This document shows, piece after piece, positions 1-64,000 of a stretch of DNA of 64,000 bases. The stretch is from Cavenderia fasciculata (Eukaryota; Evosea; Eumycetozoa; Acytosteliales; Cavenderiaceae). A program made the translations under genes and the position numbers. The stretch spans positions 310,001-374,000 of the forward strand of contig NW_004457642.1 in assembly GCF_000203815.1 (NCBI RefSeq), given 5' to 3'. Every line of letters begins with the position of its first letter. Position 1 is the first letter of the stretch. The notes beneath the pieces are model-generated. The model did not search any database, was not told the origin of the DNA, and saw nothing but the letters and a program-made list of their open reading frames with translations.

Positions 1-865
1 TACACCTATTATCGATCCCACCAAACCGACCACTTCATTTGACATTGATGGAATTGATTTCCAATTTGAAATTGTTGCAGTTCAAGAATTAGATATGGAT
101 GAAAACATCATCAAAGAGGTTCCAACTGATTTATGGATTTCAAACGTCACCATCAACACCACTCTCACTGTCGCCGACTATCAACTCAACATTACCAATC
201 GTACTATTATTGGCCCTCTTACCAATGTATTTGCAACCATTTCATTTTCTTCACAATCGCGAACCGTTCCATTTGGTCCCCAAACATTGTCGATTAAACC
301 AAGTGCGATAAAGGTGGCTGTCAATATTAGTCAATGGAGTTTCCAAGACAATCTATCCTACCTTCGTGTCGTTTTTAGAACCACTATCAATAATAACCAA
401 ACAGTAACACGTGATTGTAAAGAGATACCAATTGAATCTCTTTCTTTTGATGAGTATGGATCAACACTACAATACTTGCGAGTTGTTAAAGAAAATGTTC
501 AATTAAGTGGTAGATTTATCGATTATTCAATGTCTGATGGAAGACCAACCTATTCTCGTACTCAACTCATTTCACTGTTACCAAACAGTGACCAAACCAC
601 CTCAAATGCAACCATTGGTATCTTGCTTAGTCAATGTAAAGAATGTCTTCTTGATCCAGACTTTACACCTTTGCTCATCGACAAGGATTCCAACAATGGT
701 TGTGATAAATCAAACAATACTTGGCGTATCATCGTTGGTTGTGTAGTTGGTGGTATGGCTGCTATCGCAATTGCAACAGGTTCTATCATGTTGTATAAAA
801 GAAATCAAAGATTTAAAAAAGGAAACAAAACAATGCAAACTAAATTAAGTCAAGTCAATAAATAA
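1..865 (+). CDS. ComC-like surface protein, 3' end (last exon)
   Basis: This is the last coding exon of a ComC-like gene that begins upstream of the window. The frame is open from base 2 (T-P-I-I-D-P-T-K-P), and comparison with the other copies puts the exon start only a few bases before the window. It encodes the complete membrane-proximal domain (Pfam 'ComC supersandwich'). That domain carries the two-cysteine motif SQCKECLLDPDFTPLLIDK, shared by nearly all copies here. A hydrophobic helix follows (WRIIVGCVVGG onward), then a tail of about 25 mostly basic residues and a TAA stop. There are many N-x-S/T sites, as expected for an ectodomain. The protein is presumably plasma-membrane anchored with a short cytosolic tail. 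No break is seen in this part; the head cannot be judged. Confidence 0.85.
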   Translation, partial: TPIIDPTKPTTSFDIDGIDFQFEIVAVQELDMDENIIKEVPTDLWISNVTINTTLTVADYQLNITNRTIIGPLTNVFATISFSSQSRTVPFGPQTLSIKPSAIKVAVNISQWSFQDNLSYLRVVFRTTINNNQTVTRDCKEIPIESLSFDEYGSTLQYLRVVKENVQLSGRFIDYSMSDGRPTYSRTQLISLLPNSDQTTSNATIGILLSQCKECLLDPDFTPLLIDKDSNNGCDKSNNTWRIIVGCVVGGMAAIAIATGSIMLYKRNQRFKKGNKTMQTKLSQVNK

Positions 866-1206
866 TAAATAATAAATAAATTGTATTATTACCAGAACAA
901 TACTTTTCTAAATCGTCTAAAGATAGTAGTAAGGGAACCATTGGGATCTTAGTATAGATCTTACTGGGTACGAAAAAAACAAAAACAAGAAAACCCAGAG
1001 TGTCCACTACGCAAAAACTCGTTACCGTTTCAAACGAGCTCGGAAAATTATAGTGTTCAAGCTCGTAATATAAATCAGGGTTTGGACAATGATTGTGAGG
1101 TCATCTAGAGAGTTTTAGAATGACGTGCATGTTGTAGAACTTTTGAAGCATCACTATCATCATTTCTCATTTTTCCCAAAGAGATAACTGTTTACACATA
1201 TAAAAG
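866..1206. other. Intergenic, presumed promoter
   Basis: This lies between two + strand ComC-like genes. It contains a near-palindrome around 948-972 (ATCTTAGTATAGATC) and a slightly GC-richer patch at about 1000-1130. I see no ORF or RNA gene. The last ~60 bases before the next ATG are AT-rich leader. Confidence 0.4.
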
Positions 1207-4200
1207 ATGAATAATAAGATGCCGACAATTCATTTTACTTATTTAATAGTATTATTGTCAATATTATTTAGTTTTAATATTTTAGTAAATTCACAAATAC
1301 TTCCAACTGATCCCGATGAAGGTAAATAATTATATCTATTTTTTAAAAAATTAATGAACGGTTTTTGTGTTAAGAAAGAGCGGGAAAAAACGAATCGCGC
1401 AGTTAATCAAATCAGCCAGCACTATCATTATTCTTTTCAATTAAAGTTTAACACTAATATTTATCTCTCATTATATAAAACATCATATATTTATTTCATT
1501 TTTAAAAATGTTTTGTTACTATAGTAATATCTGTTCAATGGTTAATAGCACAATATCAATCTAAAATACCACCAACAAACTTTTGCAATGTTTCAATGCC
1601 AACCTATCAATACATTGTATGTTCAGAGGTTGATGGAGGGATGCACGTGACATCTATCAGTTTATCTATAGACTCTGGTCTCACAACTGGTGCATGGCCA
1701 GACCCAGAGTTGAAAAAGTTTACTCTACCCTATGTAACTATGTTTTCAGTATCCAACATTAGAGTTAAAAATGCTAGCTTGAATGTCTTGGACCTCATGG
1801 TTGACATGCCAAGATTAACAAAACTTTTGTATGTTTAAAAAATATAAATATAAATATAAATATTCTAATTAATATTATTATTTAGATTATTGAAAGATCC
1901 ACAAATTAGATATATTCCAGCAACATTGTCAGCTGGTCTTCCAGCTTTGGAACGTTTGGATTTACTTGAATTACCAGGTCTAACTAAAATCGAACATCCA
2001 TTCTTGTATGGCTCACCCAAACTTAATTTTATCACAATCTATGGTATTAGATATCTGATCGAGATGAGAGTCAATTCCTCTTGGTATCTCCCGTCACTTG
2101 AATATTTGCAGTTCACCGTAAACTTTACCGATCCTTCCCTCTTTGATTTGGTATTCACCGAACAATCCTTCCCAAAGATGACAAAGTTGGATCCAAAAAC
2201 CTATGCTGGCTCACCTCCTCCTGTAGATGGTTATTTGGATATTAAAATTGGTCTACCAAAGTTAATTGCAATGTAAATATAAATCAAAAAGATTAAAGAT
2301 AAAGATAGATCTATCTTTATTTAACCAATCTATTTTTTTAAACATTAGGTATCCAGCATCAGTTTTACCAACCAAAATACGTATAAACTTTATTCAATAT
2401 CCTTCATCTAATACATTTCAGTTGTAAGTAGAAATAGATAGTTGAAAATAGAATATATTTTAATCTCATATTAATTTTCTTTTTCTTTTTCTTTCTAGAA
2501 CATCATCTGGAAATATAGAATATTTACCATCGGGGTTAGATTTAATTAATTCAACCCTTCTCTCAACCTTTAATATGAGAAATGGCAATTTTTCAGAGTA
2601 TTTTCCAATAGTCAATCAGTATCCTCAACAATTGGGTTTCATATCGATAGAAAATTCATACTTGCCAACTGGTCTTCCAGCCATTCCACCTAATCCATCT
2701 ATGAAGACCGTCACCATTACTGACACTTTTATGCAAACTTTTCCATGGGATTCATTTGGTAATAGTACAACCACATTCCACATTACAAATACCAATCTCA
2801 CAGGTTCCATCCCATCCAGTTTTTGTAGTAATAAACTACCAAATCTAAAAAATATCTTTGGTGATCAATTACTTGTTCCTGGTATGTACAAACAAAAAAA
2901 AAAAATATTAAATAATAATAATAATAATATATATTATATAATATAGTTATAAATATTAATTAATTATTTATTTTTGTAGATTGTTTTTGGTGTTATGCAA
3001 ATGATACAACTATTTTTTCTACTACTCTTCCAACACCAACCACTATTGATTGTGGTATGTACATAATAATAGAGAGAATATTTAAAATATATATATTTTA
3101 ATATTAATCTTTTTATTTATTTATTTTTTTTATTTTTTTTTTAGGTATAACATTAGAATCAAATGATATTTATTTAATTAATGGAACTGGGTTTATAAGG
3201 GGTAAAAACATTGGGTGGGGTATTGAAAGTGCAGTGACACCAACTGGACAAAGATACTCACTTGGTGAAGCTCCATCTATTCCAAATCAAGAATTAAAAC
3301 TATTGATTTCACCTATCAAGTATAGTGTTAGAATTCCAATTACAATTGCTTTAAATGCTAAAACTTCATATGTAGTACCAATTACTATATTGGAGGTTGG
3401 AATTGCCATTGGTCCAGTGACAGTGACTCAGTTACCAACAGGTCTAGGATTAAAGATTCAATTCTATTCATTTAATCCATTTATCAATTCAGTGGTCATG
3501 GTTGATAATAATAGTACGTGTACGATCATGAGTAACTCGACTTATCAATTGTATTGTACCGTACCAGCAACTCTACCAGGTCCTCACAATCTATCGGTCA
3601 CAAATGAATATTATGGTAAATCGGTTGGGTTTGTGTACCAACAAACCTATCCATTGGTCAATTCATTCCACTATGATAGATCTGATTATAGAAATGTCAG
3701 TCTATATGGATTCTTTGGTGCCACTTTGGGTCAACCTCTAGTCTATCTAAATGAAACAACTTCTATTGGATGTACAGTAAAGGTGATCACCAAAAATTTC
3801 ATCAATTGTTATTTGGATGCTATGCCACCCGGTGGAATGGTATCCGTATCTGTCAATGTTGACATTTATTCATTTACAAGACACAATGCAATGTCTTTTA
3901 CTTATTCAAATCAAGGTAGTAGTAGTGATAGTGGTAGCGGTAGTGATGATTCAAAATTATCACCAAAAGATAAGTGTATGCAAGATACTCATAATTGTTA
4001 TGGTCATGGTCAATGCGATGAAAATGGACAATGTCAATGTGAACCAGATTATCTTCAAATTGATGATTGTAAAACAAAATGTAAAGTAGAAAAAAAAAAG
4101 AAAAAAAAACAATTAATATTAATATTTTTGTTTCTTTTAGATACAAATACAACACCAATAGTTGATCCAACAAAACCAACAACATCATTTGATATTGATG

Positions 4201-5033
4201 GAATTGATTTTGAATTTGAAATTGTTTCAATTCAAGAATTGGATGTGGATGATACTATTGTCAAGGAATTACCAACTGATTTGTGGCAATCAGTGATCAA
4301 TGAGACTGCCACTTTAACAACTGCCAACTATCTTCTCAATATTACCAATTCAACCGATCGTGAAATGAACCAAAACTTAGAGGTCAGAGCAACCATTTCA
4401 TTTTCATCGCAAGCCAGAACAGTCGCATTTGGACCTCAACAACTAGACATTAATCCAAATGCAATCAAGGTTGCTGTTAATATTAGTAATTGGGATTTCT
4501 ATTCCGTTCTAACCTATCTCCGAGTAGTATTCAAGACCAACATCCTTACCAATCAAACCTACACTTTTGATTGTCAACAATATCAAGTCGAACCACTTTC
4601 CTTTGACAAGTTTGGTTCCACTCTTCAATACCTAAGTGTTGTAAGGGATAATGTCGAGTTTAGAGGTCGATTCATTGATTACTCTTTGGCTGATGGTAGA
4701 CCAACCTATTCCAAAACACAATTATTATCACTTACCAAAAATACCGATTCCAACTCTACAACATCAACTGCAATGATTGGATTACTTCTTAGTCAATGTA
4801 AAGAATGTATTCTCGATCCAGACTTTACACCTTTACTCATTGACAAGGGTCAAGATGAATGTGGAAACTCAATCTCTGACAGTCACTGGAGGATTATCGT
4901 TGGTTGCGTCATAGGTGGTATTGCTGCAGTTGGCATTACAACTGGTTCCGTCATGTTAATTAAAAAGAATCGTAAATCTCAAATGTATGAAAACAAAATG
5001 AGACAAAAATTAGATTCTGTAAATCAAAAATAA
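1207..5033 (+). CDS. ComC-like surface protein (LRR, IPT/TIG-like, EGF, ComC domain, TM)
   Basis: Eight exons join in phase: 1207-1321, 1525-1828, 1886-2272, 2349-2423, 2499-2881, 2980-3054, 3145-4080 and 4141-5033, giving about 1055 residues. A signal peptide (MNNKMPTIHFTYLIVLLS...) is followed by a leucine-rich region of roughly 400 residues. Next comes a small 'DCFWCYAN' cysteine motif and beta-rich IPT/TIG-like sequence (YPLVNSFHYDRSDYRNVSLY). A Ser/Gly/Asp linker leads to an EGF-like module (CYGHGQCDENGQCQC), the ComC supersandwich domain, a TM helix (HWRIIVGCVIGG) and a Lys-rich tail. Intron 7 (4081-4140) is exactly 60 nt and free of stops, so its retention would keep the frame. No lesion found. 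It is presumably a type I cell-surface glycoprotein acting in cell contact; the ligand is unknown. Confidence 0.85.
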
Positions 5034-5090
5034 AAAGTAATAAATAAATAAATATATATATTTATTATTCTATTTATTTATTTTTTTCTA

Positions 5091-8000
5091 TTAATAATTA
5101 CGTAATAAAAGATTTGAAATTTTAGCAGACCAAATCATTGTACCACTACTAACTAGAACAAGTTCAGGGAAACCAATAATTAGACCGAACCATTGTTGTC
5201 TTTCACTGCCTTGATATGGCATCCAAACAGATTGATATTCTAAACATTGATCAGGTTGTAAAATTGGGTCTCCAGCTTGTGAACAAACAGCAACACAAAA
5301 TTGAAGTAAATCTGTCAACGAGTCATAACAGATCATTCCCGAATAGTAAATACCAGTGACCGATTTGATATTGGTAGGTGGTTCTGGTGATGACCACATG
5401 ACTTGATTGTTATCAATTTGGACAACACTTATGATACCTGTGGTATCGTTCCAAACGAGATTTAGGAATTGGTTGGTTAGGTTTTGTTGGGGTAATAGTT
5501 GAGAACGTGGTTCAGCGGCGTCTGGAGTATCTACCAGTTTTATAGTGACAGAGTTGAAGTATTCAAAACGAGTGTCTTGACCACCAAGCAAACCACCTGA
5601 AACCTTTCCAGTAATGTCAATCATCAAAACACCCCATGGGATGCGGTTGGTTTGATAACTAAATCCTTCAGATTTGGAATCACCAGCTTGTGGGTACATG
5701 GAAAGCGAGTGGATGGCTGGTGAACCTGGGATAGCTTCTACTTGATAGTATGGGTATTCCGGATACAACGATGAGGAGAGTGATATTCCATTGTCTTGTA
5801 CTCTTAGAATGTAGGGAGGGTCTTCTGCTACCTCTGTCTCTGTAAATGCAAGAACATCATTTTTAAAGTAGACATTGTTTTCATAAATGACTAGGTTTCC
5901 ATCGGGACGTAGTTGTAAATATTGTTTACCATTGGTGATATAGTTTCGTGAAGAGGTTGATACTATTGAATCGGTGTAATGTAGATATGACCCGTAATCC
6001 ATCGGAATGTTGTGGTAATCGATTTTCTCGGTGCTGTTGAGAGCCCATACCAAACGACCTCGTTCATCTAGGATTTGCAATGCCCATACCGACCACGACA
6101 TGGTTTGTGGCGCCACCAAGAGGTATCTACCACCAAGACCACCCATTGCAAGACACACATTACTAGGATCGACTAGAGTACCAATAGAGTCAGTGGGAGA
6201 AGCAAAGCACAACGACCCATCTTGATTTATCTGAAGGTACACCGATAAGAGGAATTGAAATGGTATTGGCGTTTTCGTGACTACCACTTTGGTACCGTTT
6301 GTTACAGCAAAAAATAACCCATTGTTAATGGGTGATCTATTGCCAAACAGGTTTCTGTCTGGTTCCAATCCATCCAAGTACTGACCCGACATGACAAAGG
6401 CTACTGGATGTATATTTTTAAATCTCCAGTATTGAGCTGGAAACCCGTAAATACCCCATGTAGCCTGAGTACCCGCCATCAACGACACACCCTCTCTCGT
6501 AAGAACAAGAGAGTCGGTCGTGACACCAAACGTTTTTGTATTTGAAATGCCAACCTTTTTGGTACCATTGTAAAAAACCATTTGACTCAAGTCTATTGCT
6601 ACATAGTTTTTGGCTGCTGGATTGTCCAATGTATAAGTTGCCAATATCTTTTCACCAACTTGGAACTCGACTCTACCAAAATTAATATTAATTCTAGTAC
6701 TATTAAAACTTAAATCTAGTATATTTGATAAATTGGTACTCATTAAAATTAATTTTGATCCTATTGATCTTAATGAATAATATTCTAAAAAATAAATAAA
6801 TAAATAAATTAGTCAAAAATTAATTAAACATAATTCATCTTTTTTGATCATTTCATACCTGGATAATAAACCAATTCAGAATAAGATAAATATTTTCCAT
6901 TATTATTTAATTGTGTTTTTATGTATCTTGGACCAACTCTAGACGGGAAACTACAATTGTGGTAACCCATCAAAGGTGCATCGGTACAATTGATCAAAAT
7001 ATAACTATCTATTTTAGAATGGGGTGTTTCAACAAGATAATAACTTGGTTTGAATAGAGAGTGATATATATTTAATATTTCAACATTTCCTCCAAATAAT
7101 GGTAATGGATTATTGGAAAATTCATCTAATCAAAAAAAAAAAGAAAAGAAAAAAAGAAAAAGTAAGTATGAATAAATTAATTAATTAATTTTTTTGATAA
7201 CTTACAATTGCTAACAATTTGAACTTGTAAAATGATACCAGTATTATAGGATTCAGCAAAATAACCATTTAAAGGAATATCGGATACTGAGGCAGAGATT
7301 GGGATGGAAAGAGAAAGGAATACACGGTACTTGGAGGGAGAACTAAAAGAGAGAACTGTGAGATTGGAGAAACCAACAGTCGAAAGAAATTCTCTACTAT
7401 AGACACCTGGTGGGAGAGTAATTGATAGCCCACAACGACTACTTTGTGAATACAGAGTTACTGGGATATAGCTCTTGTCCTTTAGTGGTGGCAGTTCGTA
7501 GATTGAAAAGGTAATATTAATGTTTGGTTGAGCTAGTGTTGGTGTTGCAGTGATGTTGTTTAATAGTATGATTTGAGAAATATTATTGGTTGTGATCAAC
7601 ACTGAAACTGGGACTAATGGAACACTAAATATTGGTGTGTCCATGGTGGTACAAGTGATGATTGAATGACTGATGAGGTTGTTGTAAAAGTATGATAATG
7701 TAACATTGATGTTTGCTTTTGGTGTGTCTTCTTTTGAATTGGGTAGACTAAACACCATGTCTCTTGTGAATGTTAATTTAATTTGACCCCTGTATTGTAC
7801 AGTCACTTGATACGATGATTGTACAACCACTTTACAGTCATCTGGGAACACCATACTCGTCAAAGAAGAACAGCTACTATTACTAGTAGTGGTGGTATTA
7901 TCGACTACACACCAACCATAGTATCTTAGATAATAAGTACCTGATTGGAGTGTCATGAGTTGACAAGTTTGAGTATTTGCAATCGTACCTATACACCCCG

Positions 8001-8502
8001 ACTGAGTGTTGATAAGGAATGCAATGTCTTGTCGAACGATTACAATAGATGACGATTCTATAGTATCGGATAGACTGTCAGTTGCAACTGATGATGGTAT
8101 ACCTCGACTACTGCTACCACCACCACAAACAGTGTAATGACTGAGTACTGGGACGAGCTCCCACTGCAGATCATCGGGTGGATGGACTACCGACAGCTTG
8201 TAGCACCCGTCATCGAGTTGTTCAAAGAGGAATGCACTCGAGCTATTGGTCGTCTGTTGATAGTTGATAGATGGGTCGGTGATACTCTCGACATTGACCA
8301 CAACCTTTTCACCATAATCGATAAGAGTGTTTTCTTGCACACTCGTTACACTTGAATCAAATCGACCATTAAAAAGAGAGTCAATAAATCCAATGCCCTC
8401 TAAATTAAATGTTGCTCCGACGACTCTAAGAAAAGGTAGTCCACAACCACATAATAGAAAAATAAATAAAAATAAAATTTTTGATATAAATAATTGGGTC
8501 AT
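5091..8502 (-). CDS. Secreted protein with SdrD_B-like start and bulb-lectin-like repeats
   Basis: Three exons join in phase (8502-7206, 7125-6859, 6784-5091), giving about 1085 residues. A signal peptide (ISKILFLFIFLLCGCG) comes first. The first domain has the pattern of Cna_B/SdrD_B modules: G-x-G-F-x-D-x-x-x-N-G-x-x-D near residue 35 and F-x-x-L-x-x-G-x-Y-x-L about 70 residues later. Dictyostelid colossin-type proteins carry such modules, and bacteria use them as extracellular stalks. The third exon holds repeats resembling bulb-type (mannose-binding) lectin, for example LQLRPDGNLVIYENN and VYLQINQDGSLCF. No transmembrane segment is obvious near the end (LLLRNY), so it is probably secreted. 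It sits inside the ComC array but is unrelated to it. Domain names are my pattern matches, not search results. Confidence 0.65.
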
Positions 8503-8999
8503 TTCTACAAATAAATTATGTGTAAAGTAAAGTAAAAAAGAGAAACTGAGAGAGATTTAATAATGTTAGAATACCTTCCTATCCTATCTTTTGATCATCA
8601 CCAAAGGAGTTCAAAAAAGATTGTTTTTTGCCCAACAACAACAATATTTTTTGATGAAAGGGATATCACCTATCAAATAGATTCAGCAACTTCACCCATT
8701 AACAATGATTGATTAAGATCTTCACATTCCTTATATAGTTATAATACACAAAATATAATTAAGAAAATTAAAAATAAAAGGGATGTAATAATGTTAGAAA
8801 CTCTTAATATCTTTTTGATTAAACATCTTTGTTCGTTTCTTCTACAACAACATTCATTGTTTTTGATCAAATCCAAAATAAGATTCATTTTTATTCTTTC
8901 TCAAAGGATGTCAAGGTCTTCTCGGACCTCTGAGGGTCTCGTTTTTGTGATCATTCAATCTCGACTGGTTGTTGAAATTTGATCAACACATACACAACA
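8503..8999. other. Divergent intergenic region
   Basis: This is shared upstream DNA between the - strand lectin-like gene and the + strand ComC-like locus. It holds two partly similar stretches (around 8575-8660 and 8830-8910) with TTTTGATCA motifs and TC-rich runs. I see no convincing coding or RNA gene. Confidence 0.4.
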
Positions 9000-11900
9000 A
9001 TGTATATTTCTAGATCTCTACTTATTAATATATTTTTTTTTGTATTTGTATTTGTTACTCATATAGATCATTTGAATTTTGTTAATGCTCAATCAACACT
9101 ACCAGCTGACGAAGGTATGTAGCTACAAAATACCAAATGTTGAGACATCATTTGTTGACTTGATCTTAACTCTTTCTATTGCAATATACAGTTCAGTCAA
9201 TAGTTTTTCTTATTAGACAATTTGGAAGTATACTACCACAGACCCAACTAGGATTTTGCAATAATTTAACAGATACGAACCAAGTGGTTAAATGTGGTGT
9301 TGTCAGTAGCGAGTATCATGTTTTAGAAGTGTATGTTTTGTAAAAAATATATATAAATTATCAATATCAACCAATATAAATTGATGTTATATATTATTCT
9401 TTTTTTTTTTCAAACTAAATAATAGCAAATTACAACTTGGTTTTAAATATGCGGGTATACCAGACAGCACATTGGAGAAACTTAGTCTACCATGGTGTAA
9501 ATCTTTTCAACTATCAGCATCCCAACAAGAGAACAAATCAATTAATATCCTCGATTATCTTGTTGATCTACCTAAACTTGAAGATTTGAGGTATGTACAT
9601 CCAATAATAATCACGTCCAAACTGGGAGGATCGAGAGTAAGGAGAGAATGAGATGGTAGCTGAAATCTCTGTCTTTGGTCCAACAATCGTATTATTATTA
9701 TTAGTACTAAATATTTTTTAAAAGGGTACAACAAATTCAAGTTCCAGTTAGTCTTCCAAGTTCGATGAATTTACCTAGTTTAAAGGTTTTGATGGTTCAC
9801 AATCTTTTCAATTTTACAACACTACCTAGTTGGTTCTTTTCCAATAGCACCGGTTTAGAGACCCTCTTTTTAACAATGGGAGATATTAGGCAAGAAGATT
9901 TATCAGGTTGGAGATTCTCCAACTTGACCACACTTCGAATGACATTTGGCTGCCAGTCACCGACCACATTGCCAATCGATTTGCTTGATATTTCATTTCC
10001 AAAATTAAATGTGCTCCAAATTACAATTTTAAATGGATCTTGTTTTATAGATATTCGTTCAAATATTACCAAGCTTGGTTCATTGTATGTTTTGACAATC
10101 AATCAATAGATTGTTTTTTAACCGAAAATACTTTTTTTTTTTAGAGATCTATTTACACAAATAGGCGAATCGATTGATCAATCTTTGAAAGTTACTTTTG
10201 TCAAGATTCCTTCTTTGTTATTGATAAATATTTATGGTCCCTCAATCACATTTGAGCCAACTGATTTAGGAGTTTTAAAAAATCTTGATTACCTGTATGT
10301 TGTTTTTAAATCCATAACAAAAAAATTAAATTAGAAATTTCTAACCATTTTAATCTCCAGGACTATTCAATATGCCAACTTATCATCATATTATCCATTC
10401 AAAACATATCCGTCAACCTTGAAAATATTGTATGTATAAAATAATAATATAAAAAAAAAGGCTACAAAAATCTAATTTCTTTTTTCTATAGAAATATCTA
10501 CTATTCAATTTGAAACCTTACCAAATATCCCATTTCCACCTTCACTAGGTTATATAGGCCTCAGAAATAATCCCTTTTTGGTTAGCATTCCGTGGAGTAT
10601 TTTTGGAAACAATTCAGTGACTGCAACCATCGCCAATAATACTGCTCTTGTTGGTCAAGTCCCAGAGTCATTTTGTATATCAAAATTTAGTCTTTTAAAT
10701 GTATCCAGTGGTGCCATGACTCTACCAGGTTTGTTAAATTTACATAGTTATAATTGTAAATAGTAGTTTATAAAATACTAATTTACTAAAAAATATCCTT
10801 TAGATTGTTTTTGGTGTTATAGTGGTGATTCAACTATTTTAACCACCTCTTTGACTATGCCCTCTGGATTTGTTTGTGGTAAGATAGATGAAACTAAAGA
10901 TATAGTACAAATCTCTTAAAAAAAAGTAGTTAATATTAATTTAATAATTTAAATTCTTTTTTCTTTTTAAAGATTTATCAAATTCTCAAAGTGTAGATTT
11001 GATTAATGGAACTGGTATATTGAGTTCGAAAAATATTGGATGGGGTAACAAAAATACAACAAGGTATAATTTAATTGCCACCAAACCAAATATACCAAAC
11101 CAAGTACTCACATTGAAATTGGATACATTGTTGATTGGGCCAAGACAACCTGTTTCCATTCAATTCAATTCCAAAATGCCAGAGCTGACAAGACAAGTAC
11201 AAGTACAAGAGTTTGGTATCTTTTTTGACACTCTGTCAAAACCATTGGCCGTACAAACTGCAAATTGATTGTTTGTCAATATTTCATTCACTTTGTTTAA
11301 TCCTTTTGTCATCCATACTGTTATGATTGATGACACTATACCATGTATTATAACGTCAAATTCGAGTTCATATATAGTTTGTCAATCCCTATTCATCGGT
11401 GGTAGTATTCATAAAGTCAGTGTCATTAATTCACAAAATAGTATTGATTTATCATTTACTATGATGTATCCACTCGTGACTGCATTTGACTATGATAGAA
11501 ATGATACTAGAAACATTATATTGTATGGAGAGTTTGGAAGCAATGGACAAACCAATCCAGCGGTCTATCTAAATGAAACAGTGTATTGTCAAGTAACCTA
11601 TGCATCCCAATCATTACTGAATTGTAAATTGGCTAATCCACCATCATTTGGTAATGCTTCGGTTTCTGTCATTATTGATTCATTTATATTTAATCGTACA
11701 AATGCCCTCAACTTTGTTAATAATAATAATAACAACAACACTAGTGGTGGTAGTAGTAGTAATATTTCACCAATCGAACAATGTGAACAATCTACTTTTA
11801 AATGTTATGGTCATGGTGAATGTGACTCTTTTGGTAATTGTCAATGTTATCCAAATTATGATCAATTAGATAATTGTAAAAATATGTGTATGTATAAAAA

Positions 11901-12885
11901 AAAAAAAAAAAAAAAAATTAATAATTAATAATTAAATTTTTTTTTTCTTTCCATTTACTATTTAGATACAAATACAACACCAATTATTGATCCAAAAAAA
12001 CCAACAACATCATTTAATATTGATGGTATAGAATTTGATTTTGAAATTATTTCAATTCAAGAATTGGATTTGGAAGAGAATATTGTAAAAGAATTGTTGG
12101 CCGATAATTGGAACTCTAACATTACAATAACTCCATCTATTACTATCGCCAATTACCAATTAAATATTACCAACAACAACGATACTACTACTACTACTAC
12201 TACTAATATGATGAGTCATTACGGAAACACATCAGTCTCGGCAACCATTTCATTTTCATCGCAAGCGAGAACAGTCACCTTTGGAAGTCAACAACTAGAC
12301 ATTAATCCAAATGCAATTAAATTGGCTGTCAATATTAGTGGTTGGCATTTTGATACTAATCTTTCCTACCTCCGAGTAGTATTCCAAACGTCATCGATCA
12401 ATAATACACAATCATATACCTATGATTGTAACGACTACCGTCTAGACCCTCTATCATTTGATGAGTATGGGACAACACTGCAATACTTGCGTGTTGTAAA
12501 GGACAACGTCCAATTTAATGGTAGATTCATCGATTATTCAGTGGCTGATGGTAGACCAACGTATTCGCGAACCAAACTCATCTCGCTTACACCAAATACC
12601 AAGGCTGCACTTGACAACACGTCATCGGCATTGATCGGAGTGTACCTTAGTCAGTGTCAAGAGTGTTTGCTCGACCCCGACTTTACACCTTTGCTCATTG
12701 ACAAGGGTGACACTCGTTGTGGCAGCGACCAATCAAACAACACTTGGCGTATCATTGTCGGTGCTGTAGTTGGTGGTATTGGTATGGTTGCCGTTGCTAT
12801 TGGTTCTGCTCTTCTAATACAAAAGAAAAAAATCTACAATCGAAATATAAAAGCATTACAAGCTAAAATGAAAGCATTTGAATGA
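9000..12885 (+). pseudogene. ComC-like gene with two coding lesions
   Basis: The architecture is a ComC gene: signal-peptide exon of 115 nt (9000-9114), LRR exons 9192-9330, 9426-9590, 9725-10084, 10145-10294, 10361-10429 and ~10492-10730, then DCFWCYSG, IPT/TIG-like and EGF parts. The final exon (11966-12885) has the ComC domain, TM and tail. Two defects are visible. The exon starting at 10492 is entered one base out of phase; one surplus A in the AAA at the acceptor would explain it. An in-frame TGA at 11266-11268 interrupts the conserved T-A-N-x-L-F-V-N motif. The rest is well preserved, so this is either a young pseudogene or, for the first lesion, possibly an assembly error. Intron 9591-9724 carries an inverted fragment of a ComC domain (see findings). 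Confidence 0.75.
9604..9700 (-). repeat. Inverted fragment of a ComC-domain exon inside an intron
   Basis: Read on the - strand, this intronic stretch matches the start of the ComC domain as found at about 14,540-14,620. It encodes T-I-V-G-P-K-T-E-I-S-A-T-I-S-F-S-P in a continuous frame, flanked by an AAT run as in the source exon. It keeps a six-base segment (GAGATT) seen at 16,637 but missing from 14,565, so the source was a relative of those copies rather than the 14.5-kb copy itself. It looks like an inverted micro-duplication within the array. Confidence 0.75.
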
Positions 12886-13345
12886 ATAAATAAATAAATA
12901 ATAATAACAATAGAAAAATAGAAATACTATGAGAAATAACACTCTCACTTGCCTTGGAGCTTCTTTTTTTTATTTTAATCTTTTTTTTTTATTTCCTCCA
13001 AGATTAATAATCTTGAAGACAGAGAGATAAAGAAAGAGAGAAGAAAGTGTATAGTTTTTGATGATGTTAAATCATCCTCAGAAACTGAGAGCGAGATAGG
13101 TCTGTGATCACTTTCACTCTTTGCACCGCCGACCTCCATATATATATCCCCAAAAGATCATTTTTGGTAATAACTACGTTGCACCCCCGAACACCTCACT
13201 GCCCTGCTCCTCTCCTCTCGACCCTGGGGAAGAGAACCCATGGACAAAGAGAGAGACAATTAAAGAGGGAGGGTTTCGAAACTCTATATATATATATAAA
13301 ATATAAATAGATAGAGACAGAGATATAGAATATATAGATAGACAG
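12886..13345. other. Intergenic with a GC-richer upstream block
   Basis: The part from about 13,100 to 13,280 is clearly less AT-rich than its surroundings. It shares blocks such as CTACGTTGCACC and ACCCTGGGGA with 15,253-15,310, upstream of the next copy, so the tandem duplication included this region. It ends in purine-rich GAGAGA runs and an AT-rich leader. Confidence 0.5.
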
Positions 13346-14484
13346 ATGTATAATTAATACCTTCAATTATAACATTGATCGCATTCTTTTTAGGAATCAA
13401 TTATGATCAATCAATTGTTTATTCACAATGTATGTTGTTGTTGTTGTTGATGTTATATCAATTTAGTATTATACTAACCATTTATTTATTTTCTTTATTC
13501 TAGTACTATTATTTTCAATAGTACACAATCATCACCTGTACAACTAGCATTCAAAGTTGGATTTAATTTAACATTTACTGAATTTAATCCTACTATTCAA
13601 CATAATTACTGTTGCTGAAATAGGTAGTAGTAGCAGTAATAGTAGTAGTATTGTACCACGTATCATTATATCAAATTCGACAGATTGGTTGTATTGTGAA
13701 ACGACGGTTGCTATTCAATCAGGTGATTATAATGTTACAGTTGTGAATGATAATAATTATAGTCAATCTACAATGATTACATTTATTCAAACCTATCCAC
13801 TAGCCATTTCATTTGAACATGATATTTGGCATAGAATATACGGTTATTTCGGTCCAAATGCAAATGACAAACTCAACGTGTCGGTGATTGTTAACCAAGA
13901 CGAAATATGTTTTCCAAGCAACGGGTCGGTCTGTCCTAATTTAATCCGGTGTCACATGATTTCAATACCCGTGGATCGTTATCGGTTTCCATTTCAATAG
14001 ACTCTTACAACTATACTAGATTGACTGCTATTTTATATCCCTCCAGCGTCCCCTCCTCCATTACCAGAACCATTTTGCACCATGACACACAACTGTTACG
14101 GAAATGGAGATTGTTATGAACAAGATAAAAAATGTTAATGTAACAGTGATTATAATCAATTAGATAATTGTCTCACTAAATGTATGTAAATGTTAAATAA
14201 CGGTGAATGTCTAGAATATTAATATTAAATGGTTATTTATTATTTATGATAGATTTAAAAAATACTTTAAATACAACTATTATTAATCCAGGTAAACCAG
14301 TTGCATCATTTGTGGTGTTGATGGATCAGATGGAGCTGATTTTAAATTTGAAATAATGTCTATTCAAGAATTGGATTGGGATGAATCGATCATCAAGGAA
14401 TTACCAACTGATCAATGGCAATCAACTGTCAATGAAACTTTAGATGGTAAACAAGTGACAACTGTAGACTATAAGCTCACCACC

Positions 14485-14543
<59 letters not shown>

Positions 14544-15037
14544 GATTGTTGGACCAAAGACAGCTACCATCTCATTCTCTCCCAACTCTCGATCCTCCCA
14601 GTTTGGACGTGACTCTGTTTACCTTGGACCAAATGCCATCAAGATGTCTGTTAATGTCACTGGTTGGGAATTCAAGTCGACTGAATCCTATCTACGGGTT
14701 GTATTCCAAACAGACCAACAATCAATCATTCAAGCATGAATGTGATGATTACAATACCGATACATTCACGTATGACTATACAAATGCAACTTTGCAGTAT
14801 ATGAGAGTAATCAAAGGTAAAGTCCAATTCAATGGTCGATTCATTGACTATTCACTCGCTAATCGTCAGTACACGTATTCGAGAACACAAGTCCTATCAA
14901 TTACACCAAATAGTGATAACATCATCTCTTTTGCAACTATCGGTGTGACACTTGGTCATTGTGACCAATGTATACTCGATCCAGACTTTACACCATTACA
15001 AATCAGTAGCGGAGGTACTTGTAAAACAGTCAATTGA
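13346..15037 (+). pseudogene. Short ComC-like pseudogene lacking the LRR region
   Basis: A head exon (MYN... at 13346) closely matches the heads at 15443 and 51600 but reads a stop at codon 4 after a one-base loss. The next exon starts directly in the IPT/TIG-like part (QLAFKVGFN-type sequence at ~13540), so the whole leucine-rich region is absent. Relative to the copy at 15443 there are further frame breaks (about 13,605, 14,000 and 14,725). A stop lies in the EGF module near 14,137, and a TGA at 15035 removes the TM segment where the relative has Trp. An (AAT)n run of 57 bases lies in the ComC domain. It is a decayed gene. Confidence 0.85.
14485..14541 (+). repeat. (AAT)n microsatellite in coding sequence
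   Basis: Nineteen AAT units encode a poly-Asn tract inside the ComC domain of the pseudogene. Such tracts are typical of dictyostelid genes. Confidence 0.95.
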
Positions 15038-15442
15038 ACGCAAATGAACCCACACACAAAGTATTATTTTTTTTTTAATTTTTTTCAATTATCTTCACTT
15101 GACGTAGTACTTTGCTATTATTTGTACATTCATTAACATTTCTAGATAAATGTCATCATCAGATCGATTTACGAAGAAGAAGAGAGAGAGAGAAAGAGAT
15201 GGAACTTTCTAAAGCCCCTCAATAATCTCTGACCATCTTTTTTTTTTTTGGGATGACTACGTTGCACCTCCGACCGATCATCGTCTCCGTCGCTAGACCC
15301 TGGGGAGCAACTTATCCCAGGTAACAAAAGAGAGAGAGGAGGCAGTACCGATAAGAGAAGGGAGGGAACAGTCCGAATATAAATATATCGATTCAGGACA
15401 AGAGAGTGAAGAGATAAACACACACATAAAGTTAGAGATAAA
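15038..15442. other. Intergenic, duplicated upstream block
   Basis: This is the counterpart of 12886-13345, with GC-richer DNA at about 15,250-15,330 and purine-rich runs before the start codon. I see no gene. The antisense ORF here is low complexity. Confidence 0.5.
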
Positions 15443-17256
15443 ATGTATAAATTAATATCAATTATAACATTGATAGTATTCTGTTTATTAGGGTCTAGCA
15501 ATTGTGATCAATCAATTGTCTTTAATTCTCAATGTAAGTTGTAATATACACAACTGATTTAAAAGATTCTTTATTAATTTATAATTTAATTATTATTACA
15601 AAACATACAAAAGCAATCAACAATAATTCTTCTAGTACTATTATTTTCAATAGTACACAATCACCTCCCGTACAACTAGCATTCAAAGTTGGATTTAATT
15701 TAACGTTTATTGAATTTAATCCTACTATTCAACATAATGTTACTGTTGCTGCAACCGAAACAAATCAAATAAGCATCGTACCATGTATCATTATATCAAA
15801 CTCGACAGATTGGTTGTATTGTGAAACTACCTATGCCATCGCAACAGGTGACTATAATGTTACAGTAGAGAATGATTTCAATAGTCAATCTACTATCATT
15901 ACATTTAATCAAACCTATCCACTAGGAACTGCATTTTCGTATGTTGATGTGGACCAGGCCAGTCTGTCTATCAATGGTTATTTTGGTGAAAACGGACTGC
16001 ACAATGTATCAGTGTATCTCAACCAAACCAGTTGCAATCATTTTTTAATTATCTATTCTACTTCTATCATGTGTTGGTTGGATACACCCCCCACCCGTGG
16101 ATTGGCATCGGTTACCATTTCAATAGACTCTTACAACTATACTAGATTGAATGCTATTTTCGTTCCTCCCCCTGCTCCTTATACATACAACATTACCAAC
16201 ACAACAAGTCCCTTTTGTACCAACGTCGCAAAAAATTGTTATGGAAACGGAGAATGCTCTGAAAAGTTTCAAGTCTGTTGGTGCAACAGTGATAGTTATA
16301 ATCCAATAGATTATTGTCTCACTAAATTTAAGTATAAATCTAGATTAACAATCAAACAAATTTAAACTTATAAATATTAATTTCTATTTATTATTTATTT
16401 AGTTAAAGAAACAACAGCAATTATCAATGAAACCAAACCAGTTGCATCGTTTGATATTGATGGAGCTGAATTTAAATTTGAAATAATGTCAATTCAAGAA
16501 TTGGATTGGGATGAATCGATCATCAAGGAGCTACCAACTGATCAATGGCAATCAACTGTCAATGAGACATTGCACCATTTGACAACAGTAGATTATATAT
16601 TCGATACTTTTAATAACACAGTCGTTGGTCCAAAGACAGAGATTTCAGCCACCATCTCATTCGCACCATACTTTAGATCAATTGCTGTCGGAAACAAATT
16701 TCCTATGGATGTAGACATTAATCAATATGCCGTTAAAATGTCAGTCAATGTTAGTGGTTGGGAATTCAAGTCGACTGAAACCTATCTACGAGTGGTCTTC
16801 CAAACAGAGATTAACAACAATCAATCATTCTCTTATGACTGCAAGGAAAATACCTATGTCGATACATTCTCTTTTGACTCTATGAATACAACGCTGCAGT
16901 ATATGAGAGTAATCAAAGGTGGTATCCAATTCGAGGGTTCATTTATTGATACATCACTCGCTGATGACCAATTTACTTATTCAAGAACATAAGTACTATC
17001 GATTACACCAAATAGTGATACAACCTCTATTGCAACCATCGGTATCGTAATTGGTCATTGTGACCAATGTGTACTCGATCCAGACTTTACACCATTACAA
17101 ATCACCTATGATTGTAAAACTGTCAATTGGAGATTGATTGTAGGTCTAGTAGTTGGAGGTGTTGCTGCTATTGCCATCATCACATTATCTATCATTCTCA
17201 TCAAAAGACATAAAAATCGTCAAGATCCAGAAAGACAACCATTAAATATCAATTAA
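15443..17256 (+). pseudogene. Short ComC-like gene lacking the LRR region, damaged
   Basis: The head exon 15443-15533 (MYKLISIITLIVFCLLG) joins in phase to an exon from 15614, which starts S-I-N-N-N-S-S-S-T and runs into the IPT/TIG-like part. The leucine-rich part is missing by design of this sub-lineage. An EGF-like module (CYGNGECSEKFQVCWC) follows. The ComC domain, TM (NWRLIVGLVVGGVAA) and tail end at 17256. Two defects are seen. The donor after the EGF module reads AAATTTAAG where other copies have AAATGTATG. An in-frame TAA stands near 16,990 where the relatives have CAA. Both are substitutions, so real decay is likelier than sequencing error. If translated to the stop it would be a secreted fragment. 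Confidence 0.8.
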
Positions 17257-17781
17257 TTTAATGGTTGGCAATTCCCTCCAGTTGACAATAAATAATATTT
17301 TTTGAACAATTATTATTATTATTATTATTGGCAATAGCATAACACATACTAGTCAGTATAATACTGTGTCAACCAAATCAATCAAAATAAATAAATAAAT
17401 AACATTTAACACATTGCCATTGTCAATCAACACCCCATAAAAAATACAATGATCATAAAACCACACAATGCATGGTGTTGTAATATGTAAACAAAAAGCC
17501 CCTTTGTAACACTTAAAACTGTGAATGAAATTTCATTCCATGTATTTGTTGAGGGTGTAGTATAAAATGTTGAAATTTTGCATTTGGATTGGATGTATTA
17601 ACATCAATGGATGTTGTTATTACCGTCATTTAGATTGGAAGTGGTTATAAAGAGAAAGAGAGAGAGAGAGATTAATGACATTAAATTAATATTAAATTAT
17701 TTAGCATTATATAGCAGTCACATCTATTGTCTGCATGTCAATTTAAATCTACTTTTTTTTTGAAGTAGAGATTGTCGTTTG
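17257..17781. other. Intergenic, no gene seen
   Basis: AT-rich DNA with a short ATT run (~17,310-17,330) and a GA run (~17,655-17,670). I see no coding or RNA feature. It ends at the transposon. Confidence 0.5.
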
Positions 17782-17783
17782 TC

Positions 17784-17829
17784 ACACCCACTTGTTTTTG
17801 TTTGCAAAATTGGTTTTTTTTGCAATGAG
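17784..17829 (+). repeat. Transposon left terminal inverted repeat
   Basis: This 46-base repeat is matched in inverse orientation at 19967-20012 with three adjacent mismatches. The inner end reads GGTTTTTTTTGCAATGAG. Confidence 0.9.
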
Positions 17830-18079
17830 GAAAATAAAAAGTTTGGGGTGCCCCAATTTATATGGGGAATATGGGGGTAGACAGTTCAATGCAAGAATTT
17901 ATTAAATAGGGATTTGACGGAAGAGACAAAGGAAGGATTTTGAATAGTGGTTGACAGTTGGGATGATGAGTTGGTATTGCTTTCATAGGCTATTCTTTTA
18001 GCTGGTCTGTTATTTTCATCTCGCATTTCGCCAGTAGCCACATTAATTTGGTTAAAGGTGTTATAATTGTTAACTTGGC

Positions 18080-19805
18080 TCAGGTTAACATCTCCAGAGT
18101 CTGATTTTTTGGCTGTCTTCTCTTTCGTGTCTCTTTTTTATAATGAATAACCAAGTCTCTTTGATTTAAATGAAAATTAGGTTAGTAAAAAATGGGTAGT
18201 AGTTGTTATCGTTTAAACTCACCGATTTGTGTCGTCGGTCCAGACAGTGCCTGTACTCATCTTATCTCTCATCATCATTGATCTTTGCTTGTGTGGTAAA
18301 GAATCTGTCGTTACCAATGCATTAGAAGTGGTTTGAACAAGAGCAAGAGCCTTTGAAGATTTTTTTGTTGCCTTGGGTGGTTTTGGTATCAATCCCTGAT
18401 CTTGTGGTGAGAGTGGCGAACAATTAATGATACCTGACTTGTTCCAAGCAGCCATTACGTTGGTTGGCTTTGTTGCTTCGACCCATGCAAAGTATGAAAA
18501 CTGTTGGTAGTGTTCGGGTGCGATTTTAAAGTTGGGTTTGTCTTGAAGTTGTTTTAGTATCATATTCTTTAGTGATTGAGAGAATGATGAAAAAATGACA
18601 AGATCCAAAGGTTGTAAGATATGTGTCATATTGGATGGAAAGCTCTTAATGTGAACCTTGTTTTCATTGGCCCATTGAAGTAATTCAGGACTAAAATTAC
18701 TTCCATGATTGTCGACCAAAAGTAACTTGTCGCCAGGTGTTGTCAGCTGTTTAACAAAAAATTGGACACAGTCTAGCTTGATTGACTCATCTACCTATAT
18801 ACGATTAGTTATAGACAAGAGTGTGTTAATTAATTATAATATTTAGATTTTGTAGAAAAAGAAAATTTTTAAAAAATCATCTTACATAGCCACTCTTATT
18901 AACTTCCAGATAGCCATATTCATTTTTACTAGTAATGGACCAATTCTTTTTGATTGGAAACTGCAAAACGTAATAAGGCTTTAGACTACCACCTAATCCT
19001 GTTATTCCTCCTACCAATGTAAAGTGTTGGGACTGAGTTTGTTTAAAAACTTTTGGTTTGAGTGTCTCCCTTGCATTTTTATAAACAAACATGACAACCT
19101 GTGACAAAGACATTGAATTATTAGTAAACTCTAATCAATTGCATGTGTATAATCACTACTGTCTATAGTTACCTTTTGTTTAGTATCTGTGAAGAGAACT
19201 CCCTTTTCATCAATGTTGAATATATTTTCTTGTTTGATACCATGTTTTACTATGAAATCTCTAGTTTCCTTGATCCATGCGTCAGAACCACCTTTTTGTT
19301 CAGCAAGTGCCCTTTTATAATCTTGAGAGCGAACATATCTAAGCTTGAGATCTACGTATCTCGATCTAAAACCTCTCCACCAAGAGTCTGACAGCATCTT
19401 TTCTCTCTTTGTGCCCGTTCGCTCTTTCCAGAGATTGAGTGCCAAAATCTTGACATCTGTCTTTGTCATAGGTCTATTCTGCTGAATAGATATCTTGATC
19501 TTGGCTATTATCTTTTCCTCTTCCTCTTGTGTAAGTGTCTTTTGGCGAGGTACTATAGATTTCTTCTTTAGTGCCCTTGATACTTCATATTCTTCTAATC
19601 CCAAAACGAAGCTAATATTTTTGTTGCTAATCTCCCCGTGCTCTAGTCTAAGCATCACAGCTGCTTCCAATCGCTCCTTTTGTTCTCTCACCAAGACCTT
19701 TTGTAATGTTAGCCTTGATTTACATTCCCAAAAGACTGTTAAAACACCTAAAATCTCTCCATACACCTGTTTCTGATCTTGCTTTGTGCTTGCTAATTCC
19801 TCCAT
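18080..19805 (-). CDS. pogo/Tigger-like transposase
   Basis: Four exons join in phase: 19805-19173, 19098-18886, 18794-18223 and 18158-18080, giving 498 residues with no stop. The N-terminal ~130 residues look like the paired HTH modules of this family: a psq-like part around ISFVLGLEEYEVSRAL, then a CENP-B-like part around MLSDSWWRGFRSRY. The catalytic core is DDE_1 type. The first Asp is in IFNIDEKG (about residue 203) and the second in LLLVDNHGS (about 309). The third is 36 residues later in THILQPLD, a DD36D spacing typical of pogo. The C-terminus is Lys/Arg-rich. It should bind the terminal repeats and catalyse cut-and-paste movement. Introns in a pogo transposase are unusual but the splice sites are good. 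Confidence 0.85.
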
Positions 19806-19966
19806 TTTGACTTTATCTTATACCAATAATATCTATATATATGTGCTGAATATAATAATGACATTCGTTTGTTGTAAAAAACTTTTCTATTATTTATTTT
19901 AATCTTGTACTCCAACTACTACCCGTAACTGCCATAGTAGATGTGTGACTTAAAGAAATTAAATTA

Positions 19967-20012
19967 CTCATTGCAAAAAAAACCAATTTTGCAAACAAAA
20001 GATAGTGGGTGT
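19967..20012 (-). repeat. Transposon right terminal inverted repeat
   Basis: Inverse partner of 17784-17829. The outer tip reads AGTGGGTGT. Confidence 0.9.
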
Positions 20013-20014
20013 CA

Positions 20015-20487
20015 TTTGAATGGGTTAGGTTGGTGCTTGCTTTTAAGTAAGTGAATGATATAAACCTTTGAGTTTTCTAACCAATTTGCAATCCCTCGAG
20101 TATGAACACTACCCCCAAATAAATATATATAAGTTTCAGACTGTTGACATTATCTTGGGAATATGTACATAGTATGTGTAGAGGATGATGAATGTGAGTG
20201 AGGAGATTTCCAAAGAATCAATATCGGATTGATGGCAAAAAAAAGAAAGAGAGAGAGAGAAAAACCAACAAGTATTTAAGCAATCACTGCTCTTTCCATA
20301 CTTTTAAAATCATTCTCTTAGTGTTTCTTAAACTTAACTATAATATAATATAATCAACCATTAATTCAAATCGTAAGTGGAAATGAAATCTCCCCAGATT
20401 GATTATTATTATTATTATTTTTCTAATTAGATTATTCTATTCTTCATTCTTCTTCTTTCTTCTTTCTTCTTTCTTCTATTGGTCCAG
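20015..20487. promoter_or_regulatory. Leader with probable 5'UTR intron of the Cys-rich peptide gene
   Basis: A GTAAGT donor at about 20,371 and a pyrimidine-rich tract ending in CCAG at 20,487 would make a 5'UTR intron whose acceptor touches the ATG. An ATT run and a TTC/TTCTTT run lie within it. The promoter would lie between the transposon end and ~20,340. Confidence 0.45.
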
Positions 20488-20640
20488 ATGGAATTCAAAT
20501 ATTTAATCCTTTTACTCATTGTCTTGATTGCTTTCATTTGTATGATCAATCCTGCTGCTGCTGAGGGTGAAGCTGTTTGTTGCTCAATCTGTCCACCAAT
20601 GCATTGGGCTTGTATGGAGTCATGCCAGAGAGGTTGCTAA
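20488..20640 (+). CDS. Small secreted Cys-rich peptide (50 aa)
   Basis: This is a complete 50-codon ORF: ATG directly after a CCAG acceptor, TAA at 20638. Residues 1-25 form a clear signal peptide (MEFKYLILLLIVLIAFICM, then P-A-A-A). The predicted mature part is only about 25 residues and holds six cysteines in the pattern CC-x2-C-x6-C-x3-C-x3-C, followed directly by the stop. I do not recognise the family. The form resembles small disulfide-rich secreted peptides (defence, signalling or spore-coat-like), but no function can be assigned. The strong signal peptide, dense cysteines and fitting splice acceptor argue that it is real despite its size. It stands alone between a transposon and an F-box-like gene. 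Confidence 0.7.
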   Translation: MEFKYLILLLIVLIAFICMINPAAAEGEAVCCSICPPMHWACMESCQRGC

Positions 20641-20801
20641 AGCTATAGCTATAGTTTACACATTTTCTACCTCCATCAATCAATGATTGTCGTCCCATCC
20701 ATTAATTAATAAATAAATTGAATTTAGTTCTAAATATTGAACCCAAATTTGAGGCTAGGGTTAATCTTTTTTCTTTGTTCAAAGAGAGAGAGAGTTTAAA
20801 G

Positions 20802-22469
20802 ATGGAAATAGTATTACCTTTATTTGTACAAAAATATGTTATTATTATATTGTGGAATAGTAAAGCAAAGAAATCGTTCAAGTATAGTTTAGCAACAGTG
20901 TCAAAGCAATGGTTTCTATTGGTTGGTCATCTCTACTCGAGACCGTCGACCAACCACCCATACAAGCACGAGATCTATCTCGAAGACACTGATACTTGCA
21001 AACCAACCTTTATCGACTCGCTCTTGTCACCCTACTCACTACTCAACCATATCTCTACACTTAGTATCTCATTGACACCTGTCAACAACAAAACAAAAAG
21101 ACATTGTCTTTTACAAACAACTAATATTAATCTATTCAATTCATCAAATGATGATAATCAAGTAATTCAATCACCAGACTCTTCTTCTTCTTTATCTTCT
21201 ACCTCCTCATCCTCTTCATCTTCATCTACATTGTCAACATTTAATTTCAAGACATTTCATAAACTTAAATTATTGGTTGTTAGTAGTCAGGTATTGAATC
21301 ATCAATTGTTTCTACCACTTTTATTATCATTGGATCGTGTACAATCGACACAACCAAAAAGATGTTTAAACAAGATACTTATCTATATAGATGAACCTAT
21401 TTTAAATACATCACCTTTATTCAAATTGCTTCAAGATACAGTGGCACCCCATCTCACCAAAATCTCTTTGATTGCCGAGTCTCAACGAATCAACGATGCT
21501 CTAGAGTTTACAAACTATATTGACTTTGTGGTAGAGTCGGTTGGACCAAAACTTCGAAAGCTATTCATCGATGTTCCTATTGACCTTGTCACTCTACTTC
21601 TTGGACAAGCTGAAAAGATAAAGAATGTAACAAGCCTTCATATAGCAACCAAGTTTTTGAAGGAGAGTTTATTCCCTTGGCAATTGATCAACAATTTCCA
21701 CCAACTACAACACCTCACCACCGATTTCCCTCAAGAGTCAAAGGAGTTTATGGATTTCTTGATCGCTAGCAAGACCATTACAACACTCGGTACTGCCATT
21801 CAATCAACCTCTTATAATATCACCAATCTTTGTCATCAAACATCACTACAAAACATGACAATCTCTATTAAACCCAACTTTACAGGTATTTGTCCTATCT
21901 ATTCTATTCCACCAACCGTTGAATCACTCACCATTCTTTTGGATACAATGTATGAAGAAAGAATATTTGAATCTTTAACAAGTGGTATATATGCAATGTT
22001 AAATAGATGTAATGTAAAATATTTAAATATTTGTAAAGTATGTAGTAGTAAAAATATAATTATAATTAATTAATTAATTAATTAAATTTTTAAATATAAT
22101 TATTTATTTCTTTTATATATTTAGATTGCAACAAGTTTTAGAATTGATGGATTAGGATTTTTAATGAAACATAATACAAGTATTAAACATTTAGTCATTT
22201 CAAATGTAATTGAAAGATCACCAGATGGATTGGAACTTTTATTTAAAGGTCTAAAGTTTAACAAGACACTTGAAACAATGTCTATTTATTGTGACATTAA
22301 AGATTGGAATCTTTTGTTTGATTGTCTCATTGCACATCAAAGCCTCACACGAATTTCTGTCAATCGAAAAGGTCTAGGCCAAAAGTTTCAATTCCCTTTT
22401 GAACTATCTCTAAAGTATACCACCACCTTTACTGATAGTGCACTTGTTGAATTTGATAAAATTGAATAA
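20802..22469 (+). CDS. F-box/leucine-rich-repeat-like protein
   Basis: Two exons join in phase (20802-22037 and 22125-22469), giving 526 residues. I took the ATG at 20802 because upstream codons in frame lack an ATG. The first ~45 residues (LPLFVQKYVIIILW ... TVSKQWFLLVGHLY) fit the F-box-like pattern common at the start of dictyostelid LRR proteins. A Ser-rich linker lies near residues 155-175. The rest alternates hydrophobic residues as degenerate leucine-rich repeats (for example VTSLHIATKFLKESLF and LGTAIQSTSYNITNL). If it is an F-box protein it would be a substrate receptor of an SCF ubiquitin ligase. It could also be an LRR protein without ligase role. No TM segment; probably cytosolic. 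Confidence 0.6.
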
Positions 22470-23127
22470 ACAAATAATAATAATAAATGTAATTACTTAT
22501 TTATTTATTTAATTTATTTATTTAGCTGTAAATTTAATAATATATTTGATCTTGAAAGTTGTCCTATTATGATACATACCAGCTAGCTGAGATTCTATGA
22601 CAGTATCCAAGCTGGCGTGCGGAGATGAGGCAAAGTAGGTGAGTTGCGAAATGATCGGGCTCCCACGCAGACCGGAAATGGTCATGATCGCATACCTAGA
22701 TGAAAAGCGAGCACCACTTTATTCTTTTGGATAATACTCGTGTAACGAGAGAGATGTAATCTTTTCGATCATATCCCCTTTAAATATCTATTTGATGGTT
22801 GGAATACCCACCTAATTTCGCATCTCTTGATTGTTTTGCGGCTTATTGTTGATTAACTAACCTGTCGACGATGTCTTTGTAGCTTCGTTCGACGAAAGAA
22901 GGAGCGATGCTTGTGCAAAGCATTCCTTACATGGAGGACAGCCCGGGGGTTAACAATAGCGGTTGATTCTGATTGAAAATCTTTTGTTGAGTTGCTTGTT
23001 GGTGAGTTGATGATAGGTGTACAAAACAGAAATGGTTGTTAATAAAGACAATCAACTTGATCAAGTTACTGAGTAGTGAGTGGCGAAGACGTCTTGACAA
23101 GACTCATATAAATTTTTCTTTTTTTTA
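22470..23127. other. Intergenic with an unexplained GC-richer stretch
   Basis: Bases ~22,570-22,960 are markedly richer in G+C than the surrounding non-coding DNA, for example GACAGCCCGGGGGTTAACA near 22,940. I find no long ORF, tRNA or snRNA consensus on either strand. A - strand frame of about 60 codons without a start crosses 22,860-23,010 and is Arg/His-rich. It may be an unannotated RNA, a decayed gene or inserted DNA. Confidence 0.35.
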
Positions 23128-25281
23128 TTAGTTTTTTTTGTTTACTTTTCCAAAATGTGATTGTAATAAAAGAATAAATGAACTTAAATCCATGTTTGCT
23201 TTTGATAATAAAAGTATATAAATCGAATATAACTGGTACCATGCCAAATGATAGTATCTTAAAGGGGTTGATTCTGGCAATGTTTGACTATATTTGTTGG
23301 GCAATTGTGGGAGTACTTGCAAAATGATTGGCCGAGTAGTATGATCGATTAGATAAGAAACACTATTAAAATTATTTGCAATCATTGCATGATTAAAACT
23401 ATTACAAATAGAATCATTAATTGTAATATCCTCATCTGTCTGATTATTATTATTATTATTATTATTATTACAGTTGTTTAGCCAATTTTGAATTTTAATA
23501 ATCTTTTGATTTTTTGTTACAAATAAATCAGATTGAGTAAATTGTGATTGATTGTTACAATGATGATTGATAATATTATTGGTGAATATATATTTTAGTG
23601 TTTTTGTATTCTGACATATTCGTAAAAGGTTGCGATAACTAATATCCGGTAGTAGTTTGGTGTTTGTTTGGTTCATAAATTGAATGACCTCTAGATTGTT
23701 GTAGATGATGTGGTGGTGACCAATTGAATGATTTATATTCTTGTAATGTTTCAAATGATATTGCATCAATTCTACACTTCCATTGTTGTATCCGATACTC
23801 TCCAACTTTTGTGTGACCAACCAATCGACCTTGAGCATATTCTTGGCAAGATGATCATGAATCAATGGGATTCTTTCTAAAATGTATGGATCTCCATTCC
23901 AATATCGTAAAGCCTCCACTGCATTGTTTATCGTTATAAATGAATTACTAATAAGATATTCTAGACAATCTATGTATCCACGAGATGATTTGATGTCTTG
24001 TTGTTGTTGTTGGTAATGATTTTGAACAATACGATGTACAAGTAGTTTCTTGTGAGGTGCGTATGAACAGTCAAGTGTCAGTTGGCTGTGTTGGTGGGCA
24101 TAAGAGAGCAATGCGACGTTACCACTATCACCCAAAAATCGGAGTAGAGAAGAGTCCCAGTCAAATGCCTGCATCTTGACAACCAACTCTTTGAATTTGT
24201 CCAAGTCTCCGTTGACAAGTGATGTCTTTATTTCGTGCATGTCTATCTCTCTTTGATACACCTCTACATCGACAGCAATATTGTAATACCCAAGCAACAA
24301 TCTACCAATCTCAACCGATCCATTTGAGATGGCCAACTCGATCAATCTTCCAATCAAATTTTGTCCCATCTGTGAAACCGACTGATTCCTATACAAAACT
24401 AACCGAACCATCTCTATGCTACCACTCTCGACAGCCTCCATAAAGATATAGGGTGTCATTTTGTAAGGAACTGTATCGAGAAACCACTGAACCAGTTCCA
24501 AGTGACCTCCTCTTAATGCCATGCTGATCGGCTCTGTATTGTCGATATCAGAGAGGAGTACATGTGGTTGAGCGTCAAACAATAATTTGATCATTTCCAA
24601 ATGGTTGTTGGCAGCAGCTTCTTTGAGTGCAGTTTCATCAAATCCCTCATTTCTATTCTCCAACAACCATTTAACCATCTTGATGTTATTGTTTCTAGCT
24701 GCAAATCGAATTGCATCGGTTGTGCAAACCGTTTGCACCCAATTAGAATCCTCCTGGTCTACCACCAAACGACCATCAAGGTAAACCAAGAGGTCAAAAT
24801 GATTATAGTATGCAGCTGCATCAAGTGGTGTTTGTGGTGCAATCTTTTTATCTTGTCTACAATCAAATCTCTTTGAATGATTAAAATATGACATTTGGTC
24901 AACAAGGTACTTGTGGTAGGATGCATACAATGATAGTGATTGCTTGACCAACTCGATTGACCCGTGTTGAGCAATCACATGAATTGGTCTTGTCATCAAT
25001 TCATTGTATTTGACACTATACATTTGATCTGCTTCATCATAGTGATCCCATGGATCCTCTGATTCAGCATCGTCATCAACTTGTTCATCTGTGATGATCA
25101 ACTTTGGTTTGACCCGAGTCGTAGAGTTTAGGTTACTATTACTATTACTATTATTGTATACTGTTTGCAACTGCTTGTTTATCCTTTTCACATATTTAAA
25201 TATTAAATAATTTAAATATTGATTTCTAAATATTACTTTTAATAAAGAAGAGGATGAAGAAGAAGTAGTAATATCCATCAT
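23128..25281 (-). CDS. Ankyrin-repeat protein (717 aa)
   Basis: Single exon. A short N-terminal part with a Ser run and hydrophobic residues is followed by an acidic patch (DEQVDDDAESEDPWD). Ankyrin-type repeats run from about residue 85 to 320: HVIAQHGSIELVKQSL, PLDAAAYYNHFDLLVYL, AIRFAARNNNIKMVKWLL, ALKEAAANNHLEMIKLLF, PISMALRGGHLELVQWFL and AVESGSIEMVRLVL. Weaker repeats continue towards residue 560. A poly-Asn tract lies near residue 605. This form (single long exon, Asn tract, degenerate repeats) is a large dictyostelid family of mostly unknown function. It is likely a cytosolic protein-interaction scaffold. It is related in style to the genes at 44.0, 46.1 and 61.8 kb. Confidence 0.75.
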   Translation of the reverse strand: MMDITTSSSSSSLLKVIFRNQYLNYLIFKYVKRINKQLQTVYNNSNSNSNLNSTTRVKPKLIITDEQVDDDAESEDPWDHYDEADQMYSVKYNELMTRPIHVIAQHGSIELVKQSLSLYASYHKYLVDQMSYFNHSKRFDCRQDKKIAPQTPLDAAAYYNHFDLLVYLDGRLVVDQEDSNWVQTVCTTDAIRFAARNNNIKMVKWLLENRNEGFDETALKEAAANNHLEMIKLLFDAQPHVLLSDIDNTEPISMALRGGHLELVQWFLDTVPYKMTPYIFMEAVESGSIEMVRLVLYRNQSVSQMGQNLIGRLIELAISNGSVEIGRLLLGYYNIAVDVEVYQREIDMHEIKTSLVNGDLDKFKELVVKMQAFDWDSSLLRFLGDSGNVALLSYAHQHSQLTLDCSYAPHKKLLVHRIVQNHYQQQQQDIKSSRGYIDCLEYLISNSFITINNAVEALRYWNGDPYILERIPLIHDHLAKNMLKVDWLVTQKLESIGYNNGSVELMQYHLKHYKNINHSIGHHHIIYNNLEVIQFMNQTNTKLLPDISYRNLLRICQNTKTLKYIFTNNIINHHCNNQSQFTQSDLFVTKNQKIIKIQNWLNNCNNNNNNNNNQTDEDITINDSICNSFNHAMIANNFNSVSYLIDHTTRPIILQVLPQLPNKYSQTLPESTPLRYYHLAWYQLYSIYILLLSKANMDLSSFILLLQSHFGKVNKKN

Positions 25282-25426
25282 TCAATTTTTTTAAAAAATA
25301 AATAACAATTTTATTTGTACATCAATCAATCTATTTTTGGAAACCCAAGAATAAATTAATAAATTAATATATTATATTGTTGTTGTTGTGTATGAATTTG
25401 TTCTTTGGGATGTAATTGTAATTATA

Positions 25427-25427
<1 letters not shown>

Positions 25428-25490
<63 letters not shown>
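25428..25490. repeat. (ATT)n microsatellite
   Basis: A run of about 20 ATT units lies directly after the stop codon of the following - strand gene. It probably forms part of its 3' untranslated region. Confidence 0.95.
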
Positions 25491-25495
<5 letters not shown>

Positions 25496-28400
25496 AATTA
25501 TAATTTTCTAGACGCTTACCTAGCACCAAAGATTCTCTTGACATCTTTTTTTTCTTTAGTATCATGAGAGTGGCACCAACAGCAAGGGCAACCAATGCAA
25601 TTCCGCCAACAACGGACCCAACAATGATTCTCCATCTATCACTTGTTCCATTTTCACTGTTACATAGATTGGTACTTTTGTCAATGATTAATGGTGTAAA
25701 GTCTGGATCAAGGAGACATGATCGACATTGTGGCATTGATACTCCAATCAGTGTTGATGTTGTATTCGTGGAGATAGATGTTTGATTGATCACTGTTGTT
25801 TGAGAGAATGACTCTCTACCATCTGACAATACATAATCAATAAATCTACCATTGAATTGAACGTTATCTTTGACAACTCGCAGGTATTGCAATGATGATG
25901 ATAGACTATCGAATTGAAGTGAATCAATCTCTTGTGTTTCACCACAATCAAGTGTTGCAAATTGTTGATTATTCAATATCGTTCTAAATACAATTCTGAG
26001 TGTTGACAGTGATGAACTGTAATTCCAATTGTTGATTGATACTGTCAATTTAATTGAACTTGGTGGAATGTTGAGTGATTGTGTTCCAAATTCAACGACT
26101 CTTGACTTGGATGAAAATGATATCGATGCTGTAATATTACTTGTTCTGAATTGTTCATTATTGGTTGTATTTAATTGATAAAATGATGATATATCGGTAT
26201 TATTATTATTATCATTACTATTAATAGTTGAATTCCAATTATTTGTAATTAATTCATTGATTATTGTGTCATCAACATCCAACTCTTGAATTGAAACCAT
26301 TTCAAATTGAAAATCAACACCATCAATATCAAATGATGTTGTTGGTTTGGTTGGATCAATAATTGGTGTTGTATTTGTATCTAAACGAAAAATTATAAAA
26401 GATTAATTAATAAACAAAATTTAAATTCCTTAATTAATATTTTACACATACATTTTGTTAAACAATTATCATCAGGGTTGTATAATGGATCATCACAAAT
26501 ACATATTCCATTTGCGCATTTACCTCTATTGAAACAATTGTTTGGACATTGCTGATCGGGTGTAGACGATGAGTTTTTAGAGGTTGTTGGGAAATATAAT
26601 ACATTTGGTGAATGATATTCCATAAAATCAACTGTAATTGTTAGGTTGGCTAATCCAGGGTTAGGTACCGACGACAAAGCACAATTAATAAAAGTTGAAT
26701 TAATTCCAAAGATTGCACAATCGATAGTTTCATTTAACAGAACCGATGCAAGAGATAAATATGGACCAAACTCTCCATAAATTGATAATACCTTTGTTTC
26801 ATTCTTTTCAAATCCTGCTGATGAAATGTATGGATAACCTATAAAATATAAATATAAATATAAATCTAAATATAAATCTAAATCATAAAATATTAATGAT
26901 CTATTTTTTTTTTATACATACTTGAATTATATCTAAATACACTTGCAACAGTATTGTATTGATTTGAAATGGTAAGAGTGGTTGGTCCAGAAGGAATAGA
27001 ATAATTTAGACTACACATAAAAGTCTTGTCTACAACTAAAAGTTCAACCGTTGTACATGGAACACTGTTAATCAATACATTGTGTTGGAGATAGGTATTG
27101 ACAAACAACATTTTAAATTTAAATAAGAGTAGAGCACCATATAGATTTTTCACAATACTCCGCCCTGCTAAAAATATACCAGTTTCAATAAACGTTAGTT
27201 GTCTATAAATATTAAGACTAAAACTAATATTTAGAGTATAAGTTGGACTTGAAATAAGTCTTGGATAATACAATCTAATAAAAAAAAAAAAACAAGATCC
27301 TTGGTTAATTAAAATAATTAAAAATACCTATTATAATACATACTTTAATTCTTGGTTTGGAATACCTGGTGAAACAAAACAACTATTATAGTAGTTACCC
27401 CAGCCTATGAGTTGACCTTGAATCAATCCTGAACCTGATATCAAAATAATAGGACTGGGGGTGTCAATGACGACATTACAGGTTAGAGGTGACGGTGGTG
27501 TTAGATCAGTTGCAAGAGGATATGCCGACGGTCCATTCATATGACACCAAAAACAATCTGGAACCGATGAAATAGAGGTTCCACGGATATTAATTAAATT
27601 GCGACACATAAATTCTGGGACGGTACCAGAAATCAAATTGTTTCCTCTCAAATCTATATAAAGATTTGTAGCATTTTGAAATGTAGTCCAATCTATAGTT
27701 TGTATTTTGTTATTGACAAAATGTCTGAAGAAATAAATAAAACATATTAATATTTGTTGCGGTGTAGGGTAGGGTCAGAGTAAAAACATACAAAGCTAAT
27801 AAATTATAGTTTGGTACTAATGTTGGAACTCGAGTAAAATCACATTGATCGAAATAGAGGGTTTCTAATAACGGTGGATAGCTAAAGAAAGGATAATTTG
27901 ATATCGGGCTTGCTCGATATACCAAATATTTTAATCCAGTGTATTGGTCATACCCTTGAATCATTGATACTATTCCTTGGATTTGTCTTTGTTGAAAAGA
28001 TTAATAAATATGATGATGATATATTATTACATGTTTACATGTGGATAATCTAATCTTACATTGAAAAAATATTTGCAGGTATAGTAGTATTAAATACAAG
28101 AGTTCCACCAAGTCGATTGGATAGAGTAACATTATGATTCAGCTTTTGAGTTGTATGATCTACGTTGATTTGTCCACTTCCAGTATTATTAATTGATCTA
28201 AAATAAATAAATAAATAATAAAGTTAAGACTTAATACATTATATTATTATTATTATTATTTTGAATATAAATACAAAGAAATTAAAGCTGGGAATACAGT
28301 GTTTGTTATTTCAACGTTTACTGCAAAAGCAAGACCACCAGTATTAATGTCAATATCAAGGTCTAAAAGGTACGGTAACCATAGTGAAGGACTTGCACTA

Positions 28401-29213
28401 TCAAAAGAATAGTCATACAATAGTGTATTCTTTATGGAAATACTACTCAATCTGGAACCAGCAAAGAATGACCCTTGAATGACTGTTACCGGGCAATTGT
28501 CTATTCCAAATACCATTGCTTTTGTATTGGCTGTAAATACCTCTGGTATTTCTGTAATCGATGGATCATTGTGTATTCTAAATAAATTATTGTTTTAGAA
28601 ATAAGTTTGACTAGGTACCTAGGTATCTTATGTGATTTATAATAACATACCTTATTGATCTATACACAGACATATATGCCATTCTTGTCAATATATTGAT
28701 ACTTGGATCAGCAACCCTTCCAGCAGCACTAACAAACAAGGAATCTATTCTGTAAAATCCCAATGTCTCTATACTAGCATTTGGCATACCCATATTTACA
28801 AATACATCAACTGTAATGTTACTAATTAAATTACATATGAGAGAGAGAGAGAGAGAGAGAGAGTGATTAGTAATAGATATAATATAATAAACAGTTCTGA
28901 ATACATACATTCTTGCAATAAAAGTAAATGAGCCTGCTGATTGAGAACACCCAATATACTCTGTGAAATTACACAAAGATGTTAAATCAATATTTAATCC
29001 AGAGAACCCATATTGTTTGATAATAAATTGAGCTGCTTCAACTATGAAATGGTAAGTAGATTAATTAATATCTATATATTTGATTAATTACATACTATCA
29101 GATGCAAGTAGAGGAAATTGGGGTTGTGCACTACTACATGATCCAAATATAACAAAAACAAAGATTAAGCAATAATAATAATAATGACAGAGATACTCTT
29201 TGTTGACAGCCAT
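25491..29213 (-). CDS. ComC-like surface protein, tandem copy A
   Basis: Ten exons join in phase: 29213-29096, 29041-28909, 28821-28651, 28577-28275, 28197-28060, 27986-27792, 27724-27344, 27274-26922, 26838-26452 and 26380-25491. The product is about 1022 residues. The parts in order are a signal peptide (YYYCLIFVFVIFGSC), about 430 residues of leucine-rich sequence, DCFWCHMNG, an IPT/TIG-like region, an EGF-like module (CFNRGKCANGICIC), the ComC domain (PQCRSCLLDPDFTPLIIDK), a TM helix (WRIIVGSVVGGIALVALAVG) and a Lys-rich tail. No lesion found. One donor (28274) reads GTATTT, weaker than the others. Its last exon is almost identical to those of copies B and C. Confidence 0.85.
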
Positions 29214-29656
29214 TAATTATTTCTTTGTTTTGTTTTGTTTATATCATTGCAATGATATTGATTGATCGATTGATCAAAAGAAGAGGAGGAGTAGAGTACT
29301 CTTCTCTTCTATTTTTGTGATGCACAAGGATTGCACTACTTTGCTAAAAGTTACATCATAACCAGAAGTGTTGTTGTTGTTGTTCATATCTGATATTATG
29401 AACAAATATCGTCGAAATAGGGTTTGCAAAGTAAGTAAACAAGTACTTTGTTGCCCATTTTTACACCCATGGGTTGGTCATTAAAAACAAGATAATTATT
29501 AATTTGCTTTAAATTTTAAAATACACAGATATTAATTTTATGGAGTATCCATTATTATTGTTGTTGTTGTTTGAAACACTTTATTGATTCGAACAAATGA
29601 TGAATAGAATAATATTATGTTGTTGTTGAATTATTGAATTATTATTATTATTTAAA
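29214..29656. other. Intergenic between tandem ComC-like copies A and B
   Basis: This is upstream DNA of copy A and downstream DNA of copy B. It holds a GATTGATCGATTGATC near-palindrome at ~29,260 and TTG runs. I see no gene. Confidence 0.4.
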
Positions 29657-32600
29657 TTAATTTAATAGTTGTAGACGTTTACCTAGGTTGACAGATTCCC
29701 TTTTTAATTTCTTTTTCTTTAGTATCATGAGAGTGGCACCAACAGCAACGGCAACCAATGCAATACTACCAACAACCGATCCAACAATGATTCTCCATCT
29801 ATCACTTGTTCCATTTTCACTGTTACATAGATTGGTACTTTTGTCAATGATTAATGGTGTAAAGTCTGGATCAAGGAGACATGATCGACATTGTGGCATT
29901 GATACTCCAATCAGTGTTGATGTTGTATTCGTGGAGATAGATGTTTGATTGATTATTGTTGTTTGAGAGAATGACTCTCTTCCATCTGACAATACATAAT
30001 CAATAAATCTACCATTGAATTGAACGTTATCTTTGACAACTCGCAGGTATTGCAATGATGATGATAGACTATCGAATTGAAGTGAATCAATCTCTTGTGT
30101 TTCACCACAATCAAGTGTTGCAAATTGTTGATTATTCAATATCGTTCTAAATACAATTCTGAGTGTTGACAGTGATGAACTGTAATTCCAATTGTTGATT
30201 GATACTGTCAATTTAACTGTGCTTGGTGGAATGTTGAGTGATTGTGTTCCAAATTCAACGACTCTTGGCTTGGATGAAAATGAAATGGATGCTGTAATAT
30301 TACTTGAACTGAATTGTTCATTATTGGTTGTATTTAATTGGTAGAATGCATAAACATCTGTATTATTATTATTATTATTACTACTATTTGTAATAGTTGA
30401 ATTCCAATCAATTGTAATTAATTCGTTGATTATTGTGTCATCAATATCCAACTCTTGTATAGCAACCATTTCAAATTGGAAATCAACACCATCAATATCA
30501 AATGATGTTGTTGGTGCTGTTGTATTTGGATTAAATGTAATATTTGTATCTAATTAAATAAATTAAAGATTAATAAACTATTATTTCTATTTAATTTAAT
30601 TATTGTTTACATACACTTTGTTAAACAATTATCAACAGGGTTGTATAATGGATCATCACAAATACATATTCCATTTGCGCATTTACCTCTATTGAAACAA
30701 TTGTTTGGACATTGTTGATCGGGTGTTGACGAGTTTTTAGAGGTTAATGGGAAATATAATACATTTGGTGAATGATATTCCATAAAATCAACTGTAATTG
30801 TTAGGTTGGCTAATCCAGGGTTGGGTATCGACGACAGAGCACAGTTAATAAAAGTTGAATTAATTCCAAAGATTGAACATTCAATAGTATCATTTAACAG
30901 AACCGATGAAAGAGATAGCGTTGAACCAAACTCTCCATAAATTGATAAAATCTTTGTATCACTTTTATCAAATCCAGCAGCTGAAATGTATGGATAACCT
31001 ATATATATATTTAAATGTCAACATATATAAGTATTAAAGTAATGAATGAATATTTAAACATATTTTAAACATACTTGAATTATAATACAATCCAGTATAG
31101 GATGCACTGATATACTCGTTGAAAACGGATACATTTTGACGTCCAGATGAAATGGGACCACTTAGACTACAAATAAAGGTTGTATTGACAAGTTCAACTT
31201 TGCTAAATAAGCCACCTACAATAGTTGCATTGTGTGGGAGATAGGTATTCATAAACAACATTCCAAACGTAAATACAAGAGGTGCTCCACCTGGTACATT
31301 TTTAATAATATTCCAACTACCAATTGCAATACCAGCTTCAATAAATAATATTTCTTGATAATGTTCTTCACTAAAACTAACATTTAAAGTATATGGTGGA
31401 CCTAATAAACTTCTTGGATATGTAAAGCTAAATTTAAATAAAAAAAACAAAACAAAAAGTATTAATAATTTAATCATTATTTTGTGATTTAAATAGATTT
31501 TGTATTTTATATTTACATACCTTAACTCTTTGTTTGGAATACCTGGTAAAAGTAAACAAAGGTCTTTGTAGTTACCCCATCCTATGAGTTGACCTTTAAT
31601 TAATCCTGAACCTTGTGTTAAAACAATAGGACTTGGAGGGTCAATGACAACATCACAGGTAGGTAGAGGTGATGGTGGTGATAGATCAGTTTTGATAGGT
31701 TGGTCCATTGATCCATTGATATAACACCAAAAACAATCAGCAATGACACTAATAGAAGTTTGACGGATATCAAACATATTATGACACATTGTATCTGGAA
31801 TAGTACCAGTAAGAGAAGGATTGCCATATACACTGATATAAAGAGGTGAAGCATTTACAAATGGGCTCCAATCTATAGTTTGTAAACTATTATTTATAAA
31901 ATGTCTAAATAATTAAATAAAAGTAAGTGTGTGGTTCAAAAAGAATCAGGTTCGTTACAACTTACAAAGATCGTAATTTTAAACCTGGTGCGACTGATGG
32001 TATTTGAGTAAATGCACATTTTTCAAAGTAGAGATTAGACAATTTAGGAGGAAATTGAGTAAATGGGTACATAGTCAAGAAAGGGTTTGATCTATACACC
32101 AAATTAGACAATTCAGTGAATTTATCATAAGTTTGAACCATTGATACTATTCCTTCAAAAAACCTTTGAAACAAAAAAAAATAATAATTCTTTAATTAAT
32201 TATTTAAATAGTTTGTATGTATGATTTCATTATCTATCGAGAGAGACTTACAATGAAGTAATAGATAATTCCTGAGAAGTATTAAATGATAGAGTACCGG
32301 TCAATAAATTAATCATGGTAATATTTTGATTTGTCTTTGTACACGAATGAATTATTTGTATATCTCCATCACCAGTATTATTAATTGATCTAAAAAGGTG
32401 TGTGTACATTAGTACATTAGTACCCCAATTATATAATTATATTGTTTTAATGTTATCTGTTGATTTGATATGATTTGTTGGGGGATACATACAATTTATT
32501 CAAATTTGGAAATGATGAATCTGTAAACAGGTATGTTGCGCCAACCGGACTGGTCGATAAGATGTCTATATCAAACTCGGCAAGTGATGCTAGACGAAGT

Positions 32601-33468
32601 GTAGGATCGAGTTGGAGAAAATCCAATTGAGACTTTTTAATGTAAATAGTCGATAATCTAGACTGATTAAAGAATGTACCTTGAATCAATGTAATGGGAC
32701 ACCCACTCAATCCAAAAACGGATGCACGAGTACTAGTAGTAAATATTAACGGTATTACATCCACAGATGGATCATTATGTATTCTACAAATAAATAATAT
32801 AAAAAGAAAGATTAATACAAATAAATACATAGTCACTGTCAGGGCAGGCAAGACACATACCTAATCGATCTAGGGTTAAATGTTTTAGCAAGTTTAGTCA
32901 AGATGTTGATAGATGGATCAGCGACTTGACCAGCACCAATAATAAACAGATAATCGATTCTATAGAATTCCAATGTCTCTAAACTAGCATTTGGCATACC
33001 AATATTCTCAAATGCATCAACTGTCAAGTTACTATATAGTATATTACATAAAAGAAAGAAGATATATGCTGATTAGTTTACAATTAATTATCAGATAATA
33101 ATCAATCAACATGTTGGTACATACAATCTTGCAATATAGGAATACTCGCCTGCTGAAGTACACCCAATCATAGAAGTGTAATTACATAACCATTGTATTT
33201 GTATACCAGCCACACCATATTGTTGTAATATAAATTGAGCTGCTTCAACTATATATATAGATTGAGTCATTGAATAAATGAGTTGTTAGACAAAGTCTAG
33301 CTTTGAGAGTGTACTCTAAACTATACTATACTACATACCATCTTGAGCAATAAGAGGAGGAAACACAGTGGGTAGAGCAGCATCTACAACAGTGTAGTAA
33401 CCACTAGACAGTAACAGCAGCAGCAGAAAAGCAAGAATACTACAGATACTTGTATTATTTATGTTCAT
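29657..33468 (-). CDS. ComC-like surface protein, tandem copy B
   Basis: The ATG is at 33468 (MNINNTSICSILAFLLLLLL, a signal peptide). The layout matches copy A exon by exon. The main exons run 33253-33124 (VEAAQFILQQYG), ~33,033-32,873, ~32,784-32,490, 32,390-32,270, 32,165-31,970, 31,903-31,530, 31,429-31,074, ~30,998-30,615 and the last exon 30550-29657. I followed every junction and the phases agree with no stop. It carries leucine-rich sequence, DCFWCYING, IPT/TIG-like sequence (SFTYPRSLLGPPYTLNVSF), an EGF-like module, the ComC domain, a TM helix and a tail. The ectodomain differs clearly from copy A while the last exon is nearly identical. Confidence 0.82.
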
Positions 33469-33800
33469 TTCTTTGATCGAAGAAGTAAAGGAGGAGATAG
33501 CCCTAACATCTTTCCTCCTCATCGTTGACCATTGGTTGTCGTTGGTTGATACGAGTACCCATCGCCAAATTGTGGTTGGTTGATTAATAATAGATATTAT
33601 TAACGAATAACTTAATGGGGCAGGCCACACATTTACAACGACGATGATGATCTTTGAAAGAAAAAATAAAGAGATATTAAAATTAAATTATTTTCAAAAT
33701 CTTGAAACAAAGATGGTTGTGTGAAGAATGATGATCATTATTCATTTATTTTATGATTAATAAATAAATAAATAATAAATAATTAATAATACTTTATGAA
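33469..33800. other. Intergenic between tandem copies B and C
   Basis: Upstream DNA of copy B, with a stretch around 33,480-33,620 less AT-rich than average, and the 3' end of copy C. I see no gene. Confidence 0.4.
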
Positions 33801-36715
33801 TTAATTATTAAATTGTTGTAGACGTTTACCTAGCACCAAAGATTCTCTTGACATCTTTTTTTTCTTTAGTATCATGAGAGTGGCACCAACAGCAACGGCA
33901 ACCAATGCAATACCGCCAACAACCGAACCAACAATGATTCTCCATCTATCACTTGTTCCATTTTCACTGTTACTACAATCATCTGAGGTACCCTTGTCAA
34001 TGATTAATGGTGTAAAGTCTGGATCAAGGAGACATGATCGACATTGTGGCATTGACACTCCAATCAGTGTTGATGTTGTATTCGTGGAGATAGATGTTTG
34101 ATTGATCACTGTTGTTTGAGAGAATGACTCTCTACCATCTGACAATACATAATCAATAAATCTACCATTGAATTGAACGTTATCTTTGACAACTCGCAGG
34201 TATTGCAATGATGATGATAGACTGTCAAATTGAAGTGAATCAATCTCTTGTGTTTCACCACAATCAAGTGTTGCAAATTGTTGATTATTCAATATCGTTC
34301 TAAATACAATTCTGAGTGTTGACAGTGATGAACTGTAATTCCAATTGTTGATTGATACTGTCAATTTAATTGAACTTGGTGGAATGTTGAGTGATTGTGT
34401 TCCAAATTCAACTACTCTTGACTTGGATGAAAATGATATCGATGCTGTAATATTACTTTTGCTGAATTGTTCATTATTGGTTGTATTTAATTGGTAGAAT
34501 GCTGATACATCAGTAATAGTAGTATTAGTTGAGTTGGTTGTATTACTATTATTATTATCATTACTATTAATAGTTGAATTCCAATTATTTGTAATTAATT
34601 CATTGATTATTGTGTCATCAATATCCAACTCTTGAATTGAAACCATTTCAAATTGAAAATCAACACCATCAATATCAAATGATGTTGTTGGTTTGGTTGG
34701 ATCAATAATTGGTGTTGTATTTGTATCTAAACGAAAAATTATAAAAGATTAATTAATAAACATATCATTATATTATTTTTATATTTGACACATACATTTT
34801 GTTAAACAATTATCAACAGGGTTGTATAATGGATCATCACAAATACATATTCCATTTGCGCATTTACCTCTATTGAAACAATTGTTTGGACATTGCTGAT
34901 CGGGTGTAGAGGATGAGTTTTTAGCGGCTGGAAAGTACAATACATTTGATGAATGGTATTCCATATTATCAACTAATATTGTTAGGTTGGCTAACCCAGG
35001 ATTGGGTATTGACGGTAATGAACAATTAATAAAAGTTGAGTTATATTCAAAGATTGAACAATCGATAGTATCATTTAACAGGATTGCTAGTCTATGAAAA
35101 TATTGACCAAACTCTCCATAAATTGATAGAACCTTTGTTTCATTCTTATCAAATCCTGCAGCTGAAATGTATGGGTAACCTATAAAAATAAAAATAAATA
35201 TATGAATATATTATATAATTAATATTAATTATTTCATGATTAACAATACTTTTAATTCAAAACATACTTGAATTATAGTACCATCCATTTGACGAAACAA
35301 TGTTATACTCATTTGCCATGGTTACACTGAATGATCCAGATGAAAGTGTAACATTACTACAAACAACAGTCATGTCTACGATATCTTGGAAGGCACAAGG
35401 AGTATCGCCAAGGTAGAGATTGTGTGATAGGTAGGAATTGACAAACCTCATTGCAAATTTAAATACCGTCATTCCCTGACTACCCTTTACAATGGTCAAA
35501 CTGTCAAATTGAATACCAGCTTCAAGAAAAGATAATTGTCTCGAAAGATCAAAACTAAAATTAACATTGAGTGACCATACAGGTCCTGCGACTGGTGCTG
35601 ATCCATAATCAAAACTATATATTTAGATATAAATATGAAAATGGATGTTAATTCATTTGATTATTATTATTATTATTATTATATTATATTTAAACTGACA
35701 TACGTTAATATTTTGTTTGGAATGATTGGTACGAGAGAATACATGTTTGTGTAGTGACCCCATCCTAACATGTGGCCTGTTAAATTTGCAAGTCCATTGA
35801 TTAAAATAACGGTGGAATTGTCAATAGAAATGTCACAAGTTAGATTGGTAGGTGGTGTGAGATCAGTTCGTATTGGTAGAGTGGATGATCCATTCATAAA
35901 ACACCAGAAACAATTGGGAATGGCACTAATAGAAGTCTGACGGATATCAAGGAAATTCTGACACATTGAATCTGGAACAACACCAACAAGAGAAGGATTA
36001 TTAGAAATATCAATCGATAACATTGTAATATTTTCAAATATATTCCATTTTACATTTAACAAATTATTATTTGTAATTTGTCTAGAATTTAAATAAATAA
36101 ATAAATAAATAAATATATTTATATAAGTGAATTACGAATAGAGATATAACTTAAGTTAATTAATGATTACTTACAAAAGTGATAAGTTGGGATTTGGTGC
36201 AAGTAAGGGGATTTGGGTGAACCCACATTTATCAAAAGTGAGTGTATGCAAATACAATGGAAATGTGACAAAAGGATAAGCTAGGAGGGGATTTGAATAA
36301 AACAATAAATTATTTAAACCAATGAATGTTTCCATCATCGATGTTACCAATGTAACTTGTCCATGAATTTGTCTAAAATAAAAAATAATTAATTAATTAA
36401 TTAATTTAAACAAAGAATTAAGAATATTGTTTTAAAAAAATACTTACAATGTTTTAACCAAAGCTGGTAGAGATGCAGACAATGTCATTTGACCAGCACC
36501 TAGATTGACCAATGTTATATTTTGATTCATCATTGCAAGTGAATGAACAACGTTGATTTTAGCAGTCCCAGTGTTATTCAATACTCTAAACGAAAAATAA
36601 TAGTTAGCATATATATATATATATATATGTGTGTGTGAAATGTATACATACATTTTATTCATGCCTGTAAAACTCTTCTTTTGATACTTCCATAGATCAA
36701 TCGTTGAAAGATAGT
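33801..36715 (-). pseudogene. ComC-like tandem copy C, missing its head
   Basis: The last exon 34726-33801 (ComC domain, TM, tail) is nearly identical to those of copies A and B. Upstream exons encode the EGF-like module (CFNRGKCANGICIC), the IPT/TIG-like part, NCFWCFMNG and some leucine-rich exons. Going towards the 5' end, the homology stops at about 36,715 within an LRR exon (L-S-T-I-D-L-W-K-Y... S-F-T-G-M-N-K). The signal-peptide exon and the first LRR exons are absent on this strand. About 65 bases further a ComC head exon lies in the opposite orientation. No internal stop was seen, so the body looks young. It cannot make a secreted protein unless a new head is used. Confidence 0.75.
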
Positions 36716-36783
36716 AGATAGAAATCTATTAGTTTGTTGTAGTGTAGTTGTACGTACAAGGTTAAATAAGGTAAAGGTATGAA

Positions 36784-37124
36784 TAATCATCATCGTCATC
36801 GGAATTACTTTGTTGCAACGATAATACTGATATTTGGTAGCTTGTGCTTTGTTGCAACTGCCGTCCCAATATCACCATTTCCTCCTCTCATCGATTCTGA
36901 TGGTATGTATCTATATCTCTAATAGAGAGTTCTCTATCTATCTATCATTAGATCACACATACCAAATATTCATATTAATATTATTACCTTCTGTCCTATT
37001 CTAATATAGTTCAATCGATTAGAGGAGTCAAAATAGAGGGATTGAGTGGTAGGGAGGCACCCAGCATCTTGTATTATGTTTGTAAAATAAGATATCGCCC
37101 AACAACAACAAGATATTGTTGCTG
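36784..37124 (+). pseudogene. Orphan ComC-like head exon (signal peptide) and exon 2 remnant
   Basis: An ATG at about 36,781-36,784 opens a signal-peptide exon (NNHHRHRNYFVATIILIFG, then LCFVATAVPISPFPPLIDSDG) ending at a GTATGT donor near 36,902. It is typical of ComC heads in this array, including the P-x-L-I-D-S-D-G ending. A good acceptor at ~37,008 leads to V-Q-S-I-R-G-V, like exon 2 of other copies. After about 35 codons the frame stops and no LRR, EGF or ComC exon follows on this strand. It lies back to back with the headless copy C. Confidence 0.7.
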
Positions 37125-38609
37125 AGATATTTATTTATCCATGGTTGGTAGATATGTAGCCGAATATTAATATCGTCCTCCACATTATGAGAATCGTGAT
37201 GATAATAAATGAATCACTTTGAATCGCTAGCATCGAATGTGAAGAGACAAAAACAAAAATAATGATATTTTCAAAAAATAATATCCACCAAGCTACAGTT
37301 TGAACTTCCAGACGTACATTTTTATTCTTCTCTTTGCATTCGGGTTATTATCTTTTGTGACCCATTTTGTAAGGTTGTTGTTGTTGGTTGTATTAATATG
37401 ATTCATGTAATAATAACAATAACAATAATGTCAATCTACTTTTCTTTTTCTTTCTTTCTTAAAGGAGTTAAGCAATAGCAAGTCATAGATAGATTAGATA
37501 TCTACTTTACTTTTACCAAAGAAAGACACAGACATGTTTGAACAAAATAAGAACGAACAACTTGCCTAAACGAACAATTTGCGCGGTTGGTTGTAATTGT
37601 CAATTAAATTTCACCAATCATCATCGATCGACTTACTTTATCAACAACCAACAACAAATCTAACAATGCTTCTTGTCAATCAATCACAATCAATCAATCA
37701 ACAAAGCACAATGACGGTGATACAATGAACATGGATGGTGCAGTAGGTGCACGAGGACATCAAGACAACATCCAACACATTCTATCGGCCTTGAAAAGGA
37801 TTAATTCCTTTCCTGTGTCGATCAGTGAAATGTCTATCACCGCCGGGTTGACAAAACAGGGATTGATGATCAATGATCATGTCTTGTAAAGTAGGTTCGA
37901 TGTAAACTCACACGAGCATAACGGTTTCGGGAGAAATTAAAGTAAAGACCAAGCCCTTTTTACTTTCTTTTTTGCCTCCCCCCCCTCTACAGGGCCAGCT
38001 AGCGTTGCATAGTCTCATCCCTCTCTTTTTGGATTGTTTGATTTTTATGGGGCTGTAGCAGTTTTTGCGTGTTTTGGAAAATGTCTCGAAAAGGAAAGAT
38101 CACATGAGTGGCAGCACCCGACCAACTAGAGACACAGCAATTTCCGCCTTTAAGGGGGTGGGGGCGGTTGACTTTAAAAGCTTGTTCGATCAAATCAAAT
38201 TCCAACCAATACAAAGCGGCCGTGATCCTTGAGTTTTCAGATCAAACTAGAACTAGAATGAACAGCAGTGCCAATAGCTATTGTTTTAGTTAGGTGTGAG
38301 CCCTCATAACATAACATAACGGGATATTTAGAGCTGGCGGGCTTATCGATGATGATGATTCGACCTCTGAAACCAAACCAAACCAAACAAAACAGCCAAT
38401 ACCCCCAACAACCAAATACAACAATTTCCTTTCTTTACTCCTCCGCCGGCGCACACCACAACCACACACGCACCTCTCTCATCTCATCAAAAGATAAATC
38501 AAAAAGACATCCCTCCTATTGTTTGTTGTTTAAATTGAAAGAGATAGATAGATAGATAGATACACTCTCACTCTAATTACAAAGAGATAGTCTCTACCAG
38601 CAGTACATC
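37125..38609. other. Intergenic, GC-richer patches, no certain gene
   Basis: Bases ~37,700-37,890 and ~37,980-38,280 are richer in G+C than other spacers. A 54-codon ORF at 37725-37889 is described under findings. A low-complexity ACC/AAAC-rich stretch (38,360-38,500) and a GATA run (38,540-38,560) precede the next start codon. I see no tRNA. Confidence 0.4.
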
Positions 38610-41600
38610 ATGATACTTCTCATCTTTCTTTTTGTTCTATTATTTTTAAGCTCGTCTATCCAGGGAGCTTTCCTCCCTCTTGACCCCATTGAACGTAAGT
38701 TAAGCTAGATATTCGCCCCCCCCTCTTTTTTTTTTTTTTGATGATCTTATCTCTTTTCGACATGGTTAAATATCCTTCTTACTTACTTGTTTAATCTGAT
38801 ATTGTAGTCAATGCAATTCAATTTATAGCAAAGCAATATGGTATAGATGGTATTGATTTCACGGGTGCAAATATTTGTAGTTCACCATCATTTACTTGTT
38901 TGCCTGTCGGTCAAGCATCACGTATACAACATATGTATGTATTGTTATATGATTAATAGTAGGATATATTAATAATAATCAATCTCTTAGAAATTTAGAT
39001 GTAACAACATTTAAACCATTGGGTCAACCCGATGTCATATCGGAATTCCCATTTGCAATGTTAAAGACCTTTAGATTGAAAGCTGCTAATCAAGTAGCCA
39101 ACCCATCAATCAATATATTAAATCTAATAGTTCAATTGGATTATCTTGTTGATTTATCGTATGCATCAATCATTCGAGTAACGATAGATAGATAGATAGA
39201 TAGATAGATACTAACTCTTCTTCTTCTTCTTCTTCTTTATTTTTTTTTATTTTCTATAGAATTATAAATGATCCATCAATAACTTCAATACCAATTATAT
39301 TCCCAAATGAAATGTTAAGACTTGAAACAATCATTTTTGACAATTGTACAAATCTTACTCATATCGATCCATTCTTTGATAGTTTAACCGACATTTTGAG
39401 TCTATCCATCAAAAGATGTCCGATTAATCGAATTGTCATCAACGAGACCACCTCTTTACCATTTCTAACCACATTGGATTTAGATCTAGTTGATAGCACC
39501 TCTGACTCTAACCCCAGCGGTCCTACTGCGAGTGACATGTTAAAACTATCTTTTGGTTTATCTTCATTCCCCAAATTATCACTATTGGTATTATCAATGA
39601 CTGGTAATGGTAATCCTCAAGTTATTCTCAAATCTGATCTATTACTTTTATCTCAAGTGTATGAATCAATTCAACATATTTTCAATCACAACTTTTGTAC
39701 TTTATATTAATATCTTTCTTCTTTTCTATTTTAGTAATTTAATAACAACAGGAACTGGAACTGGTGGATTTAAACTTGTCCCACAAAACCCATCAATCAT
39801 TAAAAATATGTATGTAGTTCGTTTTACTTTTAATTGATTTATTGATTTTAATTATATTTCTTTTAGAGCAATCATAGGAAATTCATATATAGAGGCGTTT
39901 ACGGCAAGTTCGTATACTAGTTTGTTATCATTAAATTATTTATCAACTCAATTGATATCTTATCCATGGACTAGTGGGTCGTTTACTACCCTAAAACAAC
40001 TTGGTTTCAAAGATTCACAATTCTCTACTATCCCATCAACACCAATCATTCCATCAATGCTTAATTATTTGTAAGTTTATATAAATCAAAGGATAGATAT
40101 ACATTTATTTATATTTATTTACTTATTTATTCTTTTAATTTTAGGAATTTTAAAAATAATGTTTTAACAACTATTGAATGGCAAGCATTCCAAGGTATAT
40201 TTGGAGATTCAACGAGTTTGTTTAATTTAGGATTGGATTTATCAGATAATAGTAATCTTGTTACTACAATTCCCAATAGCATGTGTAATAATATTGGGTT
40301 GTTGGATATTCGTAATACTAGTATCACCGAGTTACCATCATGTCTAATCTGCTATTTACAAGATACTGATCATATTCAAACCGATATTATTATGCCTCCA
40401 AACTACTCTTGTGACATTACAATCGTTTCAACACTACTAGTACTTGATAATAGGGTCGGTATCATTCAAGGTAGTTTATTGGGATTTGGTATTATTAGTG
40501 AATCATATAAAACTCTCCCTATAGTTCCCCAAACTAAATTAAAGTATGTACATACACACACACACACACATACACATAATATAATATAATATATCTATGA
40601 CAAGTTGTATTGATTTTCTTTTTTTTCTTATTTAGGATAATTTGGAATAATTATTTATATACTGAAAAGACCAATTATCAAATATCATTTAGTCAATATT
40701 ATCCAGAGTATACTAAAACACTCGATGTGATAGAGGCTGGTATAAGTGTAAACAACTATACCATCTCCAAGACAGCTGGTGGTGTTGTGCTGTTTAACTT
40801 TTCAATCACCATCAATGACCATCTCAACCACACAGTCACACTCAACAACAACAATGGCAGCATCAACTGTATTCTCGTTAATATAGACAGAAATAATATG
40901 GTGTGTCAAACAAATGTCGCCCTACCATCATCATTGAAATTTAATATTTCAAATCAATACCTTTCTCTTGTGTATGAAATTTCATACAATTCTAGTATGT
41001 ACAAATTAAAATATTAATTTAAATATAAATATACTAACTAATCTATTTTTATTTTTAGCATGTCCATATTTAACATCAGCTCAATACGATCATGATAATC
41101 ATTCAATTATATCATTGTTTGGCAATTTTGGGTCATCATTATCACACGTTTCAGTACAATTAAACAATTCTATTCCATGTAAATTAGAATCTGTCACTTC
41201 GAAGCTAATTGTTTGTTTACTTTTAGAGCGACCCAATCTTGGGTTGACAGATGTAAAGATTCAGGTAAACAATATAGATTACCTCGCCGTAGCAGCCCTC
41301 TGCTTTAAAAACCATACCCATCGAACTGAACAACAATGCTTGGTCAACAATTGTTATCAAAGAGGTCACTGTGAGCCAAATGGTCGTTGTATTTGTGATG
41401 ATCTATCTTATAATCCTGATGATGATTGTTTAACTAAATGTATGTAAATCAAAATTAATATTAAATATTATTATTTTTTTATTAACTTTAATTTATTTAG
41501 ATGCAAATATAACATTTAATCCAAATACAACAGCACCAACAACATCATTTGATATTGATGGAGTTGGATTTCAATTTGAAATGGTTGCCATTCAAGAATT

Positions 41601-42450
41601 GGATATTGACGAGTCGGTCATCAACGAATTATTTACAAACAGTGGTGATTGGGAATCAACTATTACAACCAATACTATTAATAATGATACTGATACATTG
41701 GTAGTATATAAACATAATGCTTCTTCTTCTTCTTCATCATCTTTAACATCTCATAGACGAGGTCATCGTCAAATACATAATAATAATAATATTAACATTA
41801 CAGCAACACTTTCATATTCGACAAGAGAACGTCAAGTTGAATTTGCATCACATACACTTCACCTTCACCCCAACACTGTCAAGATGACGGTCTATATTGA
41901 AAATTGGACCTACGTTTCATCAGTCAGTACACTGAGGGCTGTTTTTAGAACAAGATTAAATAGTCAGAGTCAATTGATTGACATTGGATGTGACCAACCA
42001 ATGGAAATCACACCACTCCAATTTGGAAGTCTATCGTCATCACTGCAATATCTTCGTGTCGTCAAAGACTCTGTACAGTTTAATAGTAGATTTGTAGACT
42101 ATGTAGTATCTGATGGCAAAACAACATTCTCCAAAACAATTATCATCAATCAAACTACTGTCGAGGGTAGCCCGGACCAACTATCGACACTCATCGGTAT
42201 TAATCTACCTCAATGTGCATCATGTGTGATCGATCCCGATTTCACTCCACTGACTATCGACAATCATGCCATCTCTTGTGGTCGTAATTCTCAAGTACCC
42301 GATACATGGAAGATTGTAGTAGGATGTGTAGTTGGTGGTGTAGCAGCCGTTGCTGCTGCCATTGGAGGTATCTTTTTATGGAAAACTAAAAAACAACAAA
42401 AGAATACAATTGATAGTGGAAATATGAAATTAAAAGAATTACAATATTAA
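38610..42450 (+). CDS. ComC-like surface protein
   Basis: The head exon 38610-38694 (MILLIFLFVLLFLSSSIQG) and exon 2 (38808-38934) are followed by LRR exons from ~38,997, ~39,261, ~39,735, ~39,868 and ~40,146. The IPT/TIG-like exons start at ~40,637 and ~41,061, and the last exon starts at ~41,502. All junctions checked are in phase with no stop. The EGF-like module reads CYQRGHCEPNGRCICDD. The ComC domain has a Ser run and an inserted basic stretch (SHRRGHRQIH) and keeps the CASCVIDPDFTPLTID motif. TM (WKIVVGCVVGGVAAVAAAIG) and a Lys-rich tail follow. It is more diverged from copies A-C than these are from each other. It is probably a functional surface glycoprotein. Confidence 0.85.
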
Positions 42451-42910
42451 CATTTCAAATCAAATATCAATTTGAAAAGAATAATAAATAAATAAAATGT
42501 GTTTATACATTCATGTAACCCACCCACAAACAAACAAACACAGTTTGAATCTCTTTTTAGAGTACATGTGTAAATCGGTCATTTTCATTTTCATAATACT
42601 TCATACACATTCTGCCATTCAATCAATGACCCAACGGGTTGACCGTGCTATTCTTCATAGCGCAATGAATCGATCCTTTTTGTAATTTGGGCTCACCCTT
42701 TTTACAATATTTGATCATTTTGATTGACTTTTCATTGTCGCTTGAGCAAAGTGGTAAGTTTGCCAAGGTTAGCTTGTTGCCTGATTACAACTTGATTTGT
42801 TTTAATTAAATATATTTTAGAAAAGCAAATGAATAAAAAGGACTCATTTTGGTTCATTATTAATCATCATCAGTGTCTAAAACAAACAAAAGAACTAATA
42901 TTACTTAACA
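42451..42910. other. Intergenic, promoter of the adhesion gene
   Basis: AT-rich DNA between the ComC-like gene and the DdCAD-1-like gene, with a clear leader from ~42,800. Small ORFs here lack any family resemblance. Confidence 0.4.
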
Positions 42911-43659
42911 ATGGCCGAACCAGGAAAACATGAAATTTTTAAATGGCTCCGTATGTATACCTCAAATTTAAAGATAGATAGATAGTTGTGAAATATATAT
43001 TATATAAATATTTGAGATTAATGTACTGAACTTTATATTTTCTTATTTCTTTTTTTTTTTTCTATTACTTTTTTTTTTTTGGATGATTAGAAAACAACTA
43101 TCAAGGAGGATACAAATTTGATATGCGTGTACCAGGCCGTTACAACAATCAAGCAGGTATGCAAAGATCAATGAAGATCGGACCACAAACCAAGATTAGA
43201 GTATGGGAACCAGCAGGTGGCAAGATCTGGGAAAAGGGAACTGGTAGTTATCCAGAGGTTGAAATCCCAAATGGATCGATTACTCAAGCCCTTGACAATG
43301 CTTTCAAGTTCTCGATTGATATCCGTTTCAGACACACTGTTGCCGGTAAACCAGAAGACAACTTTGACTTGACCATCAAACCATTGCAGTTTGAAAACAC
43401 CGTCGTTCCATCTGGTGGTGACTATGTTGGTGTCCAAATCCCACAACTCAACCCTCCTGATTCGTTGATCGTCTCTCAAATCTCGGTTCGTGAGAAGCCA
43501 TGGCCACACCAAATCGTTGCCAACGGTTCCGTCTACTTTAAGTACAACCCATCCACTGAAGACATTACCTTTGAGAAAACTGAAGGATTTCCAACTAACA
43601 TGGATATTGTAAAAGATGATATTTGGGGTTTCACCATTACACTCAAATCAGTTGCTTAA
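42911..43659 (+). CDS. cadA: DdCAD-1-like calcium-dependent cell adhesion protein
   Basis: Two exons (42911-42950 and 43091-43659) give 202 residues, near the ~213 of Dictyostelium DdCAD-1. There is no signal peptide, as in DdCAD-1, which reaches the surface by an unconventional route through the contractile vacuole. The C-terminal half matches the family strongly from memory: NPPDSLIVSQISVRE (DdCAD-1 has TPPDSEIVSHLTVR), NGSVYFKYNPST and FPTNMDIVKDD. The N-terminal half fits the crystallin-like domain (KIRVWEPAGGKIWEKG). It should act as a calcium-dependent homophilic adhesin at early cell contacts. Codon use is less AT-biased than its neighbours, suggesting high expression. Whether it is the cad1, cad2 or cad3 counterpart is undecided; the symbol denotes the family. 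Confidence 0.85.
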
Positions 43660-44017
43660 TTGATTAATGATATCAAACCATAGAAGATCAAATCACAAAT
43701 TGTTAATCCAAAAAAAAAAAAAAATTAATAATAATTACAAAATACAAAAAATAAACCAAAAATATTCTAATTGTAGTGATTGATTAATAAATCAACTTTA
43801 TATGTTTTACAATATATATTATATCTATTATTTATTATTGTTGTTGGATTTATAAATAATTTGATACAGATTTTTATTTCATTCTTATTTCTTATTTTCT
43901 TCCCTCCAAACAAAATCGCTCCCCAATAATAAACATATTTCATTCACAAGCACAACCCTCCTCCAGGAGTTATTTTAATTATGTTTAGTACTATCATCGA
44001 TACAGAAATTGTTGTAA
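43660..44017. other. Intergenic
   Basis: 3' end of the adhesion gene with an A-run, and upstream DNA of the first ankyrin-like twin. CTCCAAACAAAA and TTTCATTCACAA motifs recur upstream of the second twin (~46,000-46,065), so the duplication included the promoter. Confidence 0.45.
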
Positions 44018-45844
44018 ATGTTATTTGATTCAAAGATAGATTTAATCAAACATGTATTGGTTGTTAATAGGTTTGTTAGTAAACTGATTTTCAATCATGT
44101 ACATTGTATTCACGCACAGTTAAAGATTGCAGTTGTGAAAAGAGATCAGATGAAGACCTGTGATGAGTATACTCGATACAGACAATTTGATCTATTCTTT
44201 AAACACTTTGAATCAGAGATTAAAACATATAAAAAGGTATGATATCGTTCGAAATAATGTTTTGTTGACTTTACTTGATTATTAACATTTCTCTTTCTAT
44301 TTCTTTCTAATTAATAGATAGGATTTGATCCATTTTCATATTTAAGAAATGGTTTACAATATATTGTAGAGTATAAAGGAGGTACTACTAAACAGCAACA
44401 ACAACAACAAAGACCATTAGAGTTTATGATTGGTATCATTTCAAAATATTGTAAAGAACATGGTTATAGTGCGGCAGTTATTTGTGAATATTTTACAACC
44501 TCGCAATGGAGGATACCTATTCAAAATGCTAAATACATTGTATCTATACCATTGATAAGGATTAAATGTAAAATGATCATTCGGGCATTGTTTGTGACCG
44601 CAATCAAGCATTTGGATATTCCATTTATCAAACAATTGGATAGCATGTATCGTGGAAGTGAAGAACAGTTTATAGAGAGTGCTCTATCGAATGACACTGC
44701 TTTGGCAATGTCTCAATTAAACACACCACAAGCCAACCAAACCTTTATATCAATACTAGAGTTTGTGTTGAACCGTCGTCAATCAACTGATCCTAAAGAT
44801 CAATGGATCTCCAAAGTGATGTTGGTCAGTATTAAACTTGGTAACCATCAAATATACGACTTTCTAAGTGGTATATTTAGGATACCACATTTATTGTCAA
44901 CGTTTCAGTATCAACCAGGTTACCAAAAAATGACAAAGTCTCTTCAGAATAGAATGCAAGTCCAAGAGATTAATCGGTTTAGATACAATGGTCGTGATAA
45001 TATAAACAATAACAATAATAATAATAATAATAATAATCAATCAACAACTACAATTACTCGACAACCTATTGTCATTCATAACGGCCAAAAGAAAAAAGAA
45101 GAACCAGAAGAATACAAATATGAAAAGGAAAGAATGGTTCATTATTTGACAGCCACTCCATTACTTTACCATCATCCGCTTTTAAAGGTAGATGTTGGTT
45201 TTTTAAAGTATCTAAGAAAGAATGGTTTTAGATCAGAGTTGTTTAATCAAAACAATATGGATAGTGCAATGGCTCGAGGTGACTTAGTTTGCATTAAATA
45301 CCTAATAGATGCTACTAAAAGTTTTGCCTCTGAAAACAAACGGTGGGGTCTACTCAGACCCACCAAATCACATCCAACAGTCCACCAATTACATGTCATC
45401 AAATGGTTTATCAGTGACTCAGCAATGTTTTGGAATCTCGATCTAGTCATCAAGGAAACATTACAATGGGTACTTCTTTCACAACAAGGACCAAAGGATA
45501 TCCAATTGATGGAACTTTTATATAAAAGTCTATCGGAATCCAACAAGGCTTTATTCGACCCAATCTATTATCAATGCAATGATTTCATAGATGTTATCAT
45601 TAAAGATAAAAAGAGATTGGCAATAGCAGGTCAAAGATTTGAATTAAGGTTAGATTCAAATTGTGCTTTCTTGGATACTATAGAGTACATATTCTCACAG
45701 CTCAAACCAAACCAACTAGAAGTCAAACGACCAATAAAAGAAAAATGGAGGGAATCCAAGCAACAGATTTCAGACTTGGCATCAAAATATGGTCATCTCA
45801 AAGTAATAGAATATCTAACCTATCAATTTCCATCGTACTCTTAG
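44018..45844 (+). CDS. Ankyrin-like dictyostelid family protein, twin 1
   Basis: Exons 44018-44236 and 44318-45844 join in phase 0, giving 581 residues. The first exon encodes a typical family start (MLFDSKIDLIKHVLVVNRFV, then a basic helix). A Gln run and a poly-Asn run (~45,005-45,037) interrupt the chain. Weak ankyrin-type helices follow, for example DVGFLKYLRKNGFRSELF, DSAMARGDLVCIKYLI, HVIKWFISDS and, at the end, DLASKYGHLKVIEYL. The function is unknown; it is probably cytosolic. It forms a tandem pair with the gene at 46134 (repeat period about 2.1 kb). Confidence 0.7.
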
Positions 45845-46133
45845 GAAAATTTGTAAATTATAAATAATAAATAATAATAAATTCACTACTTGGCGTCAAA
45901 GCGTAGTACCACACATTACCAATATTAGTAGTAGTAGTATTGTTTGATAATAATTATTATAATTAATATTAATAATTGATTTTGATTGAATTTATTTACT
46001 TCCCTCCAAAAAAAAAACCATCACAATGAACACACACAACCCATATAACACATTTCATTCACAACCCTCTTAAGGCTTTTGCATTATAATTAACATTTAA
46101 TTATATCGATTCAACAAATAGAAATTGTTGGCA
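45845..46133. other. Short intergenic between the ankyrin-like twins
   Basis: AT-rich DNA with AGT/ATT runs. It shares upstream motifs with 43,890-43,960. Confidence 0.4.
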
Positions 46134-47731
46134 ATGTTATTTAATTCAAAGATAGATTTAATCAAACATGTATTGGTTGTTAATAGGTTTGTTAGAAAAT
46201 TGATTTTCACTCATGTACGTTGTATACATGCACAATTAAAGATTTCAGTTGTGAAAAGAGACCAGATGGCAAATTGTCATCATTATACTATATATAAACA
46301 GTTTGATCTATTCTATAAACACTTTGAATCAGAGATTAAAACTTATAAAAAGGTATGTATTCAATGGAAATAATCTTTTGTAAATTTTTCCTTATTTATT
46401 AAAATTGATCCCACTTTCTCTATTTCTAGATTGGATTTGATCCATTTTCTTATTTGAAAATGAAAGGTTTACGAAATATTTTAGAGTATCAAGGAGGTTC
46501 TAAACAACAACAACAACAACAAAGACCATTAGAGTTTATGCTTGGTATCATTTCAAAATATTGTAAAGAATATGGAAATGATGTAGTAGTAATCAAAGAA
46601 AATTTTACAAATTTGGAATGGACCATACCTATTCAAAATGCTAAATGCATTGCATCCAAACCTTTTATAAGGATTAAATGTAAAATGATCATTAGGTCAT
46701 TGTTTGTGGCTGCAATCAAGCATTTGGATATTGCATTTCTCAAGCAATTGGATAACAAGTATCGTGGACATGGAGATGAGTTTATAGAGGGAGATCAACT
46801 GGAATCCATTGCTTTAGAAATGTCTCAATTAAACACACCACGAAACAACCAAACCTTAATTTCAATACTAGAGTTTCTATTAAATCGTCGCCAATCAACT
46901 GATCTCCTAGGATGGATCTCCCAAGTGATACTAGACAGTATCAATATCGGTAACCATCAAGTGTACGACTATCTAAGCGGTATATTTAGGGTACCACATT
47001 TATTGTCAACGTTTCAGTATCAACCAAACTACCAAAAAACGACAAAGTCTGTTGACAGTAGAGCACAAGTCCAGGAGATTAATCGTTTTAAATATTTTGG
47101 TCGCGATTATATCAACAATAACAATAATAACAATAACAATAGCAACAACAACAACAACAATAACAATCATCAGTCAACAACTATAATTTCTCGTCAACCT
47201 ATTGTCATTCATAATGGATCTTCATTTCAAAAGAAAAAAGAAGAACCAGAAGAATACAAATATGAAAAGGAAAGAATGGTTCATTACTTGACAACCGATC
47301 CATTACTTTACTATCATCCACTTTTAAAAGTTGATGTTGGATTTTTAAAGTATCTAAGAAAGAATGGTTTTAGATCAGAATTATTTAACCAAAACAATAT
47401 GGATAGTGCAATGGCTCGAGGTGACCTAATTAGCATTAAATACCTAATAGATGCTACTAAAAGTTTTGCCTCTGAAAACCAAAGGTGGAGTCTACTCAGA
47501 AACACACAATCACATCCAACAGTTAACCAATTACATGTCATCAAATGGATTATCAGTGACTCGTCAATGTTTTGGAATATAGATATCTTCATCAGGGAAG
47601 CATTACAATGGGTTCTTTCACAAGAGGAACCAAAGGATCTTCAATTGATGGAATTTTTATATAATAGTCTATCGCATTCTGGCAAGATTTGTTTTGCAAG
47701 AACAGAATGTTCAAAATTTAATAAAAAATAA
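46134..47731 (+). CDS. Ankyrin-like dictyostelid family protein, twin 2 (short C-terminus)
   Basis: Exons 46134-46352 (219 nt, the same length as in twin 1) and 46430-47731 give 506 residues. It is closely similar to twin 1 through the poly-Asn tract and the YLRKNGFRSELFNQNNMDSA region. It then diverges and stops 75 residues earlier (IC-F-A-R-T-E-C-S-K-F-N). It thus lacks the last ankyrin-type unit (KYGHLKVIEYL) of twin 1. The lost tail suggests a deletion at the 3' end, next to the convergent ComC-like gene. It may still be functional. Confidence 0.7.
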
Positions 47732-47796
47732 TTTTTATTTGATTTCAACTTGTTGTAAATAAATAAATAAATACATAAATAAATGATTATAACAAT

Positions 47797-50700
47797 TTAT
47801 TGTTTGTTCATATTGGCCAATTTAGATTTCATTTTAGCATTGAATCTTCTTTCAATTCTTTTACGTCGAATTTGAAGGCCTGTTGCTGTGGCAAGAGCAA
47901 TGGCGGCAGTACCTCCAACCACGACACCGACAATCAATCTCCAATTGACCTTTTTGTCACAACTTTTACTCTCGTCCTTGTTGATGAGCAATGGTGTAAA
48001 GTCTGGATCGAGTAAACACTCTTGGCATTGACTCAAGAGAACACCAATAGTTGCCACCGAGGTGTCGTCATCGTTGCTGCTCGGTGTCAATGATATGAGT
48101 TGGACTCTAGAATAGGTGGGTCGGCCATTGGCGAGTGAGTAATCAATGAATCGACCATTGAATTGGGCGTCACCCTTAATCACTCGAAGGTATTGTAATG
48201 ATGTATTGAGAGAGTCAAACGATAACGAATCGACATTGTAATCTTCACAGTCATAAGCAAATGATTGGTCGTTATTTATCTCTGTTCTAAATACCACTCT
48301 GAGATAGGATAGATTCGATTCGAAATCCCAACCACTAATATTGACTGCCAATTTAATGGCATTTGGATCAATGACAATCTGTCGTAATCCAAAATCAACG
48401 GTTCTAGAAAGAGACGAGAATGATATGGTGGCAGTAACCTCAGTCTCTGGACCTACAATCGTACTATTGGTTGTATTTAGTTTGTATTGTGCTACTGTCA
48501 ATTCTAAAGTCGAGTTGATAGTAGATTGCCAAATATCAGATGGTAATTCTTTAACAATTGATTCATCCAAATCTAATTCCTGTACTGAAACTATTTCAAA
48601 TTTAAAATCAACTCCATCAATATCAAATGATGTTGTAGGTTTGGTTGGATCAATAATTGGGGTAGAATTTTTAACTATAAAATTAAATAACAAAGATTAT
48701 TAATAAATAATTAAATATTTTTTAATGATATATATTTGATTACATACATTCAGTTAAACAATTATCTAATGGATTGAAACCAGTATCACATTGACATACT
48801 CCATTTTCATCACATTGACCATGACCAAAACAATTTGATGTATTAACGATACAGTCTTTTAATGGATTTGATTCTTCTGATCCTTGACTATCACTACTAT
48901 TGATTCCGCCGCCACCACCAGAGGTAAATAGGATAGCATTCAATCGAGTAAAGTTGTAAGAGTCTATTGAAATATGAACGGATGCTAATCCTTTGGGAGG
49001 CAATACATCCAATTTGCAAATAATCGATGTTTGATTGATCGAGGTAATATTACAGTTGGTTTGGTTGAGTTGAACCGATGCATTTTGTTGTCCGTTTGCT
49101 CCAAAATCACCATAGATATAGATGGTCTGAGGATCAGATGAATCATACGAAAATGCAGTTCCAAGTGGATAGGTTTCGGTAAATGTCATCATAGTCGATT
49201 GACTATTATAAACATTTTGTACTGAAATGTTGTAAACACCCGTTTGAATAGGACGAGTAGTTTCACAATACAACCAATTGGTTGAATTTGATTTAATGGT
49301 ACATGAAATATTACTGCTACTGCTTAGTTGATCTACGACTGTGACAATGTGTTGAACAAATGGATTAAACAGTGTAAATGTCACATTAAATCCAGCCTTG
49401 AACGATAGTTGGATTGGTGGTAGTGGTTGAACATTCTTGTTGATAATAATTCCAACTTCAATCACATTAAATGGATATGAATATTGTGGTGTATTACCAT
49501 TCAACTGAAGGGTATATGGTTTTTTTGGACCAACCAACAAATTTTTAATGTTTACACTTAAAATTTGATTAGGGATGATAGGTGTAAGAGCGTAAGATCC
49601 GGTCAATGTATAACCCCAACCAACATTAGTGCCTAAAATATAAAATTGATTAGTAATCAATTAATGTTTCAAGTGTATAACAGAAAACTGTAACAACTTA
49701 CCTTTTATAATACCAAAACCATTAATCAAAGGTAAATCCATTGATGCAAATTGAATATTACATGTAAATCCAGGTGGTACTGTTAAATTTGTTGAAATAA
49801 TACTAACATCTGCATAATAACAGTAAAAACAATCTTTAAATGAAAAATAATTAATAATTATAAAATAAATAATTCATTAATAATAACATTATTATTATTA
49901 TAACATACCAGGGATACTAGAAATTAAGGTGTTTCTAATCATTAATTTGCCTGTACAAAAGGAATCTGGAACCGAACCAGTCAAGGCTGTATTGTTAAAG
50001 AGTTCAATGGAAAAAGTTCGATTGGCAAATTTATCCCAATCGATAGTTGTTATTTGGTTGCTCGCTAACTGAAGACGGGACAAGGTGTTTGGAAAAGAAA
50101 CAGAGGATGGAATGCTTGTTATATTGGAACCAGAGATAAAAAAGGTTGTCACATTTGGAGGGATAATCCATGGATTGGCACGATCACCATAATTAATTTT
50201 TAAAAAAAAAAAAAAAAAAAAAAAAGATTAATAAAAATTTTAATTAAAAGAGAGAGAGAGAGACATACAATGCTGTAAGGTTGGGGAAATGGCTTACATC
50301 TGGGTTATACACATTGTTTCCATAATTTGTCCTATATGAATAAATTAATACTACTAGTTAATAATTTTAAACCCCAGATATATTTTTAATATAAGATATG
50401 ATATGATAACACTTACAATAATTTGCCGCTATATGGAGTTTGGAAATTAACATAAAATGAGGTACCAGTTATACGACTAGATATTGACCTGATGAAAATA
50501 ACAAATTATTATTATTAGTATCTTAAAGTTTTACATTTCGCTATTAATTAATTAATTAATTGATTCATACATTTGGCCAAGAGTTGGAACATTTATATTC
50601 ACATTGACGACTCCACAAGCACCAACAAATGGGCTAGTAGAGAAATCAAACAACTTTGGGAATGATTTACTTTGTAAATCCATTTTTATCAAATTGGGAT

Positions 50701-51600
50701 TGGTACAATTGAAGGAGAGTTGCATATATAGAAGGGCTGGCATAGACCAAGTATCATCAACTACTAATTCATTGAAGCTTCCAGATAAAATAATGTGGGA
50801 CAACAGAGGATGATTTCCAAACACTGGTTGTGTTATCGACTTTAGTTTGGGTAATGATAATAGTTCTAATCTTACAAGCGAAGGTCGACCACCGTTGGAC
50901 ATACTTTGAGGAATATTTGTAATTGATGCATCCGATGTAATTCTTTAAAAAGGAAAAAGATAAATAAAAACTATTAATAATTAATCAGATCTCTACTACT
51001 ACTACTACTTACATAACAAGTCCTAGTTTAGGAAGATCAACCATCATATCAAGAACATTTTTTGAGGGATCCTTGACAAACAATGCCCCGTCAGTACTAA
51101 CCAATGTTAATTGGGGGAAATAGAATTGCGTGATGCTTGGAAGAGTACCTGGTTGAGGTGATGGAGCTGTAGGTCTCCCAAGTCTGTTTAAACACAAAAG
51201 ATATAAAGGTAAAAGAGAGGATGAGTGAGTGAGTTGATCCTTCGTTATAAACTACTAGTAGAGTTTTCTTTTCTTTCTTACATTTCTGATACATGAACAC
51301 CATCTGAAAGGGAAACACATTTAATGTACAAAGAATTTGTTCCATATGTTGCATTATTACAGAATCCTTGTTGAGTTTGGGAGTGGCCACCCATACTGTA
51401 TGATCAACCAACGAACAGACTCCACTGTATAATGTCAAACAAACTATGATTAACACCAAACTGAAGATAATTATCATTATTAAAACAAACTAACACCTAC
51501 CTTCTTGAGTTGGCATCACTCCTTGTGAATAAACATTTTGATCACAATTAAATCCTAAAAAGAATACAATCAATGTTATAATTGATATTAATTTATACAT
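47797..51600 (-). CDS. ComC-like surface protein with one apparent frame break
   Basis: The head exon at 51600 (MYKLISIITLIVFFLGF) ends at a GTAGGT donor near 51,502. Exon 2 starts V-E-S-V-R-W-L-I-I-Q-Y-G, then the conserved continuation (TQQGFCNNATYGTNSLYI) appears one frame off. One surplus G in GGGTGG at ~51,390 would explain it. Later exons are intact: LRR exons ~51,183-51,016, 50,943-50,575, ... 50,152-49,911, ~49,840-49,805, IPT/TIG-like and EGF (CFGHGQCDENGVCQC) to 48,748, and the last exon ~48,676-47,797. That exon carries the ComC domain (SQCQECLLDPDFTPLLINK), TM (NWRLIVGVVVGGTAAIALA) and tail. Since the only defect sits in a base run, a sequencing error is as likely as a real mutation. 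Its head is the closest match to the two short pseudogene heads at 13.3 and 15.4 kb. Confidence 0.75.
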
Positions 51601-51900
51601 CTGTCTATCTCTCTTATCTCTATAAATACATTTTAACAACGTGAGAAGGTAACCAACCTCCTTATCTTCCTTATGGGTCGGAACAACAGTAGGAGCACGA
51701 AAAAGATGATATTCTATCTAAAAATATCTTGCTTGAAACCCAATCCATAGGTCAAACCCTGACAACGAATTCGATTCATTTTAGTTTACTTTTTTTTAGA
51801 ATAAAGATAGAAACAGTGTAACAAACATAATAATTAAATTCTCGTCACTATGTAGAGAGACAACATAAAACAATTTTGTTAAAAGATAATAAATAAAATC
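51601..51900. promoter_or_regulatory. Divergent promoter region
   Basis: A 300-base spacer shared by the - strand ComC-like gene and the + strand GTPase-like gene. I see no specific site. Confidence 0.35.
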
Positions 51901-52670
51901 ATGGAGTAAGTTAATACAATGAATGAATGAAAGAGTGGGATGATCAGAGAGCACAGTACTTACACCTTTTTTTTTTTAATTATTTTTTTAAATTTAACAT
52001 TAGACAACCAATAGAAACTAAACATATAAAGATAATAACAGTTACAGATGGATGTAAAGCAGGTGCATTTTCATTATTACATAGATATGTAAACGATGAT
52101 TTCGATCTAGATACTAGACCAACTAAATTAGACTTTTTAGTAAAGACTATCAATACCAACGTCAACAACATTACAGGTGACCAAGACTTTGATACACACG
52201 ATCGTATTAAACTACAAATGTGGTGTGCACATTGGAGAGGAGAGATTTATAATACTCACAATCCAGTATTCTATAGACACGCATCTGCTATCCTCTTCAT
52301 CTTTGATGTCACCAATCGAAAGAGCTATGAAAGATGTGCACATTGGTTAGAAGATGCTCGATTGCAATTGACATTAGATGGCTCGAACCTTACCGATCAA
52401 GGTCCTATCATGGCACTAGTCGCTACAAAGTGTGATTTGGAGGAACAGAGAGTCACATCAACACAAGAGGCACAGCAATGGGCAACTTCTGTAAACATCG
52501 ACGGGTACTTTGAAACGAGTGCATTGGAGAATACCGGTATTGATGAAACATTCAATTCTGTCGTTGAATTGATACTCGAAAGGAACTATATATTTCCTTC
52601 TTGTCAACGTGTCAACACTAATCCTCCACCTCCTCCTCCTCAATCACGATCATATTGTACAATACAATAA
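51901..52670 (+). CDS. Ras/Rab-like small GTPase with degenerate nucleotide pocket
   Basis: A five-base first exon (ATGGA, 51901-51905) is spliced to 52004-52670, giving 223 residues. The fold is recognisable: beta1 (KHIKIITVT), the later NKxD-type motif as ATKCDLEE, and the SAK-type motif as ETSALEN. The C-terminus is Pro-rich and ends in CTIQ, a CaaX box predicting prenylation. The P-loop is abnormal: DGCKAGAFSLL stands where G-x4-GK-S/T is expected, so the catalytic Lys is missing. The switch II DTAGQ motif is replaced by WCAHWRGE. It may bind GTP weakly or without hydrolysis, acting as a membrane-tethered pseudo-GTPase. The tiny first exon is inferred from the GTAAGT donor and phase. Confidence 0.7.
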
Positions 52671-52764
52671 TAATAATAATTTAATTATTAATACCAACCA
52701 ACTACAAAAGGAACAAACAATACACTTTCAATGTACATATAACATAATTAATAATAATAATAAC

Positions 52765-52827
<63 letters not shown>

Positions 52828-52990
52828 TAAATAAATCTGTTGTAACTAATTCTTTCTTTTTTTTTATTTATTTTCAAAGTGCTTTACTTTTCTTTAGGAA
52901 TAACAAGGTTGATGTTCAAATGCCACCTTTTCATATTTTTTTATAATATAGAAATAATTACAAAAATGATCTTTTGTTCCCTATTAAAAA
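52671..52990. other. Intergenic, mostly the AAT repeat
   Basis: 3' region of the GTPase-like gene, the microsatellite and a T-rich leader. I see no gene. Confidence 0.4.
52749..52828. repeat. (AAT)n microsatellite
   Basis: About 26 AAT/ATA units with one interruption, lying downstream of the GTPase-like gene. Confidence 0.95.
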
Positions 52991-53783
52991 ATGAAAGCAA
53001 TATTACAATCAAAAATATTTGGTGGAATGAAATCAAATTATCGTTTATTCGTCCCTCAATCCACATTCTCCTCTTCTTTATCCTCCTCCTTCTCTTTTAG
53101 ATACTGTTCAACATCTGAACACAACTATAGTTCACCTCCTGTAAATCAAGATGTCATAGACCTCTTTGAAAAATCTCAATTATCAACACCTGAAATCAAG
53201 AGAATTCTAATGGATGACCATAATCTAACAATTGATGAAACAAAAAAGGTTATGAAAGGAATGGCCGAAAAAAGTATATATATTTATTTATTTATTTTAT
53301 TATTTGATAAAATCTACCATTTAATATTAACCTTTTTATTCAATTTATTGCAACATTTAGAAGCAGTTTCTTTTGAAAAAAGTATAATACAATCTCAAAG
53401 GAATTCATTGAATTTATCCCATTTAAAATCTTTAGATGAATTGGAATCTATGATTGGAGAGTATATTAGATTATCAGATTTTGGATTACTCAACTCTTTT
53501 TATGGTAGAAGTACTGGACATGTTACCGAGTTTGCTATCAACCAATGACAACATGATCAATGTTTCATTTGACCAGTTTAGCCAAGATGTGAAAGTGAGA
53601 TTTATCTTGATGATTCCAACTGGAACTACAAATAGTAGTAAATATTCAATGTTCAAGAATATATTCATATCCGAGAGTAATCTTACAGATACATTTAAAG
53701 AAAATGAAGAAGATGAAGATGATAATGAAGATGAAGATGATAATGAAGATGAAGATGAAGAAGATGAAGATGAGGAAGTTTGA
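52991..53783 (+). CDS. Unknown protein, possibly mitochondrial, acidic tail; apparent frame break
   Basis: Exon 1 is 52991-53273. The intron 53274-53360 is 87 nt and stop-free. Exon 2 starts at 53361. The first ~45 residues are Ser-rich with basic residues and end FRYCSTS, fitting a mitochondrial presequence. The middle (DVIDLFEKSQLSTPEIKRIL) looks helical. Near 53,495 the sensible reading frame shifts: after L-L-N-S-F the continuation L-D-M-L-P-S-L-L lies in another frame. It runs to an Asp/Glu-rich tail ending at 53783. One surplus T in a run of five at ~53,497 would explain it, so an assembly error is plausible. I do not recognise the family. Confidence 0.5.
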
Positions 53784-54075
53784 CAAGTTTAGTCAAGAGC
53801 AAGTTGGTTAGGTTGGTTCACAATAAAGATCACCCCTATGTGATCAAAAAAAATGATTTTAAAATAAATTTTATTCGATGGTGAGGGGTTGTTGTGATCA
53901 GCTTGACTTCATTCTGTTTAATATAAATATTATTACCCCCGATCAATCCTTTTATATCTATACCTTTTTTTATTTATTTGTGTAGTCATTTTATATTTAT
54001 TGTAATATAGTTAAATATATACCCTTACAATATTGGTATATAGAGAGAAAGAGAAAGAGAGATAGAAGAGAAAAG

Positions 54076-55163
54076 ATGGAGATAATTGACAATGCAATTA
54101 AAGAGTTGTCTGTACTCTTTGAAAAGATCAGTAATCCTTTAGATGACAATCATTGGTACTTGTCATCTCAAACGCATGCAAAGGACTTTGTTTATATTAA
54201 TTTAATCTGCGGTTTTGCAATGTTATGTATGTAGCAAACATTAAATGTAGTTGTATCGTAGTAGGAGGAGGAGGAAGGAGAAGGAATGAAAAGATGATGA
54301 TCATTGCAAACCAACCCCTAACCTATCATTCATGATCATCATAATCATTAATCATAGTCGGATACATCATCTCACCAAAGATCAACGCACGACCGGGTAA
54401 CAACCCAAATACGATTCTGGCAACACTATGCGCAAGCATTTTGATCATAAATGTAATTGCCAACGTCATTTTCAAGATTATGAAGGGTCCCATCTATCTT
54501 GCATTTATGTTACAACCATGTCACATTGTCAGCTCAATCTATGCCTATTTATTATTGACTCCAAATATTCGTCGAGGTTCCATTATTCATCATATCACAA
54601 TCTATTATATTGTAGTAACGTAAGTAAAATTATAAATATAAATTTAAATACAAGTATATTCGTATACTAATTGTTATTTTTAATATAGTGGAGCAGCATT
54701 AGCTTTTCCAGATACAACTGATTTGATCCGACCTTATGAAAAGGAGAATTTCTTTGTCCAACATTGGGCATTGGTGGCGGCACCCCTTATTCTCCAGACT
54801 TTTAGATTCCCAGCGCAGTTTGGATTTGGGTATGCGTTAATGTCTGCTGGCATATTGTTTATCTCTCACTTTTCCTTGTTCAAGGTGGTCAGCTTGATCA
54901 CCGGTGTCAACATCAACTATATGTTGTCGCCACCACCCGTGCCATTCGACATGGAGAAACTGATCATCGAGTACACCTATGGATACGCCGGACGCGACCA
55001 CTACCGAACCGTATGTGGTATCCTCGTCGTATTGGTGTCATGGGTACTCGGACTATTGACAATCGTGGTTGGAAACATCCTTGCTTACATTTTGCCATCC
55101 AAAACCTATGCACCTTCAAACACCAATAATAATAGAGGTAAAAATAAAAAGAAAATGAATTAA
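54076..55163 (+). CDS. TMEM164-family membrane protein
   Basis: Exons 54076-54226, 54358-54619 and 54689-55163 join in phase, giving 295 residues. Several membrane helices are visible. The family signature is LQPCHIVSSIYAYLLL, followed by the charged stretch TPNIRRG. Human TMEM164 has a matching NPCH helix and a C-R-G stretch. Later parts also match: ALAFPDTTDLIRPYE, FFVQHWALVAAPLIL, ALMSAGILFISHFSLFKVVS and GVNINYMLSPP. Human TMEM164 has been described as an acyltransferase making ether-linked polyunsaturated phospholipids, with Cys-His of this motif as candidate active site; that activity is inferred here. It probably sits in an internal membrane such as the ER. No lesion seen. Confidence 0.8.
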
Positions 55164-55616
55164 GCGAAAGCTTAAAGCGGCGATCGTATTATTATCACAT
55201 AGACCAATTATAATATAACGGCTCATGTTTTCATGTTCACGAAAATCAAGAATTTAAGAGCGCGAATAGCGCATGTACGCGCTTGAGGTGGTCTGAAATT
55301 CTTCGTTGCGAGGATTTTTTTTCACAGTCCCACTATTGCTTTGTTGTGCAACATTGGATAGCCAATCAAATAAATGATAAAAGATATTCATAAAGCAAGC
55401 TAGAAAGAAAGAAAGAACGAAAGAAAGAGAGAACAAGCCGATAAATCATAAGTTGATTGTACACAGTAGATAATAGAATAACAAAACATAAACAATAATT
55501 ATCATAATGTTTTGTTTCCATTGCATGAACCAGAACAAGAATAAGAGTAGTAAAAGAGAAGAAACAAACAGATAAATCATCACAACACAACAACAACAAC
55601 AATATAAATATATATA
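55164..55616. other. Intergenic with short GC-rich palindromic motifs
   Basis: It contains GCGCGAATAGCGC and GTACGCGC at 55,258-55,285, and AAGCGAAAGCTT at 55,162-55,173, unusual in this AT-rich DNA. A purine-rich AAAGAAAG run follows. I see no tRNA fold and no ORF with family resemblance. Confidence 0.4.
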
Positions 55617-56948
55617 ATGAGCAGTCCTAATACTCGTGACATTATTATTAATAATAACAACAATAATAATAATAATAATAATAATGTCCAACAACAACAA
55701 CAACAATCAGCTGCCTCATCTGCGATAACTGCTTCATCCTCAACAACAGATAATGGACAAGAAGAAGAAGAAGAAGACATAACAAAAAAGGAAACAACAA
55801 TAACAACAAAGACTACTACACCTAGCATGGACAAGGAGTTGTGGGAGATGACACCTGAAGAAAAAAAGGAGATTATACGAATACTAGTAGAGGAGAATGA
55901 TAGATATGAACATATAACAGAGGAATACTTGGGGTCGTTGGAACAACAACATTTGACGCTAGTCGATCGTATCAAAGCCAATTCTATAGAATCTAAGAAA
56001 CTATTAGATGATACTCTCCAATCTCCTACGCAACCGTCAATATCACCTTTATTGTCCCAACAATCACCTATAGTCCCGACGCAGCCACCATCAACATATA
56101 TATCAACATCTACATTTGTACCATTACCCAATTCTTCCAGTTCCAACTCTTCATCTTCATCATCTTTATCCTCTTCAACTTCATCATTATCAACATCTAT
56201 TTCAACAACTATTCCAACAACTACAACTATAAGTACAGTTATTCACAGTTATACACCAACTTCAAAGTCAACCACAACTACAACTACAACCAGTATTCCT
56301 TCACCGTCGATACCCTTTAAAATCCTATCCTCTGTCCAAAGTATTATCACTGGAACTCCTCCACCTCTTCCTCCTACTCCTCCTACGCAACCTAATCCCT
56401 CTCCAGTTGTTTCTGTTGTTCCTAGTTTCTCAGCAGAGAGAGAAGCACTGATCAGAGCACTTGATGAAACTCGTAAGTATCATATTCGCACTCGATAAAA
56501 TTAATATGCATCCACATACACACACAAATATACACTTCACCTGTTCTCTTGTTATCTACTCAAAACAGTGAGTTTCCATTTATATCTATTCATTCAACAA
56601 CAATAACAACAATATTGATCAATCTCTACATCAAACAAAAACACAACAGCCCAGATGACAAATCAAAACAAGACAATTCCCACACTTCACCCCCCACAAT
56701 TGTGTTGTTCCAACCCTCTCATCTCATCAGACATCCTACGTGTGCACAATATTTGGATGCATTTTAGGCAAGATTGTGTGTTGTTAAGTTGTTTTGTGGT
56801 ATTTGGGGGATTATATATAATTGTCGCTCTCTCTTTGTTTTGTAATATAAAACAGGAAGAAAAGGAAATATTTGTTCCAGACCAGTATGAGAATGGGAGC
56901 TGGCTGACTAGCGAGCAAGCAGATGACTTATTGGCTACACAATATTAA
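55617..56948 (+). CDS. Asn/Ser/Thr-rich protein of unknown function
   Basis: Exon 1 is 55617-56472. The only acceptor I found that keeps phase is at 56,859, giving exon 2 56860-56948 and 314 residues with an intron of 387 nt, long for this genome. A poly-Asn and Gln run opens the protein. A conserved-looking helical block follows (EMTPEEKKEIIRILVEEN, then LEQQHLTLVDRIKANS). Next come long Ser/Thr/Pro-rich disordered stretches and a helical end (EREALIRALDE, then KEIFVPDQYENGSWLTSEQA). No TM segment. The family is not recognised. The splice choice is an inference from phase. Confidence 0.5.
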
Positions 56949-58315
56949 TTGAATTGATATCATGTTTTTGGCAAAAAAAAAAAGATAGAGAGATTTAAGA
57001 GAGTGAGAGAGAGCTCTCCTACCAACATCACCTTCATCATCATCATCATCAACAACAACAACCCCACAATACCAATCATCCAAACAGACCAAAACTATAC
57101 TCTTCTTCTTCTCCTTCTCCTTCTTCTTCTTCTTTTTTACACATCGCCAATCAACATCCAGTTTCTTTATTTCTTTTTTTTTTCCTTTGCAATCTTTGCT
57201 TCCCTCCATTCCCTCCCCTCTGTAATTATTATATATATATATTATATCACTGCTATAGCACTATACTACTCTATCTCTTATCTCTCCTTACATAGCATAC
57301 ATACATATACACATACACTATTTTTTGTTTTTTTTAGATTTAGATTTAGATCCATCTCCTCCTCCTCCCTCCTCTGTCTCTTCAACCCATTCCTTTCTTT
57401 TGTTTATATATATTATATTATATATTATATTATATACAGACAGACAGACAGATATATAGATAGATATATAGATATATAGATACTTATATATATATGTAGT
57501 AGAGGAAGAAGAAGTAGAAGAAGAAAAGAGAGATTTCATAAAGATGCATTTCCATCTAACCAGATAATTTAATTTTATCCAATCTCCCAAACCCCCACTT
57601 CCTCCTCCCTTTTTTTATTTACACCTTTTGAGACAACAAGCCTAATTTATATTTGGCAATCTTCTTTTTTATTCTTTCCTCCTTTCTTTACTTTTGTGAT
57701 TTTCATTTATTCCAAAGAGAAGAAGCAAAGGAAAGGAAAGGATAATCATCTCATAACGAAATTCACACGCACACACAACACTTTTTTTAATTTATTTATA
57801 TATTACACACCCCCTCCACACAGATAATAGTATACAGACACATACATCATTCAATTTTTAAACAACACCAACAACAACTCTCTCTCTAAAGCAACGGCAC
57901 CAACAACGTAACTTCAAAAACCGGCACTTGCACTTGTGCAGGTGCATTATTGTATTATTAACACGCACCGTGTAATAATAATAATAATATCTCATTGATT
58001 CTTATTATTATCATTCTTTGTATATTTATTAAAACATTAAAATTGTGTTCAACAACAACAATTTTTAATTTAATATTACAACATCATCAATTTCAAATTA
58101 CCATCATCCATCCATCAAAAAAAAAATACTATTTATTTATTTATTTGTTTATTATTTATTTATAATATCTATAAATCATCATCGTATCATAATTACCACC
58201 AACCACTACTACTACTACTACTACAACATCTTTTATCTATCTACTTTTTTTTTTCTTTTTCTTTTTCTTTTTTTTTTTTTTTAATAATATTTATTTATTT
58301 AATCTAACTAACAAA
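56949..58315. other. Long pyrimidine-rich upstream region
   Basis: This 1.37-kb spacer holds stacked simple sequence: CAT/CTT runs (57,020-57,150), TATATTA and ACAG/GATA runs (57,400-57,490), and T/C runs up to the start codon. A possible hairpin with arms TTATTAACAC and GTGTAATAA lies at 57,955-57,980. No coding gene is supported; ORFs here are simple-sequence artefacts. It probably carries the promoter and a long 5' leader of the next gene. Confidence 0.45.
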
Positions 58316-60442
58316 ATGAATTTCGTTTGCCTATCTATATTTTATATGATCATTATTTATAATGCATATCCACCACAATCTCAATTGATGAACATTACAG
58401 AGGACTTTAAAAAGATGATAGAGGCCATAAGGAGCAAGATACTGACACAGGAACAAAGAAATAGAGAAAAGGAAAAAGAAAAGGCCCGAGAAGAGGCCCA
58501 GCAGCTCCCAACACATCTTGCGTTTGCAGGTATCAACGTGCAGGATGCCAAGGGCAACATCATCCCATTCTCATCGCTGTGGGAAAAGAAGCGGTGTGTT
58601 ATATTTTGTTTGCGTCGATTTGGTTGCTTGATCTGTCGTCTGCAGGCGATGGACTTGTCGACCATCAAGCCGTTTTTGGATATGCTCGGCATCTCTTTGA
58701 TTGGCATTGGCTTTGAAAACTATGGCCTGGAGGACTTTATCGATGGCAAGTTCTTTGCCGGCGACGTCTACATTGATAGTTCTCGATCGGTCTATCGTGC
58801 CATGAAATTGGGTCGAATGGGATTTTGGGAGTCGGTCATTGGATTCACCGATTCTCGTCTATCAGTCTATCGAAAAACTGCTAGAGATATGGATCTGCCT
58901 TCAAATTTTAAAGGTGATGGATTGTATGTATAAACTAAAAATTAAAGAGTTGATGATAACTGTATTTATTCCAACTATCTATATTTTTATAGACAACTAA
59001 GTGGATGCGTTGTAATTGGACCACAACCTCAAGGTACACATTTTGAATATAGACAAAAGATGTTTTTGGATATCTTTAACATTCGCGACATTATTGATGC
59101 ATGTCAACGACCAATGCCAAAGGAAGAGGAAATCGAAGAGTTGGCCGAACAACTCAACCGCATCACCAAGCTACAAGACCGTCCATTGCCTGCACCCATG
59201 ACCATCCCTCTTCCCCGAAAAACCGGTGCCGGTCTATTTGACTTGGCTCCTCCTCCTCCTCCCTCTGAAACCTCTACACTCTCCGATTCTCCGTCGGAAA
59301 CCTCCTTATCCTCTCTTTCACCTAAACCATCACCCAAGAAACCAAATAATGTATATAATAATAATAATATTAATGTAAATAGTAATAGTGAACAACAAGA
59401 AATTAATACGCCAGAATCACCATCATTAAAGAATAGCGGACCACCACAATACCATCGAAGTAACGCTGCAACATTGGATAATCCAAGATCGACCAATTTA
59501 AAAAAGTCTTCTTCATCTTCCTCTTTGATTACACCATCTTCTTCAAATCAACAACACCAACAACAACAACAACAACAACAATATATTTCACCACCTTCAA
59601 ATGGAGGAGACCAATACAACAACCAATACAACCAACCAAACTACAGTCATAATATTTATGGTGATACACCCTCAGAGTTATCTTCAACACCGTCGTCTTC
59701 TCAGCCGTTACTCGGCGGCTACGATCGTAGTCATTATCAATTCCCAAAGTCTTTTTCCAAGACCACTATAGACGGACTCAACTCACCATTGACGCAACCC
59801 ACAAATTCCGTAAACCTCAACAACAACAATATTCATACGCCATCCTCCAACACTGCATTCGATTTCACTCCATTTTCAATGTCACAATCAAATAGTATCG
59901 ATAATCTTTTCACCACCCAACAAGACATTATTTTACCATCAAATACAAATACAACAGATATCAATAATAATAATAATCCAGAAAAACAACAAGATAATAG
60001 TAACCCACTTAAACCTCAACTTTTAATACCAACCAATTTTAATTTTAAACAAGGTGGATTTATAATACCACCTGTCGCAACTCTTGATTATGATCAATTG
60101 AAAACAACAAATAATAATAATAACAAAAATAATAATAATAATGGTAATCGTCGTTATCGTCATGATGATAATGATGATGATGATGACGGCAGCCATTATG
60201 ATGATAGTAACGACGATGACAATAGTGATTATGATAATAGCGATGATGATTATGACGACGAAGACGACGACGACTACGACGATGATGATCAAGATGACGA
60301 TGACGATGATGAAGATAAACCAAACATCAACGCACTTCCAGAAAATATAAGACCAAAATATATACCACCCTATCTACTTAAAAAACCAACACTTAAAATC
60401 GAATCTGTCAATCAAATATCGATAACATATTGTCCATATTAA
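58316..60442 (+). CDS. PRXL2/AhpC-TSA_2-type thioredoxin-fold protein with long acidic tail
   Basis: Exons 58316-58923 and 58993-60442 give 685 residues from the first ATG. A second in-frame ATG at 58388 (MNITEDFKKM) would remove a hydrophobic leader. A Lys/Glu-rich helix precedes the thioredoxin-like domain. That domain carries the redox motif CLRRFGCLICR (C-x2-C at its end), the VYIDSSRSVYRAMKLG segment and GCVVIGPQPQGTHFEYRQ, all typical of the peroxiredoxin-like 2 (FAM213/PRXL2) group. After residue ~260 the chain is low complexity: Pro-rich, Ser-rich, Gln and Asn runs, then about 55 residues almost all Asp/Glu (60,155-60,320). It ends PKYIPPYLLKKPTLK. The enzyme part is probably a redox regulator; the tail is far longer than in family members I know. 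Confidence 0.75.
60155..60320 (+). repeat. GAT/GAC-rich coding repeat (poly-Asp)
   Basis: Imperfect GAT/GAC/GAA codons encode the Asp-rich stretch of the PRXL2-type protein. The repeat generates long meaningless frames on both strands. Confidence 0.9.
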
Positions 60443-61800
60443 AAAAAGATGTAAATAATAATTAAATAAAATAGAAATAGACTGGGGAATTATTGTTGGC
60501 ATCCTTCTAGAACATATAATAATAATAATAACCCTGGGATGATTACAGTAAAAGACAAAAAATAAGTCATATTATTATTTGGTGGGTTAACTAGTCAAAC
60601 CATCTATCCATCAATCTGTCACTTTCTTTCTCATCCAATGAACAAAGTGTTGTTATCTAAGAAACCCAACCATGAACAACCCCTATCCAAGGCTGACCGA
60701 CCAATTCATCAACCAATCACTCAGTTATTCAAAGGCTCAACCAAATAATTAAATAAAGAGTGGAGGGCAGTTTAGAAAAAAATATGTTTTCTATTTTGTT
60801 TGTTCCTCATTTTAAATATTCTCTACAACAACAACAAATCTTCTATGGTCTGTGAGAAATAGTGATGGTTAAGCCTCGGGACAGAAAGTAGGGGGAAGAA
60901 AGAAATACAACTAAATCTTTATTTGTTGGTAGTCATGGTAATATTGCAGTTTTTCATGTTTTTCATGTTGTTTGGAATACACATCCTTGGTTTCAGGTTA
61001 GATTTCTATCACTATAATCATTTACTGTGGTCACTAACATTCCTATCGTTTCATTCCTTTTATTCTATAGGTTTGACATGTGGATCTACCACCATTTTGA
61101 TAGTTGTTTCAACTTGTTTGTGATCTTGGACGTAGTGGATTCATTTAATTATTTGGAAATGACCAATATTGGTAAATGACCATTGTCCAAATTCCTCAAT
61201 CAAACTGAAGTAATTTGTGATGGGTATGAATTTTTGGAATTAGTTTGTCAATAGTTGAGACACATGGGTTGTTTGAAAAGGGTTCAATTATCTTTTAGTC
61301 TAAAAGATGGCTGGTTCTTTGTCAAAGATGTTCTCATGTCTCTGAACCATTGGCAAAAGTCGTCATCATGTAGAGAGAGACATGATTGAATCATTTCAAT
61401 AATAAGAATAGTATCCCAGTCCATAGATTTTAAATAATTCAATAAAATTAATTCATTGAACATAGTTGTCTATGACTGTACACATGTATTCGAACTTAAG
61501 TTAAATTATTTGAATTCCTTTTTTGTAAAAGCTTGATTCTCCAATGTTTCTACTCTTTTCAAAATAGATTCTCTAGGTTTTTCAAGGGGTGATTCTCTTA
61601 TTCATGCACATGCATTGCTCATTGTTGAGTATTCACTCTCTGACAAAGAATAGAAATGTTGTTGGAATTTAGAAAGAGAATACAAAAGAGAGAGATAGGA
61701 GAGTGAGTGAGAGAGAGAGAGAGAAAGAAGTAGTCTAGTTTAAATAGTCTTTCTTTTTTGTTAAAAGTTTTAAAGATACATATAGAGATTTGTTTAAAAA
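60443..61800. other. Intergenic, one doubtful small gene
   Basis: A 1.36-kb spacer between two + strand genes. Apart from the spliced candidate at 60935-61179 I see only AT-rich DNA, GA runs (~61,700-61,725) and no RNA gene. Confidence 0.4.
60935..61179 (+). CDS. Doubtful small spliced ORF (56 aa)
   Basis: Exons 60935-60996 and 61071-61179 join in phase across a 74-nt intron with an AG|GTTAGA donor, an internal CTAAC and a TTCTATAG acceptor. The peptide has a hydrophobic start (MVILQFFMFFMLFGIHILGF) and continues F-D-M-W-I-Y-H-H-F-D-S-C. No family recognised. The splice signals are the only support, and it could be chance. Confidence 0.2.
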
Positions 61801-64000
61801 ATGATAAAAAGAGAATCACCTATTAAAGGGGTATTAACAAATGTTTATTTATTAAGAGAGATTGTAAAAAGAGGTAGATTGAATGACCAAATCATCATTC
61901 AACAAATTAATTCTTCATCTAATTCCTCGTCTTCTTCCTCTTCTTCTTCATCTTCATCTACAACAACACAGAAAAAAAAACTTGGTAGTAGTAATGGTGG
62001 GACATTGCATTCAATGTTGTCTGGTAACAACAACAACAAAGTTGATAAATGGTGTGGATATCTACACTATAAAGATATCTATTCGGCCGAATGGATATGC
62101 AAGAATAGATACTTTTATCTATTAAAGTATAAACTAGAGAGAAATGATCATGTCATGTTTACCATTAAATCGATCGAGTATCTGTGCGCTAGTATTGATA
62201 ATCTTCACTTGTTCCTTTTCTTTTACTATCATCCAAATGTCAGACCATTCTTTTATGGCAGGTGTATTTTGGAGCAATGTGCATCGAATCAACGACTAGA
62301 CTCACACTCTCATACACGTGTCTTTAATCTATTGCTCAATCAAACCGAGCCAGAACCCCTCAACGTTGGCCATGCTCTTTCAAGTGCCATTAAATCTGGA
62401 TCGACCACCATTGTCAAACTATTACTTCATAATTTTCAAGAGGAATATCAATCTTCAAAAATGATGGATCGTCCCCTATCAATACCAACAACAAACATTA
62501 ATAATCATTTTAATTTTAATCATTTTAAAAAGATAAATAATAATAATAATAACGCAACTTATAATAATAATAATAGTTTGATATCATCTGAATTAATTTA
62601 TGAATTAATGAATACTTCAAGTATTGATTTTAATTTAGTTTCAGAATATATGAGTAAAGATTATTTTAATGTATGTAAACCAGATCTGATCCACCTTTTA
62701 TAATTCATTCTTTAATTAATTAATGTATTTATTCTTTTACTTTTTAAGATATTATCAATTGGAGATCCACATTTATTAAAATCAGTTTGTAGTAGAATAG
62801 TTGAAAATTGTCAAAATGGACCTACTACATCAACCAATCCAAAGAATTCATTGTATAGACAATACATTGTATTTATAGAGACATTGGTTCATATGTTGTT
62901 TGAACAAGAGATTGAAAAGAGCGAAAAGGTTGATATTGACATGGAAAAGCTGTTACAAATGATCACGGTATTGGTTAATTATCGAATTATTCCTGGTCTC
63001 TCGAGTGACTGGATGGCAAAGGAATTACCAAGTCTTGGAAATGACCATTTACCAACTATCTTTTATTTGGTTTTGTCTAAATCCAATATATTCCAAGTCA
63101 ACTTTGTAAGCAAGTGCTTTGGACTGTTGTTACGCAACACTTATTTACCGGTAAACTCGGCCTTGATGGAGACCATTCTAGATTGGTATGGGTTCGATGT
63201 CATTTGCAAGTTTGGGTCCATCACACAGATTAGGGTGGCACATCAGCACATTCTAGCCACTCTCGAAGCTGAACAAACGCTCCAAGACCATCCCTACGTC
63301 CGAGGTCTTCAGCTAATGCCACATACTTGGAACAAGGAGATTGTCGAGTTTCTCGCCCAACACTATCACGAAGTTTTCTTTAAACCCAATCAATTCAATA
63401 TGGCCATCTTTGACAACCAGATCGAAATGATTGAATTTTATGCAAAACAAAGTAACCAAAAACTCGTCGATCATCTGACATCGCTCGAAACACAGTATGC
63501 ACTATACTGTTCGCCATCGACACTACTCTATCTCAACCGAATTTGTGACGCTATGGAGTTTAGAGGGTGTATCGAACGTCCATTCCCCATCAAAGACTTG
63601 GAAACTGCTCAAATGATTCTTTCAAAATCACCCTCTTACAATTTAATATATATCAAGGTTTTGCCGACCAATGACAAGGAAGATCTCGTGCTGATCCAGT
63701 TTATTCTCGATCATTTATTGTCTCCACTTAACCGATACAATATCATTGTCAAATCATTCAAGTTGGCGTGCAAGCATGGATGGATTAAAATGGTACATTA
63801 CCTCGCTCCCATCTACAGTCAAGCAATCCAGAAATTCCAAGACAAGAGAAAAGAAGATTATATGATTGGAGCACTTTTAGACAAGGATATCTTTACGTCG
63901 CGCACACCATTGGACTTGGCACTCAAATACCAACAATTTGAAGTGATCGAAATTCTACAAACATTAATCACCGATCAAAATCGATCTTATTTTGGCTTTT
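61801..64000 (+). CDS. Ankyrin-like dictyostelid family protein, 3' end beyond window
   Basis: Exon 1 is 61801-62670 (290 codons). Exon 2 runs from 62749, open to the window end (417 codons so far). The start is basic (MIKRESPIKGVLTNVYLLRE), with a Ser run near residue 40. The chain consists of helical hairpin-like units, with a few close to ankyrin consensus: HALSSAIKSGSTTIVKLLL, KLACKHGWIKMVHYLAP and TPLDLALKYQQFEVIEIL. It belongs to the same broad family as the genes at 23.1, 44.0 and 46.1 kb. Function unknown; cytosolic interaction protein is the best guess. Confidence 0.65.

What the first reader, a model, noticed from the sequence alone, without database searches (positions are those of the whole stretch)
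1..51600. A ten-locus ComC-like surface-gene array with whole, decaying and split copies
Seen: ten loci share head exon, LRR exons, CFWC motif, IPT/TIG-like part, EGF module, ComC domain and TM/tail, or recognisable remains of these. They lie in both orientations over 51 kb, with few other genes between. Known: ComC and the IPT/TIG Tgr proteins are surface proteins of dictyostelids, and Tgr proteins act in kin recognition. Inference: this could be a birth-and-death array supplying varied cell-contact receptors, comparable in genetic style to other allorecognition loci.
Basis: partly seen in the sequence, partly recalled or inferred. Interest (0 to 1): 0.8.

Follow-up and report, generated by a model that had tools for sequence, protein, structure and literature searches.

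The report
Amoeba receptors: shared stalks, varied heads
A social amoeba carries a very large family of cell-surface proteins whose outer, probably recognising parts differ strongly from copy to copy while the part next to the membrane is repeatedly copied between neighbouring genes, a pattern also known from some animal recognition receptors.

Summary
The ten loci are real. The window lies on a 941,765-base contig of a 31-Mb genome that matches Cavenderia fasciculata. Four of four final exons scanned exceed the Pfam cut-off for ComC_SSD. Five loci show no lesion (1, 2, 6, 7, 9), two are full length with two lesions each (3, 10), two are headless copies (4, 5), one is 5'-broken with an inverted head exon beside it (8). 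They are a slice of a family of at least 172 places, 49 on this contig. Beyond birth and death, in three arrays the membrane-proximal SSD exon stays alike at synonymous sites while LRR heads are near saturation; in the largest array head and SSD trees reject each other, which means segmental gene conversion. Window loci 1, 2, 3 and 10 do not show it. Dictyostelium proteins show a like mosaic: head lineages cross species, SSDs cluster largely by genome. Predicted folds: extracellular LRR solenoid and a GLMP-like supersandwich. Recognition of kin or microbes is inferred, not shown. Genetically it resembles clustered protocadherins and TLR1/TLR6. Verdict: new variant of a known kind.

The parts
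1..865 (+). Locus 1: last exon (ComC_SSD, TM, tail); its other exons lie upstream of the window in L039; no lesion found
1207..5033 (+). Locus 2: intact, 8 exons, 1055 aa
   Evidence: manual splice; Pfam
9000..12885 (+). Locus 3: full length, one frameshift near 10.5 kb (by eye; the aligner charged two) and one stop at 11266
13346..15037 (+). Locus 4: headless decayed copy, exon 1 joined to TIG-EGF-SSD exons, several frameshifts and a stop
15444..17223 (+). Locus 5: headless copy of the same kind, one frameshift and one stop charged by the aligner
25491..29213 (-). Locus 6: intact once the start exon is read by eye
29657..33468 (-). Locus 7: intact, 10 exons, 1021 aa; part of DFA_09593
33801..36725 (-). 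Locus 8: 5'-truncated, later LRR exons to tail remain
36779..36902 (+). Signal-peptide head exon of the same type as those of loci 6 and 7, in inverted orientation next to locus 8
   Evidence: read by eye
38610..42450 (+). Locus 9: no lesion found
47797..51600 (-). Locus 10: full length, one frameshift near 51368 and, by eye, no AG acceptor near 50.2 kb
29660..30547 (-). ComC_SSD exon of locus 7 (GLMP-like supersandwich, TM, tail), the homogenised module

Best explanation
The loci are tandem genes for type I surface receptors of the ComC family: signal peptide, LRR solenoid head, CFWC cap, beta-sandwich/TIG domains, an EGF-like knot, a GLMP-like supersandwich (SSD), one transmembrane helix and a basic tail of about 20 residues. 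SHOWN by sequence: arrays grow and decay, and ectopic recombination (gene conversion) between neighbours keeps the SSD, and less strongly the TIG-EGF exon, alike within some arrays, while LRR heads, and in the two larger arrays the tails, go their own way. INFERRED: the SSD docks to a shared partner or makes a common oligomer and so is kept compatible, and the LRR head carries a variable recognition specificity at cell contacts (cell-cell or cell-microbe).
Against: C14: SSD does not reject the head pairs (p 0.36, 0.19, 0.20). GC3 is lower in SSD than in heads (0.231 v 0.288), so there is no GC-biased-conversion sign. Loci 6-8: TM/tail is only a little above SSD (0.161 v 0.119). Window subfamily A (loci 1, 2, 3, 10) shows no homogenisation: SSD pS 0.657; in the close pair locus 0/locus 1 the SSD (0.227) is not below LRR exons 4-5 (0.132). 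The intron before the SSD is only 69-75% alike in the median pair. TIG-EGF distance still follows head distance (r 0.62, p 0.0002). In C. fasciculata heads also group by array, except m384. Array head models come from my own aligner without RNA data. No expression, binding or isolate DNA data.
Confidence: 0.68

Rival explanations
1. Kin or self recognition: the varied LRR heads are tags and receptors by which aggregating amoebae sort cells, in parallel with TgrB1/TgrC1.
For: Dictyostelid surface family; comC mutant listed with aberrant aggregation (passage) and comC among developmentally essential genes (passage); head lineages cross species and two D. discoideum proteins differ in the head but not the SSD.
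Against: No isolate, mixing or expression data for these genes; ComC itself is one gene and its role need not hold for the arrays; allele or paralogue unsettled.
Confidence: 0.4
2. Microbe or prey recognition: LRR heads bind bacteria or their products, as TLR-like receptors do, and diversify in an arms race.
For: LRR fold nearest to receptor ectodomains including TLRs; amoebae eat bacteria; TLR1/TLR6 show a like conversion pattern (abstract).
Against: Short basic tail without a signalling domain; no ligand data.
Confidence: 0.3
3. Neutral birth-and-death only: tandem copies recombine where they are most alike, without selection on heads.
For: 5 of 10 window loci are broken; whole-head pN stays below pS in the medians; conversion needs no selection.
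Against: Five loci stay open over 8-10 exons; in Dictyostelium the same head lineages persist across species.
Confidence: 0.2
4. No conversion: strong purifying selection holds the SSD and heads simply evolve faster.
For: SSD pN is low everywhere (0.03-0.06 within arrays); GC3 gives no conversion sign; C14 trees do not conflict.
Against: Synonymous and four-fold sites are alike within but not between arrays; head and SSD trees conflict in the C17 array.
Confidence: 0.05

Closest known systems
ComC family (Pfam LRR_ComC, Beta-sand_ComC_1st/2nd, ComC_SSD; D. discoideum ComC)
   Same: ComC_SSD over cut-off, TIG, LRR fold of a full-length relative, signal peptide, TM, short tail
   Different: PF24141 not reported at E 0.01 for the window exons scanned or for C. 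fasciculata P0004, P0008, P0013; at least 172 places in one genome; segmental homogenisation. PMC4931340 lists comC as found only in group 4 (passage), whereas the SSD family is in this genome too
Clustered protocadherins of fishes (PMC1852091, passages)
   Same: Tandem surface genes; membrane-proximal ectodomain homogenised by regional conversion, distal ectodomain diverse; homogenised parts differ between subclusters
   Different: LRR/SSD domains; whole separate genes; GC3 is raised there but not here
Mammalian TLR1/TLR6 (PMC2077338, abstract)
   Same: Tandem LRR receptors; C-terminal part kept alike by conversion while N-terminal parts diverge
   Different: Two genes with a TIR tail; here large arrays with short basic tails
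TgrB1/TgrC1 locus of Dictyostelium (PMC12324515, passages)
   Same: Dictyostelid TIG-bearing transmembrane proteins, partial copies, recombining locus
   Different: Sequence relation not tested; the words ComC and EGF do not occur in the held text of that preprint
GLMP luminal domain (PDB 6nyq, 8r8q)
   Different: 9% identity; no functional link shown

Membership tests
ComC family | ComC_SSD domain over the Pfam cut-off | tested here: met
   4 of 4 exons scanned, 56.6-73.7 bits, cut-off 24; loci 1, 6, 7, 8, 9
ComC family | LRR head | tested here: met
ComC family | IPT/TIG domain | tested here: met
   Loci 2 and 10 over the cut-off; other loci's TIG exons not scanned one by one
ComC family | EGF-like domain over the Pfam cut-off | tested here: inconclusive
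   19.4 bits v 22.1 in locus 10; no window place among 81 listed; cysteine-rich knot aligned in all nine loci that keep it
ComC family | Signal peptide and TM near the C-terminus | tested here: met
   Hydropathy of loci 2, 6, 7, 9; locus 2 has one further segment at 523-541
Tgr family (TgrB1/TgrC1) | Sequence relation to Tgr proteins | not tested
   No Tgr sequence was fetched
Allorecognition system | Head polymorphism among isolates of one species | tested here: inconclusive
   Two D. discoideum proteins: SSD 98%, N-terminal part 46%; allele or paralogue unknown; no C. fasciculata isolate held
Allorecognition system | Unlike genotypes sort out or are excluded | not testable with these tools
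   Needs mixing experiments
GLMP-type supersandwich | Fold of the domain | tested here: met

The most novel reading that the evidence does not exclude
Dictyostelids hold, beside Tgr, a second and larger LRR-based contact-recognition system: ComC-family receptors whose heads are old, diverse lineages kept across species, while conversion keeps a GLMP-like docking module interchangeable for one shared partner, an invention parallel to clustered protocadherins.
Probability: 0.3. Interest if true: 0.86.

Novelty: new variant of a known kind. Interest (0 to 1): 0.65.

Why it matters
It suggests that the constant-stalk, variable-head way of evolving surface receptors, known from clustered protocadherins and TLR1/TLR6, also arose in social amoebae, in a family other than the much studied Tgr genes. 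D. discoideum laboratory strains and published wild-isolate genomes make the recognition hypothesis directly testable. Public gene models that fuse neighbours (DFA_09593, and probably DFA_09592) hide part of the array.

Tried and rejected
Purifying selection alone: contradicted by synonymous and four-fold sites and by tree conflict in the C17 array. cDNA-mediated conversion, considered because the intron before the SSD is only 69-75% alike in the median pair: the m389/m404 tract is alike across that intron, so DNA-level exchange is preferred; not excluded elsewhere. Diversifying selection on whole heads: median pN stays below pS; high divergence in LRR exon 5 was not used because the alignment there is unsafe. 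A sequence search of the PDB with the SSD profile gave one chance-level match (E 0.42). The DdCAD-1 domain has 5 places in the genome, 2 on C17, no array link. The AU groups were picked after seeing the trees and itself, so the p-values are not fully independent.

Print: ten paper searches ran; one search found no paper naming DDB_G0277431; among titles and abstract beginnings listed I saw none reporting this pattern in ComC genes. Most subscription papers are not held, and a look-up of DOI 10.1101/gr.121137.111 (recalled as a dictyostelid genome paper) found it is not held. Fold libraries: families not listed are not excluded.

Own errors met on the way: an earlier count said about 60 matches on C17; the count is 40. 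Notebook entry 3 speaks of between-isolate polymorphism; that is not settled.
Full report
WHAT THE WINDOW IS. The window is G000:C17:310001-374000 of a genome of 30,995,898 bases in 21 contigs. The spliced protein of locus 7 matches DFA_09593 at 100% identity over 96% of the query. The species is therefore inferred with high confidence.

THE OBSERVATION. I wrote a spliced aligner (GT-AG introns; stops and frameshifts charged) and applied it to each locus with two manually spliced genes as queries. Locus 7 (29657-33468, minus) is a clean ten-exon gene of 1021 residues. Locus 2 (1207-5033, plus) is a clean eight-exon gene of 1055 residues. Locus 1 with its upstream DNA, locus 9, and locus 6 once its start exon is read by eye, show no lesion. 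Locus 3 has a stop and, by eye, one frameshift (the aligner charged two); locus 10 has one frameshift and, by eye, a missing acceptor where the aligner charged two further frameshifts. Loci 4 and 5 keep exon 1 and then jump to TIG-EGF-SSD: the same loss of the head in two neighbours, with later lesions. Tally: 5 of 10 without lesion, 2 of 10 full length but broken, 2 of 10 headless, 1 of 10 truncated.

FAMILY SIZE. A six-frame search with PF22933 scored 150 of 282 candidates; all 150 matched, and none of 14 control genomes did. Forty lie on C17 where 4.6 are expected by length; 92 of 150 sit in 26 clusters with gaps of at most 15 kb. That list lacks loci 2, 3, 4, 5 and 10 of this very window. 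A protein search with the locus 8 SSD (150 of its 151 matches listed) adds 22 places, so the union is 172 places, 49 on C17. Both searches were capped, so this is a lower bound; some places are fragments.

THE MOSAIC. Synonymous differences (pS, Nei-Gojobori) were counted by domain on codon alignments anchored to locus 7. Medians for LRR exons 4-6, exon 8, SSD and TM/tail are 0.53, 0.45, 0.12, 0.16 in loci 6-8; 0.72, 0.76, 0.24, 0.61 in eleven genes of C17:384-448k; 0.68, 0.69, 0.11, 0.55 in six genes of C14:2.09-2.11M (pairs lacking half of a domain were dropped there: 10 of 15 kept for LRR and tail). Between the first two arrays SSD stands at 0.565 and LRR at 0.71. SSD is below LRR exons 4-7 in 3 of 3, 55 of 55 and 15 of 15 pairs. 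Four-fold sites agree: 0.071 v 0.396, 0.153 v 0.570 and 0.174 v 0.505 within arrays, 0.436 v 0.615 between arrays. In the C17 array pS falls at the exon 8/9 border, is lowest near the start of the SSD and rises again at the TM helix. Protein constraint does not act on synonymous sites, and the distance between arrays shows that these sites are free to change.

RECOMBINATION TESTS. In the C17 array heads support m429+m434, m408+m413+m418 and m389+m404; the SSD DNA rejects these (p 4.0e-6, 2.5e-6, 0.018). The SSD pairs m389 with m443 (88/98), which heads reject (p 1.8e-9). SSD distance follows neither head distance (Mantel r 0.25, p 0.11; without m384 r -0.02) nor gene order (r 0.07), but TIG-EGF distance does follow head distance (r 0.62, p 0.0002), so the free module is mainly the SSD. 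In pair m389/m404 the 150-base windows from about 2.5 to 3.9 kb of the gene run 99, 99, 98, 91, 99, 100, 99, 100, 94%, across the intron before the SSD, while the tail has pS 0.64.

RESULTS THAT DO NOT FIT NEATLY. In the C14 array the SSD tree does not reject the head pairs (p 0.36, 0.19) nor a third grouping (0.20). GC3 is lower in the SSD (0.231) than in heads (0.288), unlike the fish protocadherins. The intron before the SSD is only 69% (loci 6-8) or 75% (C17 array) alike in the median pair, with shuffled controls at 53% and 61%. Loci 1, 2, 3 and 10 of the window show no homogenisation (SSD pS 0.657), and in the close pair locus 0/locus 1 the SSD (0.227) is not below LRR exons 4-5 (0.132). 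In protein trees the SSDs of the C17, C14 and subfamily A groups are each one clade (100% of bootstrap trees) and loci 6-8 in 68%; heads also group by array except for m384, so exchange stays within arrays.

ANOTHER LINEAGE. A search with the SSD part of a D. dimigraforme protein found 166 proteins, 120 listed. I compared 20 of the DDB_G0277431 type, plus seven of two further types in pairwise form. Among six D. dimigraforme proteins with close tags, SSDs are 82-93% identical in 15 of 15 pairs and N-terminal parts 36-56% in the 14 pairs with enough residues; tails are 32-51% in 14 of 15 pairs and 90% in one. In trees, the six SSDs are one clade (95/86; all 200 bootstrap trees), while their heads need five changes and the five full-length heads are rejected as a clade (p 7e-13); the SSDs of D. 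cf. discoideum ACTFIZ also group (85/89), but D. discoideum and ACTFIY SSDs need two changes each. Heads group across species: AX4 DDB_G0277431 with a D. cf. discoideum, a D. citrinum and a D. dimigraforme protein. AX4 and ACTFIR_005913 share 98% of SSD and tail but 46% of the N-terminal part; their heads are rejected as a pair (p 6e-52), while the SSD rejects neither this pair (p 0.29) nor two cross-species head pairs (p 0.245, 0.066). The collection is clustered at 90% identity, so copy numbers per strain cannot be read from it; only proteins were compared, so constraint cannot be separated from conversion there.

MECHANISM. Shown: hydropathy fits signal peptide, one C-terminal TM and a short basic tail in loci 2, 6, 7 and 9; duplication, decay and segmental exchange. 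Inferred: tandem homology drives ectopic conversion; selection keeps the SSD compatible with a common partner, much as the TLR1/TLR6 authors propose for that pair (abstract); heads carry specificity. In fish protocadherins the membrane-proximal ectodomain is homogenised and the distal one diverse (passages). Kin recognition would fit the aberrant aggregation listed for the comC mutant (passage) and its place among developmentally essential genes (passage); microbe recognition fits the LRR heads about as well.

LIMITS. Array heads were modelled by homology without RNA evidence. Family counts are lower bounds. No isolate DNA, expression or binding data could be reached.

Noticed in passing
window 43087-43659 (+): Homologue of calcium-dependent cell adhesion molecule-1 (PDB 1yhp, E 3.8e-26; PF14564 134.4 bits) inside the array; 5 such places in the genome, 2 on C17.
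   Followed up: partly
window 17784-20012: Tc5/pogo-type DNA transposon with 54-nt, 89% complementary terminal repeats; transposase matches lie in two separate open frames.
   Followed up: partly
window 44318-45844 and 46430-47731 (+): Two neighbouring, visibly similar ORFs without a Pfam match: a further tandem duplicate inside the array.
   Followed up: no
window 5091-6812 and 7177-8556 (-): Two long ORFs between loci 2 and 3; no Pfam match over a cut-off (the second has PapG_N at 21.2 bits, cut-off 25).
   Followed up: no
window 23131-36725: Public model DFA_09593 joins locus 8 to locus 7 (sequence seen); DFA_09592 probably joins locus 6 to the ankyrin gene (from its Pfam list only). Database counts of the family are unsafe.
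   Followed up: partly
L039 and window 1-865 (locus 0 and locus 1): Close pair whose LRR exon 3 holds a block at 64-77% DNA identity between stretches at 93-98%: a possible hypervariable patch.
   Followed up: partly
intron before the SSD exon, loci 6-8 and C17:384-448k genes: This intron is less alike than synonymous sites on both sides in the median pair, but nearly identical in m389/m404; not explained.
   Followed up: partly
C17:196-243k: A further run of ten ComC_SSD places, all on the minus strand, not fetched or analysed.
   Followed up: no
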